Shown here: in pieces, positions 1-64,000 of the stretch
Layout of the letters: every line of letters begins with the position of its first letter
Numbering within the stretch: position 1 is the first letter of the stretch
Assembly: GCA_032622095.1 (NCBI GenBank)
Contig: CP136065.1
Location: 241,593,530 to 241,657,529, forward strand
Length of the DNA: 64,000 nt
Direction of reading: 5' to 3'
Source of the DNA: Siphonodentalium dalli
Lineage: Eukaryota; Mollusca; Scaphopoda; Gadilida; Siphonodentaliidae
Translations under genes and position numbers: made by a program
The notes under the pieces: model-generated
Seen by the model: only the letters and a program-made list of their open reading frames with translations
Database searches by the model: none
Told to the model about the DNA's origin: nothing

Positions 1-766
1 CCCGATCACAAACAAATAATTATTATAATAATATTAATATATATATAGCAGACGACTAATCTAAATTCCTGTTGGTTGGTGAGACTTTGAGATCCTGGGT
101 GTCTTTTTGCTCGAAACCATGCGACAATAATGACCAATTCAGCCCCAATAACCACCCAATTTGAAACCTCTGTTTATGTTATTTTATTGATCAACCTATC
201 ACCAATCACTACTTCCAAATTACATTTACATAATTTGAAGGTCCTTATGAACCGTGTCTGTTTAAAGGCCCACTTTATTTTCGAGTCACCGATTATTTTT
301 TTTATAGTGACTTGATATACGGTTTTAATAACAATCTATGCCATAAAATATGATTAAAATACTATAATTCATCACTATTTTAAACATTTGTGTCTCAGAA
401 GATGCCCACAGAGAAATAGAAAACTGATGAAGACCCCCCCCCCCCCCCCTGGCACCCAGATTGCAACAGAATTGAAACTTGTTCAATATCTTTAATATAT
501 AGAATTATTTCCCCTGCATTGAAAACAATACTGATTTTTACTTCAATCTTGATGAAAAAACGCGTTGGCAACTCATCAAAAACAACATGTCCAAAGTTTA
601 TTACACCGGATAAGTTGATAATACAATGTTTTGGAGCTTCCTCTTTCAAATGGTATAAAATATGACATATATTATAAATTATGACATAAAATATATATTT
701 TATATAATGTAATCTGGGGGTTTGAAAATTAAGTGGACCTTTAATGTTGTAAACTCCTGATTTCAG
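1..766. other. Region upstream of the PIGY exon, no exon identified
   Basis: Non-coding AT-rich sequence. Positions 88-140 resemble one unit of the large 29-bp minisatellite plus its right flank (GAGATCCTGGGTGTC, then a CCATGCGACAA segment), the same junction seen near 22,440-22,500. A poly-C tract sits near 431-449. The missing 5' exon or exons of the PIGY-like gene were looked for here and not recognised, so they may lie outside the window. The sequence just before 767 is a good splice acceptor (CTGATTTCAG). Confidence 0.5.
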
Positions 767-910
767 ATGGAAGACGATCTTGGATATGATGAGTCGAGCT
801 CTGCCGTTTCACTTGGATATTATCTTCTTCTTATTCCGAGTTCCTTTGTTCTGTTGGTGCTCAGCTTGTTTCTAAACTGGCTTGGTTTACAATTGTTCAG
901 ACATAACTGA
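767..910 (+). CDS. PIGY: PIGY-like GPI-GlcNAc transferase subunit, 3'-terminal exon (partial)
   Basis: This appears to be the last coding exon of phosphatidylinositol N-acetylglucosaminyltransferase subunit Y. That small ER membrane protein of the GPI-GlcNAc transferase complex acts in the first step of GPI-anchor synthesis. Visible: 47 codons ending at TGA 908-910, an acidic serine-rich start (EDDLGYDESSS), one hydrophobic helix (YYLLLIPSSFVLLVLSLF) and the C-terminus LGLQLFRHN. The known family ends in nearly the same residues, with the helix at the same spacing. Family members are about 70 residues with two helices, so the first helix must be encoded upstream. A TTTCAG acceptor abuts the ATG and an in-frame TGA lies at 758-760, so this is probably an internal junction rather than the true start. 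The assignment rests on remembered family similarity, not a search. Confidence 0.72.
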   Translation: MEDDLGYDESSSAVSLGYYLLLIPSSFVLLVLSLFLNWLGLQLFRHN

Positions 911-925
911 GCATTAATTCAGGAG

Positions 926-1222
926 CCCGCCCAGAGACTGGACTACCCAGCTAATACAGCTATCCCACCCAGAGACTGGACTACCCAGCTAATACAGCTA
1001 TCCCACCCAGAGACTGGACTACCCAGCTAATACAGCTATCCCACCCAGAGACTGGACTACCCAGACTACCCAGCTAATACAGCTATCCCACCCAGAGACT
1101 GGACTACCCGGCTAATACAGCCATCACACCCACCCAGAGACTGGACTACCCAGACTACCCAGACTACCCAGCTAATACAGCTATCACAGAGACTGGACTA
1201 CCCAGCTAATACAGCTATCACA
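926..1222 (+). repeat. 38-bp minisatellite in the probable PIGY 3' UTR
   Basis: About eight imperfect units with a 38-bp period. The core is CAGAGACTGGACTACCCAG followed by CTAATACAGCTAT. Some units are lengthened by repeated ACTACCCAG blocks and the last is shortened. The array starts about 15 bp after the stop codon and ends before the AATAAA at 1318, so it would be transcribed in the 3' UTR. Confidence 0.85.
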
Positions 1223-1317
1223 ATGGGAGTTTGTACTGACCAGAAAAGCATGGAGTTATTTCAGAAGACGATATAAGCAATGGACATACAAAAAAAAAAC
1301 AATAATGGCTTGTTTCC

Positions 1318-1323
1318 AATAAA
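1318..1323 (+). promoter_or_regulatory. Candidate polyadenylation signal AATAAA
   Basis: AATAAA about 410 bp after the PIGY-like stop codon and the first canonical hexamer after the minisatellite. It is the likely 3' end of that transcript. AATAAA is common in AT-rich DNA, so this is only plausible. Confidence 0.4.
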
Positions 1324-1434
1324 TTCGTCTAATCTATGTTAAATTATTTTACTGGTACTTGACACACTTATAACACATACATTGAGTGGTACACTGAACC
1401 TGTTTGCTGTACGTGTATATATATATTTGTCGCT

Positions 1435-1899
1435 GTGCGTCAATATGATGTTCATGACAGGTTACCTATTTCTACACTAGTGGACATATTTTTTATACAG
1501 AATAAAAGTATTTTAAGCATGATTGTCTGCTTGAGTGAACATTTATATTATGAATTACCGTACTGCATGGTATATCACATGGCAGCAAGATGTCATTCAA
1601 CTGTAGCAGAAGTACTGAAGAGCAACGGGGCACAACCCTGCAGAAGGACTGCCCACCCCATATCAATTATACATTTGTACACGCTTCAGTTGGGGGCAAC
1701 ATGCAGGGACGTGGATAGAGAGGCCCCATTTGGGCTGTACACCTTAACATTTCCAACTGCACCCCCCGCTGAACCAGACCAAACTCCCATGTTTGCAGAA
1801 TTATTGGCACATTTCCAACTGATGTATGTCATTTCAGACCAAATATTTGACCAATATATAGCTGCCAACAGTAGAAAAAACATGCAACCATTGGTCTGA
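1435..1899 (+). CDS. Unrecognised open reading frame, 154 codons
   Basis: After the kinase frame and the integrase remnant this is one of the longer open frames in the window, and it does not come from a visible repeat. It has no motif, signal peptide or domain that I recognise. It contains a proline/alanine-rich stretch (FPTAPPAEPDQTP) in the last third. It has no obvious promoter or splice sites. It ends just before a dispersed repeat that begins near 1,924. It may be a chance frame, and no function is proposed. Confidence 0.15.
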   Translation: MRQYDVHDRLPISTLVDIFFIQNKSILSMIVCLSEHLYYELPYCMVYHMAARCHSTVAEVLKSNGAQPCRRTAHPISIIHLYTLQLGATCRDVDREAPFGLYTLTFPTAPPAEPDQTPMFAELLAHFQLMYVISDQIFDQYIAANSRKNMQPLV

Positions 1900-1923
1900 A
1901 TCATGCCACGAATCTCTACTCTA

Positions 1924-2340
1924 ACTACTCCCGTACAGATCATATTCCACCAACACAAAACCTGGAAACGTTTGGTGTTCTGACAGAAAACTTTATAAAT
2001 TATAACATTGAACACACAGGACAGGGAATATATTTCTTTGGGTATGATGCCCGGCCAATGGCGTATTAGTTCAAATTAAACACTTGTTCCTCAATAATCT
2101 ACTCCACAGTAGGTAGTGGTCTGATATCGAAATTTCATACTTTTTGTGACTTTTGTGAGCTGACTTCGCAATAAATATTGAAATAATTACCCGGGATAAA
2201 ATTCCATGATTGCAACCGTCGCAAAGCAAATTCATACACAAACTCACAAAGTAACAGTGCAATTTCGAGTTGAACCTTCAACTACTGTGTAATGTATTAT
2301 CAAGGAACAGAAATAAACTATTACAGTAATACTGCAATGT
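1924..2340. mobile_element. Decayed copy of the CTAACGCCCG-terminus MITE
   Basis: Shares GATCATATTCCACC, ACAAAACCTGG, CTTTATAA, GTGTTCCTCAATAATCTAC and GTGCAATTTCGAGTTG, in the same order, with the better-preserved copy at 60223-60596. Its terminal repeats are eroded. A third partial copy lies at 22,507-22,620, next to the large minisatellite. Confidence 0.6.
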
Positions 2341-2537
2341 GTTTTCGATGACATAATCTTCCCTGTCACAACATCAAAAAGTTCCCAGGTTTTAAACTGG
2401 TGGAGTGTGATATATATATACGGGTGAAGCTATAGAGTAGATATTCATCTACTTTTGGCATAAAACAACAAATTCGCCACTAATTACTAGTGGGAACAAT
2501 CAGAACAATTTCAACCTAGCTATATGTGGTGTAAAAT

Positions 2538-2860
2538 TTACAAATGCATTATCCGAATTAATGCTCCTAAATTACTATTTCTTTGGCATCGGGGGTAAAA
2601 ACTATTTGATTCGAGTCGAGGAACTCTAAAAACAAGTGGTTATACGGCCAAATTTCGTGAATACTCAAGTGATAATACGGTCATATTTCGTTGAACAAAA
2701 TGTTGATAAATAACAGGTTTTGGAAAATTTGATACCATAGTTGACAAAATAGTAGCATTATTTTGTTGCAATTAATCGATTCTGATAACTAAAGCGTATT
2801 TTGAAGAAATGTTGTATCTTGATGATATGGGGACCCTCTGATCGGATTGAGTACCTTTAA
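2538..2860 (-). mobile_element. TTAA-bounded MITE, GTACTCAAT terminus family, decayed
   Basis: The right end reads GATTGAGTACCTTTAA (TTAA 2857-2860). The interior shares TTACTATTTCTTTGG and GATTCGAGTCGAGGAA with copies at 39198-39686, 40972-41409 and 57695-58477. The left terminus is degraded. Confidence 0.6.
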
Positions 2861-3334
2861 AAGAAATTTCCAACAGTTCAACATTTTGACCACGTCCCTG
2901 GGGCAAGGTAGGACTGCAGCCGATGCATGCCCACCAGCCCCCACCGGTCTTCCACTCCTGATATCATTTATGATGTACGTGATAATGATTTAAATTGAAT
3001 AAAATGATTTAAATTGAATAAAAAGTAATTTCTTAGTAAGCGCTACCATAGACTAAAAATCTATGGCGCTACTCCAATATGACCAACGAGGAATAACTCT
3101 ACATTGTCATGCCAAGCTGGGTTGTTTTTCGATCCAAGGGTTGTAACACTATTATGATTTATTTCGTGATTTGTAGTTTCTGAAATAATATCGCACTTTT
3201 CCAATTTTCTTTCATGGGATTGACAGCAACAATAGGGGATCACTGACTTATGAGACACCACACACTTCAGTACTCTCTGGATACATTTATATCGCCTACA
3301 AAATTGCAACGATCAGGCTGTTATGTGCTACACA

Positions 3335-3530
3335 CTTATGCTGTCCAAAGGGGTCACTCTCACCAAAACAGTTCTGAAGGGTACACATGTTTTCAGATTA
3401 CACACGTTTTAAAAATCTGCTGAATGGTATACACAGGTTTTGAAATCTCGTTCGTGTTTTCGCGCCTGCCACGGTTTCTGTTAGAGATTAATTGTTTAGG
3501 TTCCAATTGTTTCGTATATTTCCCACAAGT
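3335..3530 (+). mobile_element. Diverged relic of the GAAGGGGTCACTCTCACC MITE
   Basis: Contains GGGGTCACTCTCACC, CTGAAGGGTACACA and then TTTCTGTTAGAGATTAATTG, in the same order as the intact copy at 43434-43707. The right half is not recognisable. Confidence 0.55.
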
Positions 3531-3639
3531 CCTGCTGGAAAGTCGTCGATTTCTGGGTACTCGCGAAAGTTACTGTTTCTTATTGCGTTCCCGTTTATTA
3601 CGCGCGCCGTGTGTTTACTGTCCTGGAGATTCTAGATAG

Positions 3640-4262
3640 CTATGGTTCGCTGGGCGTTTTATTTATAGATAATGGGGTTTTCCGGTTATCTTGGGACGCA
3701 TTAAAGGTTGTACTGCGACCCCGATCCGGTAAAAGGTGTAGTTGGAATTTCAATTTCGTTTATTGTCGTTGATTTAGGTTTGTGATAAGCTATGCCAATT
3801 ACAAATAGAAGAAATGAAAAATATAATTTGTAAAATGCGTATGTCAATTACGTGTTTTAAAGAGTGTAGTCTGAGACAGCCGAGTCAGCCACCGGTTCGT
3901 TAATTAGTTGCTGATCGGTGTGACAGTTTGCAGTAGGTCCCCTATTTGCGGAGGTAAATTTGCGAAAGTCCCCGAATTCGCGGAGGTCCCCTCAAATGGT
4001 CGAAATATGTTGATTTTAATGAGGGAATGGGCGCGTATATCTCAATTGATACGTATTTTAAAGAGGTTAGTCGGATATAGCCGAGTCAGCTACGGTTAGT
4101 TAATTGGTGCTGATCGGTGTGACAATTTGCAGTAGGTCCCGATATGCGGATGTCCCTGAATTCGCGGATGTCCCCGAATTCGCGGAGGTTCCATAAAATG
4201 GTCGAAATATGTTGATTTTAATGAGGTAACGGGTGCGTATATGTCAATTGATACGTATGTTA
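3640..4262 (+). repeat. CCGGTAAAAGGTGTAGTTGG dispersed repeat with a ~200-bp tandem duplication
   Basis: Positions 3646-3780 match segments near 6190-6310 (inverted) and 31943-32090, including CCGGTAAAAGGTGTAGTTGG and TTCGTTTATTGTCGTTGA. Downstream, a unit of about 200 bp occurs twice (about 3855-4055 and 4057-4262). It has the shared landmarks CTGATCGGTGTGACA, GCAGTAGGTCCC and GTCGAAATATGTTG; the spacing measured from two landmarks is 199-202 bp. Confidence 0.65.
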
Positions 4263-4393
4263 AGCAAATAATGACACGATCATCATAATAGTGCTTTGTT
4301 CTATCAATCATATCATCATCATTCGATGTTTACTTGTGAGTCACTTGAACATATTACTAACTAATTCTTGTCGTCGAACTCGTATTTTATATA

Positions 4394-4793
4394 CTAGAAG
4401 AATGAGTCCATGTATATTTTGAATTGATCGAGTGTTGGAGCCTCAACAGCGAAGTCTGGCAGAGAGTTCCAGCTATTTACCACCCTCTGCGTGAATAAAT
4501 ATTTCCTATGGCCTTGTTAAGAATGGGCATCTGTAGCTTTTTATTATGTCCTCGTGTTCTTCCTGATGAATGTCTTTCTAATAGGTCACAAGCATTGATA
4601 TTGTAATGACCATTCAACAGTTTATATACCTCGAATAGATCTCCTCCAAATCTTGGATATTTTAAAGACATCAGATTGAGTCTTATCATTCGGTCTCGGT
4701 AGCATAGAGTTTTGATTTGACGAACTAGTTTCGTTGCGTTTCTTTGTATTTCTCTGACACAATACTTTGATATTTGTGATTTGGGCTCCATGC
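4394..4793 (-). pseudogene. LINE (non-LTR retrotransposon) ORF2 C-terminal remnant
   Basis: This is the C-terminal tail of a non-LTR retrotransposon reverse transcriptase protein. Read on the minus strand it gives IQRNATKLV, RMIRLNLMSLKY, GGDLFEVYKLLNGHYN and RTRGHNKK. In another frame it continues with the hallmark end FTQRVVNSWNSLP, reaching a stop at 4394-4396. These are the classic blocks downstream of the RT domain in CR1/Jockey-type LINEs. One frameshift near 4500 separates them. The copy is 5'-truncated, as dead LINE insertions usually are. Confidence 0.75.
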
Positions 4794-4923
4794 AGAGTTA
4801 CATTATTCGATGATAGGTCCGACCATGCTTATGTAGAGCGATTAGAAAGTGTCGATGTCCAAGTTCGTGAAAGTTCTATTGACTATGCCGATGATTTGAG
4901 AAGCTTTATTGTTTTAGGATATT

Positions 4924-5258
4924 GTAGGAAGAATAATCTTGCTCAAAGTAGTAATTTTAACAAATAGTATATCCAAATGGACAACACACACCGTCATTCT
5001 TATATATTAATTAAATGCAGTGACTCTCGATGGCGAAATCGTTTTCGTTAGTTTATCGCCGATAGATGTGTCCCGAATCGAGTAGTAAATATTTCATTTG
5101 AGCGTAGTTCAGACGATGATTGCTATTGTGTGGTACGGTCGGTTTGCTTCAGATTTTTGGCGATATTAGTAGAATGGTACATTCCTCCAGTTGGCATAGC
5201 ACCTGGATACTAACTGATCAGTTTCACACACCCGAACAAGTACATAATATGTCTTTAA
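4924..5258 (-). mobile_element. TTAA-bounded MITE, AGACATATTATG family, truncated
   Basis: The right end is CATAATATGTCTTTAA (TTAA 5255-5258). The interior GAATAATCTTGCTCAAAGTA, ACCGTCATTCTTATATA and GAGCGTAGTTCAGACGATG is shared with 42607-43416, 47088-47455 and 47589-48369. The other terminus (AAAGTGATG side) is missing. Confidence 0.7.
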
Positions 5259-5269
5259 ATCGGAATCAC

Positions 5270-5735
5270 TTTGGGAGTATGATGGCCGAGTGGTTTGCAT
5301 GTTCGATTTGGTTTCGCTTGGACCCCGGATCGATTCACCTCGATCCTCGACAAAACAAAAGAACAAAAGTCTGGAGCTCCGAGAGTGCCTATATAAAGTA
5401 CCGTGTATGCCTCGCTGAGGTGTCACCCAGTCTGGCCTCAGCTGCTTCCTCAGTCGGCGACCGCACCACGCAACCAGGTCAACGGGCTCTGACATTCACA
5501 CAGGAGTGGAAGGCGGGCATTGAACAACCAAGAGTTGAGGATCCCCGACAGACCTTATAAAGTCAACCGGCTGGCATTGCACCCTCTTCATAGCGTTGAG
5601 CCCGTAGTACAAGCCCGGAATACAACAGACGAAGGCAACTGGAGTCCACGCAAGCACTACATAGGACAATAAATTACACGTTAAAGAACCCTGCTGTGGA
5701 AAAAGATCCACAGGTTAATGGCAAAATTCCTGTCT
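5270..5735 (+). mobile_element. Probable tRNA-derived SINE
   Basis: The head resembles a Leu/Ser-type tRNA promoter. An A-box-like TGGCCGAGTGG is at 5283-5293 and a B-box-like GGATCGATTCA at 5327-5337, 44 bp apart start to start, within the range for Pol III type 2 promoters. A GC-richer non-coding body follows (CACCCAGTCTGGCCTCAGC, TACAAGCCCGGAATACAAC) and ends near CCTGCTGTGGAAAAAGATCC. No second copy is in the window, so this is inferred from the promoter boxes alone. The mature tRNA fold is lost. Confidence 0.5.
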
Positions 5736-5929
5736 AAATTTCTCCCTTGGGGCGTAAGTTCTGGTACGTTGTAGATATGTATAGATAGAGTTACCTGCGT
5801 AACAGGTATATAGTATATATAGACATTAACAAAAACATTAGACCTGTCGAGTTGAGTCCCAGTATGGTTCTCAAGCGTGGTAAAATACTCCCCAGGGTAT
5901 GTATATATGTAAAAGTACAAATAAGTCCT

Positions 5930-6310
5930 ATACTAAAAAGCAGATATACCCCTCGCTAGAATAACAATACTATAACACGAAGTATATACAGCGCTGTGTG
6001 TGTGTATGCCATCGGCGGTTCTCCTGATATAGGAGGTATTTACAATATATGATAAGACAAGAAAACCAACGTCAGAAATGGTAACGCGCTCAAGATCATA
6101 TATTATATACCCATGATTGTAATTATAGAATATAAAATATATTGGTTTCACGAATGACCAACTCATAGAATTAATCGCCTTGCACTTCTTGGCATCCGAA
6201 TAACAATTGAAATTGAAATTCCCAACTACACCTTTTACCGGACTCGGCCTCCGGGTCACAGTTCGACTTTTAATCCGTCCAAAAATTCCCATTCTATAAA
6301 TAAAACGCCC
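5930..6310 (-). repeat. Dispersed repeat, inverted copy of the 31.94-32.30 kb family
   Basis: On the minus strand it shares GGACGGATTAAAAG-like, CCGGTAAAAGGTGTAGTTGG, ACCAATATATTTTATATTC and GATCTTGAGCGCGTTACC with the copy inserted in the LTR retrotransposon at 31943-32303. The shorter copy at 3646-3780 covers one end only. Confidence 0.65.
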
Positions 6311-6654
6311 ATGCGCCCACTGTAATTAAGAAACAGCGAAACATTATACACGCGGGCGCGGAATAAGACTCGACTGCGCGTACTCTGATACCGACCACCG
6401 ACCCCGGACAGATACTGACCCACTTTTCCCCATCATCGGGCAAAATTGGAATTATGGCCCTTTGTATTGGAATTTTCGTTTCTGTGTTATAACTTTAGTA
6501 AGTCGAACTGAATGAAATAAAATTTGGTATGCGAGTTTACTAAAATACAGGTCAAGTTCGATTTGGGTTTTGCCCGCCAGTTTTCACCATATAAAATGGC
6601 CTTTTTTATTTTAAATCGAATGTTTTGACAAGTAAAACTCAATTTTGGAGCCAT

Positions 6655-7135
6655 TTAAAGGTACGGGCGGTGTTCGTTGCAGAAAAATTCATATTTGTTC
6701 AAATCGCCATCAACAGAAGGAATATTAAAATATATGTAGTTTTGTTCATATGCCAAACATAATCAGCGCGTAAATAGTATATTGTCGTCAAGACGTACGA
6801 TGGTGTACGTAAACAAGAGCCTGCTATTGGTTAATCACACACAAATGATATAAACGCTCTTTATTATTTCCATATCAGGAAAACAGTAACAAATGACGCT
6901 CTTTATGTATACCATATCCGGATCTAAACAAAAGCCAGGTAACGTAACGTTTTTTTTGCATTTGTTTACATAACAAAGGACAAAAATTGACAATAACATA
7001 CTGTTTATGCCATATTTCTGATTGGTGTAAGAACAAGGTATGTCTATATTTTACTATTCTTTCTGTTTATGGCGGTTTTGACGGATGTGAATATTTAAAC
7101 AGCATACCCACCGCCAACGCCGCCCGTATCTTTAA
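6655..7135 (+). mobile_element. TTAA-bounded MITE, AGGTACGGGCGG family, copy 1
   Basis: TTAA at 6655-6658 and 7132-7135 flank inverted termini AGGTACGGGCGG and CCGCCCGTATCT. It is 481 bp with no coding capacity. Landmarks ATTCATATTTGTTCAAATCG, GTTCATATGCCAAACATAAT and AACGCTCTTTATTATTTCC recur in the copy at 38580-39097, and partly in 26945-27446 and 51628-52131. A transposase of the piggyBac type, which targets TTAA, is the likely mobiliser (inference). Confidence 0.75.
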
Positions 7136-8099
7136 GTGATAATTCGATTCATTTTCCAATTCCCCATCACAATCTGTGGTTCCAACAAACGTGATATTAA
7201 CAAAACTACCATTGTGCGAATCATAACAACGACTAAAACAGTGAATTTTGATGTTTATCTCTCGACCGAGTCGGTTCTAGCTCCAGCCATTTAATCTGTT
7301 CTATTCGGGAAAATAGTAACATAATCGTTCACTTTGTGATAAAAGCATGACATTGTGAAGGCTGAACACGCCGACAATAATCATAATGGTGGACAGATTC
7401 AAAATGGCCACAGCTGTCTTCAAAACGGCCGCCGTTTTCATCTAGTACTCAACATAATAAAAAATACGATATTTAAAACACATTTTGGTATGTCACATGA
7501 ATTCAGTAAATGACAACAATAAAGTAAAGTACTGACCAATGTTTCCTACCAACAGTCAGAATCATAGGCAGATTCAAGATGGCCGCCATTTTTCAGAATG
7601 ACCGCCATTTCGGATTGTATATACTTTTGTCTACGTAATTTGGAAGGATTTAACTTATATAAGATAGGTTGACAAATACACGAACTATTTATATATACAC
7701 GAACTATTGATATACCGGCTTCATATGCTCTGAAAAATACTTGCCATGCCACATCCATTTTCAATGTTGTTTTTAATGTTTCGCTCTCAAGTGAAACAAA
7801 CGCTCTTTATTTCGACCACATTATATCAGGCATAGACTATTAAGGAACGCTCTTTTTCTGTGTCACGCCATGCTCATATATGGATGTTGTTTGTTTGGGT
7901 CACAAATACCCTGCTCAACGTTGTATTTTTTCTGACTTCAGCAGGGGGGGGGGGGGGGGGGGGGTTCCGGTCACGTATGCCGGGGTGGGTGGGTGGATCG
8001 GTCGATGGGACCAACAAACAATTTTTTCCTTAACTCAATTTTTTTTTCCCTGCAAGTCTTTTTGACTGTTTTTGCAATGAGTTTGGCTTAAAACACATT
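7136..8099. other. No gene seen; scattered simple sequence
   Basis: AT-rich DNA with two fragments of the form AAGATGGCCGCCATTTT / AAAATGGCC (about 7398-7435 and 7570-7610) that resemble the motif repeated in the 11.5-12.4 kb element. A poly-G tract lies near 7944-7964. No exon or intact element was recognised. Confidence 0.4.
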
Positions 8100-8300
8100 A
8101 GAATGTCATTATTAACATAAATGAAAAATTTCATGATGATCAGACAAACAGTATAGCCTGTAGCCCATGCCAATGAATTGAATTTTGAAATCCAAGATGG
8201 CCGCTGGCAGCCATGTTTTTTTGGCCGAATGACCCCAAAATGACTCGTTTCTATTTACATGTCAATTTTAACATCCATGACAAATAGTATGCACAGATAT
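8100..8300 (-). repeat. Inverted fragment of the 11.5-12.4 kb element
   Basis: On the minus strand it carries ATGTCAATTTTAACATCC-type sequence, GACTCGTT, a GGCCGAATGACCCCAAAATG block and CAAGATGGCCGC. These are the building blocks of the repeated unit at 11,580-12,300. Confidence 0.6.
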
Positions 8301-8705
8301 TCATATACATCTGTTTACAGCGAATCCCCCCGCATATATCTGTTTTAGTGTTAAAAGGGGGGTGGGTGTCCAAAATGGTCGGGGAAAGAAACTGCCGAAA
8401 ACGGAAAAAAATCTGGACGCGGGGGTGGGTGGGCCACAACAAGGGTCGAAAGGAAAAAATCAGCATACGTGCCTGAATTTTTTTTCAGACCCCCCCCTGA
8501 CTTCAGTGCTTATTTCTGGGACATATAATGGCTGTAGAAATGTAGTTCAAGTATTTATCGACTTATTTCGATACCAGGGAAGATTCAAAAGCGAATATTA
8601 TTCGGTGTTTTTTGTAGCGCAATCTGTCATGTGGATTTAAGCAGTAATACGTATGCATTAAGACGAGTTTGTCCACCATATATCAACATTTTCTTATTTG
8701 TATAC

Positions 8706-9744
8706 TTAAAGGGGCACTTTACCCTAAATCCGGTAATTTATGGGACCATCTGAGAATGCATGCGACAAATGAATGAATTTGAGCTATGGATAAGTGCCAA
8801 ATACACTCATGTGCTCTATGAACGATACAAACAACGTGCTAATTATAATGAAAATGAATTTAAGACAGTCATAAATTCATTTTCATTATAATTTTACCAT
8901 GTTGTTTGCATCGTTCACAGAGCATAGGAGTGTATTTGGCACTTATCCATAGCTCAAATTCATTCATTTGTTGCATATAATCTGTTGAGTATAGAAGAAG
9001 ATTAGTTCGTTAGTTAAACATATTTTATTGCCAATATATACAAGAGTATATGGCAGACAGGGATTTGGGTACATGTGCTAACCACTTAGATATGCCCTGC
9101 GCCTCACAATTTGATAATAAGTAATGAAATGATGAGGCAATACAATAAAACATAGCTTCAATGCGAGTTACATATAGGATGAAACAAGGAGACTGAGAGC
9201 TGCATGGATGAGGAACTGATGAGGGGAAATGAAGGGAAAGCTGACTCCACGATAATATACCACACCTGCATGTGCTTGTTCAACTCTGTTTATGATGACT
9301 AAGTTTAAGTAAAGCGTTTTGATTTGGAGATGTATCTCTGGACGCCAATAACACTTTATTCGTTTGCTCAGCTTGGCGGGGAATTCCCATTACCAAATTT
9401 TCCAGCGTCGCAGGGCCGTACGGTGTCCGATGGGTGGACTAGAGGGGACATTCAAACAAATAATGGTTGGCATCTTCGATGGTATTTCCACATTCACAAT
9501 GGTAGTGCTCTGATATATGGTTACTGTGTTTATCACACAATAGGTTCCGCTTCCCAACTAGAAAGTAATTCGGGGGTTGATGGGGTTTACTAGATGTCTA
9601 TTTTTTTTATAAAGAGGTCAACAGATGGGGAAAAAGTCTTTTTGAAGGTTGGATTTACACTGAACGGTTCAAAAGTTGATACATATCATTATACACGGAG
9701 ATGGTTCTATAAATGACCGGATTCAGTGTACAGTACCCCTTTAA
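8706..9744 (+). mobile_element. TTAA-bounded palindromic MITE, AGGGGTACTGTACACT family, with LINE insert
   Basis: TTAA at 8706-8709 and 9741-9744 bound inverted termini AGGGGCACTTTACCCTAAAT and AGTGTACAGTACCCCT. Its left half contains a large interrupted palindrome (about 8767-8971). The arms run from AATGAATTTGAGCTATGG through ATTATAATGAAAATGAATTT and back. Copies or relatives: 41570-41924 and a relic at 61614-61890; 30758-31409 shares the termini but has a different interior. A LINE 3' fragment splits this copy. Confidence 0.75.
8996..9690 (-). pseudogene. LINE 3'-end fragment inserted in the MITE
   Basis: On the minus strand, about 9570-9439 encodes NYFLVGKRN followed by HYHCECGNTIEDANHYLFEC, then a stop. 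The CxCG...EDAxHYLFxCP pattern is the zinc-finger-like C-terminal block of RT proteins in several LINE groups. The rest toward 8996 would be its 3' UTR, ending in an AATAAAATA-containing tail (minus strand). No intact RT domain is present. The host MITE resumes at GGAGATGG near 9698. Confidence 0.6.
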
Positions 9745-9787
9745 TTGCTTCAGAAATGGTCAAAAGGACAAACATCTGTCACTTTTT

Positions 9788-10091
9788 ATGTTTACCCATA
9801 CCATAGTATGGTAAACATAGTGTCAACGTCCGGATTGACCACTCGTCGTTAGTCCGTCCGTCTGTCTGTCTGTAGACACTTTATGCATGGTGCGATAACT
9901 CGAACATTTTCTGTCTGATCGGAACCAAATTTTGTATATGAATTTCTCAGCACAAAAGACAGATCGAGTTCGAATATGGGTTTGATTTTTATTTTTTACT
10001 GAGTTATGGTCCTTTTTCGAAAAAATATTCACTCTTAAAAAAAAAAAAAAAAAAAAAATTATTTTAGATTTAATTCCTTGCTCAATTTAAC

Positions 10092-10122
<31 letters not shown>

Positions 10123-10200
10123 TTTTAAAATAATAATAAAAACAAAATGTAATTAACACAATTTGAAAAACTAACACCATTATATAACTCCGCCAAGGGT
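9788..10200 (-). repeat. Dispersed repeat with CCATAGTATGG terminus, copy 1
   Basis: Shares with 10891-11440 the blocks GTATGGTAAACATAGTGTC, GTCCGTCTGTCTGTC, GACACTTTA.GCATGGTGCG, GATCGGAACCAA and AGATCGAGTTCGAATATGG. It contains long poly-A runs (about 10,037-10,059 and 10,093-10,120). A weaker relative may lie at 46,150-46,330. Confidence 0.6.
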
Positions 10201-10890
10201 ACCCCGAGTCAGCACACCAAATTTGGTTTAAATCGGTCCAAAATATTGTTATGTACTGGTAAATTTGTTTGGAGCGACATTCACCAATTCCATCCTATAC
10301 CTTTGGACTACTTAGCTATTAATATGGCTATATTTGGACTACTTAGCTATTAATATGGCTATATTATCTGCCAATGTGCAGATAAAGAAAGCCATGGTAT
10401 CTAATTTAAAAAAAAGTTTCAACAATACACATCACATGCTGTTAACAGTAGACTAGAACATCACTCTACAGATGGTCTGAGGTCATTATAAATGTTATTG
10501 GTTTCATAGAGATGCCAGCCTTTATCATAAACAATGCCTGTGATGTGTTGACAGCTCTGCTGTATAATTGATACTAATGGGTCAGCAGTGAGATGTTTAT
10601 CTTGATGGCTGTTGTGGGTAGAATTTGATACATTATCATTGTAAACTTAAATTGGAATCTCTTGACCAAGTATTCCATGTCCAGGTCACCTTTTCATATT
10701 TAACCCAAGGCTGTGGTGGTGCAGCATTACAGATCCTGTTCCAGTGCATTTTCTTATATAAATGTGAGTGACCCATAAATTTCAATAATTTGTGTTATGT
10801 ACATTGTCTATAATAGTACATAACAGTATACTCTATAATTCAACATCAAAACTCTCATTTATGATTCCGATCAGAGTAATTTACAATCGC
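10201..10890. other. No gene seen; short duplications only
   Basis: Contains a local duplication of TTTGGACTACTTAGC-type sequence (10,302-10,364). A short stretch near 10,735-10,775 (CCAGTGCATTTTCTTATATA) resembles an old arm of the twin-hairpin element. No exon was recognised. Confidence 0.35.
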
Positions 10891-11440
10891 CAAGGGATGA
10901 GTTAACATCTGCCGATCGTGATCGGCCTCTCGTTATGTTTGTCCATACCATCGTATGGTAAACATAGTGTCGACGGCCGGATTGATCACTCGTCGTTCGT
11001 TCGTCCGTCGGTCCGTCTGTCTGTCCGTAGACACTTTACGCATGGTGCGATAACTCAAACATTTTCAAGATCGGAACCAAGTTTTGTAAATGAGTTTCTC
11101 AGCGACAAATACAGATCGAGTTCGAATATGGCTTTGATCCGAGCCTTTTTATAGCCCTTTTTCGACTTAGAATTAACGCATGCTACATTAACTCAAAATT
11201 GATTTATCTGATCGGAACCAAATTTGGTATGTGAGTTTCTAAGCCCAAAATACAGATATAATTCAAATTTGTGTTTGATGCAAAATTTTTTAATGGAGTT
11301 ATGGTTCTTTCGAAAGTTTTTTTTAATTGTTTTAATCTTCGAAGATTCACATTGAATGTTATGGATTTTAGCGTCCAAGCTAATAACTATCGCCAAGGTA
11401 TGGGTTAAACATCTTCCGATCGTGATCAGCCTCTCGTGTC
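10891..11440 (+). repeat. Dispersed repeat with CCATAGTATGG terminus, copy 2 with flanking direct repeats
   Basis: Body as in the copy at 9788-10200. It is flanked by related segments of about 45 bp (10,891-10,935 and 11,389-11,436), each with CGCCAAGG, CATCT.CCGATCGTGATC and GCCTCTCGT. This suggests a tandem unit of about 500 bp or a duplicated terminus. Confidence 0.55.
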
Positions 11441-11490
11441 ATACGATGCTGTTAGGGCAAACTGATGCTGTTAACACAAAGTACCATTTT

Positions 11491-12377
11491 TAGCTCAACT
11501 TACTTTGTAAGTTTGAGCTATTGCCATGGTTTGGCGTCCGTCGTCCGTGTGTGCGTGTGTCAGTCAACAATTTCCTTTGGCGCGGGATACAGGTCGTACC
11601 TTTGGTCTGACCTTTATGAAATTTGTCATGAATGTTGAGATTGACATGTAGATGGGAACGAGTCATTTTGGGGTCATTCGGCCAAAAAACATGGCCGCTG
11701 GCGGCCATCTTGGATTTCAAAATTCAATCCATTGGCGTGGGCTACAGGTCGTACTGTTCGTCTGTTCATCATGAAATTTGTAATGGATGTTAATATTGAC
11801 ATGTAGATGGGAACGAGTCATTTTGGGGTCGTTCGGCCAAAAAACATGGCCGTCAGCAGCCATCTTGGATTTTACTCTTTGCATGACTAAATCCTTTGGC
11901 GCGGGCTACATGTCGTAGTTTTGGTCGGAACTTCATGAAATTTGTCACGGATGTTAACAATGACATGTAGATGGGAACGAGTGATATTGGGGTCATTTGT
12001 CTAAAAAAACATGGCCGCCAGCAGCCATCTTGGATTTTACTCTTTGCATGACTAAATCCTTTGGTGCGGGCTACAGGTCGTAGCTTTGATCAGATCATTA
12101 TGGGATTTGTAAAGGCTGTAGATGGGAACAGGTCATTTTGGGGTAATTCGAAAAAAAAACATGGCTGCCGGTGGCCATTTTAGAATTTACTCTTTGCATC
12201 ACTAAATCCTTTGGCACACCATTATCACCACATCCCTGATCCGATCATTATGAAACCTGTCATGAATGTTGATATTGACATGTATATCTAGTCTTACTTA
12301 GACATTTCAATTAGCACCTTTCCTATTCCTCCATTTACTGTCAACCATTAAATTATTCCCCTACCTAAGTTGAGCTA
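11491..12377 (+). mobile_element. Non-autonomous DNA element with TAGCTCAACTTA termini and internal tandem units
   Basis: Terminal inverted repeat TAGCTCAACTTA at the left and TAAGTTGAGCTA at 12366-12377. The interior is made of about five diverged units of roughly 150 bp. Each has CCTTTGGCGCGGG, ACAGGTCGTA, GAAATTTGTCA, TGACATGTAGATGGGAACGA and ACATGGCCGCC..CAGCCATCTTGG. The left end also forms its own small hairpin (11491-11520). There is no open reading frame across it. Fragments occur at 8100-8300 and 33840-34560. Confidence 0.7.
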
Positions 12378-12395
12378 CAGTGTCATTGGCACTTT

Positions 12396-12725
12396 CATTT
12401 AATTTATCTTTTTCGCGGTGTTCATTTAATCTGAACATATACACGAAAAGCCATTGTGTGTATCAAACATTCAAAAACATACTTATTGCAAATTATTTTT
12501 AATACTTGTTGTATTAGTTGTTGAAAATCGACTATAATCAAGATGGATATTCACGTCGTTTTAGAAACACCAGCGCAGGCATTATTATATATTTTGAAAA
12601 ATATATATGTTCTTGAATGTTTCATTTTTTCTCAAATCGCTCGGATTAGCCAAACACCTCGAAATGACAACTTAAAACAAAAATAACGGTACTTTTTCGT
12701 AACGGGATTAGATTGGCCTTTCCGC
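12396..12725 (-). mobile_element. Inverted, shortened copy of the 56.2-57.1 kb element
   Basis: Shares TTTTTCGCGGTGTT, TTGTTGAAAATCGACTATA, AAAATATATATGTTCTTGAA and ATAACGGTACTTTTTCGTAA with the element at 56177-57130. It is followed by similar CATCAT..CAATTCAGCAGGAC text in both places. Confidence 0.6.
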
Positions 12726-13700
12726 ATCATATCAATTCAGCAGGACCACCAGCATCATATCATATTAACACGACCACTTGACCAGGGATGAGTTCCTACA
12801 CAGTGGTCTGTTTACTGTAACTTAGTCTGTAAGGGAATCAGGTGTGTGGAGTTAGAATCCAGTTCCCAGTTCCCAGTACCCAGTTCAAAACGTAGTCAAA
12901 ACATTAGACTATCTTATTATGATAGACTGGGAGGTAGACCCCGAAGCCACGACAAATAGTTTTCATGGCTGGCTCAACCGATTTTCGTGGCTGGTTAGCT
13001 AGCTAAGCCGGCTCGGTCACGACGTTCGTGGCTGACGAAATATGGCGGCTCAGCCGGCTGAGATGTTATCATTCAGCGTATTTCCGTTTCCGAAATGTTC
13101 CTAATCCCCTGTTATCGGTTATAGATGACGTTTTTTTTAGCGTTTGTGGTGAACCCGTAGAATTCCAGACCACACGTAATCTTTTGATGTTGGGCTTTTC
13201 CATTACGGCGAAATTCACGAAGGACTGGCATGGATATACTATGTAGTTTCCCATCTAATCGGTATAAGTAGTTACATTGGGACTTCTGTCGACTTCAGAC
13301 TGCTATCATCACTGCCATCTTGCGATATATGCATGCATCATTGCATGATGAACCGGATAGTAATGATATATACTATTTCAAACTATTTTCTATTCTTATG
13401 TGACAAATGCCAGTGATGTCTGAGACTGGGTGTTGTCGATATAAACAATTTATATTTTAACCCTTTCAATACCGAATGGATGCGCCCATTCAGTTATATG
13501 AAAGCATGCATTGGGATAGTCTATTCCACATTAAGGGGCCAGATGTTCGGATAATATAACAACCATGCGAGTATGCCAATATTAGGCAATGCGGTTTAGT
13601 TCTTTGCGATTCACAGTACAGTTGTGCTTGACATATAAGCCCATGCACATGGCTCAGCCATTTTACAATTCCGGCGGCGGAGATTTTTAAATGTGGCTGG
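12726..13700. other. No gene recognised
   Basis: Contains a short CAGTTCCCAGT tandem (about 12,862-12,890) and a run of GGCTGGCT/CGGCTGAG words near 12,965-13,060. A TTAACCCTTTCAATACCG sequence at about 13,459 begins like the TTAACCCTTTGAGTGCC terminus at 62,732, but no partner was found. Open frames here (for example 13,028-13,246) have no recognisable protein features. Confidence 0.3.
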
Positions 13701-13708
13701 CGTTAGAA

Positions 13709-13815
13709 ATAATATGGCTGGCGGCGGCTTGTGGCCAATATGGCTGGCGGCGGCTTGTGGCCAATATGGCTGGCGGCGGCTTGTGGCCAATATGGCTGGC
13801 GGCGGCGGCGTACGA
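13709..13815 (+). repeat. 26-bp tandem repeat
   Basis: Four units of ATGGCTGGCGGCGGCTTGTG plus GCCAAT, nearly identical. It is GC-rich against an AT-rich background. Confidence 0.85.
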
Positions 13816-13849
13816 TGGCGGCTTCGGGCTCTACTGGGAGGTGGCGAGT

Positions 13850-15030
13850 ATAGTTCGTTGTTTTCGCAGTAACTCACATCTGTCGGTGGGAGGGGTGCCT
13901 GATTTGGGTTCACGATAATTGGTGGCTCCTCTACCCGACATCCACATCAAATGAATTATACCCCCTGGGTGGACCGAGAGGGACGGATTTCGAATATGAT
14001 TCTGAATAGTACGTCAGAATTCAATTCGCCAATTCTCGAGTTGGCTGTCGTTATTTTGGCCGGGGAGGTGCATGATGGGTTTGCTATTCCATTTGGGCGC
14101 AAATATAACTGCGTCCTCTGTATATATAGAACCTATATTCACTGTGAGGGCCAGAGGAGGGGTACACGAGATGGGCGGTCGGGGCACAGGAGAGAGGGGC
14201 GGTTGGTTGCTGGAAGCTGAATATGAAACTGAGTTGGGTGTGGTCTTCGAAAGATCAAACATTCACATACAACCACTCTCCCGTTGATAGAATCCACACA
14301 AAAAATGTGACGGACCATGACGAGCGGTTCTGATTTTGGATAGGACTCTGGAAAGCCAGAAGATAGTTCGTTGTTTCCTTAATCAATCGCAGTCTGTTGG
14401 TGGGAGGGAGTGGAATATTTGGGTTCTGATCGATCCGCAGATTCTCTACCAGATCCCCACTTCAATTCACTTAGGACCCCGGGGAGGCCCCACCAGGGGC
14501 GGATGTTGAATAGGACTCTGTACACCAATTGGGAGCCAGATGCCGGTTCGTTATTTTCGCAATAACTCTCAATATGTCGGTGAAGTGGGTACAGCAGTTG
14601 GGTTCTTGACCAATGGCGGCTCATCTACCCGACCAATACGTCATATGACTTATAGTCCCCCCCCCAGAGCACCGTGGGGGCGGATTTCGAATAGGATTCT
14701 GAATAGTACGCCAGAATCCAATTCGCCAAATCTCGAATTGCTGTCGTTATATGGGCCTGGAGGTGCGCGATGGGTTTGCTATTCCATTTGACGAAATGTC
14801 ACTGCGCCCCTCTGTATAGAATATATATTCCCCAGGAGGGTCCGATGGGTTGCATGAGAGGGGCGGTCTGGATATCGGAAGCTGAATGTGAAACTGGGTG
14901 TGCGCTTCAAACCACATAGAAACACTATCCCGTTGATAGATTTCACAAAAAAAAATGGGGAGGGACCACGAAGAGCGTTTCTGATTTTAAATAAGACTCT
15001 GGAAACCAGAAGAGAGTTCGTTGTTTCCAT
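13850..15030 (+). repeat. Diverged ~500-bp tandem duplication
   Basis: Related blocks recur in order: GTTCGTTGTTTTCGCA.TAACTC, a TGTCGGTGGGAGG-like block, CTCTACC.GA, GGATTTCGAATA.GATTCT, GAATAGTACG.CAGAAT, TCGAATTG..TGTCGTTAT and ATGGGTTTGCTATTCCATTT. They begin near 13,850, 14,355 (short) and 14,545. The unit is non-coding, and the short frames in it are not conserved between copies. Confidence 0.6.
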
Positions 15031-15302
15031 ATTTCCGGTTAAACTATATATCGACCTGCATGAAAAATGTTTTTTTTGTTTTTTTTAAACCACTTTTTTC
15101 TTCTAATACGAACATAGCTCTCATAGTGTGAGGGTAAACACACGTTGTGATAATACTATATTATAGTTTATTACATTGGTTATAAGGATAAAGATTTCCC
15201 CCTTCAAATTGATTGCTTGAAATTGAGATTTTTTTAACATTCACGAATGGGGCCTCCTTAAGTCACAAACTTCGTTATAATTAATGAAAACTGTCCTATT
15301 TC

Positions 15303-15577
15303 AGGCGATGCCGCGTGCAGAAAAAAATGAAAACAGCGGCAACATAGCGGTCTACATTGGCAGCACCATATATTATGCAGAATTCAAATTTTTGCTGCAC
15401 AGTCAGAAATCGACCATGCAGTTTTCAATAATTACAACGATTTTCTTTTGTAATGAGATTCGCATTGTGTGTTTGAGACACCAGATAATCTTACATGAGT
15501 ATCGCCAAGGACGTGGAATATACAAGTGGAATAAGATAAATGTGGCCTTCAAGTGTGGTGCGGACCTGAAGACTTAA
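15303..15577 (+). CDS. Possible terminal exon, unrecognised
   Basis: An open frame of about 90 codons follows a splice-acceptor-like TCCTATTTCAG and ends at TAA 15575-15577. The translation is lysine-rich and hydrophilic with short hydrophobic patches (AVYIGSTIYY, FSIITTIFF). I recognise no family. There is no companion exon or downstream AATAAA close by that would make a convincing gene. It could be a chance frame in AT-rich DNA. Confidence 0.15.
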
Positions 15578-16180
15578 ATGTATTTTTGTTGTCGGGGATC
15601 ATATTATGTGCGGTTAGGACATGCATAATCTCAGTATTCACGGTGCATGCATTGATTGGCATACACCCCTATTCATTCTGATGGGGGTCCTGGTTCCTCT
15701 CCGGTGGCCAGTCAAAAATGGTAATCAATTAAAACAATCGACGCCTGAATTTGCCTGTAGTTAGACCTCTAGACGCTACACTTCCCTACTGTCAGTCAGT
15801 TAAAGACTAATGATCATAAAAAAACTAAAATCAGGGCTGTTAGGTGCCGCAGTTCGGAAATTTGAAGCAACGATTGGGGGGGGGTGGCGCAGTTGGAAAT
15901 TCAAAGGTGGATCCCCCAACGAAGACTGTAGCCACGTCCTTAATAATAAGTATATGCAACATAATTATACATTTACATCTCTTAATTGTTCGACTGCAAG
16001 GGTGAAAATTAATACATTCAGCAGTGAATTGTTGATCAAGTTGAGTTTTATACCCTGCTACGAATCTCTGCACCATTCCCAGGGGTGCCGAAATCAACGA
16101 AGGGCAAGGGGCACAATGCCAGAAAAGCGCACTATTTTAACCAGAAATACTGTATAAATGCCGAATGGGCCATGTTTTGG
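15578..16180. other. No gene seen
   Basis: Intergenic AT-rich DNA with a short poly-G/C run near 15,875. The open frame across 15,810-16,157 has no recognisable features. Confidence 0.3.
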
Positions 16181-16400
16181 TAAACACAGTATGTTAAAGC
16201 ACGTCCCATGGCAGGAGCTGCGATATTGTAGCATTAAGATCCTGTACCAGTTCATCCATACATATGAGTCTCCAACAGAGAGCCTCGCATATAAATTATA
16301 AGATAATGTACTGGTTTACAAGGTCAATGTAAATATTGTTAAGCAAATGTATTATCTTATATATGCGAGGCTCCCTATATAAGAGAATGTATTGGTAAAG
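16181..16400. mobile_element. Old relic of the twin-hairpin element
   Basis: Contains GAGCCTCGCATATAAATTAT, AAGATAATGTACTGG, ATGTATTATCTTATATATGC and GAGAATGTATTGGTAAAGGG. These are diverged hairpin arms arranged as in the intact copies. The preceding TCCTGTACCAGTTCATCC stretch resembles text beside the other relic at 44,342-44,515. Confidence 0.5.
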
Positions 16401-16518
16401 GGTTTTCGTAATATTTAAAGAAGCTCTAGACGTGGAAGGGTTAAAGCACGCTCACATTAAACTACTAGAATGGTTCTACTTTTCTTTTATGATAATATAA
16501 CAATGATATTTATTGTAT

Positions 16519-16745
16519 AGGTGCATAAAGACACCAAGGATCTCCTAAATGTGCAAAAAGACACCAGGATCTCATAAACGTACAAAAAGCAACATAATCT
16601 CATAAACGTGCAAAAAGATACCCAGGATCTCCTAAACGTGCAAAAAGACACACAGAATCTCTCAAACGTGCAAAAAGACACAGGATCTTCTACGTGAAAA
16701 ACACACCCAGGCACTCATAAATGTGCAAAGAGACACACAACATCT
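16519..16745 (-). repeat. Small inverted minisatellite related to the 29-bp array
   Basis: About eight degenerate 30-bp units of AAACGTGCAAAAAGACAC..AGGATCTC. Reverse-complemented they give GATCCTGGGTGTCTTTTTG and then CACGTTTAGGAG, a one-base-longer relative of the large array's unit. It lies about 175 bp from the large array in the opposite orientation. Confidence 0.75.
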
Positions 16746-16920
16746 CAATTAAAGTCGATTCAAGAATAAGGAACTGCGGTGCCAATCAAACTCAAAGCGA
16801 ATGAAATGCACGTTAAATTCTGTTGAAATTCTACTCCGTTCGAAACAAATACTTGTAATAATAAAAATAAGCGGATGATTAATTATAAAATCGCGTTTGT
16901 TTAAATAAGATTTCGATATG

Positions 16921-19900
16921 CTGGATGTCTTTTTCTCGTTTAAGAGATCCTGTGTGTCTTTTTCTCGTTTAAGAGATCCTGGGTGTCTTTTAAGAGATCC
17001 TGGATGTCTTTTTCTCGTTTAAGAGATCCTGGATGTCTTTTTCTCGTTTAAGAAATCCTGTGTGTCTCTTTCTCATTTAAGAGATCTTGTGTGTCTCTTT
17101 CTCATTTAAGATATCCTGGGTGTCTCTTTCTCATTTAAGAGATCACGTGTGTCTCTTTCTCGTTTAAGAGATCCTGGGTGTCTTTTTCTCATTTAAGAGA
17201 TCCTGGGTGTCTCTTTCTCGTTTAAGAGATCCTGGGTGTCTTTTTCTCGTTTAAGAGATCCTGGGTGTCTTTTTCTCGTTTAAGAGATCCTGGGTGTCTC
17301 TTTCTCATTTAAGATATCCTGGATGTCTCTTTCTCATTTAAGAGATCCTGGGTGTCTTTTTCTCATTTAAGAGATCCTGTGTGTCTCTTTCTCGTTTAAG
17401 AGATCCTGGGTGTCTCTTTCTCATTTAAGATATCCTGAGTGTATTTTTCTCGTTTAATAGATCCTGTGTGTCTTTTTCTCATTTAAGATATCCTGAGTGT
17501 ATTTTTCTCGTTTAATAGATCCTGTGTGTCTTTTTCTCGTTTAAGATATCATGGGTGTCTCTTTCTCATTTAAGAGATCCTGGGTGTCTTTTTCTCGTTT
17601 AAGAGATCCTGGGTGTCTCTTTCTCATTTAAGAGATCCTGGATGTCTTTTTCTCGTTTAAGAGATCCTGGGTGTCTCTTTCTCATTTAAGAGATCCCGTG
17701 TGTCTCTTTCTTGTTTAAGAGATCATGTGTGTCTCTTTCTCGTTTAAGAGATCCTGTGTGTCTCTTTCTCGTTTAAGAGATCCCGTGTGTCTCTTTCTTG
17801 TTTAAGAGATCATGTGTGTCTCTTTCTCGTTTAAGAGATCATGTGTGTCTCTTTCTCGTTTAAGAGATCCTGGGTGTCTCTTTCTCATTTAAGAGATCCT
17901 GTGTGTCTTTTTCTCGTTTAAGAGATCCTGAGTGTCTCTTTCTCGTTTAAGAGATCCTGGGTGTCTTTTTCTCGTTTAAGAGATCCTGGGTGTCTCTTTC
18001 TCATTTAAGAGATCCTGGGTGTCTCTTTCTCATTTAAGAGATCGTGTGTGTCTCTTTCTCGTTTAAGAGATCCTGGGTGTCTCGTTCTCGTTTAAGAGAG
18101 CCTGGGTGTCTACTTCTCATTTAAGAGATCATGGGTGTCTCTTTCTCATTTAAGAGATCCTGGGTGTCTCTTTCTCGTTTAAGAGATCCTGGGTGTCTCT
18201 TTCTCATTTAAGAGATCATGTGTGTCTCTTTCTCGTTTAAGAGATCCTGGGTGTCTCTTTCTCGTTTAAGAGATCCTGGGTAACTCTTTCTCGTTTAAGA
18301 GATCCTGGGTGTCTTTTTCTCGTTTAAGAGATCGTGTGTGTCTCTTTCTCGTTTAAGAGATCCTGGGTGTCTCTTTCTCGTTTAAGAGATCGTGTGTGTC
18401 TCTTTCTCGTTTAAGAGATCCTGGGTGTCTCTTTCTCGTTTAAGAGATCCCGTGTGTCTCTTTCTCGTTTAAGAGATCCTGGGTGTCTCTTTCTCGTTTA
18501 AGAGATCCTGGGTGTCTTTTTCTCATTTAAGAGATCCTGTGTGTCTCTTACTCGTTTAAGAGATCTTGGGTGTCTTTTTCTCGTTTAAGAGATCCTGTGT
18601 GTCTCTTTCTCGTTTAAGAGATCCTGGGTGTCTCTTTCTCGTTTAAGAGATCCTGGGTGTCTCTTTCTCGTTTAAGAGATCGTGTGTGTCTCTTTCTCGT
18701 TTAAGAGATCCTGGGTGTCTCTTTCTCGTTTAAGAGATCCCGTGTGTCTCTTTCTCGTTTAAGAGATCCTGGGTGTCTCTTTCTCGTTTAAGAGATCCTG
18801 GGTGTCTTTTTCTCATTTAAGAGATCCTGTGTGTCTCTTTCTCGTTTAAGAGATCCTGTGTGTCTCTTTCTCATTTAAGAGATCCTGGGTGTCTCTTTCT
18901 CGTTTAAGAGATCCTGGGTGTCTCTTTCTCGTTTAAGAGATCATGTGTGTCTCTTTCTCGTTTAAGAGATCATGTGTGTCTCTTTCTCGTTTAAGAGATC
19001 CTGGGTGTCTCTTTCTCGTTTAAGAGATCTTGGGTGTCTTTTTCTCATTTAAGAGATCCTGGGTGTCTCTTTCTCGTTTAAGAGATCCTGTGTGTCTCTT
19101 TCTCATTTAAGAGATCCTGGGTGTCTCTTTCTCGTTTAAGAGATCCTGGGTGTCTCTTTCTCGTTTAAGAGATCATGTGTGTCTCTTTCTCGTTTAAGAG
19201 ATCATGTGTGTCTCTTTCTCGTTTAAGAGATCCTGGGTGTCTCTTTCTCGTTTAAGAGATCCTGTGTGTCTCTTTCTCGTTTAAGAGATCATGTGTGTCT
19301 CTTTCTCGTTTAAGAGATCCTGGGTGTCTCTTTCTCGTTTAAGAGATCCTGTGTGTCTCTTTCTCGTTTAAGAGATCCTGGGTGTCTTTTTCTCGTTTAA
19401 GAGATCGTGTGTGTCTCTTTCTCGTTTAAGAGATCCTGTGTGTCTCTTTCTCGTTTAAGAGATCGTGTGTGTCTCTTTCTCGTTTAAGGGATCCTGGGTT
19501 TCTCTTTCTCGTTTAAGAGATCCTGGGTGTCTCTTTCTCGTTTAAGAGATCCTGGGTGTCTTTTTCTCATTTAAGAGATCCTGTGTGTCTCTTACTCGTT
19601 TAAGAGATCCTGGGTGTCTCTTTCTCGTTTAAGAGATCCTGGGTGTCTCTTTCTCGTTTAAGAGATCATGTGTGTCTCTTTCTCGTTTAAGAGATCCTGG
19701 GTGTCTCTTTCTCGTCTAAGAGATCCTGGGTGTCTCTTTCTCGTTTAAGAGATCCTGGGTGTCTTTTTCTCGTTTAAGAGATCGTGTGTGTCTCTTTCTC
19801 GTTTAAGAGATCCTGTGTGTCTCTTTCTCGTTTAAGAGATCCCGTGTGTCTCTTTCTTGTTTAAGAGATCATGTGTGTCTCTTTCTCGTTTAAGAGATCA

Positions 19901-22470
19901 TGTGTGTCTCTTTCTCGTTTAAGAGATCCTGGGTGTCTCTTTCTCATTTAAGAGATCCTGTGTGTCTTTTTCTCGTTTAAGAGATCCTGAGTGTCTCTTT
20001 CTCGTTTAAGAGATCCTGGGTGTCTTTTTCTCGTTTAAGAGATCCTGGGTGTCTCTTTCTCATTTAAGAGATCCTGGGTGTCTCTTTCTCATTTAAGAGA
20101 TCGTGTGTGTCTCTTTCTCGTTTAAGAGATCCTGGGTGTCTCTTTCTCGTTTAAGAGAGCCTGGGTGTCTACTTCTCATTTAAGAGATCATGGGTGTCTC
20201 TTTCTCATTTAAGAGATCCTGGGTGTCTCTTTCTCGTTTAAGAGATCCTGGGTGTCTCTTTCTCATTTAAGAGATCATGTGTGTCTCTTTCTCGTTTAAG
20301 AGATCCTGGGTGTCTCTTTCTCGTTTAAGAGATCCTGGGTGTCTCTTTCTCGTTTAAGAGATCCTGGGTGTCTTTTTCTCGTTTAAGAGATCGTGTGTGT
20401 CTCTTTCTCGTTTAAGAGATCCTGGGTGTCTCTTTCTCGTTTAAGAGATCGTGTGTGTCTCTTTCTCGTTTAAGAGATCCTGTGTGTCTCTTTCTCGTTT
20501 AAGAGATCCCGTGTGTCTCTTTCTCGTTTAAGAGATCCTGGGTGTCTCTTTCTCGTTTAAGAGATCCTGGGTGTCTTTTTCTCATTTAAGAGATCCTGTG
20601 TGTCTCTTACTCGTTTAAGAGATCTTGGGTGTCTTTTTCTCGTTTAAGAGATCCTGTGTGTCTCTTTCTCGTTTAAGAGATCCTGGGTGTCTCTTTCTCG
20701 TTTAAGAGATCCTGGGTGTCTCTTTCTCGTTTAAGAGATCGTGTGTGTCTCTTTCTCGTTTAAGAGATCCTGGGTGTCTCTTTCTCGTTTAAGAGATCCC
20801 GTGTGTCTCTTTCTCGTTTAAGAGATCCTGGGTGTCTCTTTCTCGTTTAAGAGATCCTGGGTGTCTTTTTCTCATTTAAGAGATCCTGTGTGTCTCTTTC
20901 TCGTTTAAGAGATCCTGTGTGTCTCTTTCTCATTTAAGAGATCCTGGGTGTCTCTTTCTCGTTTAAGAGATCCTGGGTGTCTCTTTCTCGTTTAAGAGAT
21001 CATGTGTGTCTCTTTCTCGTTTAAGAGATCATGTGTGTCTCTTTCTCGTTTAAGAGATCCTGGGTGTCTCTTTCTCGTTTAAGAGATCTTGGGTGTCTTT
21101 TTCTCATTTAAGAGATCCTGGGTGTCTCTTTCTCGTTTAAGAGATCCTGTGTGTCTCTTTCTCATTTAAGAGATCCTGGGTGTCTCTTTCTCGTTTAAGA
21201 GATCCTGGGTGTCTCTTTCTCGTTTAAGAGATCATGTGTGTCTCTTTCTCGTTTAAGAGATCATGTGTGTCTCTTTCTCGTTTAAGAGATCCTGGGTGTC
21301 TCTTTCTCGTTTAAGAGATCCTGGGTGTCTCTTTCTCGTTTAAGAGATCATGTGTGTCTCTTTCTCGTTTAAGAGATCCTGGGTGTCTCTTTCTCGTTTA
21401 AGAGATCCTGTGTGTCTCTTTCTCGTTTAAGAGATCCTGGGTGTCTTTTTCTCGTTTAAGAGATCGTGTGTGTCTCTTTCTCGTTTAAGAGATCCTGTGT
21501 GTCTCTTTCTCGTTTAAGAGATCGTGTGTGTCTCTTTCTCGTTTAAGGGATCCTGGGTTTCTCTTTCTCGTTTAAGAGATCCTGGGTGTCTCTTTCTCGT
21601 TTAAGAGATCCTGGGTGTCTTTTTCTCATTTAAGAGATCCTGTGTGTCTCTTACTCGTTTAAGAGATCCTGGGTGTCTCTTTCTCGTTTAAGAGATCCTG
21701 GGTGTCTCTTTCTCGTTTAAGAGATCATGTGTGTCTCTTTCTCGTTTAAGAGATCCTGGGTGTCTCTTTCTCGTCTAAGAGATCCTGGGTGTCTCTTTCT
21801 CGTTTAAGAGATCCTGGGTGTCTTTTTCTCGTTTAAGAGATCGTGTGTGTCTCTTTCTCGTTTAAGAGATCCTGTGTGTCTCTTTCTCGTTTAAGAGATC
21901 GTGTGTGTCTCTTTCTCGTTTAAGGGATCCTGGGTTTCTCTTTCTCGTTTAAGAGATCCTGGGTGTCTCTTTCTCGTTTAAGAGATCCTGGGTGTCTTTT
22001 TCTCATTTAAGAGATCCTGTGTGTCTCTTACTCGTTTAAGAGATCTTGTGTGTCTTTTTCTCATTTAAGAGATCCTGGGTGTCTCTTTCTCGTTTAAGAG
22101 ATCCTGGATGTCTTTTTCTCATTTAAGAGATCCCGGGTGTCTTTTTCTCATTTAAGAGATCCTGGGTGTCTTTTTCTCATTTAAGAGATCCTGTGTGTCT
22201 CTTTCTCATTTAAGAGATCCTGGGTGTCTTTTCCTCGTTTAAGAGATCCTGGGTGTCTTTTCCTCGTTTAAGAGATCCTGGGTGTCTCTTTCTCATTTAA
22301 GAGATCCTGTGTGTCTCTTTCTCATTTAAGAGATCCTGGGTGTCTCTTTCTCGTTTAAGAGATCCTGTGTGTCTCTTTCTCGTTTAAGAGATCCTGTGTG
22401 TCTCTTTCTCGTTTAAGAGATCCTGGGTGTCTCTTTCTCATTTAAGAGATCCTGGGTGTCTTTTTGCACG
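16921..22470 (+). repeat. 29-bp minisatellite, about 190 units, with higher-order structure
   Basis: A continuous tandem array whose core is TTTAAGAGATCCTGGGTGTC followed by TCTTTCTCG, period 29. Units vary at a few positions (CTGGG/CTGTG/CATGTG/CGTGTG; CTCTTT/CTTTTT; CTCGTTT/CTCATTT). Rare variants recur at exactly 2,059 bp, or 71 units: TCTTTCTTG after a CCCGTG unit (17,781 and 19,840), TACTTCTCAT (18,111 and 20,170), CTCTTACTCG (18,550 and 20,609) and TTTAAGGGATCC (19,490 and 21,549). A further 13-unit (377-bp) repeat occurs at 21,549/21,926 and a 10-unit (290-bp) one at 18,451/18,741. There are no unique spacers, so it is not CRISPR-like. Confidence 0.95.
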
Positions 22471-22620
22471 ATACCATGCGACAATGACCAATTCAGAAGG
22501 GCAAGTACATGTAGCCCATAGAGATCATATTCCACCAGTACAAAACCTGGGACCTTTTTGATGTTCTGACCCATTCTGACAGAGAACTTTATAACATTGA
22601 GCAAAATGTCTGTGCCACTT
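22471..22620. repeat. Array flank: CCATGCGACAA segment plus MITE fragment
   Basis: GATACCATGCGACAATGACC repeats the text at 113-135. From about 22,520 there is GAGATCATATTCCACCAGTA and ACAAAACCTGGGA, a fragment of the MITE whose fuller copy is at 60223-60596. Confidence 0.65.
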
Positions 22621-24127
22621 TAAACGTCACTACAATACGGAGTATCACCAATTAGCGGTGATGTTAAATCTGTGTTTCTCCAACAGTTCGATAACCCAAG
22701 AGGAATCGCATACATTCGCCCCATCGATCAAGTTAAACGGTTCTTTGAGTCGGCCATTCAAACAGATTATTTCGTTGAAGGCCCATGAATAGTTCTACAC
22801 AAAATCGATGTTTTCAGCACAACAGAACACCGCGCATTCTAAAGGTCAGGGTTTATTACAATTCTTTGCTTAGTTGTTTGTGTGTTCCGGTGCCGTATTT
22901 ATGAACCCGGAGATTATAAACCCATTGATATATTGCCCAGATTGAGTCTGGAACGATCCTTGAAGAGTTTTTGAGAGTATATACGTATTGACGATTTGCC
23001 AGTTCAATTCAAAACCTCACCACCTCCATTAGAGGGACGTGGCTGGAGGGTATCCGTTGGGGATGTCCAACTTAGAATTTCCAAATACACACTTGACTCA
23101 GACTCAGCATTTTCAAGTTAAAATTTTTCAACTTAACACCCCTAAAACAGGGGGTATTTGAAATGTTTTTCAGACACGAATGATACTTTTTTTTACATTT
23201 GGCCATTATTGAGACCTACACACCCTCTACCGAATCATTTTTTCCCCATTTTAGCAAGTTTTTTCCCGACCCCCCAGAAACACGAAATAAAATAATTTCG
23301 GAAGAATATTATAATTTTTACCGCTCACTGTATGTTTCCTGTCAACTACCTGTTACAGACGAGATGGCGATTTGCCAGCACGGTTCATGTTGCCACTTGC
23401 CATATTTGTCAATGGCACACAATATTTTTATTTGGAAACAAAATCAACAAATATATCAATCCAGCAGTGATATTTCGAATTAAAGTGATACATGTATGCA
23501 ATTTTCTTTACTTTTCACAAAACGGTAATACCTTCTTTCAGTTAATCAACCTGAGTTAAACTATGGCAGTCAGAACAATGACATGTTCTGTAAATGTTTC
23601 ATTGAGGCTTGTATAAATAATTTGTTTGTAATAGGCTTTCAAAGTAGATCAAGTCACTTTGCACGAAACAGCAAAATGCAATGATAAAAAGAATTAAAAT
23701 TTCCTTAAATATTCCAAATTACATGTATATACCCTCAATTCAATATTGTAAATCATTTTGAAATTTGGCAAATTGCCAGTCAAATTCGAAACATCACCAC
23801 ACACAGGGACATGCCAGGAAGGTATCCGTTGGGGTGTCCAAGTTATAATTCCCAAAAACACACCTTGGCTGACAACAGCATTCTCACGTCCGAGGGATTT
23901 CATTTGTATCCATCTTCCCGCATTCGAGTCGAAACTTTCCGACATGTTACCCCAGCTGTTGAAACGGTCCAACCTAACACTCCCCTATTGTCAGAGGGGG
24001 TATTTGATTTTTTCAGATACGTATGCATCGATCTGCATAAATTTGGTCATTAGTGAATGTAGCACACCTAGTTATCTCAGGACAACTGATACCATGTTCG
24101 TTATATATTAACAGTATAAGTTTTATG
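22621..24127. repeat. Diverged duplicated segment pair, otherwise no gene seen
   Basis: About 22,985-23,230 and 23,765-24,060 share GGTATCCGTTGGGG.TGTCCAA, a CAGCATTTTCA/CAGCATTCTCA block, CCCCTA....AG.GGGGTATTTGA and TTTTCAGA.ACG.ATG.. in the same order, about 790 bp apart. Both contain acceptor-like TTTTTCAG sequences, but no continuous protein similarity between the copies is evident. Other open frames here are not recognised. Confidence 0.45.
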
Positions 24128-24236
24128 GGGAGAGCTTTCCGATGAATGGCAACAAGCCATATTTCCGACTAAATCCTGAAAAGTTACCCATAATTCTGCT
24201 GTGGTTAAAGAGTCGATTAATTAGGGCATTACTGTA
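24128..24236 (+). mobile_element. Truncated copy of the TA-flanked foldback MITE
   Basis: GAGAGCTTTCCGATGAATGG through GGGCATTACTG is nearly identical to 27,793-27,905, the loop and right arm of the complete copy at 27731-27907. It ends with a TA. The left arm is missing. Confidence 0.75.
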
Positions 24237-24504
24237 CATGTCATCTGATAAAAATGAATGTTCCACGGTGGCTCGCACTCATAACCATATCCTATGCGAT
24301 GGTGAGTAGTTATTCGATTGCCATCTCACAGAAGAATCCAATATCCATTCGTTTTCCACACTCGAGATAATCATTGGTAAAAGTTCCATACGGAATTACT
24401 TATCGACGGACGCTATAATTTCACAGGCGATTTAATATGAGAATCATCGGAGAAAGGCCCACGCAAATCGGAACTATAGGTTAAAAGTAGACACAGATAC
24501 GTAG

Positions 24505-24900
24505 GATGGTCTAGGGAAATATACAGGGACGTGGCTATATGCTCTCCATCGGGAGTGTTCATGGATGGTCTATAGGGAAACATACAGGGACGTGGCTATA
24601 TGCTCTCCGTCAGGGGTGTTCATGAATGGTCTAGGGAAATATACAGGGACGTCGCTAGATGCTCTCCATCGGGGGTGTTCACCAGGAACGTGGCAAGATG
24701 CTCTCCGTCGGGGTGCTCACCAGGGACGTCGCTAGATGCTCTCCGTCGGGGGTGTTCATGGATGGTCTATAGGGAAACATCCAGGAACGTGGCTTGATGT
24801 TACCCGTGGGGGTGTTCATCAGGGACGTAGCTAGATGCTCTCCGTCGGAGGTGTTCATCGGGAACGTGGCTAGATGCTCTCCGTCGGGGGTGGGAGGGGG
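24505..24900 (+). repeat. Irregular minisatellite
   Basis: Multiple units of AGATGCTCTCCGTCGGGGGT plus GTTCAT/GTTCACC and a GGGACGTGGCTA-type block. Some units are lengthened by ATGGTCTATAGGGAAACAT. Unit length is about 45-85 bp. Open frames across it are repeat translations. Confidence 0.75.
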
Positions 24901-26022
24901 AGGGCGTACTCAGCTCCTCTGCTGGGCGAATATAGAACCATTGTTCAAGATTGTGAACCGAAACAAATGTGGCACTACCTACTGCGTATCATAACATAAA
25001 AACAACTTTGCAAAAAATTGAAAACAATAAACATAAAACTAGGTACATCATATCACATTGTGCTAATCGAGATGAAAACTGGAATTTAAAATATCTTGCC
25101 TGACATATAGATAACAGACTCATGTATTCATTTCTATCAGCTAGTATGATGTTTTACAGCATCTTCATTTATGATGTTTATCACCATGCAGAGAACGAGG
25201 CCACACAAGGGCACTCAAGTTCATATCAAAAGACTTTACGTTAAGAACGGGTGCAATGACTGTGACCTCAGTAAATTTCTGGATTTTCAATGTTTATAAA
25301 TGTAGATTCGCAGTCAGAACCAGTAGGAATCGAACAAGTTGATAAAAATTAAACACTTAAACATAAACAAAATGCATTAAAAAAAAAAACATTGAGTGTG
25401 TCTCTATCTGTGGAACAAAGCATTGCACAGTATCAATAAAACGAAAACATATGTGATTCATTGTAGGGTTATTTTATTGTATAGATATTTGTCACAAATA
25501 TTCGAGAAAAGGTGGGTCTCTGAAAATACACAGGAAAATTATTTTGAAGAAAGAAATTGGGATGGTGGGTGCCAAGATAGGTCAAAATGACCAAAAAAAA
25601 GCCTGTGTGTCTGGAACTTTATTGTACCACCCCGGTGCATCTGCGCATATATAGCACATAATGGACGTCAACTATTTTCCTGGTAAATGATCTTATATAT
25701 AGGGTCTACACCCGGGGTTTGCAGACGACAACTGGATGCCATTCAGCAAGACCAAATGATCAATTCGGATAAATTTAATTTCATTGATTACCCACCGACA
25801 TTGATTCGACATTTTCTAACTGGTAACTCAATATGCCATTCATCATTACCATGCAACCTAACACCTACTATGTTTAGAAATTTCTAAACTATTTGAGATT
25901 ATCTAAAATGACAGAACAATTATATAATTAAAACATAGACCGTTTGGTCATTGTCGGGGCTAGTCTGAGCTAGTCACCATGTTAGAGAAAGCACTGATTG
26001 GATACACACCTTCGTGGTATAT
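24901..26022. other. No gene seen
   Basis: AT-rich DNA between the minisatellite and the LTR retrotransposon. Short open frames (25,396-25,590 and 25,687-25,887) have no recognisable domains. Confidence 0.35.
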
Positions 26023-26027
26023 ATATA

Positions 26028-26163
26028 TGTGACGTATTTATAAAGGTTATCGTTGATTAATAATGGAGCACATTTTATGATTTATTTTATTAATCCGTAT
26101 ACCGAATGTGACCAACATAATTCGTACATAACATAGAGCGTAGCTCGCATTGCATACACGACA
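26028..26163 (-). repeat. 3' LTR of the Ty3/gypsy element
   Basis: Pairs with 33560-33696 over its whole length, with scattered substitutions and small indels. Shared blocks include GGTTATCGTTGATTAAT, ATGGAGCACATTTTATGAT and ACCAACATAATTCGTACATA. Ends are TGTGACG and CGACA (plus strand). The adjoining purine-rich AAGTGAAGCGGGGA (minus strand, 26164-26177) fits a polypurine tract. Confidence 0.88.
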
Positions 26164-26387
26164 TCCCCGCTTCACTTGGAATTATACATGTACATGTACA
26201 TAAATGAGTACAACATGGAGAAATAAACATGCACATAATTTGTAAGATCACAACATTACTGATCAACCAGTCAAAACAAAATCAGTTCAGGCAATCTCCT
26301 TGTGCGCACAGGCAGTCTTCTAGTCATACCATCACTATACTCATTCACTCTTACACTATTATTGTCTCAGGGAACTGGGAACGGAAT

Positions 26388-26944
26388 TCAAGGAGCTTCT
26401 GATAAATCATTCCTGGACCCACCATTCAATGGTACATGACACTCCAACCAATCATCTGATGAATCACTATCTGGTACACCCTCTCGCCTGACATCACCTT
26501 TGAATAATTTAACGCGACCTATGTGTCGCTGAATTATCCTGTTTCCCGTTTTTAGCATTAAAACAGAAACTTTTCGACTTGCCACTTTATATGGAACAGG
26601 CTCAAATTTGAGAGTGATTTTGTTTTCCCTCCTCCGAGACAATAGCACATAATCTACAATTCCAATGGACCTAGGCTGTGCTTTTCTACATTTTGTCGAC
26701 ACGAGGCTTGCTCTTGCTCGTTTGTGAAGCATCACATTCTCTGATAATTGTATCTTTAAATGCCTCAGATTTATTACCTCTGGCACATTGTTTCTAATCT
26801 TGCGATTAAATAGCATCTCTGCAGGGGATTTCACTGTTGTAGTATGATATATCGACCTGTATGCTAGAAGAAAATTGTCTATTTCTAATTTATAATCACG
26901 CCCTTCCGCATTGGCCGTTCTTATTGCTTTTAACAATGTTTAGT
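26388..26944 (-). pseudogene. Integrase C-terminal part, Ty3/gypsy pol
   Basis: The open part (26936-26388) starts within the integrase catalytic domain's end (LLAYRSIYHTTT, SPAEMLFNRKIR). It continues into the C-terminal domain with KITLKFEPVPYKVASRK and a basic stretch. LLAYRxxxHxTTxxSPAExLFxRxxR is characteristic of Ty3/gypsy integrases. It is separated from the core domain by the MITE at 26945-27446. An in-frame TAA lies just upstream of the open part, so the frame was damaged before or after that insertion. Confidence 0.85.
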
Positions 26945-27446
26945 TTAAAGACACGGTTGGCCTTGGCAGTGGGTATCCTGTGAAAATATCTCCACCCGTC
27001 AAAAACCGCCACAAACAGAAAGAACATCAAGATGTAGATAGACTTTGTCCGTATACAAATAAGTAAAATCGCATAAACAGTATGTTATGGTCATATGTTT
27101 GACCTTGTTATGTAAACAAAAGCATAAAAAGTTACTTTTCTGGTGTTTGTTTATATTATGATGGTAAACATAAAGAACGTTCTTTGTTGGTGAATACCTG
27201 ATATGGAACTAATAAAGAGCGTTTATGCCATTTGTGTGTGATTAGCCAGTAGCAATGTGCTGTCTTCTGTAACACAATCAGGCTCTTGCTTAGGTAAAAT
27301 ATAATAGGTCTTTGTGATAACATGCTGTTTACGCGATGGTCATGGTATATATGAACGGAACTGTATGCGTTTTAATGTTTTTCTGTTTACGGATGTTTGG
27401 AACAGATATGAATATTTTCGACAATTAAGGCCGCACGTGCCTTTAA
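26945..27446 (-). mobile_element. TTAA-bounded MITE, AGGTACGGGCGG family, inserted in integrase
   Basis: TTAA at 26945-26948 and 27443-27446. Termini AGACACGGTTGGCC and GGCCGCACGTGCCT relate to those at 6655-7135, 38580-39097 and especially 51628-52131, with which it shares ACAGTATGTTAT, AAAGTTACTTTT and GTTTGGTTAAT-side text. It sits between the integrase catalytic-glutamate motif (NGEMKR) and LLKAIR, and so splits the integrase frame. Confidence 0.8.
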
Positions 27447-27730
27447 GCGTTTCATTTCCCCATTTGCAGCCGGCCAATTCGTACTCACTTTGAGGTGAAT
27501 GATATAATGCGTGACACAATATTGTGAAAACTTGAACACGAAGTGAACACTGAACCGTTATCGCTCATTATCTGAATTGGATATCCATGGACTGAAAACA
27601 CTCTTGTTAACCATTTTGTAATAATATCTGAGCTTAACGATTTGGTTACATGGATTTGTTGCCATCTTGAGAACAAATCAATTGCAATGATATATTCACC
27701 TGATGGAAAGGGTCAACACACATCGATAGC
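27447..27730 (-). pseudogene. Integrase core, Ty3/gypsy pol
   Basis: Minus-strand remnants of the DDE core: AIDLFSRWQ (first Asp), then in the same region HGYPIQIMSDNGSVFTS (second Asp), and near 27,450-27,480 NWPAANGEMKR in another frame (catalytic Glu). Frameshifts separate the second Asp from the Glu. The DDE triad is present in order, which identifies it as retroviral-type integrase. Confidence 0.82.
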
Positions 27731-27907
27731 TACAGTAATGCCCAAAGTAATCGACTCCTTAACCACAGCAGAATTATGGGTAACTTTTCAGGATTTCCCC
27801 GAGAGCTTTCCGATGAATGGCAACAAGCCATATTTCCGACTAAATCCTGAAAAGTTACCCATAATTCTGCTGTGGTTAAGGAATCGATTACTTAGGGCAT
27901 TACTGTA
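27731..27907 (+). mobile_element. TA-flanked foldback MITE (Tc1/mariner-like signature) in integrase
   Basis: Inverted arms of about 62 bp start CAGTAATGCCC and end GGGCATTACTG, with TA on each side (27731-27732 and 27906-27907). The arms include CGACTCCTTAACCACAGCAG and AATTATGGGTAACTTTTCAG with their complements. The loop holds GAGAGCTTTCCGATGAATGG. TA duplication with CAGT-type ends is typical of Tc1/mariner MITEs (inference). A truncated sister lies at 24128-24236. Confidence 0.78.
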
Positions 27908-28560
27908 CCTTCAGCCAGGGCCCATTTGTAACAGTAGAAACCAATGGCTCTGGAATTGGCATGGATCCCACTAATTGCAAGCATAACATCAAAACATATT
28001 GCTCGATCATATGGTCCATTCAAGGCCACCATAGTTTTTCTCGCAATAATTGCTTACACCTGGCAATTCCCTAATGGCCACTGTGAGAAGTTCAATAACC
28101 TTCATTTGTGCCACGCAGGATAACATTATCGACAACAGATTATTCATTCCTCATCATATAAAATTTGCAGTCCTTTGACTACTTGTTTGATGGGTTCCAC
28201 CCTGATCGGTTGCTTGTGATATTTCATACAATATCATATATTTTGGAACCGTTGCTTACGCAACGAAACAAATGTATTCTTCAGCTAGATTTCTGCCTAT
28301 ATTTTTACATGCTTGTGTTGTGTGACTCAGTCTTGAGAGGTAATCGGCGATATTAAGACCGGCCTGGCATGTATCGTATACGGTAGTCAAAAGCTTGTAG
28401 TCTAAGAGACCATCTCTCCACCCTTGCACATGGTTTACCGGTTTTGGGGAACAAAAACTCAAGTGCCTTATGATCAGTAACCAAACCAAAACATATTCTT
28501 GGAGGTAAAGATAAAAGCTTTCGCAATCCCAAACAGTAGCAAGGGTTTGTTTTGATGTTA
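27908..28560 (-). pseudogene. RNase H C-terminal part and integrase N-terminal region, Ty3/gypsy pol
   Basis: Minus-strand reading gives ETLATVWDCE and LVTDHKALEFLF, the RNase H tDHkaLe block. YDTCQAGLNIADYLSRL follows, the motif that ends Ty3 RNase H domains. Several frameshifts occur. The region toward 27,910 should contain the integrase zinc-binding domain but is too decayed to confirm. Confidence 0.75.
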
Positions 28561-29276
28561 TTTGGTCACATTTGGGAGTCAGGGAACTCGACTGAGCGTT
28601 TATGGTTGGCAGATTTGTTTATTAACGAAATACCAATGTTCACCATTTTTATTTTTACATATTCCAGTCTTTTGACACAAAAATGACGACTTTTCCATCG
28701 TGGAAGTCGTGAGGATTTTGGATATGTTATTATATGAGTATAGTCACACTCAAAACCACTAAAAGTCATTGCATAGCAAAATGTTTCTTCCCATCAGTTT
28801 GACTGGAATAATAAGGATTTGCAAAATCGACACAAAAAAGCCATAACTTGGACCCTATTTGAAAGATCTGTAGAAAATTTCCCCCAAAGCGGATTTTGGA
28901 TATATTGTTCCCAAAATAACACCAAAAACAGTTTTGTTACCAATAATATAGGTTCACCTTAAAGTCCGAGTCTCAACTAGAAAATTACAATTTTCACCAT
29001 TGTTTTTTTTACATATTCCTGACTTTTGACCCAAATATGACGATTTTCCGTCCCTGGGATTCATGGGGATTTTGGTTATGTAATTATATGGGTATAGTCG
29101 CATTCAAACACAACAACAGACAATCCATAGCAATTTGTTGACGGTTGGGTGTTTCTTTCCTTCAGATTGACTGGACCAATGAGGAACAGCAAAATTGAAA
29201 CAAAACAAATATAAATACGACCCTATTTCAAAGAGCAGTATCCAAAGCGGATTTCAGCGGATTTTGCATATATTGT
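28561..29276. repeat. Insertion with ~350-bp tandem duplication inside RNase H
   Basis: Two diverged copies (about 28,640-28,925 and 29,000-29,280) share TTTTTACATATTCC, CTTTTGAC.CAAA.ATGACGA, GGATTTTGG.TATGT.ATTATATG, ATAGTC.CA.TCAAA and AAGCGGATTT.....ATATTGTTCCC. They separate the two RNase H halves: EPKSGEQ ends near 29,277 and ETLATVWD resumes near 28,550. The origin of the inserted sequence is unknown. Confidence 0.6.
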
Positions 29277-30110
29277 TCCCCAGACTTGGGTTCCACATCA
29301 GTCAGACTACGACTAACAAAAGCAATTGGTTGGAAAGAGCCACAATGCTGCATTTGACGTAATACTGAACCAAGGCCAAATGGTCCAGCATCAACAGTTA
29401 ATTCAGTTTCAGCTGAAGGTTCAAAATATGCAAGGATGCTGTCAGCTGACAATAATAATTTGAGTTGATTGAAAGCATTTTCTTCCTTTTTTACTCCATT
29501 TCCAACTACTATAATTCTTTATTAAGTTGCAGAGTGGCTCACATACTGATGCACAGTTGGGAATAAACTTGGCACAATAATTTACAAGACCCAAGAAACT
29601 TATGACTTCAGAGACATTTTGAGGTGGGCGTGCCTCTGTAATTGGCTTTAATTTGGCATCACTTGGACTTATTCCACATTTTGACAATTTTTGACCCATG
29701 AAAGTTAAACTATCTCGACCAAATTCACACTTGAAAAGGTTAAACCTGAACATAATTTCCCAGTTATGGTCATGTTGCGCCTGGTTGCTCCAAAAACAAT
29801 GATGTCATCAGAAACATTTTGAGCGCCGTCACAACCGTGTGACCAATTAAAGGCTGAAATATTTCCGAAGCTAAATTTACTCCAAAATTAGTCTTTTGGT
29901 GGAACACCCAACGAATATCAAGCTTTGATATTATCTTTGCGTTATTCATATTATATAAAAGTTCAACTGCCGGCATTATGTGCCGTTCCCTCTCTATGGC
30001 TTCATTGTCTCGACGCATGTCTAAACAAATCCTTATAACGTGCCCATCATTTTTTGGAATAACGACCAATGGGGAAACCCAAGGCACAATGCACCGTGTC
30101 AGTGGTATCC
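29277..30110 (-). pseudogene. Reverse transcriptase and RNase H N-terminal part, Ty3/gypsy pol
   Basis: Minus strand, in order: MPWVSPLVVIPKNDGHVIRI, RICLDMRRDNEAIERERH, ISKLDI (catalytic Asp in KLD). Then in a shifted frame AQNVSDDIIVFG, the catalytic xxDD. LTFMGQKLSKCGISPSDAK, SFLGLVNYCAKFIPN and the RNase H opening LTVDAGPFGLGSVLRQ follow. SDD in place of YMDD/YVDD occurs in K02A2.6-like Ty3 elements. At least two frameshifts occur, near 29,765 and 29,800-29,870. Confidence 0.88.
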
Positions 30111-30129
30111 ATAGAGAGCAGTTCGTCTA

Positions 30130-30640
30130 GTTTAGTATTGAGCCTTTCACCTATGTATGTATAATTTATTGAAACAAATCCAGCTTGGATTTATGGTTCC
30201 AATGATACAAATAGAAAAGAAGATATATAAAACTAGCATATTGTTCATATTATATGTTTGGCATTACGTATTCGGATCGTCCTGGAATTATCTGATTATG
30301 ATGTATGCCAAATTTAGTCCTTGAGATCATGTATGAACCTTCGTGGTGCTAGATGAAAGTCAATGTGTTCAATGAAATGTGTTAATGTGGGCGATTTAAC
30401 TACATGAGCGGTAGGCTATTCCATTCTGAGCATACTCTCTGTGAGAATGTTCCAGCATAGGTGTTGTATTTAAAGAACTGTGTCGGGTCTATGTTGTACA
30501 TTTCCGTTAACACTTTATAAATTTCGATCATATCTGCTCTAAGTAGACTGTATTTAATCGAAGGCAAGTTCAGTATTAGCAGTCTCATGTCGTAACAATA
30601 CTTCCCCAGACAGGGTACCATTCTTGTTGTAAATGGTATC
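30130..30640 (-). pseudogene. LINE 3' fragment inserted in Ty3 pol
   Basis: Minus-strand translation gives LLRADMIEIYKVLTEMYNID, then FSQRVCSEWNSLP, the C-terminal blocks of a CR1/Jockey-type LINE. A 3' UTR follows with AATAAATTATACATACAT near 30,145-30,165. The join with Ty3 sequence (AQPQMRIPF on the upstream side) is near 30,640, and the Ty3 frame resumes about 30,110. It is a different subfamily from the fragment at 4394-4793. Confidence 0.72.
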
Positions 30641-30757
30641 CTCATCTGAGGTTGAGCAACTGGTTTTACAGACCTATTTATGTGTAAGTCCAAACAGAAA
30701 TTCTTTAATTTACCGACACCCTTGAAAAGGTTGGGATGTTTACTTATAATCTTTGAT
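30641..30757 (-). pseudogene. Ty3/gypsy pol segment between protease and RT
   Basis: Minus strand encodes KIISKHPNLFKGVGKLKNF, then DLHINRSVKPVAQPQMRIPF. This is the conserved linker preceding the RT palm (hPxLFxGxGkLxxfxxxLhixxxVkPvaQpxrRiPf). It is isolated by the LINE fragment on one side and a TTAA MITE on the other. Confidence 0.85.
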
Positions 30758-31409
30758 TTAAAGGGGTACTGTACACTAAGATAGGCGATTTTTTTATTTA
30801 CTCCAATTGAAATAACTTTCAAGTTAGATTGTGTTCGTGTTATATGAGTTTCGTATAAGCCTAATTTAGCGAAGAAAATATTGATCTTGGAAACAAAAAT
30901 ATTACGATTTCAAACTACGCGCCATGTTTTTGACCTTCACCGGAGAAGACGCCGGTCGCAGGAAGAACCGGAAGTTCATTGCTCACAGCTTCGATTGATG
31001 CATTCAATCTCTTCCATCGAACAATCTCACTCCCTATAAAATACTTGACGCTTTATGACTCTTGTTTCTTTCTCCTTTTCCCCCGAATCGGTTATAACGG
31101 GCCTTCTTTTGCGGGTAACATGTTTTGTTTGCAACTCAATAATGTTCGCGAATGGCCGTCGATAAAAGACACGCAACATATGCGATTTCAAGAACGATAA
31201 CTCGTAATGGCATAATTCTCCATTTTATGACTCCAGCCATAAATGAATTTATATTAAATAATAAAATTTTACTTTTACGATAGCCTGTTAACCGGAACGT
31301 TTTCAGTAGACATCGTCGACTCAAATTAGTTATTTTATAATATAATATTCATATTAGGTCGCTATTGTCACTGGGAATTTATTGAAATTGGGGTACAGTA
31401 CCCCTTTAA
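30758..31409 (-). mobile_element. TTAA-bounded MITE, AGGGGTACTGTACACT termini, inserted in pol
   Basis: TTAA at 30758-30761 and 31406-31409 with termini AGGGGTACTGTACACTAAGA and GGGGTACAGTACCCCT. It shares termini with 8706-9744 and 41570-41924, but its 600-bp interior is unrelated to theirs (GTTCATTGCTCACAGCTTCG, GTTTGCAACTCAATAATG). Removing it would bring the protease-side and pol-linker sequences next to each other. Confidence 0.78.
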
Positions 31410-31942
31410 GATAACTAATACTGTTTAGACATTCAGTGTTGATCTTTAGTACCCCAAATTTTAAGGCAGTATTTTGTCCAAGAAGAGGGATGTGGTGACC
31501 ATCCATAACAAGAAACTCTACTTCATCGACTCTTCCCCAATTCTTAGAGGACATTTTACCAGCAGGATACATTGTGATATTTCTTGGCAAAGCAATCAAT
31601 ATGGATGTGGACATTAACACGTGCACCTGAATCAATGAGAAATTTCACTCTTGTGCCGACATTCAATAATACATTGATATATGACATTTTGTTTACATTC
31701 AAGTTGAAAACATAATCATCAGATTCATCATCAGTGCATGTGGTATGATTTATATTATCGTATGAATCAACGCAGTATGTTCGTTGTTGTTGTTGAGGGT
31801 TTGTTCCTCTGCCTCTGGGTAACAATTGTCTGTGGGCTTGACGAGTATGCCTCTCATCTTCGGACTCCCTTGTCCTGCGATAGTTCTGATTCGATTCATT
31901 TCGCGCTCCGCGTGTATAACTAATGTAGAGATTCCTGTTTCG
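31410..31942 (-). pseudogene. Aspartic protease and flanks, Ty3/gypsy
   Basis: FLIDSGARVN carries the retroviral-type aspartic protease active site (D-S-G). In a shifted frame the region continues to EVEFLVMDGHHIPLLGQNTA, where PLLGxxxA is the second conserved protease block. Upstream is a glutamine/asparagine-rich linker (EEQTLNNNNEHTA) that joins gag to protease. At least one frameshift near 31,600 separates the two blocks. Confidence 0.82.
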
Positions 31943-32303
31943 CCTGGGCGCATGGGGATTTTATTTATAGAATGGGAATTTTTTGGGAGGATTAGAAGTA
32001 GAACTGCGAACCGGAGGCCGAGTCCGGTAAAAGGTGTAGTTGGGAATTTCTATTTCGTTTATTGTCGTTGACATTATGTCAATAATATTGATTTTTCGTT
32101 CTGCAGCTCACTAGGGGTTGTGGTCGGAGACGGCCGAGTCGGCCCCCGGTTCGTTAATTATGTGCTGGTTGTTATTGTTATTTTAACGGAATTCTGAGTT
32201 GGTCATTCGCAAAACCAATATATTTTATATTCTATAATTACAATCATGGGTATATAATATATGATCTTGAGCGCGTTACCATTTCTGACATTGGTTTTCT
32301 TGT
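31943..32303 (+). repeat. Dispersed repeat inserted between gag and protease
   Basis: Copy of the family at 5930-6310 (opposite strand). It starts CTGGGCGCATGGGGATTT and runs through CCGGTAAAAGGTGTAGTTGG to GCGCGTTACCATTTCTGACA. It separates the zinc-knuckle region from the protease linker. It also contains GTCGGAGACGGCCGAGTCGG, related to the duplicated segment at 3855-4262. Confidence 0.65.
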
Positions 32304-33092
32304 ATTCACTGGTAGTGAGTTTGGTTCTACACAAGTGTGTTATATGATTATGACACATAAAACAGCGACCGCATGATTGTCCTTGTGCAGATCTACAAAA
32401 TTTTGAAGGAAAATGTTCTTTTCCCGCATGATTGTCTCATTTGGTAACTGCTACTTTTCACATTGCCGCGTCGAAAATCTTGGAACTTTTCACGGGATCG
32501 ATTACCTTTTCCCATAAAACAAGCACTATCATTGTGTAACTCATGTCCAATTTCGGTTTGATACATTTTCATCTATTTTCACATTTTTCAGCTGTTGATC
32601 GATAATCGTAGTCTTTTTTTCTGATTGTTCGTAAATTCGAGAGATTTCCACAACCTTTTCCAATGATAGATCTGCTTCTGGAGAAGTCGACGTCGTAAAT
32701 TTGAGCTCATACAATTATCAATCACTTGATCGCGGGCGGATCATTTCAGCAGGATTTGGATATTCACATGTTTTTATCAGTATTTTGAGTTGTACGATGT
32801 ATTGTTCCAGTGGTTCTTTTTCTAGTTGGATACACCTCATAAATATGGAACGTTCAAATAGTACATTTCGCTTTGGTATGAATGTAGCTGTGATAGCATC
32901 TTTCGCCTTTTCATAGTCATCATTTTCAATTGTTCAAAGATTTCCATTAATTCTGAGCCACATTTTAGGAGGAGTAAACTTCTCTTTTGTTCATCATCAT
33001 CTATGCCATATGGGGCTATCTCGTTGCCTGGAAATAATGAAATTGCCATTTTCAAATTTCTTTTCGTTGTTTTATATATCAACAACTTTATG
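32304..33092 (-). pseudogene. Gag remnant with zinc-knuckle region, Ty3/gypsy
   Basis: The open part 33085-32837 begins MAISLFPGNEIAPYGIDDDE and contains SLLLLKCGSELMEIFEQL, typical of the gag N-terminal region of K02A2.6-like elements. Further on, about 32,320-32,440 shows GKEHFPSKFC and CFMCHNHITHLC, two eroded CCHC-type zinc knuckles. The cysteines that should precede the first are in another frame, and the second has shortened spacing. Multiple stops and shifts lie between. Confidence 0.7.
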
Positions 33093-33492
33093 TTAACCCT
33101 TTACCCAACAAACCGGCCAAAAACGGCCAAATAAAGCTGCAACAGCCTAAATTATCTTGGGTCTGTCTCAATAAAACCATACAAATATAGATAGCATTGG
33201 AACCGGTTCATTGACCACATTGTGATGGTTACAGTTATACCCTGTGCCAATGCATTCTCTTATATATGCGAGTCGACCATAGGTCGCCTCGCATATAGAA
33301 GAGAATGCATTGGCCTAAACAAAATCTTTTTTAAACACTTTTTACCATTTTTTCTTACATTCTTTAACAATTTTATAATTTTTAATGTGTTAAGCCAATG
33401 CATTCTCTTATATATGCGAGGCGACCTATGGTCGAATCGCATATATAAGAGAATGCATTGGCACAGGGCCGTTCTGTTGGGTAAAGGGTTAA
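33093..33492 (+). mobile_element. Twin-hairpin TTAA MITE, copy 1 (in the gag leader)
   Basis: TTAA at 33093-33096 and 33489-33492, with outer termini CCCTTTACCCAACA and TGTTGGGTAAAGGG. About 150 bp of left arm (CCGGCCAAAAACGGCC, TCTGTCTCAATAAAACCAT) leads to hairpin 1 (33247-33313), an 80-bp AT spacer, hairpin 2 (33403-33470) and a short right end. Each hairpin arm runs from CCAATGCATTCTC to TATATATGCGAG, with a CGACC-ATA-GGTCG tip. Hairpin 2 is the reverse complement of hairpin 1. It lies between the retrotransposon primer-binding site and gag. Confidence 0.9.
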
Positions 33493-33546
33493 CCGAACGT
33501 TCAATTCGGTTGTTATTATGTTGTTTCCTGACTCTTTATGACATAT

Positions 33547-33557
33547 CGCCGTCGCCA
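33547..33557 (-). promoter_or_regulatory. Primer-binding site of the Ty3/gypsy element
   Basis: Minus-strand TGGCGACGGCG begins two bases inside the 5' LTR. TGG plus seven or eight more bases would pair with a tRNA 3' end of the type ...GTCGCCA. A serine tRNA is possible, but this is inferred from memory of tRNA ends. Confidence 0.6.
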
Positions 33558-33559
33558 GA

Positions 33560-33696
33560 TGTGATGTATTTATAAGGGTTATCGTTGATTAATATATAAT
33601 GGAGCACATTTTATGATATATTCTATTAATCCGTATACATGAAGAGACCAACATAATTCGTACATAATATGCGTAATTCGCATTGCACACATGACA
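33560..33696 (-). repeat. 5' LTR of the Ty3/gypsy element
   Basis: Pairs with 26028-26163. Ends are TGTGATG and TGACA (plus strand). Differences between the two LTRs, substitutions and small indels across roughly 136 bp, indicate an old insertion. Confidence 0.88.
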
Positions 33697-33839
33697 ATAT
33701 ACCGGTATATACAGTGCGGGCAACCAACGAGTATGGATACAGCAACATTGTGATCGATCAGTTTAATTAGTGAGTGTTGACAGTGATCTTTCTCCCAATC
33801 GTCACCAAACTTCAAATGGATCTTCTGGGTGACCACTAG

Positions 33840-34600
33840 ATGTGAGTCATCGAACATTGCCGCCAGTAGCCATTTTGGCTTTTACTCTTTGCATGATAAA
33901 ATCCTGCGCCATATCCTACAGGCCACATCACTCATCTGATTGTCACAAAATACTTCATAAGGATATTTTGGGTGACCCTAGATGGGAGACATACAACTTT
34001 TCCAAATTTCTTAAAAAACATGGCCACTAGCGGCAATTTTAATTGGATTTCACATTTGAATCCAACAGCACACCCTGCATTTACTGGAGAACATGCATGT
34101 TTTAAAGTTTACAGGTATGTTCAGGATCACATCTAGATTGGAGCTGTCGAAATTGAACGATATTCAATCAAACACATGGTTGCCGACAGTCATCTTGGAT
34201 TTTCTTTACCAAATACCTCGGGATTCCCTATGCTGCCAACATTTTCTTTCCAATTGATCAAACATCATATCACTCTTCGCTTGACCTATGGTATTACTTA
34301 AACATTTAAACTTTCCGCATTCCTTATCGATGTAATGACTGTAATGTCTGACATTATCCCCTCTCGGATTTCTCATTTTAATCCATTGACACATTCTACA
34401 GCGCAGAATTGTTGGAGTAATTTTTTGAAATTTTACAGGCGTGTGTGATATCGCCTTTAGATAGAGGATATCGAATTCGAACAATTTTCAATGAAAAATA
34501 TGACCGCCGGAAGCCATCTTGGATTTTACTCTTTGCATGACTATATCCATAGATACGCCCTATACATCACACCGATAATCCAATCGGCAATACACTTCAT
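33840..34600 (+). repeat. Degenerate relatives of the GGCCGCCAGCAGCCATCTTGG unit
   Basis: Several units in tandem, each with a .GCC.CCAGTAGCCATTTTGG- or GCC.TCTTGGATTTTACTCTT-like block, CTTTGCATGA.TA.ATCC and GATATTTTGGGTGACC.CTAGAT. They are more diverged than at 11,580-12,300, and terminal repeats were not found. Confidence 0.5.
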
Positions 34601-36182
34601 ACGGATTTTTAGGGTGACCTCTAGATTTGTACTATCATTGTGTTAAAAACATGGACAACACTGTAAGTCATCTATATATTCTAATTACATGAACAATATT
34701 GTAACGATCTTGGGCAATGCCATAACATTGTGTTTAATATAAACGGATTGGCAGAAGCAATCATGCAAGGAATAATTTTATGAGGTAACGCATAATTAAA
34801 CATTTACTTCATAAATTCGTGAGATGGGTTAGCACTCCCGTATGGAGCCTCACACCGACCTAAGTAGATTACAGTCAACGGTGCATTGTTCGCTCTGTTT
34901 GGGGTTCCATAAAGGGTTAATCGCTTTGGAATAGTTTCAAGATGAGGAATCACGCGATTCTAAAGCTAAAATAAAAATTATTTTGAAAAATAAAAAAACG
35001 TGGTAATATCGTATTAAGGCCTATATGACTCAGTAACATGCAGTATGGTGGATCCGTGGGAGAAAAACAAATAGAAGGTGAATTGTGAAATTTCTGGTAT
35101 AAACATCCTGTCGATTTGGATCTTGCAAGCTAGACAGAGCCCGTGGTTACCATGGTAACCGTTGGAAAACATGGGAACCAGACTTAGCCAAAGCAGCGTC
35201 GAAAGAGCAAAAACCAGGCTACGTATTTTGATGTGGAATGCTTCAGATTGATAACAAAGAATGAAGGGCAAGGGCAGCGGAGGTTCTTTTCGAACTTGAC
35301 ATGCTATCCACAAAAAAAAAAAAAAAAAATTTCATACGTTGAAAATCTATACAATAAAGACCACAATGTTGTCATCTACACCGCCCTACTGATATCCTAC
35401 GTCTCTCAAATAAAAATAAATACGTCATTAGATTCGAGTACATGCGTTTATACGCAATAATTGGCGACCATGTGTTAAATTGCTTACGATGAGCGCTATG
35501 TGGATCAAAACATGATAGGTAATCGATTCATGGACCATGTTTGAGACAATCTGCCATTTGATGAGCACGCTAAACACGTCATGGCTGAACATTACGCCCG
35601 TCTTCGTCGTCGATAATTGTAAAATGTTCAAATTATACGGACTGCACCACTCGGCCCTGATTGCACCACTCGGACCTGATTGCTGAGCACTTCAGAATGA
35701 CAAACGCGACATTGTTATTGTCCTTTCATAAGCTTGATTTCAAAGATGGAACAAAGCCGTGTTTATTTTGGTTGTGGTGCGATCTCGTAATTGGCGCCAT
35801 CAACTGGGAAATTGGTCAACCGATTTAAATGGGGATTGCTATGCAACTCTTCGGGGCCAAAAACAGGTTTATAACAAAACACTCATAACATTGTTATTGA
35901 TAGACTACTTTAATCTGCCGTTCTTCGACGGTTTCAGAGAATTAAGATATCCAGATTGTCTTTAGACGTAAATATATATCAACAAGACGGGAGTTATTTC
36001 ATAAATACGACCGACCTATATCGTTAAATTTCAATTCACTTATATCATTGCCATTTTGGACCCGTTTTCGGACTTATGAAAGTCATCCATTTCAGAAGTA
36101 AGACACCTTGTCTTACAATGTATATGGTCATTAAAATAGGAACTTTCAGTTTATAGGACTCATTTTGTCAGGCTCAAATATT
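34601..36182. other. No gene seen
   Basis: AT-rich DNA. A short palindrome GGTTACCATGGTAACC lies near 35,146-35,161 and a poly-A tract near 35,312-35,329. Open frames (35,014-35,313, 35,233-35,460 and 35,759-35,965) have no recognisable features. Confidence 0.35.
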
Positions 36183-36760
36183 TGATTCAGGCCTCTAACA
36201 TACATGAGGGTACAACCCCCTTCGTTACCCCTTATGATTGAGGCCTCTAACATGCATGAGGGTACAACCCCCTTCGTTACCCCTTATGATTGAGGCCTCT
36301 AATATACATGAGTGTATTACCCCGCTTCCTTACCCCGTATGATTGAGGCCTCTAACATACATGGTGGTACAACCCCCTTCATTAACCATTATGATTCAGG
36401 CCTCTGATATACATGAGGATATACCCCTTCATTACCCCATATGGCTGAAGCCTCTAACATACATGATGGTACAACCCCGTTATGATTCAGGCCTCTAATA
36501 TACATGAGGGTATAACCCCCTTCATTACCCCTTATGATGTATGCCTTTATATATAACATACATGGTGGTACAACCCCCTTCATTACCCATTATGATTCAC
36601 GACTTTGATACACATGAGAGTACAACTCCCTTCCTTATACCCCTTATGATTTAGGCCTCTAAGATACACCAAGGTACAACTCCATCCCTTATCCCTTATG
36701 ATTCAGGCATCCAATATACATGAGGGTACAACTCATTCCTTTCCTTACCCCATGGATTCC
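36183..36760 (+). repeat. 52-bp minisatellite
   Basis: About eleven degenerate units containing GGCCTCTAACATACATGAGG, GTACAACCCCCTTC and TACCCCTTATGATT. The first two units are exactly 52 bp apart (36,191 and 36,243). Later units drift in length and sequence. Confidence 0.85.
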
Positions 36761-37013
36761 GGAATCCGGCTTTAAACAAAAAGACATGGAATCGATGATC
36801 GAGTTTACGAATTTAATAACAATGAATTATTATTTATTTGGGAGAAAAACAACAATGTAGGCAATAACGGGATATTATTCTTCCTAATATCTAATGTAGT
36901 TCACGGACCACGTGAGACATTCGGCGAGATCTCCATCCGCCATCATTGGCCGGCTAACATATACATAGTCCCCAAACTAGTTACAATTATTACGGTGGTA
37001 TACTTAAGAAACG

Positions 37014-37157
37014 GATGTTCATTTGCTTGCGTTCCATATATATATATAGAGTATGGATGCAAGTTACTCTGACATGTTGTGTGGAACGCCACACATAAAA
37101 AATGTCGGACCAACTTGCATCCATACTCTATGGAATGCAACAAAATCAACATCCATT
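37014..37157. repeat. Inverted repeat (foldback)
   Basis: Arms of about 60 bp: GGATGTTCATTTGCTTGCGT, then AGAGTATGGATGCAAGTT, and CGACAT/ATGTC at the centre, matched by AACTTGCATCCATACTCTA, TGGAATGCAACAAAATC and AACATCC. The left arm has an extra TA-dinucleotide run. It ends about 35 bp from the next twin-hairpin MITE. Confidence 0.7.
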
Positions 37158-37192
37158 ACTTATATCACCACTCAACCAAGTCAACTGGTTGA

Positions 37193-37592
37193 TTAACCCT
37201 TTACCCAACAAACCGGCCACAACCGGCCAAATAAAGCTTCAACAGCCTAAAATATCTTCGGTCTGTCTCAATAGAACCATACAAATATGGATATAATTGG
37301 AACCGGCTCCTTGACCACATTGTGATAGTTACAGTTATGCCATGTGCCAATGCATTCTCTTATATATGCGAGTCGATCATAGGTCGCCTCGCATATATAA
37401 GAGAATGCATTGGCCTAAAAAAATCTTTTTTTAACACTTTTTACCATTTTTTCTTACATTCTTTAACAATTTTATAATTTTAAATGTGTTAAGCCAATGC
37501 ATTCTCTTATATATGCGAGGCGACCTATGGTCGACTCGCATATATAAGAGAATGCATTGGCACAGGGCCCTTCTGTTTGGGTAAAGGGTTAA
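37193..37592 (+). mobile_element. Twin-hairpin TTAA MITE, copy 2
   Basis: TTAA 37193-37196 and 37589-37592, 400 bp, the same length as copy 1. Both hairpins (37347-37414 and 37495-37562) are intact apart from a base or two. It is almost collinear with copy 1 through the left arm and the AT spacer. Confidence 0.9.
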
Positions 37593-37860
37593 AAGAGCAT
37601 TAAGCGCCCATGTCCAACGTTATTCTCGTAGCTCGTTGCAAGTTGCGTCCACACACAAATGGATGAAAGTTGAGGTCAGCGCGCGACGTCATGTGACGTA
37701 AATTCGACCAACCAACGTCCTTGTATTCATGTTCCACAACGCGAATTCATGTGTGAGTGTAACTATAGTGATCTGTATAGTGATATTTACAGTGTTAATA
37801 TCTATGTAGGCATCTTGTGACGAACATGAAGTAAAACTACAGAATTCTTGAATTTCACTA

Positions 37861-38276
37861 TCAATGGGGCTGAAATGGTCGTTGTTACCCCCCTTTCGTT
37901 CAGTTGGGTACCCAGCTTTTTAAAACTTTCAGTTGGGTACCCAGCTTTTATAAAATTTACAGTTGGGTACCCAGCTTTATGAGCAGTCAATCTGCAGTAC
38001 CTATGTCCTATGCATACAATTCTTCTACGCTATTATTTTAAGCATCGTGACGAATAGACATCATAATTCATATGTAAACAAGAATTCACACATTTACCAG
38101 GTTCATTTCGCAATCAACTGAGGGCAATCACTAATTAAATCAAGCTCTGTTTTAGATTTCATAAAGCTGGGTACCCAAATGTAAATTTCACAAAAGCTGG
38201 GTACCCAACTGAAGATAAAAAAAGCTGGGTACCCAACTGAACAAAAGGGTGTGACAGTGACCATTTCAGCATCAAT
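37861..38276. mobile_element. Foldback element with tandem repeats in both arms
   Basis: The left arm starts TCAATGGGGCTGAAATGGTC and carries three units of CAGTTGGGTACCCAGCTTT (37,901-37,979). The right arm carries three inverted units AAAGCTGGGTACCCAACTG (38,162-38,240) and ends GTGACCATTTCAGC.TCAA. A unique middle of about 180 bp separates them. Arms built of short tandem repeats resemble Drosophila FB-type foldback elements in organisation only. Confidence 0.7.
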
Positions 38277-38358
38277 GCGATGTAGTTGGAATCTGGCGTA
38301 TACGATAGTGGGAATCCGGCTCCAAAATGGGGCTTGTATAGGCCTACACAGGTATTTG

Positions 38359-38436
38359 GCACAATATACCCCACTACCCCAAAGACATATATGTAAGTCT
38401 TATATATATGTCTTTGTGGTGGTGGGGTATATTGTG
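38359..38436. repeat. Perfect-type hairpin
   Basis: Arms of about 34 bp: GCACAATATACCCCACTACC and CCAAAGACATATAT, matched by ATATATGTCTTTGTGG and TGGTGGGGTATATTGTGC, with a loop of about ten bases. Confidence 0.75.
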
Positions 38437-38579
38437 CTATATATATGTGTTTGTATATATAGCCTCATACATGAAAGACAAGTTATTATATCTCGCTTTT
38501 GCCATATACTGAGGATAAACATAGGTTGATAAGTACCGTACATGTGCATGACATTGTTATGTACGAAACTTATATACGT

Positions 38580-39097
38580 TTAAAGGCACGTGCGGCGTTC
38601 GTTGCAGAAATATTCATATTTGTTCAAATCGCCATCAACAGAAGGAATATAAAAATATATATAGTTGTGTTCATATGCCAAACATAATCAGCGCTTAAAT
38701 AGTATATTGTCGTCAAGACGTACGATGGTGTACGTAAACAAGAGCCAGCTCGTGTTACAGAAGTTGTGGTGCTTCCGTTTACAATTATATTGGTTAATCA
38801 CACACAAATAATATAAACGCTCTTTATTATTTCCATATCAGGAAAACAGCAACAAATAACGCTCTTTATGTTTACCATATCCGGATCTAAACAAAAGCAA
38901 GGTAACGTAAAGTTGTTTTGCTTTTGTTTACATAACAAAGGGGGGAAATGACAATAACATAGTGTTTATGCATTATTTCTGATTGGTATAAGAATAAAGT
39001 CGGTCTATATTTTACTATTCTTTCTGTTTATGGCGGTTTTTGAAGGAAGTGAATATTATAACAGCATACCCACCGTCAACGCCGCCCGTATCTGTAA
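38580..39097 (+). mobile_element. TTAA-bounded MITE, AGGTACGGGCGG family, copy 2
   Basis: TTAA 38580-38583 at the left; at the right it has decayed to GTAA (39094-39097). Termini are AGGCACGTGCGGCG and CGCCGCCCGTATCT. It is highly similar to 6655-7135 throughout, plus an extra segment (about 38,750-38,790, GTGTTACAGAAGTTGTGG). Confidence 0.78.
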
Positions 39098-39197
39098 GAG
39101 TGGTAGGATTTCAGTTTCCATTTTCTACATAAACGCTCTTTATCACCACCATGTTACGATACATTTAATGTCGACGCTCTTTAATGTTACAATAAGT

Positions 39198-39686
39198 TTA
39201 AAGGTACTCAATACGAACAGAGGGTCCCCATCTCAACAGATTCCAACAACAACAATCCGATCAGAGGGTCTTATATTACTATTTCTTTGGCTTTGGGCGG
39301 TAAAAAATATTTGATTCGAGTTGAGGAACCCATCAAACAAAGCTCAGAGTTATTAGATATTGATTTTTGAAATTTGTTAGTTTCTCGAGATGAGTACTAA
39401 TAATTGCCGTCAGTTTCGTAACCTGCGCGAGATGTGTACACCAAAACACAATTCAAACAGACAAGGATGGATAACTCTAAAATCAAGTGGTAATAATAAC
39501 GTAATTTTTAATGAGTTCTGGGCCAGAAAGTATTCCCGATAATGAAAAATAATAGATTTCTAAAATCGATATCTAACAAATCTGAGCATTGATGGGTGAC
39601 TTCCTCAACTCGAATCAAATATTTTTGACCCCCAAAGCCATTGAAATAGTAATTGAGAGGAGTTTGATCGGATTGAGTACCTTTAA
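39198..39686 (+). mobile_element. TTAA-bounded MITE, GTACTCAAT family
   Basis: TTAA 39198-39201 and 39683-39686, termini AGGTACTCAATACG and GGATTGAGTACCT. The interior is itself roughly palindromic. CTATTTCTTTGGCTTTGG, GATTCGAGTTGAGGAA and TTAGATATTGATTTTTGAAA appear forward on the left and inverted on the right around a unique centre. Confidence 0.8.
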
Positions 39687-40971
39687 GTCTGTGCACGACA
39701 CAGGAGCATGGCCAAAGCAAACAGTTTACCAGGTTTAATTTGAGTAGATTTCATAACATTTCCCTGCTACCACGGACAATGTCAATGAAAATAATTGTGT
39801 ACCTTGTCAAAATGAACGATTTTAACACAAACGAATTTCGAATTAATAGACATGTTTAGATTCGCTTTTGAAGTTGCTGTCGTCATTTCTATTGCGTTGC
39901 TATCGGTGTGAAATTTCGAATAATTATCCCTTTCTTTACTGAATAATCATTGACGAGTAGTTATTCTTACTTTGAAAATGTTCAGATATTACGTTCAACA
40001 AACGTTTGTATAATCTGAATATTTCTCTCCAATAAATAGGACACCTTATGTGCTAATTATATTATCTGCCGTCAGCTTATTTCCCCCGAAACCCCTCCAG
40101 ATGAATAATGGACCATTCCAATGTATACTTGTATAATTGAGTGGGGGAATCCATTTAGGAAAGAAAGGGTAAACGTGTAGGAATCCGGGTCATAAGAAAG
40201 TGGATAAACAACACGAGTGTCCATATTTGATATTAGCAAAGACGCTTCTACACGATCAGATGTGAACATGCGGACGTCTCCTAGTATATTATACATGAAT
40301 ACAATGTCTACATATTACTTTATAGTTTACAACAATACATGCATGTGTGTGGCAAAGCGATGTATGTGTTGGTTTGGTTTCCTCCATCAAGTTAAAAAGG
40401 TGTATACATCGGAATTGTCCATTATTAATTTTGGAGGGATGGACAGGTAATATACTCAAACGACAGATAATAAAAGCGAAGAAGGAGCCATATGTTTTGA
40501 GGGAAAATGTTCAGATAAATATTCATGGGAAAATATTATTCCAGTCAAAGATGGCTGCCAAAATGGCACAACAAAATTAAAATTAAAAAACATTTGCGAT
40601 TTTTAAATGTCTCTTGTTATTGTACTTCCGTTTGGTAGAGACTACGCATTGTGACCATTTTGATTTACATCGGTTGCCTAACTCTTCTATAGCGGACTTT
40701 AAGCGTAAATCACCCGCTCATATATAAACACAAATAACCGTAATGAAATGTCACAATTATGAAAGTAAGCGGGTTTATGCCACAGAAAACAGTATATTTA
40801 TTGTGAGCTCCACAATGGTTGTCAACTGAAAGTATTTATTTAATGTGAAAAATATATTTTATCACAATGTTTACACAATTTCAAAAGAATACGAACTCAT
40901 TTGACCTCGAGAACTTCGTCTATAACAGTTCGGATCTTCTCTTGACTTAAACAAAGATATCAAATGTGAGG
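39687..40971. other. No gene seen
   Basis: Unique-looking AT-rich DNA. A fragment near 40,090-40,140 (CCTCCAGATGAATAATGGAC, CATTCCAATGTAT) is the inverse of text near 58,700-58,740, a possible old repeat. Short open frames at 40,217-40,580 are unremarkable. Confidence 0.35.
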
Positions 40972-41409
40972 TTAAAGGTACTCAATTAACGCTCACAAAT
41001 TACTATTTCCTTGGCTTGGGGGTAACAAATATTTGATTCGAGTCGAGGAACCCACCACTTAAAGCTAAGAGTGATCAGATATCGATGTTTGAAATCTATT
41101 ATTTTAATTTTAGGTGGCCCAGTAAACTGTTGACGAGAAGAACTTATCTGACCAGATAGCGGATGAAGATCGATAACTCTAAAATCCGTGGCTTTTTTGT
41201 GTCAGATATTTGACAACTGGCAAAATTTCGTTGAACACAACGTTTATAAATAACAGGTTTTTGGGCAATTTGATACTATAGTTGAATGTGGTTAGCATTA
41301 TTTTTGGGCAATTAATCGATTCTGATAACTGAAGCGGCATTTCAAAAAAATTTGTTGTTGTTGGAATCTGATGATATGGAGACCGTCGAATCGGATTGAG
41401 TACCTTTAA
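40972..41409 (+). mobile_element. TTAA-bounded MITE, GTACTCAAT family
   Basis: TTAA 40972-40975 and 41406-41409, termini AGGTACTCAATTAACG and GGATTGAGTACCT. It shares TTACTATTTCCTTGGCTTGG and GATTCGAGTCGAGGAACCCA with 39198-39686, and the right-hand ATAACAGGTTTTTGG..AATTTGATAC with 2,716-2,740. Confidence 0.82.
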
Positions 41410-41569
41410 TCGTAAATACACGGCAGCTTAATTTAACACAATAGTTAGGTAATAACACATCGTTATGACCGTAAGATATCACTCTTTCTTATAAATGTAA
41501 CATTTTTGTATTGATTTGTATGATAAAGTCGATCAAAATTGACGAAAAATCTCGCCACTGGATCTGGGC

Positions 41570-41924
41570 TTAAATGGGTACTGTACACTAAATCTGGCCA
41601 TTTTTGGGACCATCTCCTTTTATACTCAACATAATAATATGTAACAAATGAATGAATTTGAGCCATGGATGAGTGCAAAATACACTGATTTATCATATGA
41701 ACGATAAACACAACGTGGTAGTTATAATGAAAATGAATTTATGACTCCAGTCATAAATTCATTTTCATTATAATTACCATGTTGTTTGTGTCGTTCATAG
41801 AGCACATGAGTGTATTTTGCACTCATCCATGGCTCAAATTCATTCATTTGTTGCATATATCCTGTTGAGTATAAAAGGAGATGGTCTCATAAATGGCCGG
41901 ATTTAGTGTACAGTCCCCCTTTAA
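41570..41924 (+). mobile_element. TTAA-bounded palindromic MITE, AGGGGTACTGTACACT family, compact copy
   Basis: TTAA 41570-41573 and 41921-41924, 355 bp. Termini are ATGGGTACTGTACACTAAAT and ATTTAGTGTACAGTCCCCCT. Nearly the whole element is one palindrome: GGCCATTTTTGGGACCATCT, GAATTTGAGCCATGGATGAG and ATTATAATGAAAATGAATTT read back on the right. It shows the undisturbed form of 8706-9744 without the LINE. Confidence 0.85.
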
Positions 41925-42010
41925 AGTCTGATATAGAAGAGTAAGAGTGCGTTCATAAACTCGCAAATTTACCAGACATTCTTTTGTATTCAATTCGGTT
42001 CAGCAAGCTA

Positions 42011-42473
42011 CCCTTTACCCAACAAAACGGCAAAAAACGCCCAAATAAAGCTTCAACAGCCTAAAATATCTTCGGTCTGTCTCAATAACACCATACAAAT
42101 ATGGATATCATTGGAACCCGTTCATTGACCACATTGTGATGGTTACAGTTATGCCCTGTGCCAATGCATTCTCTTATATATGGGAGTCGACCATAGGTCG
42201 CCTCGCATATATAAGAGAATGCATTGGCCTAAAAATATTCTTTTTTTAACACTTTTTACCATTTTTTCTTACATTCTTTAACAATTTTAGAATTTTTTCT
42301 TACATTTTTTTTAACAATTTTTATAACATTTTTCTACATTCTTTGACAATTTTATCATTTTTAATATGTGTTAAGTCAATGCATTCTCTTATATATGCGA
42401 GGCGACCTATGGTCGACTCGCATATATAGGAGAATGCATTGGCACAGGGCCGTTCTGTTGGGTAAAGGGTTAA
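42011..42473 (+). mobile_element. Twin-hairpin MITE, copy 3, with a 19-bp direct repeat
   Basis: Termini CCCTTTACCCAACA and TGTTGGGTAAAGGG as usual, but TTAA is present only on the right (42470-42473). The element is flanked by the 19-bp direct repeat AATTCGGTTCAGCAAGCTA (41992-42010 and 42473-42491). Hairpins lie near 42161-42228 and 42374-42443. The spacer between them is longer, with three TTTTTCTTACATT-type repeats, as in the copy at 59580-60042. Confidence 0.85.
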
Positions 42474-42606
42474 ATTCGGTTCAGCAAGCTACAGTGTGTC
42501 AGAAACCGAATGAAAAAATGTAATGTATTTCCACTGATATCGATGCTATCGAAATTTGCCCGTAAATTCATGAACTTATCTCGCAAGAATCAATAATACA
42601 TGTATG

Positions 42607-43416
42607 TTAAAGACATATTATGTACTTGTTCGGGTGTGTGAAACTGATCAGTTAGTATCCAGGTGCTATGCCAACTGGAGGAATGTACCATTCTAATACT
42701 ATCGCCGAAAATCTGAAGCAAATCGACCGTACCACTCCATAGCGATGTGACTAAACACCGCCCGGACCAGCTCGGACCAGCCCGGACCAGCCCGGATCCC
42801 CCATATGGACTATATGAGTGATTGTAAGGCCAATATAAGTGCAGGGGTGTCATGGAAACCCACTCAGGGTCGCTATTAACCCTCAAAATGCCGGCATCGG
42901 CGAAAATGTTCGCCGCGAAATGAAACTAACAGCCCGGACCGCCCCTGCTGCGTCCAGGTGGGATTTTAGTATCCATACCTGTGCGGGGGTTATAATGAAA
43001 CCCAAATACGCACGGAGAGTGGTCAAGGTCAAACGGAAGTGCCGCTTATTAACCCCTAAACTTCCCAGATTCAGCCTGAATTAAAAAATTGCGCCCCCAA
43101 TAAACAAATTCACAGCCCGGACCCCCTTAATGTCCTCGTACTTCTAATAACTCCTTACATATGTGTTGTGGAACTCCATAGCAATCATCGTCTGAACTAT
43201 ATACGCTCAAATGAAAATATTTACTACTACGCATCTATCGGCGATAAACTAACGAAAACGATTTCGCAGTCGAGAGTCACTGCATTTAATTAATATATAA
43301 GAATGACGGTGTGTGTTGTAAATTTGGATACAATATTTGTTAAAATTACTACTTTGAGCAAGATTATTCTCCATTTATATTTGATCACCTTACCGGAGTG
43401 TTTCACATCACTTTAA
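42607..43416 (+). mobile_element. TTAA-bounded MITE, AGACATATTATG family, with GC-rich insert
   Basis: TTAA 42607-42610 and 43413-43416. Left end AGACATATTATGTACTTGTT; right end CCGGAGTGTTTCACATCACT. The parts outside the insert match 47088-47455 and the inverted copies at 4924-5258 and 47589-48369. A 430-bp segment (42744-43172) absent from the other copies divides it. Confidence 0.8.
42734..43182. mobile_element. GC-rich insertion flanked by ACTCCATAGC
   Basis: A 10-bp direct repeat ACTCCATAGC (42734-42743 and 43173-43182) flanks about 430 bp absent from sister MITE copies. The insert contains CCCGGACCAG repeated (42,768-42,795) and further GCCCGGACC occurrences near 42,930 and 43,114. No coding capacity or terminal repeats are seen. 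A target duplication of this length fits a retroposed or unknown element. Confidence 0.6.
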
Positions 43417-43433
43417 GGCAATGTGTTAGTAAC

Positions 43434-43707
43434 GCTGAAGGGGTCACTCTCACCAAAAAAAAGTGCTGAAGGGTACACAGGACATTCAGTTTTCGTATCT
43501 GCCATGATTTCTGTTAGAGAATAATTGTTTACGTTCCAATGAATATTAAAATGTACTGAAAACAAACTGTTAATGGGCGCCAGACTTTCATAAACACAAT
43601 TTAAGTAATGGTGTTCGTGCCAATCACAAACCCTGTGTACCCTTCAGCACATTTTCAAACCCTGTGTACCCTTCAGCACTTTTTTTGGTGAGAGTGACCC
43701 CTTCAGC
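43434..43707. mobile_element. MITE with ~50-bp terminal inverted repeats, GCTGAAGGGGTCACTC
   Basis: Left GCTGAAGGGGTCACTCTCAC, then AAAAAAAAGTGCTGAAGGGT and ACACAGG; the right end is the reverse complement, nearly perfect. It is flanked by GTTAGTAAC on both sides (43425-43433 and 43708-43716). Because terminal G/C bases overlap, the target duplication could be 7, 8 or 9 bp, which fits hAT or Mutator-like elements. An older relative lies at 3335-3530. Confidence 0.8.
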
Positions 43708-43782
43708 GTTAGTAACACCGTTATTTATGGAACTACATACATTTTACTTCTCAAGTCGTTAGCTTTCTTATAATTATGCATC

Positions 43783-43842
43783 ATATAATTTTGCATCTTA
43801 TAATTATGCATCATATAATTATGCATCTTATAATTATGCATG
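43783..43842 (+). repeat. Short tandem repeat ATGCATCATATAATT
   Basis: Four units of about 15-16 bp alternating GCATCATATAATT and GCATCTTATAATT. Confidence 0.85.
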
Positions 43843-44341
43843 TTGACGTTCATATTCTGGCACCATATGGTTTGCTATGAGAATATGTCTGCAAGAAATG
43901 CCGTATAAATTGTCCAGTCTATGAACGTACCCGTAAACCAGTATTGCCCCTGCCGATTTCACTAGCTGATTTACGTCGAAAGAAACTTGGAATAGGCAAG
44001 CTCGGTTGGCCATAAAAGTAAATAATTATATCCCGCTGGCGGAATATTGTCTTAACTTAAATTAACATGGCATTGAATTATTGAACATTCGCTATGCGTT
44101 TCCTTATAGATGTACAAAACCCGATACCAAACCATCTGCACGGAATGACCTTGCACATAATTATGCGGTCACAAAGATGACTCACTCAGGTTAATTCCGT
44201 TGAAATAAACAACACACGTCACAAGCACGTGAAACTGAAAACTGGCTAATAATAGGTTATATACCAGTGTCACTCGTACGCGAATCTAAACATGTCTTAG
44301 TATGCACGTGTTCACCCTTACATGACTGGAGCTCCTGAAAT
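43843..44341. other. No gene seen
   Basis: Unique-looking AT-rich DNA without recognisable exons or element termini, on the 3' side of the kinase gene. Confidence 0.35.
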
Positions 44342-44515
44342 TTTGCGAAAACACTGTGGCAATGCATTCTCTTATATATGCGAGTCTGCCCACAGGGAGG
44401 CTCAAATATACACGATAATACATTGGCCTAACAATATTTACCTTTACCGCGTAAGGCAGTACATTCTCTCCCAAATGTGAGACTCACATACATAAGAGAC
44501 TGCACTGGCACATGA
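44342..44515 (+). mobile_element. Diverged relic of the twin-hairpin element
   Basis: CAATGCATTCTCTTATATAT, then GCGAGTCTGCC, a degraded return arm, CATTGGCCTAACA, and a second degraded hairpin ending ATAAGAGACTGCACTGGCAC. Both hairpins are recognisable but heavily substituted. The CCCTTTACCC termini are absent. Confidence 0.65.
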
Positions 44516-44704
44516 TTTTAATGCTGCACCAGAGTAGCTCCCGCAATGGAAGGCTTAGACAACAGGCTTAATATCGTAGTAATAGAAGTGGTGGGGATAT
44601 ACCCATATCCACAGAAACATTGCGCAAAGAGTCGCCATGTAGATAGCTATACGTAAGATTGGGCGTAGTTTAGCCTGATTGTACCACTTGGGCGGGGCGG
44701 TTAG

Positions 44705-45811
44705 TCATAGTGACAGTAACCACTCGGATATCCTCCTATCACGCTGCCGCTTATCCATGTGAGTCTCCACCCCTAAATGTTTAAGTCTGGAATTAAGGTC
44801 ATCAATGACTATAACGTCGTTATTAATAGAGTTACTCCCCTCTTCGAAAAATTCATCGAAATCTTCGTCACTGTCCGTCGTGCTACGTCTCCTGACAGTC
44901 CATCGGTCGTCTAAATATTTATGAATCTCCTTCACGCATACCCGTTTTTCTGATTTAATATCAAGAGATTTCCTGAAAAATTTCATGAGTCTTGGTGTGA
45001 ATTTTCGCCACTGTGACGGTGTCCGTGACGTTCTGCGACGTTGCCACAAAACGAACTCATTGAAATACATATCACCAATGTCAGCGTTTTCCCAAGGAAA
45101 ATTACCGGTCATCATGCAAAATAGCAAAACGCCGAACGCCCAAACATCTCCCTTTGTTGAAATAGTCACGGGTTCGTTTCGGACAGCTTCGCAAATTTCC
45201 GGAGGTGTATATGGAATGCTTCCGCTGGTTTTCCGGATTACCGCCCCTTCTTTCCGAGTCATACCGAAGTCCATTATTTTCACTCGGCTAAGATCGGGTT
45301 CGAATATGAGAACATTCTCTGGTTTGAGATCTCGATGAACCAGATTCTTGCTGTGCATGAACTGTAAGGCTGCGGCTACTTGTCTGATGACAGTTTTCGC
45401 CGATTTTTCGTCCATTCCGGTTTCGGACGGAATTACTTCAAACAAATCACCCATAGGACTATATTCTTGCGCGAAAACATATGAGTCACGAGTCTCGAAG
45501 GCCACATTGTAAGTATCCAATATATTCGTGTGAACAGAAAGAAAGTATGTGTAGTTGAATTCTCGTTTGAATTCTCGGAGTTTGGTCGAGGACTTTGGTA
45601 GAATTTTTAATGCCACCTTTGTTGCCGTTTCTTTACATTGCGCCAGAACAACCTTTCCGTAAGTGCCACGCCCAAGTTCCCTCAGCACACTGTAATGCTC
45701 TCTGATATTCAACAGCAGGAGATTGTCCGACGTACTCGTGCGGGGCGATCTTGGTTTTGTTGACTCCGTGTCATTCTTGGTCTTCTCCTTCTCCATGTTA
45801 GACCAGAACAT
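44705..45811 (-). CDS. SBK1-like: SBK-like serine/threonine protein kinase (complete coding region)
   Basis: A 368-residue protein kinase of the SH3-binding-kinase (SBK) type, predicted to phosphorylate Ser/Thr. Its substrates are unknown. Visible: glycine loop LGRGTYG (46-52), lysine in VALK (K69), HRDLKPEN with catalytic D161 and N166, DFG at 181-183, PPE at 203-205 and DVWAFGVLLF (222-231). All catalytic residues are present, so it should be active. The N-terminus (1-35) is charged and Ser/Thr-rich. After the kinase fold comes an acidic tract (DSDEDFDEFFEEG) and a basic tail ending EWLLSL. SBK character rests on LREFKREF, FAQEYSPMGDLF and FMHSKNLVHRDLKPENVLIF. No intron interrupts the frame. 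A TTCTTGTTCCAG acceptor about 22 bp before the ATG suggests a 5'-UTR intron. It is not next to any related gene. Confidence 0.92.
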   Translation of the reverse strand: MFWSNMEKEKTKNDTESTKPRSPRTSTSDNLLLLNIREHYSVLRELGRGTYGKVVLAQCKETATKVALKILPKSSTKLREFKREFNYTYFLSVHTNILDTYNVAFETRDSYVFAQEYSPMGDLFEVIPSETGMDEKSAKTVIRQVAAALQFMHSKNLVHRDLKPENVLIFEPDLSRVKIMDFGMTRKEGAVIRKTSGSIPYTPPEICEAVRNEPVTISTKGDVWAFGVLLFCMMTGNFPWENADIGDMYFNEFVLWQRRRTSRTPSQWRKFTPRLMKFFRKSLDIKSEKRVCVKEIHKYLDDRWTVRRRSTTDSDEDFDEFFEEGSNSINNDVIVIDDLNSRLKHLGVETHMDKRQRDRRISEWLLSL

Positions 45812-45833
45812 TAGTAAACCGTTATTGGACTAT

Positions 45834-45850
45834 CTGGAACAAGAAATAAG
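45834..45850 (-). promoter_or_regulatory. Candidate splice acceptor in the kinase 5' UTR
   Basis: On the minus strand, TTATTTCTTGTTCCAG is followed by the short leader to the ATG at 45811. The polypyrimidine tract and CAG are good, but there is no direct evidence of splicing. Confidence 0.4.
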
Positions 45851-47087
45851 AGCATATATTTGAAGTCAGTTTGTGGGAAAATAGTGCCGTTCAAACTTTT
45901 TGCCACTCGCAGTAAGGTGATGCGGTTCTGTTTGCCGTGATATTTTGTACATATTTATGTTGTTATCAGGTCATAGGCTATGGTATACTCGATGATTTGC
46001 ATGCAAAGCTCGCATACCAATACCCGGCTTCTCGAAACCATAATTGTAACTACGGATATGACAAAATGACAACTGATAGAAAGAACACAAATTCTAGTGA
46101 TATACCACTCTATTCGTAATTATACTCCGTATACTGGAATCATCTCGTCAGTCCGTCTATCTGTCCATCTGGTCGTCTACTGGACACTTGACGATATTTG
46201 GTACCAGAGTTACCCCCCTTTTTTCGACTTAGAACATTTTCTCAAAATGCATAATTATGTCCGAGTTTTTATTCCTACATTTTCTGTCAATTTGTTTTAA
46301 ACTTGGCACAGATATTTAGTACCAATAGAACCTGCATGTGCACCTGTGATTATGAGGTCCGTCTGACGTTTCTTGTGGAGTTATCCCCATCTTTCGACAT
46401 TTTTGATTGCAGTTTTTCTCGACTGCCATGCCTTATAGTCCAAATGGGTCAGCCCACCTACAGTTTAATCAGTAGTAGTTCATGATGCGAGAGGCGTCCA
46501 CTATAGAAACTCATCACTGCTCACATTCCCCTTGTGCTATTATCTATCAAATCAATAATATCGTAATGAGATGACCTCTGATTATAATATACTACCACAG
46601 AGACCTATGTGATATTACTTTAGTATAAGTACTCACAAAGGATTCTCAATCAATGAAATGCTGCCGAAACTGACGTAGACCGATGAATTTAGGTTGGGAA
46701 TGATAACGCATTCACGTCATGTCTGACAAGAGATTTCATATATATTATATCTCAAGTTTAATTTTCACATATATCAAGAAAGGAGATCAATGTCTCTGTG
46801 AATGATCTTGAGTGGTCGGGTAGGGGGAGTCTCTTTGGATGATATTGAGTGGTCGGGTAGGGGGACTGCACTCAAATTCCCAGTATATGAGAGCTTTATT
46901 TAGCCTGAAGTAATAACAATAACTTTACAAATATGCCAAGTGTGCATGAGTACCAACTCTGAATTCTGAATACATGTTAACGGAGGGGGGGGGGGGGGTG
47001 ATACAAGCCAGTTAACAGAGAGGGGGGTACATAATACCAGCTACTGTGTTAACTTTTCTCAATAGTAATATGCCAAACGGTACCACA
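45851..47087. other. Mostly featureless; short duplications
   Basis: About 46,150-46,330 weakly resembles the GTCCGTCTGTCTGTC repeat family of 9.8-11.4 kb. About 46,795-46,865 holds two copies of GAGTGGTCGGGTAGGGGGA spaced about 50 bp apart. A poly-G run lies near 46,985-46,998. No exons were recognised upstream of the kinase. Confidence 0.4.
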
Positions 47088-47455
47088 TTAAAGACATATT
47101 ATGGGCTTGTTCGCGTTCGTGAAAAAGTTAATATTCAGGCGTTATGCCAACCTGGAGAATGTAGCATTCTACTAACATCGCCGAAAATTTCAAAGAAATC
47201 GACCACACCGCTCAGTAGAAAACATCGTCAAAACTACGCTCAATTGTAAATATTTACATCTGGATTCGGGACGCAACAATCTGCGACAAACAAACAAATG
47301 ATTTCGCCATCTAGAGTCATTGTATTTAATTAATATATCAGAATGACGGTGTGTGTTGTCAATTTAGATTAATATTCGTAAACATAACTACTTTGAGCAA
47401 GATTATTCTCCATATTTATTTGATCACCCTACCGGAGTGTTTCACATCACTTTAA
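47088..47455 (+). mobile_element. TTAA-bounded MITE, AGACATATTATG family, compact copy
   Basis: TTAA 47088-47091 and 47452-47455, 368 bp. Termini are AGACATATTATGGGCTTGTT and GGAGTGTTTCACATCACT. It represents the uninterrupted form of the family. The termini are not simple inverted repeats beyond a few bases, unlike the other TTAA families here. Confidence 0.8.
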
Positions 47456-47588
47456 GAGAAACAGACCTGATAGCTACATCTTAACCCATTTCCCGACACA
47501 GTGCTGATTCTTGCCATCAAATACCACAATTTGTCGACATCGAATTCGCGCACATATACCAGCCTTTTATTTGAATCACAAATACCAT

Positions 47589-48369
47589 TTAAAGTGATGT
47601 GAAACACTCCGGTATGGTGCTCAATTATAAATAGAGAATAATCTTGCTCAAAGTAGTTAGTTTTACGAATATTAATCCAAATTGACACCGCCATTCTGAT
47701 ATATTAATGAAATTCAATGACTCTTAATGGCGAAATTATTTGTGTTCGTTTATCGCCAATAGTTGCGTCCCGAATCTGGATGTAAATATTTACTATTGAG
47801 CGTAGTTCAGACGATGTTTTCTATGAAATGGTGTGGTCTATTTCTTTGCAATTTTCGGCGATGATAGTGGAATTCTACATTCCCCACTGAAATAAGTCCA
47901 TAATATGTGACCCGCCATATCAAATCCAGTCGTAAGTCGGGATTTTTTTTTACCCTGTACCAATGCATTCTCTTATATATGCGAGTCGACCATAGGTCGC
48001 CTCGCATATATAAGAGAATGCATTGGCCTAACATTTTTTTACAACTTTAATAATTTGTTCTTGTATTCTTTAACAATTTTATAATTTCACCCATACAGAG
48101 CCCCAGACAAACATGAGCAGACGACACTCTTCTATATGCTTCTATATATGTGTGGGGCTCCCTGCAGGGTAATGGATGTTTTTTATTTTATGTCCTAAAA
48201 ATTGTAAGAAACATTTATTTAAAAAAAATGATAAAAAATTGTTAGTCCAATGCATTCTCTTATATATGCGAGGCGACCTATGGTCGACTCGCATATATAA
48301 GAGAATGCATTGGCACGGGGTAAAAAAATATGTTTCACTCACTCGAACAAGTCTACAATATGTCTTTAA
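47589..48369 (-). mobile_element. TTAA-bounded MITE, AGACATATTATG family, inverted, with nested hairpin element
   Basis: TTAA 47589-47592 and 48366-48369. It begins AGTGATGTGAAACACTCCGG and ends GAACAAGTCTACAATATGTC, in opposite orientation to 47088-47455, which lies only 134 bp away. Between about 47,951 and 48,328 it is interrupted by a hairpin-module element. Confidence 0.75.
47951..48328. mobile_element. Hairpin-module element with TTTTTTTACCC termini
   Basis: Ends read TTTTTTTTACCCTGTACC and GGCACGGGGTAAAAAAATA, so the termini are inverted TTTTTTTACCCYG and lack the TTAA-CCCTTTACCCAACA of the standard element. It carries both hairpins (47962-48029 and 48247-48315). The middle (GAGCCCCAGACAAACATGAG, GTGGGGCTCCCTGCAGGGTA) is shared, inverted, with 56211-56497. 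Confidence 0.75.
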
Positions 48370-49071
48370 GACGGGGGAATCCTGAATACCAGCGGGGTAT
48401 GACTCTCGCGCTGAAAACTGCATGACTCAAGCGCCTGAAAAAGAACTGAAATCCCATGTGAGGGGAGGGATACACCCTCATATGTCACGTGATACGTACT
48501 GTTCACATGATTTCGCTCGGTTCTCTTCACAAATGAGAACATGCAGTCATTCTTGGATCAGTTGCTGTGAATTATGATGGTCTATCTTCGCATATTCACT
48601 CGGGACATCGATCTGAAATGGAAATATTTATCACATGTAAAGCTATGAGAGGAGCGCTTGGGTGGCAATGGGACCAGGGACGTTGCTATGGGGTTCGATC
48701 TGGGGGATGAGACCATACAATTTCCAACTATATAGGATTTGGTCTAATACAATTTTCAACTAGATAGGATTTGGTTTTGAGTAATGCAAAATTCCAATAT
48801 TAGATTAATGGCTTAATGATTTGGGTTTCAATATGTTCATTTTAAGAGTATAGACTGTGTAAATAAAGACACTGACACTAGTAACAAGAATGACATATCA
48901 TTGATCCATGTGTTATGTATTGAGTACACTGGGCATGCTTTATACGTGCTATTAATCAGAGTTGCATGCGGTTGAGGAACGAATACGAGTTAAAATACAT
49001 GTATACTAATTCCAAGGAGTCACAACTCACATAATAGTATCAAGTATGCATGCTGAATGATTGTTATATTG
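48370..49071. other. No gene seen
   Basis: AT-rich DNA with a short duplication of CAATTTCCAACTATATAGGA / CAATTTTCAACTAGATAGGA near 48,718-48,775. Nothing else was recognised. Confidence 0.35.
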
Positions 49072-49472
49072 TTAACCCTTTACCCAAACAGAAGGGCCCT
49101 GTGCCAATGCATTCTCTTATATATGCGAGTCGACCATAGGTCGCCTCGCACATATAAGAGAATGCATTGGCTTAACACATTAAAAATTATAAAATTGTTA
49201 AAGAATGTAAGAAAAAATGGTAAAAAGTGTTAAAAAAAGATTTTTTTTAGGCCAATGCATTCTCTTATATATGCGAGGCGACCTATGGTCGACTCGCATA
49301 TATAAGAGAATGCATTGGCACAGGGCATAACTGTAACTATCACAATGTGGTCAAGGAGCCGGTTCCAATGATATCCATATTTGTATGGTTCTATTGAGAC
49401 AGACCGAAGATATTTTAGGCTGTTGCAGCTTTATTTGGCCGGTTTTGGCCGGTTTGTTGGGTAAAGGGTTAA
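49072..49472 (-). mobile_element. Twin-hairpin TTAA MITE, copy 4 (minus orientation)
   Basis: TTAA 49072-49075 and 49469-49472, 401 bp. The long arm (GGCCGGTTTTGGCCGG side) is on the right, so the element is reversed relative to copies 1-3. Because the two hairpins are mutual reverse complements, the hairpin order read on the plus strand is unchanged. Hairpins lie near 49103-49171 and 49251-49319. Confidence 0.9.
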
Positions 49473-50160
49473 AGCTGTCCTAGATATATATGGAGGTTTG
49501 ACATTACTTTAAGAAGTATCCATGAATATATTGTTGGTAAAACACACCAGTCTGAGCTTGAAGGAAATGCTTTGCTTTCAATTTCGTATATCTGTTCATG
49601 TAATGAGCATTACTGGAATTTACTCAAATTACTGTGTATTAACCTGTAATATTGACTTTGCTACCTTGCAGGACAAATTTAAATAAACTGATCAATTTTC
49701 TGCTATGAGAGGAACAAAATGTATAAGTATAACTTATATATAAGTTGAAATATTGGAATTTGAGTCATGAAATTTCCAACTATTGAAAATTATGGTCCTC
49801 ATTGAGGGGGTGTCTCACCCCACGCCCACACCCCTGTCGTTACGTCCCTGAATGGGAGCTGCAGCGATCAGCCATGTGCGGATCGCGGATGCTTTTGGAA
49901 CATACAATTCACCATTCGAGGCCGAATCTTTATGTAATTTTCACGACATGGAAGTGGCCAATAATAAGCATTTGGCTTACTGCAATATCAAATTCTCTTT
50001 CTATAAATATATGGCGTATATTGTGATTGCCATTATCTATGTGCATACTCGATAAAAACATACTGTCTACACTAAGTGTAAAAGAGCGTGTTTACCATTA
50101 ACCACATCATGCTGTCTCAGGTCTGCATCACAGGGGCTTGGTATTAATACAATGAGTAAA
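49473..50160. other. No gene recognised
   Basis: AT-rich DNA. An open frame at 49,852-50,055 (GAAAISHVRIADAFGTYNSP, then HLAYCNIKFSFYKYMAY) has no known domain and no supporting splice signals. Confidence 0.3.
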
Positions 50161-50302
50161 AACAGTATAAAGAGGATCTACAACGAGTCCCCAGTTTATA
50201 GTGGAATTTACAAAACGAGTCCAGTAAATTAGGTCTGGATCGAGCCTTTGGCGTTTTGTAAATTCCGCTATAAACTGTGGACGAGTTGTAGATTCTGTTT
50301 AT
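50161..50302. repeat. Inverted repeat (foldback)
   Basis: AACAGTATAAAGAGGATCTA, CAACGAGTCC and CAGTTTATAGTGGAATTTAC on the left pair with GTAAATTCCGCTATAAACTG, GGACGAGTTG and TAGATTCTGTTTATT on the right, around a centre at ACTCCAGTAAATTAGG. Confidence 0.7.
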
Positions 50303-51074
50303 TACATGATCCAAACCTCGACAAAACATACTAAAATCAACAAATGGGACGTGAAACTAACATCGGTGTCTATAAGGCAGGCGATGACGTTTCACTTAAC
50401 TATGCGTTGTTTGCCCGCGTAAAGAAATTGTCCCAGACAAATACAGACTCTTTGGCGTATTTAATGGCGTATATTTAATGACATAACTTTTCAAACTCTT
50501 CATTCATTATAGTTTGTTGGAAAAATATTGGAAGCCATAGTATTTTGAGACGGAATGCAAACAGACGACAAACCGGAAGACAAAGATCACCTGACACTAT
50601 TTCCTGTTATTAAACGAACGTTTAATATCACAATTTATAGAATGGGATTATTGAATGGAATAAGGGAATAGGATCGTGTAATAAATATAATTATTATCCA
50701 TCCCTTAACTGACACCATTTCCGATTGGGCAAAAGCCGCCACGTGATAGTCCTGGAAAAAGTCATATTGGACTCCCGAAAGTCATATTGGACTCCCGACT
50801 GTACAATATCACTTTTTTTATTGGGACTCCGTGACGCCACGTATTAACTCTATTGCGAAATGAATCCGTGAAATTGTAATGCGCGCGCAACACTGATGGA
50901 CTTCCGCATTGAATTTTATTGTTCTCACTTCCGTGTTTACTTTTCCAAATCATGCTTTCTGATGATCAATATACAGGCTTTTATAGATAATTAAGTGCCG
51001 ACAAATACCAAAAATAACCACAAAAGTTTTATTCCCAAAATTTGGATAAACATACAGATGGATAATAAAAATGT
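50303..51074. other. No gene seen; two copies of AGTCATATTGGACTCCCG
   Basis: Two tandem copies of AAGTCATATTGGACTCCCGA (50,759-50,799). The same CATATTGGACTC word lies at the tip of the hairpin at 51075-51239. Otherwise featureless. Confidence 0.4.
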
Positions 51075-51239
51075 CATTATACAATGTTGTGTACAGTATG
51101 AGTTTTTCTTGTACTCGTCCAGGTTGTGGTGAAAAGTCATATTGGACTCGACACTGGCGTGTCTCGTCCAATATGACTTTTCACCACAACCTGGACTCGT
51201 ACAAGAAAAACACATACTGTACACAACATTGTATAATAA
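51075..51239. repeat. Long near-perfect hairpin
   Basis: Arms of about 75 bp: ATTATACAATGTTGTGTACA, then TTCTTGTACTCGTCCAGG, TTGTGGTGAAAAGTCATATT and GGACTCGACAC, with the complementary right arm and a loop of only about four bases. A few mismatches occur (for example GACTCG/CGTCC). There is no terminal TTAA or TA duplication that I can define. Confidence 0.8.
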
Positions 51240-51627
51240 TAAATAAAAACGCTAAGAAACTCATCGCTATTGATATAATGCTTTAGAAGGGTGATCGATT
51301 TTGAATACGTCCTCACTTCTAACGGCAATAATTTACAAACGCCTGAACCGATTCCTATAATTCCAACGCCAATCGCTTGAGTAAAGACTATATTTTAACA
51401 TGTCTGGTTCACTATAGGGTAAACTGTTCGAACAACTCATAACACAGATGATAAACAAACTATTCATGCAAAGTACCGGCTATAATTGGACAGACTTGAT
51501 TTTACTGGGAAAACACAGAATTGATCGATTTGTACAAAACCTCTGAATGTATCAACAACATGCCTAATGTTAATATGCCGAAATCAATTGCATATTTGAG
51601 TCCCAATTCTCTACGAATTTCCAATAT

Positions 51628-52131
51628 TTAAAGGCGCGTGAGGCCTTAGTTGTCGAAAATATTCATATTTGTTCTAATCACCGTAAACAGAAAAAACATT
51701 AAAACGCATACAGTTTCGTTCATATATACCATGACCATCACGTAAACAGCATGTTATCATAAATACCTACTATATTTTACCTAAGTAAGAGCCTGATTGT
51801 GTTACAGAAGACAGCACAATGCTACTGGCTAATCACACACAAATGGCATAAACGCTCTTTATTAGTTCCATATCAGGAATTAACCAAACAAAGAACGCTC
51901 TTTATGTTTACTATCATAATATAAACAAACAACAGAAAAGTTACTTTTTATGCTTTTGTTTACATAACAATGGTCAAACATTTGACAATAACATACTGTT
52001 TATGCGATATATCTTTTTTGTATACGGACAAAGTCTGTCTACATTTTGATGTTATTTCTGTTTGTGGCGGTTTTTGACGGGTGGAAATATTTTCACAGGA
52101 TACCCACCGCCAAGGCCAACCGTACCTTTAA
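51628..52131 (+). mobile_element. TTAA-bounded MITE, AGGTACGGGCGG family, copy 3
   Basis: TTAA 51628-51631 and 52128-52131; termini AGGCGCGTGAGGCCTTAG and AAGGCCAACCGTACCT. It is closest to the copy inside the integrase (26945-27446), with which it shares ACATTAAAACGCATACAG, GTATATACCATGACCATC-like text and AAGTTACTTTTTATGCTTTT. Two subfamilies are therefore present. Confidence 0.8.
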
Positions 52132-52464
52132 GCGATAATTTCTAACCATATTTTGCATTCAAAATGAACTCAGCGACCTGCTTAGCAATCACGCAAGTTG
52201 CCCTGCAAATAACCATACTTCTACTTAACCCTCAGTACTTCAGTTCATTAGTACCTAGAGAAATCAACAAGATCCGTGCTATCATTTGCAGAGAATGGAA
52301 ATTAAACTAGTACAACAATTCGTGTTACAGTCGAAATATAACAGTGACAGCGTGACAGTTTCAACCTTATGTGCTTTTTTCGTCGAAAATAATGTCCAAG
52401 TTTTACGCTCGTTTTAATTCTACCTTCTACTTTTGGTTGTTCACTCGCGAACTGGCGGATTCAA
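52132..52464. other. No gene seen
   Basis: Unique-looking AT-rich DNA between two MITEs. Confidence 0.35.
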
Positions 52465-52991
52465 GGTGGGGAATCACGTGGTTTCGAGGTTGGTGAGTAT
52501 ACCACGCATACAAAATGGCGAGGCTATATATAGCGCAAACGCACAAAAACGTAATATATGAGGAACTGACACAAAACAGCATTTTGCCTGTTACGAGCAT
52601 ATGCTAGTTTATTTTTGAAACAAATTTATATATACCTTATTTGTTAGGAAATACTCGGTGGTTTGCTATATGATTCTGACCAAAGTTGCGGGTCGGAGGT
52701 GCGTGGAACAAACCAGTTCAAACATTGTATATCTCTAGGAGAATCCTTCGACTGACAACTTTGGTCAGAATGTCATGAACGTTTGAGCAAACAAATGTGA
52801 ATTTGGACACAGATGGGGTATCAGCTTGTTTGAAAAAATAGTATAGCATCTGCTCGTAGCTGACAAAATACTATGTAATATGTCACATCTTAGTTTATTT
52901 ACCTTTTCCTCATTTCTGGTCGCGCTTCCGATCGCCTCGGCCATTTTGAATGCGTTTTACTCATCAACTCGAAACCACGTGATTCCCCACC
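52465..52991. mobile_element. MITE with GGTGGGGAATCACGTGGTTT termini, copy 1
   Basis: Terminal inverted repeats GGTGGGGAATCACGTGGTTT and CGAGGTTG.TGAGTA on the left; TACTCATCAACTCG, AAACCACGTGATTCCCCACC on the right. Internal inverted pairs include CAAAATGGCGAGGC/GCCTCGGCCATTTTG, and GACCAAAGTTG / CAACTTTGGTCAGAAT around a 60-bp centre. A second copy lies at 55158-55665. Confidence 0.8.
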
Positions 52992-54327
52992 GTGGGATTA
53001 AATTCGATTAAGGTTATGTATGAGTTATATCCGAACAGTTTAAATACAAATTTACTGCATAACATTAATCGAAAAGAGAGTTATTTCTTAAATAGAGTCA
53101 GTGCTGCAATATATGCATTGCTAAATTTGACTTTTATTGAACTAATATATGCGATCAAAGAAAACTAACTATCTAAAAGAAATATGGGATACTGCAATAT
53201 CAGCTTAATTCACTAAAATAAGTAGATAAAAGGACACACGCATACACGAGGGATATCAAGATGCGACGTGACCTTTATATAATGGAAACCGATATGGCAA
53301 AGGACGATTCAGGTCTAAAGACTTTTCTTATGTCTTGGAATAAAATGATATTACGAACTTCAGCATCGATTGATAAGAAATGTTCGTGGAAGTTTTATAC
53401 GAAGCCTGCACGCTAACCACTTCATCTCTGAAAGCATCTGAGCACCGCCCTGATGAAATCAATCTCCGTCCTGAGACAGTCTATTCTACTGGATAAGATC
53501 AGGTACGGATTATGTAGAGTACGAATCGATGAGAGAAAATTAAAGCAGAATAAAAACATTAACTACCTATCATCGAAAATTGGTTGCGCGTAGGCCTGTA
53601 TGGGATTATGCGCGCATTTCGTGTACTCTTTATCTTCTGGGACACGGTATAACATAATTATCCGTCATAGTCTGGTGCCAACATGTGAACTAAGAAGATT
53701 GTTTTCCTCAGATTGATCGTTTCTTGATCTGTTGGATTTGGTTCGAGCTCAAATATTTTGGCTCGCTTCCCGATTTTGAACAAAATCTCGTGATGAATCT
53801 GTAATTTTTTTTATCAGCAGTACATGAAATAAATATGCTGTTGATTAAAATAGGATATATTGCGTGTGTAGATGCTCCCAAAATAACCACAACACGAACA
53901 TTGACAATCAGTATGAGTAATTATATGCATATATTTACAGAGTATACTATCACTTCTGTGTTTCAGATAATGGTCCGACGTAGAGACACGCCCCCTTGAG
54001 TGAGTCACCTAGCTAGTTTCATAAACTTACACATGTATACAACTACATCGGGTGCAGTTATGTGAAAATAATACCCTAACTATGTCAAAGGTCTTTGATA
54101 TCATCGCATATGACTGGGCATTAACGGTGTACCTAGACTCAAGACTAATCACGGTTTGCAGTGTTCCTGAGATAATGTGTTTCTGTTCTAATTTCTTTCA
54201 CAAATGGCCGAGGTGATGAGCCGCTCATTTAGGTTACATTAGTGCACATGTAAATGTTTGCCATAGGTCTCAGTGCAACGTTTTAGCGTATACTGTTTAC
54301 AATAAAAATCCTAGTCCAAAATTTTCT
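52992..54327. other. No gene seen
   Basis: AT-rich DNA with no recognisable exons, termini or tandem repeats. The open frames at 53,708-54,008 (minus) have no known features. Confidence 0.35.
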
Positions 54328-54703
54328 TTAACCCTTTTCCCAACAAACCGGCCAAAAACGCCCAAATAAAGCTTCAACAGCCTAAAATATCTTGGGTCTG
54401 TCTCAATAAAACCATACAAATATGGATATCATTGGAACCGGTTCATTGACCACATTGTGATGGTTACTGTTATGCCCTGTGTCAATGCATTCCCTTATAT
54501 ATGCGAGTCGACCATAGGTCGCCTCGCATATATAAGAGAATGCATTGGCCTAAAAAAAAAATTTGTTTAACACTTTTTACCATTTTTTCTTACATGTGTG
54601 TTAAGCCCTCGCATTCTCTTATATATGCGAGGCGACCTATGGTCGACTCGCATATATAAGAGAATGCATTGGCACAGGGCCGTTCTGTTGGGTAAAGGGT
54701 TAA
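54328..54703 (+). mobile_element. Twin-hairpin TTAA MITE, copy 5
   Basis: TTAA 54328-54331 and 54700-54703, 376 bp. The spacer between hairpins is about 30 bp shorter (the TTCTTTAACAATTTTATAAT block is missing). Hairpin 1 has a TGTCAATGCATTCCC arm variant and hairpin 2 a CCCTCGCATTCTC one. Confidence 0.88.
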
Positions 54704-55157
54704 ATCTGAAAGATTGACTTTTGCGGAAACTTTTTATGCAAAAAAATCATATCCGTCTAGCAGGGAATTCAGCTTGAAATCTTTTGTTTTCGTTACTAGT
54801 GTCAGAACCGCACTAAAAATAATGTCATATTTTAGACCACACCACAGAAGTCAAACTTCACTACAAAAGGTTCATTCCTGCGCCAATTGCCATTTTACCT
54901 ATGGAAAATCGCAGGGAAGAGGTGTGATGACTTTTTTATGCAAAAAAAAAACACTCAAAGCTATTGACCAATCAGGGCCCAGTGTCTATTTTATTCTCTC
55001 ATATGTCCGGTAGATGTCACGCCGAAACATATTTACATCAGTGTATAACCTTCAGGGATTGTGTGGGGAAATGAATCGAGTTTCTAAATGGGGAGTACTA
55101 CTCAAGTATTCAAGTTTTATCATATAGATATTTTCAAAATGATTCGGTTAAGGGCGC

Positions 55158-55665
55158 GGTGGGGAAATCAAGTGGTTTCGACTTTATGAGAATCACGCTT
55201 TAAAAAATGGCCCATGCGATCGCAAATGAGCCCAGAAACGAGGAAAAGGGAAATAACCTAGGATATGACATACTACATAGTATTTTGGCAGCTACGAGCA
55301 CATGCTATACTATTTTTTAAACAATCTGATACATGTACCTCATTTGTGGCCAAACGCACAGTTGTTTGCTCTAACATTCTGACCAAAGTTGTCAGTCGAA
55401 GGATTCTCCTAGATGTATGGACTGGTGTATTTCACGAGACTCCTACAGGCAACTTTGGTCAGAATGTTATAGAAAACCACTCAGTATTTCAGAACAAATA
55501 AGCTACCAACATGTTTTAAAAATAAACTAGCATATATGCACGTAACAGTAAAAATATCTGTTTTGTGTCAGTTCCTCTTATATTATGGTATTGTTCGTTT
55601 GCACTCGCCTCGGCCATTTTGAATGCGTGGTACTCACCAACCTTTAAACCACGTGATTTCCGACC
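55158..55665. mobile_element. MITE with GGTGGGGAATCACGTGGTTT termini, copy 2
   Basis: Left GGTGGGGAAATCAAGTGGTT, right AAACCACGTGATTTCCGACC. Internal GACCAAAGTTGTCAGTCGAA, GGATTCTCCTAG and GGCAACTTTGGTCAGAAT match copy 1. A twin-hairpin MITE begins four bases after its right end. Confidence 0.78.
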
Positions 55666-55668
55666 TTG

Positions 55669-56066
55669 TTAATCCTTTACCCAACAAACCGGCCAAAAAC
55701 GCCCAAATAAAGCTTCAACCGCCTAAAATATCTTCGGTCTGTCTCAATAGAACCATACAAATATGGATATCATTGGAACCGGCTCATTGACCACATTGTG
55801 ATGGTTACAGTTATGCCCTGTGCCAATGCATTCTCTTATATATGCGAGTCGACCATAGGTCGCCTCGCATATATAAGAGAATGCATTGGCCTAAAAAAAA
55901 TCATTTTTTAACACTTTTTACCATTTTTTCTTACATTCTTTAACAATTTTATAATTTTTAATGTGTTAAGCCAATGCATTCTCTTATATATGCGAGGCGG
56001 CCTATGGTCGACTCGCATATATAAGAGAATGCATTGGCACAGGGCCCTTCTGTTGGGTAAAGTTGA
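55669..56066 (+). mobile_element. Twin-hairpin TTAA MITE, copy 6
   Basis: TTAA 55669-55672 at the left. The right terminus GTTGGGTAAAGTTGAA has lost bases and no longer has a clean TTAA. Both hairpins (55822-55889 and 55971-56038) are intact; the tip of the second reads GGCGGCC rather than GGCGACC. Confidence 0.85.
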
Positions 56067-56210
56067 ACAGTCATGCACCTCTGTCCTTTTGATCATAGGC
56101 CCATTTAGTTACGTCCACGTTATCACTCCAGGCCAAGTGGTCCTGCTGAATTTACCATGATGCGGGTAGGGCAATTTGATGCCGTTACGAAAAAAGTACC
56201 GTTATTTTTT

Positions 56211-56497
56211 TACCCTGTGCCAATGCATTCTCTTATATATGCGAGTCGACCATAGGTCGCCTCGATTATATAAGAGAATGCATTGGCCTAACAATTTTTT
56301 ATAATTTTTTTAAAAATGTTTCTTACAATTTTTAGGACATAAAATAAAAAACATCCATTACCCTGCAGGGAGCCCCACACATATATAGAAGCATATAGAA
56401 GAGTGTCGTCTGCCCATGTTTGTCTGGGGCTCTGTATGGGTGAAATTATAAAATTGTTAAAGAATACAAGAACAAATTATTAAAATTGTAAAAAAAC
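56211..56497. mobile_element. Hairpin-module element, single hairpin, flanked by a 34-bp direct repeat
   Basis: Begins TACCCTGTGCCAATGCATTC, carries hairpin 1 (return arm with CTCGATTATATAAG), then the inverted GCAGGGAGCCCCACAC..CAGACGACACTC-type middle of 47951-48328, and ends TAAAATTGTAAAAAAAC. Hairpin 2 is absent. It is flanked by a 34-bp direct repeat of the host element's end with one mismatch. Confidence 0.72.
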
Positions 56498-56570
56498 TGA
56501 TGCCGTCACGAAAAAAGTACCGTTATTTTTTCTAAAGTTCGTATTTTCGCGGTGTTTGGCTTATCAAAAA

Positions 56571-56694
56571 CCACTGGTTGTATATTGTTATGACTTATAA
56601 ACCACTGGTTGTATATTGTTATGACTTATAAACCACTGGTGTATATTGTTATGACTTATAAACCACTGGTTGTATATTGTTATGACTTATAAGT
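56571..56694 (+). repeat. 31-bp tandem repeat
   Basis: Four units of CCACTGGTTGTATATTGTTA plus TGACTTATAAA. The third lacks a base. Confidence 0.9.
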
Positions 56695-57130
56695 GCTGAT
56701 AACTTCGAGTAAAATAAATGTTTATATATTGTAATACATCTTGTGCTAATTTATCCCACATTATGTGGCTAAACGTTTTTAAAAGTGGCTAACAAAATTG
56801 CACAAGTGGCTAAAAACATGGCTACAAAGAATTTCGGGCCAGGGCGAACACTGAAAACCAGTGTGTGTGTATAAAACATTCAAGAACATATATATTTTTG
56901 AAAAATATAATAATGCCTGACCTGTTTTTTCTAAAACTACACGAATAACCATCTTGAGTATAGTCGATTTTCAACAACTAATACAACCAGTATTAAAAAA
57001 AATTCGCAATAATTATGTTTTTGAATGTTTGACACGCATACTAGCTTTTCCTGGATATGTTCAGATTATCGGAACACCGCGAAAAAGATAAATTAAAAAT
57101 ATATAACGGTACTTTTTGTTAACAGCATCA

Positions 57131-57694
57131 GTTTGCCACAACAGCATCATAGCAATTCAGCAGGACTCAACCGCATCATAGCACATTAGCAGGACCACTT
57201 GTCCAGCGGTGGTTATGCATGCAGATGTGTCAGAAATAATAATCGGATCATTCTCCTAACTAGATCCGGATAATGAGCCGGCGGCATTACGAAATATTCC
57301 TGAATTAATCAATATAGATACTATAATCACAGGAATCATATTCCGGACATGATTTTTGTGTTGATAGAATGGTCACCCGGGAAATAGTTGCATAAAACAG
57401 ATATTTATCTAGACAAATTATCACACTCGAATGTGGTTAACTCAATAAACTGTATTTCCGCTGTTCAAACATGCACGCAGAAGTGTGGAAAACAGCATGG
57501 TATAGGAATAGATAGCATTATGTGGGGAAATATGAAAATATATCAACGACCCTCGTATCCCGGACTGAATGGCAAGCGCGTTGTGTTAATAAATATCACG
57601 GATGCCATATATTCTGCATTACACATTAACGATGCTACTCATCGACTGTCATAATGTATTTAGGATTCACAAATGATTGCACAAATAACATTGA
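57131..57694. other. No gene recognised
   Basis: An open frame at 57,388-57,654 (88 codons, +) has a cysteine-containing stretch (NCISAVQTCTQKCGKQHGIG) but no family I can name and no splice context. Confidence 0.3.
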
Positions 57695-58477
57695 TTTTCC
57701 ATATCATCAAGATACAACAACAACAACAACAACAACATTTCTTCAAAATACGCTTTAGTTATCAGAATCGATTTATTGCAACAAAATAATGCTAACCACT
57801 GTCAACTATGGTATCAAATTTTCCAAAACGTTTTATTTATCAATATTTTGTTGAACAAAATATGGCCCTATTATCACTTAAGTATCACGAAATTTAGCCG
57901 TATTACAACTTGATTTTAGAGTTACCCATCTTCATCCGCAATTTTTTCCTAGACCGTCCGTTTGACCACATGTTGTTGTGCCACAAATAATTGATCATCT
58001 CGAGAAATAACAAGCTTCAAAAATCGATATCTGATCAACTCTGAGCTTTGATGGGTTCCTCGACTCGAATCAAATATTTTTACAGTTACAGTTATGCCCT
58101 GTGCCAATGCATTCTCTTATATATGCGAGTCGACCATAGGTCGCCTCGCATATATAAGAGAATGCATTGGCCTAAAAAAAATCTTTTTTTAACACTTTTT
58201 ACCATTTTTTCTTACATTCTTTAACAATTTTATAATTTTAATGTGTTAAGCCAATGCATTCTCTTATATATGCGAGGCGACCTATGGTCGACTCGCATAT
58301 ATAAGAGAATGCATTGGCACAGGGCCCTTCTGTTGGGTAAAGGGTTAATAGGATAATTACATGTATTATATTTTTATTTTCAGTTTTTACATGTATTATA
58401 TTTTTATTTTCAGTTTTTATCCCCAAAGCCAAAGAAATAGTAATTTAGGAGCGTTAATTCTGATAATGCGTCTTTAA
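57695..58477 (-). mobile_element. TTAA-bounded MITE, GTACTCAAT family, inverted, with nested twin-hairpin copy
   Basis: Right end GCGTTAATTCTGATAATGCG, TCTTTAA (TTAA 58474-58477). The interior CCTCGACTCGAATCAAATAT and CCAAAGCCAAAGAAATAG is the inverse of 40972-41409, and TATCATCAAGATACAAC marks the far end. It contains a (CAA)n microsatellite (57714-57736) and is split by a 5'-truncated twin-hairpin MITE and a short ACATGTATTATATTTTTATT duplication. Confidence 0.72.
58084..58348 (+). mobile_element. Twin-hairpin MITE, copy 7, left-truncated
   Basis: Starts abruptly at ACAGTTATGCCCTGTGCC (the left 130 bp and left terminus are missing) and ends normally with TGTTGGGTAAAGGGTTAA. Both hairpins (58104-58171 and 58252-58319) are intact. 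Truncation without loss of the hairpins suggests breakage at insertion or later deletion. Confidence 0.85.
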
Positions 58478-58917
58478 TATATCTGATGATAATCAACCAT
58501 GCAACTACTCGTGGTATTTCATTGCCCTGATGGGATATGCAGCAGCAAAATGCACTTACACTGTTGTCGGCCCAAGAGTGTTGAAATATATCTATACTAT
58601 AGTAGACGAATTGCCGGAAGATATATATAAGGCAAATTTGCCGGTGTGCGAACGCATCTTAAACTCTTTCTATACTGAATGGATTCTCCATCTCAGTTAT
58701 GGAAGAATACATTGGAATAGTTTATTATTCATTTTGGAGGGTTTTTCAGGGAAAATGAGCAGACGATAGACGTATGGAAATATAATACAAGTAAAACAAA
58801 ATAATGTTCATTGGTGCGAATTGTTCAGAAAATAAATTCAACAAAAAGGTTATTATCTGAAAATTTCCTGTAAGGCAACTACTCTTCAATGAGTATTTAG
58901 TATATATAGAGGATATG
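58478..58917. other. No gene recognised
   Basis: An 80-codon open frame (58,530-58,769, +) with no recognisable domain. Its 3' half is similar in inverse to text near 40,090-40,140. Confidence 0.3.
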
Positions 58918-59046
58918 AAATGAGTGTTTCTCTCATATGATATTTATGAAACGAGTCTAAGAAATTTTCAGTTTTCTCGAGCCTCCGGCGAGAGAAAACT
59001 GAAAATTCGTGACGAGTTTCATAAATATCATATGAGAGAAACACGA
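58918..59046. repeat. Near-perfect hairpin
   Basis: Arms of about 55 bp: GTGTTTCTCTCATATGATAT, TTATGAAACGAGTC and TTTTCAGTTTTCTCG, returning as CGAGAGAAAACTGAAAA, GACGAGTTTCATAA and ATATCATATGAGAGAAACAC, with CCTCCGG at the tip. ACGAATTACATATTCTATTT follows it and recurs at 59,285-59,305. Confidence 0.8.
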
Positions 59047-59579
59047 ATTACATATTCTATTTATCATATGACACCTATAAATTGATTATGATGTCCAAAA
59101 CGCACACAAATCACTAAATAGCTATATGACATCTCGGCAGCAAAAGGTAAATGTGACGTCACTTCATTGCACCGGAAGCCCAATTACACCTGGTGAACTA
59201 GCAGAAATAATATGCACGCGAAGATATAGTGCGCTATTCTGTTCTCAGTTTGTGACATTATATCGTATGTTTATTAGATAAATACGAATTACATATTCTA
59301 TTTATCGTATAACAATGTCCAAAAACTATATATTTCAAGATTATAATTGCGAGAATTTCGGCATCGCGTTGATTCGTGTATTTGACGCGCACGAATTTGA
59401 CCTGCATTTAGTCAGAGATGCGGCTCGGCCCCCGGCTGCCATTCAGCCAATCAGAACACACTTTTTGTCAACAAACCAATCAAAGTATCGGAAGGTGATA
59501 TGAATTAGTAATTGATATGAAATTGATTTATGACATAGTTTCAAACGTAAATAATGATTGAGTCATATGATAAAAAGGG
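59047..59579. other. No gene seen
   Basis: Apart from the repeated ACGAATTACATATTCTATTT word (59,041 and 59,284), no structure was recognised. Confidence 0.35.
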
Positions 59580-60042
59580 TTAACCCTTTACCCAACAAAA
59601 CGGCCAAAAACGCCCAAATAAAGCTTCAACAGATTAAAATATCTTCGGTCTGTCTCAATAACACCATACAAATATGGATATCATTAGAACCGGCTCATTG
59701 ACCACATTGTGATGGTTACAGTTATGCCCTGTGCCAATGCATTCTCTTATATATGCGAGTCGACCATAGGTCGCCTCGCATATATAAGAGAATGCATTGG
59801 CCTAAAAAATTCTCTTTTTTAACACTTTTTACCATTTTTTCTTACATTCTTTAACAATTTTATAATTTTTTCTTACATTTTTTAACAATTTTTATAATAT
59901 TTTTCTACATTCTTTAACAATTTTATCAGTTTTAATATGTTAAGCCAATGCATTCTCTTATATATGCGAGGCGACCTATGGTCGTCTCGCATATATAAGA
60001 GAATGCATTGGCACAGGGCCGTTCTGTTGGGTAAAGGGTTAA
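59580..60042 (+). mobile_element. Twin-hairpin TTAA MITE, copy 8
   Basis: TTAA 59580-59583 and 60039-60042, 463 bp. The spacer is lengthened by repeats of TTTTTCTTACATTTTTTAAC type, matching the copy at 42011-42473. The second hairpin tip is CGACC-TAT-GGTCG followed by T, which restores perfect pairing at the position mismatched in the other copies. Confidence 0.9.
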
Positions 60043-60222
60043 GGCACGACGATGAAGCTCTATATTGACATCTGAACGTGTGTGAGTGTGTGGTGAGACT
60101 GGACGGCCTTTGTTTGGATATCCAACTTTGAACTATAACCTCCCCATCTATCCAGCTTTCCAACTGTAGGAAAAGTTCAACTATATGGTTAGAATATATC
60201 ATGACATGAATCTATACTCTGT

Positions 60223-60596
60223 CTAACGCCCGTAGAGATCATATTCCACCAGTACAAAACCTGGGAACTTTTTTATGTTCTGACCCGTTATGACAGGGAA
60301 CTTTATTGTCATTGAACAAACATGGCAGGGAATATATGGTTAATACGTGTTCCTCAATAATCTACTTCACATTAGGGGGTTGTCCCAGCTCGAGATTACA
60401 TACAGTTCTATGACTTTTGTGAGCCGATATCGCAATAAACATTGAATTAATTACCCAGGAGAAATTCCATAATTGTAAGCGACGCAAAGCAACATAGCCT
60501 CACAAAGTCACTTAAATCGTGCAATTTCGAGTTGTGACCTTCACATATACAGTGAAGTACATTATTAAGGTGGAATATGATCTCCACGGGCGTTAG
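60223..60596. mobile_element. MITE with CTAACGCCCGTAGAGATCAT termini
   Basis: 28-bp terminal inverted repeats: CTAACGCCCGTAGAGATCAT, ATTCCACC on the left; GGTGGAATATGATCTCCACG, GGCGTTAG on the right, with one mismatch. It is 374 bp with no coding capacity. Older copies lie at 1924-2340 and 22,520-22,620; the latter adjoins the 29-bp array. Confidence 0.82.
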
Positions 60597-61099
60597 CCAG
60601 GGCTGAGATTCATGGCATGATCTATTGGTTAGATTGGACAATCAGCGTAAACACCGCGCCACTTGAGCAGAAGAGAAAGTTATAAACTTTTTAAAGTATC
60701 TTTTGGCACACAGAGAAATATCATTTATAACTGCCGCCAAAATTCAGTTCATACCTGATCAAATTGAGAACTAGAAATAATCGGAACCCGATTGAAGTTT
60801 CCAGTTGGAAAAACTCCGAAGTTCCTTGTTTGCGTTGCCAACTTTGCAGGGAAGATACATTGGGCAAAATAAAATAACTATCTGTTCATTGGCAACGAAT
60901 TTTCGTCCTTCTGAAGAACATATCTGAAAACATACTTTCAAAGTAATCCGACTTATGGAAAACTTAACATTCCTTTTAATGACGGAAATAAAACAAACAT
61001 GTTGGAATCAGCCAGGTTCACATCGGAAATAGTGACCACACAGCAACCATCATTTGAATTGGTTTAAATTGAATCTAGATGCATGCCAGCTAAGTGCAT
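60597..61099. other. No gene seen
   Basis: AT-rich DNA with no recognised feature. Confidence 0.35.
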
Positions 61100-61292
61100 G
61101 TGTATTTAATTATATTTCCGTATATTATCACTTCGAATTTGTTATCTTTAGTTTTGGGAGTATTCCTATTTTATTTATCTCTATTAATTTAAACTTTTGT
61201 TGATATTATGTATGATAATATAAATGACTACCTCCAGTTTCACATAATAGAGCGGACGGAATCAATAAAGAAATTGAAATTGAAATTGAGGG
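61100..61292 (+). repeat. Possible LINE 3' UTR with (ATTGAA)n-type tail
   Basis: T-rich DNA ends in GGACGGAATCAATAAAGAAA, then TTGAAATTGAAATTGAG. A gene-poor stretch ending in AATAAAG plus a short tandem tail is how many CR1-like LINE copies terminate. No coding remnant is visible upstream, so this is tentative. Confidence 0.3.
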
Positions 61293-61613
61293 GAAAGAAA
61301 GAGATGCAGAGTTCAGACAATAGATGGGGCAATTTTAACTTACATTTAGTGGTTGCAGAATAAATGCCACTAAGTTTGTTGCAGATTGAAATTCATTAGG
61401 TAACAAAGAAAGACTGGAGAATTATACCATGTTAAAATATTCTCCGCTTTGTCACAAGCCAAAGAAAATAAAAATTACAAAATGTTCTAGTTCAATCGCG
61501 CCATGACCGTAACTTCGTATGAACTAATTGCATTAGAAATTTTGGTTGGAAACTTACAGATGCATTCAGGGTTCCAGGCCATTTTTTTCCCCATTTTATT
61601 TAGGTTCTAATGT

Positions 61614-61890
61614 TTAAATGGGTACACTACAATAAATCTGGCCATTTGCGGGACCATCTCCGTTTATACTCAACAGAATATATGCAAGAAATGAATTAAT
61701 TTGAGCCATGGATTAGTGCAAAAACACCCTTGTGTTCTCTATGAAGGACGCAAACAACACAGTAATTACAATGAAAATGATTTTATGACTGGAGTCATAA
61801 ATTTATTTTCATTATAATTACCATGTTGTTTGCATCGCTCATAGAGTACACCGGTGTATTTTGCACTAATCCATGACTCAAATTAATTCG
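61614..61890 (+). mobile_element. Right-truncated relic of the AGGGGTACTGTACACT palindromic MITE
   Basis: TTAA 61614-61617, left terminus ATGGGTACACTACAATAAAT. The palindrome GGACCATCTCCGTTTATACT through ATTACAATGAAAATGATTTT and back to AATCCATGACTCAAATTAAT is present. The right terminus is missing. Confidence 0.7.
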
Positions 61891-62731
61891 CATATATTCA
61901 ATATTTTTTTTTTATTGGATATCTATGCATTTATTAGAGGGACACCAAACATTATTTTCTTATTTTTTCAATAACAAAATGATGATATTTTTTATATTTC
62001 TAGGTCAATTTTATGTCATATTTGGTTTTCAACATTCTTTTAACAGAACAAAGCAGAAAACAATGTTCAATTAAATGTGTGTTGTTGTTGTTGTTTTTCT
62101 TGATGTTGTTGTAAATGGAGATCTGTAACCCTGAATGCAACTTTAAATCAAATTCAGCATATTTTCTGTCTGAACGTTACAACTGCCGTTGATTGGGGGC
62201 ATGGGCTTTCCAGCTGTTCAAAGAATTGACCATACATAGTTTTGGGGGAGCCATGCACTTCGATATCCCTGTCACCATGTCCCTGCGTGGGTGGGTCTCG
62301 TCCGATGGAAGACCTGAATATAATCTCCGACATGTCTTGAAGAACAGACAATATGCTAATTGAAGCCACTCAACGCAGGCCGACAACAGCTTCATTTTCT
62401 AACGATTTCCGCACATGTTGATTGGAACGAAGTCCTTCGCACGAAAATGAGGCGTCATTACTGCGGAACGAAAGTCATCGCGTGGGCCGCTATCGAAATG
62501 GGAGTTTATAGTGCAGCGAACCCCTTGGCCGAACCACACCTGCTTCCCACAACATACCCTTTTCTATTACTCAATCGACCGATTCCTGTGCTTACTAGTT
62601 CCCAAACACCCAATGATCACAAAAGTGCAACCCTTTTCCCACCATCTACATAAGTGGTGTCATTTGTCATACTATTTCTTTATATATGTATATACTCCTT
62701 ACCCCCCCCCCCGAATTGTAATAGCCCCTTG
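61891..62731. other. No gene confirmed
   Basis: Contains a GTTGTTGTTGTTG run (62,082-62,095), a poly-C tract near 62,703-62,712, and overlapping open frames on both strands (62,154-62,395 minus and 62,360-62,653 plus). The minus frame (GRDPPTQGHGDRDIEVHGSP) is the more protein-like but is not recognised. Confidence 0.3.
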
Positions 62732-62972
62732 TTAACCCTTTGAGTGCCAGGGCCGATATTATCGGCCCTAAACCTACACAATAAGTCTGTTAAAGAATAT
62801 AATAAAATATATTAAAATTGTAAAAAAAAAACAAAACAAAAAACAATGTTAGGCCAATGCATTCTCTTATATATGCGAGGCGACCTATGGTCGACTCGCA
62901 TATATAAGAGAATGCATTGGCACAGGGTATATGGGTTGATACAAAAATCGGACCTGGCACTCAAAGGGTTAA
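62732..62972 (+). mobile_element. TTAA MITE with CCCTTTGAGTGCCAGG termini carrying one hairpin module
   Basis: TTAA 62732-62735 and 62969-62972; termini CCCTTTGAGTGCCAGG.CCGAT and ATCGG.CCTGGCACTCAAAGGG. A single hairpin of the type-2 form (62853-62921) is nearly identical to hairpin 2 of the CCCTTTACCCAACA family, including the flanking GGCACAGGG. Only the first six terminal bases (CCCTTT) are common to both families. Confidence 0.85.
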
Positions 62973-63333
62973 CACGCCTTACGCAAGTCACACTAACACC
63001 TGATGTATCCAAAATACTTTGTTTTATTATATGCTTCCCCATTAGAGAGTGGGAAATTGCCGCAACGTATAAATATCGGATTTAGTGTCTCGATCGACAG
63101 TAAAGATATAATTAGGATATTTCAAAAATGATATCTTCACTGTCGCTTACATCCGGTAAAAATCACATGAACTGCACCTTGCCAAATGACGCAATGACGT
63201 CACCACTTGAATGTGGTTTGCTACCTATCAGCTGATCGGTACCGTGTATGGTTTAATTTGTTGTGCTATTATAAGTGAACATGCTGCACAATTTAACATA
63301 TATAAGCAATAAAAGTAATAATTATCGACATGA

Positions 63334-63733
63334 TTAACCCTTTACACAACAGAAGGGCCCTGTGCCAATGCATTCTCTTATATATGCGAGTCGACCATAG
63401 GTCGCCTCGCATATATAAGAGAATGCATTGGCTTAACACATTAAAAATTATAAAATTGTTAAAGAATGTAAGAAAAAATGGTAAAAAGTGTTAAAAAAAG
63501 ATTTTGTTTAGGCCAATGCATTCTCTTATATATGCGAGGCGACCTATGGTCGACTCGCATATATAAGAGAATGCATTGGCACAGAGCATAACTGTAACTA
63601 TCACAAAGTGGTCAAGGAGCCGGTTCCAACGATATCCATATTTGTATGGTTCTATTGAGACAGACCGAAGATAATTTAGGCTGTTGAAGCTTTATTTGGC
63701 CGGTTTTGGCCGGTTTGTTGGGTAAAGGGTTAA
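63334..63733 (-). mobile_element. Twin-hairpin TTAA MITE, copy 9 (minus orientation)
   Basis: TTAA 63334-63337 and 63730-63733, 400 bp, same orientation as 49072-49472 and very similar to it. Left terminus CCCTTTACACAACA has one change. Hairpins lie near 63365-63432 and 63512-63580. Confidence 0.9.
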
Positions 63734-64000
63734 AGCATATAATACATAGAACACCTGTGGTGTTTTGAGTGAATCCCATATTATTTCATTCGTGACTAGC
63801 AGTGGAAATTTCAAATTAAGTTCTTAATTTCGATCTGGTCTCTACTGCCAGCCTATTATTCTCAATGGAAGGTGAATAAATATATCTCTTAGTTGTGAAT
63901 TATGATGCATTCTGGGTAAATATCGGGGGAAGTCTTGGTGTGAATCTGAGAATCTCGGTTACTTGCACGGTTGACACTCCTGTAGGCCACAGCTGTTCTG
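63734..64000. other. No gene seen
   Basis: Window edge; unremarkable AT-rich sequence. Confidence 0.3.

Follow-up and report, generated by a model that had tools for sequence, protein, structure and literature searches.

The nine repeats that a preliminary description had reported in the analysed window (the whole 64,000-nt stretch of DNA) are copies of one non-coding, TTAA-flanked MITE family, here called a, and their two mutually inverted 69-nt hairpins form a twin-hairpin cassette common to at least three other MITE families with unrelated ends (c and g, also at TTAA, and b, with a 4-bp A/T duplication). All nine elements are present at the positions reported:

33093..33492, plus strand: full copy, 400 bp; hairpins 33246-33314 and 33394-33462.
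37193..37592, plus strand: full copy; hairpins 37346-37414 and 37493-37561.
42007..42473 (start previously given as 42011), plus strand: long-spacer form; hairpins 42160-42228 and about 42377-42443.
49072..49472, minus strand: full copy; hairpins 49103-49171 and 49251-49319.
54328..54703, plus strand: shortened spacer; hairpins about 54483-54547 and 54611-54667.
55669..56066, plus strand: decayed right end; hairpins 55822-55890 and 55970-56038.
58084..58348, plus strand: copy without the left end; hairpins 58103-58171 and 58250-58318.
59580..60042, plus strand: long-spacer form; hairpins 59733-59801 and 59944-60012.
63334..63733, minus strand: full copy; hairpins 63364-63432 and 63512-63580.

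The TTAA, previously ascribed to most ends, is intact on the left in 7 and on the right in 8 of the 9 window copies; the copy at 42007..42473 has GCTA where the left TTAA is expected, and an 18-bp direct repeat on both flanks. The terminal inverted repeat of 33093-33492 has 26-bp arms, 92% complementary, and starts with CCC. A recognisable right terminal repeat is seen in 38/40 sampled copies, a few having one base of the TTAA changed; here the TTAA is read from copy ends, with no empty sites in the comparison. The proposed piggyBac type of these ends (TTAA followed by CCC) is supported for family a.

In the usual form of the hairpin, arms of 33 bp enclose a tip of 3 nt and contain a conserved mismatch (T/C in hairpin 1, HP1; G/A in hairpin 2, HP2), in agreement with the stems of about 31 bp, three-base tip, and single mismatch described before; single copies show a few added mismatches or shortened arms. 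Folded as DNA, hairpin 33246-33314 reaches -33.5 kcal/mol, whereas shuffles average -6.79 (z -12.9; 0/200 as good), and hairpins of such size number zero in one 2-mer-block shuffle of the window.

The window holds 22 family hairpins, 18 of them inside the nine a elements and four in elements absent from the preliminary description (47.9-48.3k, 56.2k, and 62.85k). These elements, together with two older ones, are as follows:

47907..48325, plus strand: element of family b, with its left end, GTGACCCGCC, at 47907 and a twin-hairpin cassette at 47960-48026 and 48247-48313.
62732..62972, minus strand: MITE of family c, bounded by TTAA on either side; single hairpin 62853-62921.
56208..56496, plus strand: orphan cassette with a single hairpin, 56219-56287; ends match none of a, b, c.
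44311..44558 (ends approximate), plus strand: old decayed g-like twin-hairpin element, assigned because it resembles the g consensus; its apex is close to the CTCCC/GGGAG type.
16200..16444, minus strand: family g element, old and decayed, with a TTAA end at 16444; the position of the opposite end is approximate.

The family b element has a GCCCC hairpin between its twin hairpins and lacks the family b right end.

Genome-wide, the 27-bp hairpin core has 118,241 exact copies (reversed control, 0), and family ends are counted 69,738 times for a, 19,416 for c, 28,043 for b (up to 2 mismatches), and 30,219 for g (up to 3). The 69-nt hairpin consensus is identical in families a, b, and c. Family c has a TTAA end distinct from that of a; family b differs from a in its ends and has 4-bp A/T target duplications (ATAT, ATTT, AATT), not TTAA. 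With the first 4 bases removed, the ends show no between-family alignment beyond that of shuffles; TTAACCCTT is common to a, c, and g. At least one full hairpin, recounted by BLAST and inside elements only, is present in 39/40 copies of a, 19/20 of b, 19/20 of c, and 15/20 of g. The full hairpin at L068 lies outside its element. The L111 locus is a chimera, and at L094 a family b element is nested in a g hairpin, with ATAT duplicated. The possibility that twin hairpins are specific to one TTAA MITE is ruled out, since the hairpin also stands behind the unrelated ends of other families.

The hairpin consensus of the older family g differs from that of a/b/c at 4 positions, which make up two compensatory apex pairs, the mismatch being retained; 4 random changes preserve all 32 pairs as Watson-Crick in 382 of 2,000,000 trials. 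The pairing test gives 16 cells with change on both sides, compared with 7.0 in shuffles (0/500 shuffles), while double-changed pairs (6 vs. 4.1; 40/500) and further pair types (12 vs. 10.9; 157/500) are not exceptional. Quasi-palindrome repair, considered as the source of the good pairing, is disfavoured: the T/C mismatch persists in both consensus sequences, that of g and that of a/b/c, and pairs have been lost in g copies.

Family c has a hairpin-less relative, c0, with the first ~44 bp in common; grafting of the hairpin onto existing ends is therefore likely, and its direction would be from c0 to c. As c0 spreads without the hairpin, the latter is not needed for such TTAA mobility. Locus L211 reads as c0; the hairpin at L201 belongs to a neighbouring g element. 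Hairpin-less precursors of the other families were sought as well. For a, 6 genomic places with the same left arm have no C after the arm end, 5 of which carry the hairpin and 1 is truncated; for b, 58 places have no T run, and among the 6 loci and 4 regions examined, L181 is an isolated end without hairpin, the others being hairpin-bearing copies, deletion derivatives, or copies with terminal tandem arrays. These results count against a precursor of a and, within the places examined, against one of b.

That hairpins are better conserved than the spacer holds for total change (0.5-0.8% vs. 2.3% in 33 copies of a) and for private substitutions (24/4192 in hairpins vs. 29/2385 in the T-rich spacer, p=0.006). 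Hairpins of a also have less private change than the 30-bp right end (p=0.019), but as much as the left unique part of 127 bp (p=0.88) or the left and right parts pooled (p=0.60). Family b shows 1.4% in hairpins against 3.0% in the rest (p=0.0002; private, p=0.017; 13/20 copies), and the old family g shows equal total change, 8.2% and 8.1% (15/20 copies). Misalignment of T-rich stretches may add to the lower change of hairpins relative to other parts. Variant sites common to at least 3 copies of a number 0/138 in hairpins and 12/157 elsewhere (p=0.0005); the same test in b is non-significant (p=0.11). Private indels of at least 3 bp strike HP1 in 11/33 copies of a, compared with 2/33 for the left 127 bp (p=0.011), the T-rich spacer having indels in 16/33 and HP2 in 3/33; with shared indels added, the left part rises to 9/33 and does not differ from HP1 (p=0.79). 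Strong protection or gene conversion after insertion, considered as an explanation, is weakened by these data for a (left part, p=0.88; pooled, p=0.60) and by the equality in g; the lower change of a hairpins than of the spacer and right end, and of b hairpins than of the rest, speaks the other way. The preliminary suggestion of constraint or recent spread stands in part: the elements spread recently, a hairpins having diverged by 0.45%, and constraint is clearest as missing source-level variants and as compensatory change from g; for protection of inserted copies there is no clear support, the comparison being equal in g and mixed in a and b.

Matches to piggyBac transposases abound in the genome (at least 128). 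None of the 32 transposase loci examined among these, several of which are copies of one family, has the a termini (TTAACCCTTTACCCAACA ends) at TTAA or the hairpin; two 14-base near matches to the a termini were seen, with 2 mismatches each (L007 and L012), that at L012 not preceded by TTAA. No transposase was found for b either.

We give about even chances to the reading, drawn from these comparisons, in which the cassette is handed between MITE families and kept pairable in active sources. Different cut-and-paste transposases would act in trans on the outer ends, those of piggyBac type on a, c, and g, and another on b; the cassette would pass between sets of ends either through nested insertion at TA or when copies recombine or switch templates; and a new family would begin when existing ends acquire it, as c may have done from c0-like ends. 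Source copies would keep a hairpin able to pair, most likely because its DNA structure, an extruded hairpin or a cruciform, helps them multiply, whichever transposase cuts the ends, while inserted copies would decay, HP1 often being damaged by indels. Against this, the identity of the a, b, and c hairpins could reflect recency, c0 spreads hairpin-less, and g hairpins decay like the rest.

A rival reading is an inert passenger, i.e., one twin-hairpin ancestor inside several successful MITEs, identity being recent shared descent: families a, b, and c are young (0.45-1.8%), and inserted copies decay as the left unique part in a and as the rest in g. We consider this unlikely, given that a hairpins have no shared variants, that the changes from g to a/b/c are exactly compensatory, and that four families retain the hairpin despite frequent HP1 damage. 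It is somewhat less probable still that a piggyBac-type transposase docks on the hairpins as enlarged subterminal palindromes, read as double-stranded DNA. Such sites have precedents, in the parts of the sources consulted, in the palindromic 19-bp internal repeat of piggyBac, bound by a CRD dimer (PMC7351741), and in the imperfect subterminal palindromes of piggyBat (PMC11707139); two piggyBac transposase families of this genome also have, by eye, subterminal palindromes at their ends, and about 45-55 bp separate the hairpin from an element end in b, c, and g. However, the identical hairpin occurs in b, with its ATAT-like duplication; c0, with near-identical TTAA ends, spread without it; and the 33-bp arms exceed the 19-bp site, while the left hairpin of a begins 153 bp inside the element end.

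The cassette borders bear on a further alternative, namely an independent, mariner-like origin in which the cassette, now or formerly a transposon in its own right, targets TA and lies nested in other MITEs. The outer border TA|CCCTGTGCC is found in 25/29 copies of b, 12/12 of c, and four other contexts (L020, L030, L112, and window 56.2k), and it is sharp despite unrelated flanks; however, the border is AA in 7/7 copies of g, GG in 49/50 right ends of a, and TG in 13/18 left ends of a, with TA in just 4/18. A free-standing twin copy flanked by a clean TA duplication is not proven (the sole candidate examined is L030, and the borders are read from copies alone), and such a transposon would be without a known transposase. 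We regard it as improbable; it can be compatible with the handed-on cassette, from which it differs only on the route. Least probable is processing of the hairpins to double-stranded or small RNA, as element protection or a by-product: element 33093-33492 folded whole as RNA has z -21.2 relative to shuffles, as expected of any such inverted repeat, but the Rfam scan of the window gave no family at gathering score.

MITEs are usually classified and dated by their ends. Here one interior recurs in families whose ends are unrelated and whose target duplications differ, which implies that the interior has its own history. If the hairpin aids multiplication under any transposase, it would be a transposase-independent amplification aid, which, if true, bears on how certain MITEs come to number tens of thousands. 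The comparisons of private with shared variants, and of inserted with source copies, form a simple sequence test usable in other genomes.

Family a resembles piggyBac-type MITEs: both of its ends have TTAA, the element starts with CCC, its terminal inverted repeats are short, it is non-coding, and its copy number is high; unlike them, its hairpin cassette also stands behind non-TTAA ends, and the partner transposase is not among the 32 loci examined. Bacterial REPINs and BIMEs have, as the title of PMC3733652 indicates, a GTAG-type tetranucleotide beside the hairpin, which is absent here, the cassette flanks being CCCTGTGCC and mostly CCTAACA. As far as the partial accounts at hand describe them, they share with the cassette an inverted pair of short imperfect hairpins in a small, abundant, possibly mobile unit, and differ from the present case with its 2.2-Gb, eukaryote-sized genome, 33-bp arms, and enclosure in cut-and-paste MITE ends. 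A eukaryotic counterpart of REPINs, i.e., a real mobile and selected chromosomal hairpin parasite that outlives its carrier transposon families via new ends, its fold kept by compensatory change, is a tentative and rather doubtful possibility. The hairpin core has no matches in viral and prokaryote contigs, a search uninformative for eukaryotes. Galileo/Foldback is one P-type element family with long inverted repeats and chimeric copies; both features recur here, as far as partial accounts go, whereas here the target duplications differ from one set of ends to another, and the part in common is a 69-nt hairpin. The titles and abstract openings consulted contain no description of such an element. 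Mitochondrial double-hairpin elements (PMC2800124) and the repetitive hairpin-forming elements of sponges are, from the excerpts consulted, likewise repeated hairpins invading new places; those reside in mitochondrial DNA, whereas the hairpins described here lie on large chromosome-sized contigs, inside transposon ends.

The nine elements of the preliminary description were confirmed in the window (C5:241593530–241657529; genome of 2.23 Gb, nine contigs), and together form one MITE family (family a). Its members are about 400 bp long (about 463 bp in the two long-spacer copies), end with TTAACCCTTTACCCAACA and its inverse (terminal repeats of 26 bp), and each carries two 69-nt hairpins in mutually opposite orientation, whose folding is much better than expected by chance. 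A typical hairpin has arms of 33 bp, a tip of 3 nt, and one mismatch, seen as T/C in hairpin 1 and as G/A in hairpin 2, since the latter is the inverted hairpin 1. The copy at window positions 42007–42473 lacks the left TTAA and has an 18-bp direct repeat, ATTCGGTTCAGCAAGCTA, on both sides; this insertion is atypical for a TTAA element. The window also contains further large hairpins that differ in sequence, with arms of 38–79 bp, and a protein kinase frame between repeats:

51076–51237, large hairpin
38346–38450, large hairpin
41696–41799, large hairpin
61732–61851, large hairpin
37046–37131, large hairpin
44705–45829, minus strand, uninterrupted protein kinase frame of 374 residues

The hairpin is not limited to family a. 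Its 27-bp core, TGCGAGTCGACCATAGGTCGCCTCGCA, has 118,241 exact copies in the genome, the control pattern (the core read backwards) has 0, and the reading of 20 regions revealed the hairpin in other contexts. Three other MITE families carry it. Both ends of family b start with GTGACCCGCCATATCAAATCCAGTCG, and its target duplication is 4 bp of A/T (ATAT, ATTT, AATT); family c starts with TTAACCCTTTGAGTGCCAGG and usually has a single hairpin; family g starts with TTAACCCTTCCATGACTGGAGC. The genome contains 69,738 a, 28,043 b, and 19,416 c ends (at most two mismatches), and 30,219 g ends (at most three); b elements are fewer than b ends, because the counted end occurs on both sides. The a, c, and g ends have the common beginning TTAACCCTT; once these are trimmed by four bases, ends from different families align no better than shuffles, the closest pair being b and left c (alignment matched by 8 of 200 shuffles). 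One or more full hairpins were present in 39/40 copies of a (picked from the first 100 listed places, all on contig 1 and free of mismatches over their first 26 bp), 19/20 of b (picked from the list, odd spacings and single ends deliberately included), 19/20 of c (the first 20 places listed), and 15/20 of g (mostly contig 1).

Other repeated structures were also seen. A second small hairpin, about 80 bp long and with stems GAGCCCCA...TGGGGCTC, lies in the middle of b, at locus L020, near the end of locus L112, and twice in the window; like the 69-nt cassette, it could move between contexts:

48098–48160, GAGCCCCA...TGGGGCTC hairpin
56370–56432, GAGCCCCA...TGGGGCTC hairpin

A third repeated hairpin, CAGAATGAGGTCCCCAGAGGGTGAATT... 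with its inverse, is found at several unrelated loci (L098, L118, L121, L181). Within window 56180–56535, an orphan cassette lies between two copies, about 33 bp each, of GATGCCGTYACGAAAAAAGTACCGTTATTTTTT. At three loci (L185, C9:204743833–204745312; L186; L187) the b end is expanded to tandem arrays adjoining the element, in which a 32-bp unit predominates. Tandem repeats of about 11.175 kb at C1:837463–915689 (G000) each contain the hairpin pair, with an a left end listed for most; a second run, near C1:742234–771350, has a spacing of 14.56 kb.

Hairpin divergence is 8.6% in g (n = 25), 1.8% in b (n = 35), 1.5% in c (n = 20), and 0.45% in a (n = 68 hairpins). The 69-nt consensus is the same in a, b, and c, while that of g differs at four positions; these changes amount to two base pairs next to the tip, each exactly compensated, and the T/C mismatch is retained. 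Under a random model with four changes, all 32 pairs stay Watson–Crick in 382 of 2,000,000 trials (8,509 with G–T allowed). Among 19 real hairpins picked from 84 listed (seven g and four each of a, b, and c; 12 distinct), 16 cells were changed on both sides versus 7.0 in shuffles (0/500 shuffles; at most 6 with partners slid); the number of pairs changed on both sides (6 vs. 4.1; 40/500) and further pair types (157/500) were not exceptional.

The claim that the hairpins are better conserved than the spacer stood for the spacer itself and, as regards private change, did not extend to the left unique part. In family a (n = 33, after removal of two copies with no recognised right end and five segmental duplicates), the two hairpins show 0.8 and 0.5% total change, against 2.6% for the left unique part and 2.3% for the spacer. 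Private changes number 24/4192 in the hairpins, compared with 29/2385 in the spacer (p = 0.006), 13/986 in the right end (p = 0.019), 22/4183 in the left unique part (p = 0.88), and 35/5169 in the latter two combined (p = 0.60). In family b (13/20 copies used), the hairpins changed less than the rest (1.4 vs. 3.0%, p = 0.0002; private changes, p = 0.017), with no significant difference in shared-variant sites (p = 0.11); in the old family g (15/20 copies used), decay is equal (8.2 vs. 8.1%, p = 1.0). Evidence for protection of the hairpins after insertion is thus absent in g and mixed in a and b. Variants common to at least three a copies occur at 0/138 hairpin sites, 12/157 sites of the left and right parts (p = 0.0005), and 4/79 spacer sites; their absence from the hairpins points to the source copies.

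Indels of at least 3 bp touch hairpin 1 in 11 of the 33 a copies, with breakpoints individual to each copy, and hairpin 2 in three (p = 0.02); they occur in the T-rich spacer in 16 copies and in the left unique part in nine, seven of these being one subfamily difference and two private (hairpin 1 compared with the private left indels, p = 0.011; with all left indels, p = 0.79). The hairpins may thus form in the cell and suffer damage, yet the sources retain them.

As to how the hairpin reached new ends, the left arm of c continues without CC at 56 places, 25 of which were read. Eleven are complete copies of c0, a symmetric hairpin-less MITE starting with TTAACCCTTTCAGTGCCAAGTCCGATTTTTGTATCAACCCATAT... 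(loci L190, L192, L196, L198–L200, L204–L207, L212); six have neither a hairpin nor a complete end; and eight were labelled as having the hairpin, two of them (L201 and L211) also being read as c0. The first 44 bp are common to c and c0 except for two bases, 26 of these positions being demanded by the search pattern; c is inferred to have been derived from c0-like ends. One locus (L111) is a chimera of a hairpins joined to a terminal piece of b, and another (L094) is a b copy within a g hairpin, with ATAT duplicated. The cassette border reads TA followed by CCCTGTGCC in b (25/29), c (12/12), and four further contexts; elsewhere it is AA in g (7/7), GG in a right ends (49/50), and TG (13/18) or TA (4/18) in a left arms. 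The transfer could have proceeded either by nested insertion at TA or through recombination between copies.

The piggyBac transposase domain has at least 128 matches in the genome. Among the 32 loci read, several being copies of one family, none carries the hairpin or has the a termini at TTAA, and the source transposase sharing the a termini, for which a search had been proposed, was not found there. At one locus (L133), TTAACACGTTGAGTGCCGG upstream of the transposase resembles c and c0 ends and is a candidate end; copies of another transposase family start being alike at TTAACCCTTTATCTGC. Two piggyBac transposase families of the genome have subterminal palindromes. Since palindromes to which the transposase binds are a feature of known piggyBac ends (PMC7351741, PMC11707139), it is reasonable by analogy to consider the hairpin a docking site for a piggyBac-type transposase; as the whole story, however, this is opposed by the same hairpin behind b ends and by c0, which lacks it.

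Most observations are fitted by a cassette passed between successive MITE families, with its pairing kept in the sources, probably because the hairpin structure would help source copies multiply. That the hairpin is a neutral passenger, carried along without doing anything, is a less likely alternative. No description of the twin-hairpin element was found among the titles and abstract beginnings of a partly covered literature, which is weak evidence. Within that coverage, the closest analogues in form are bacterial REPINs and mitochondrial double-hairpin elements.
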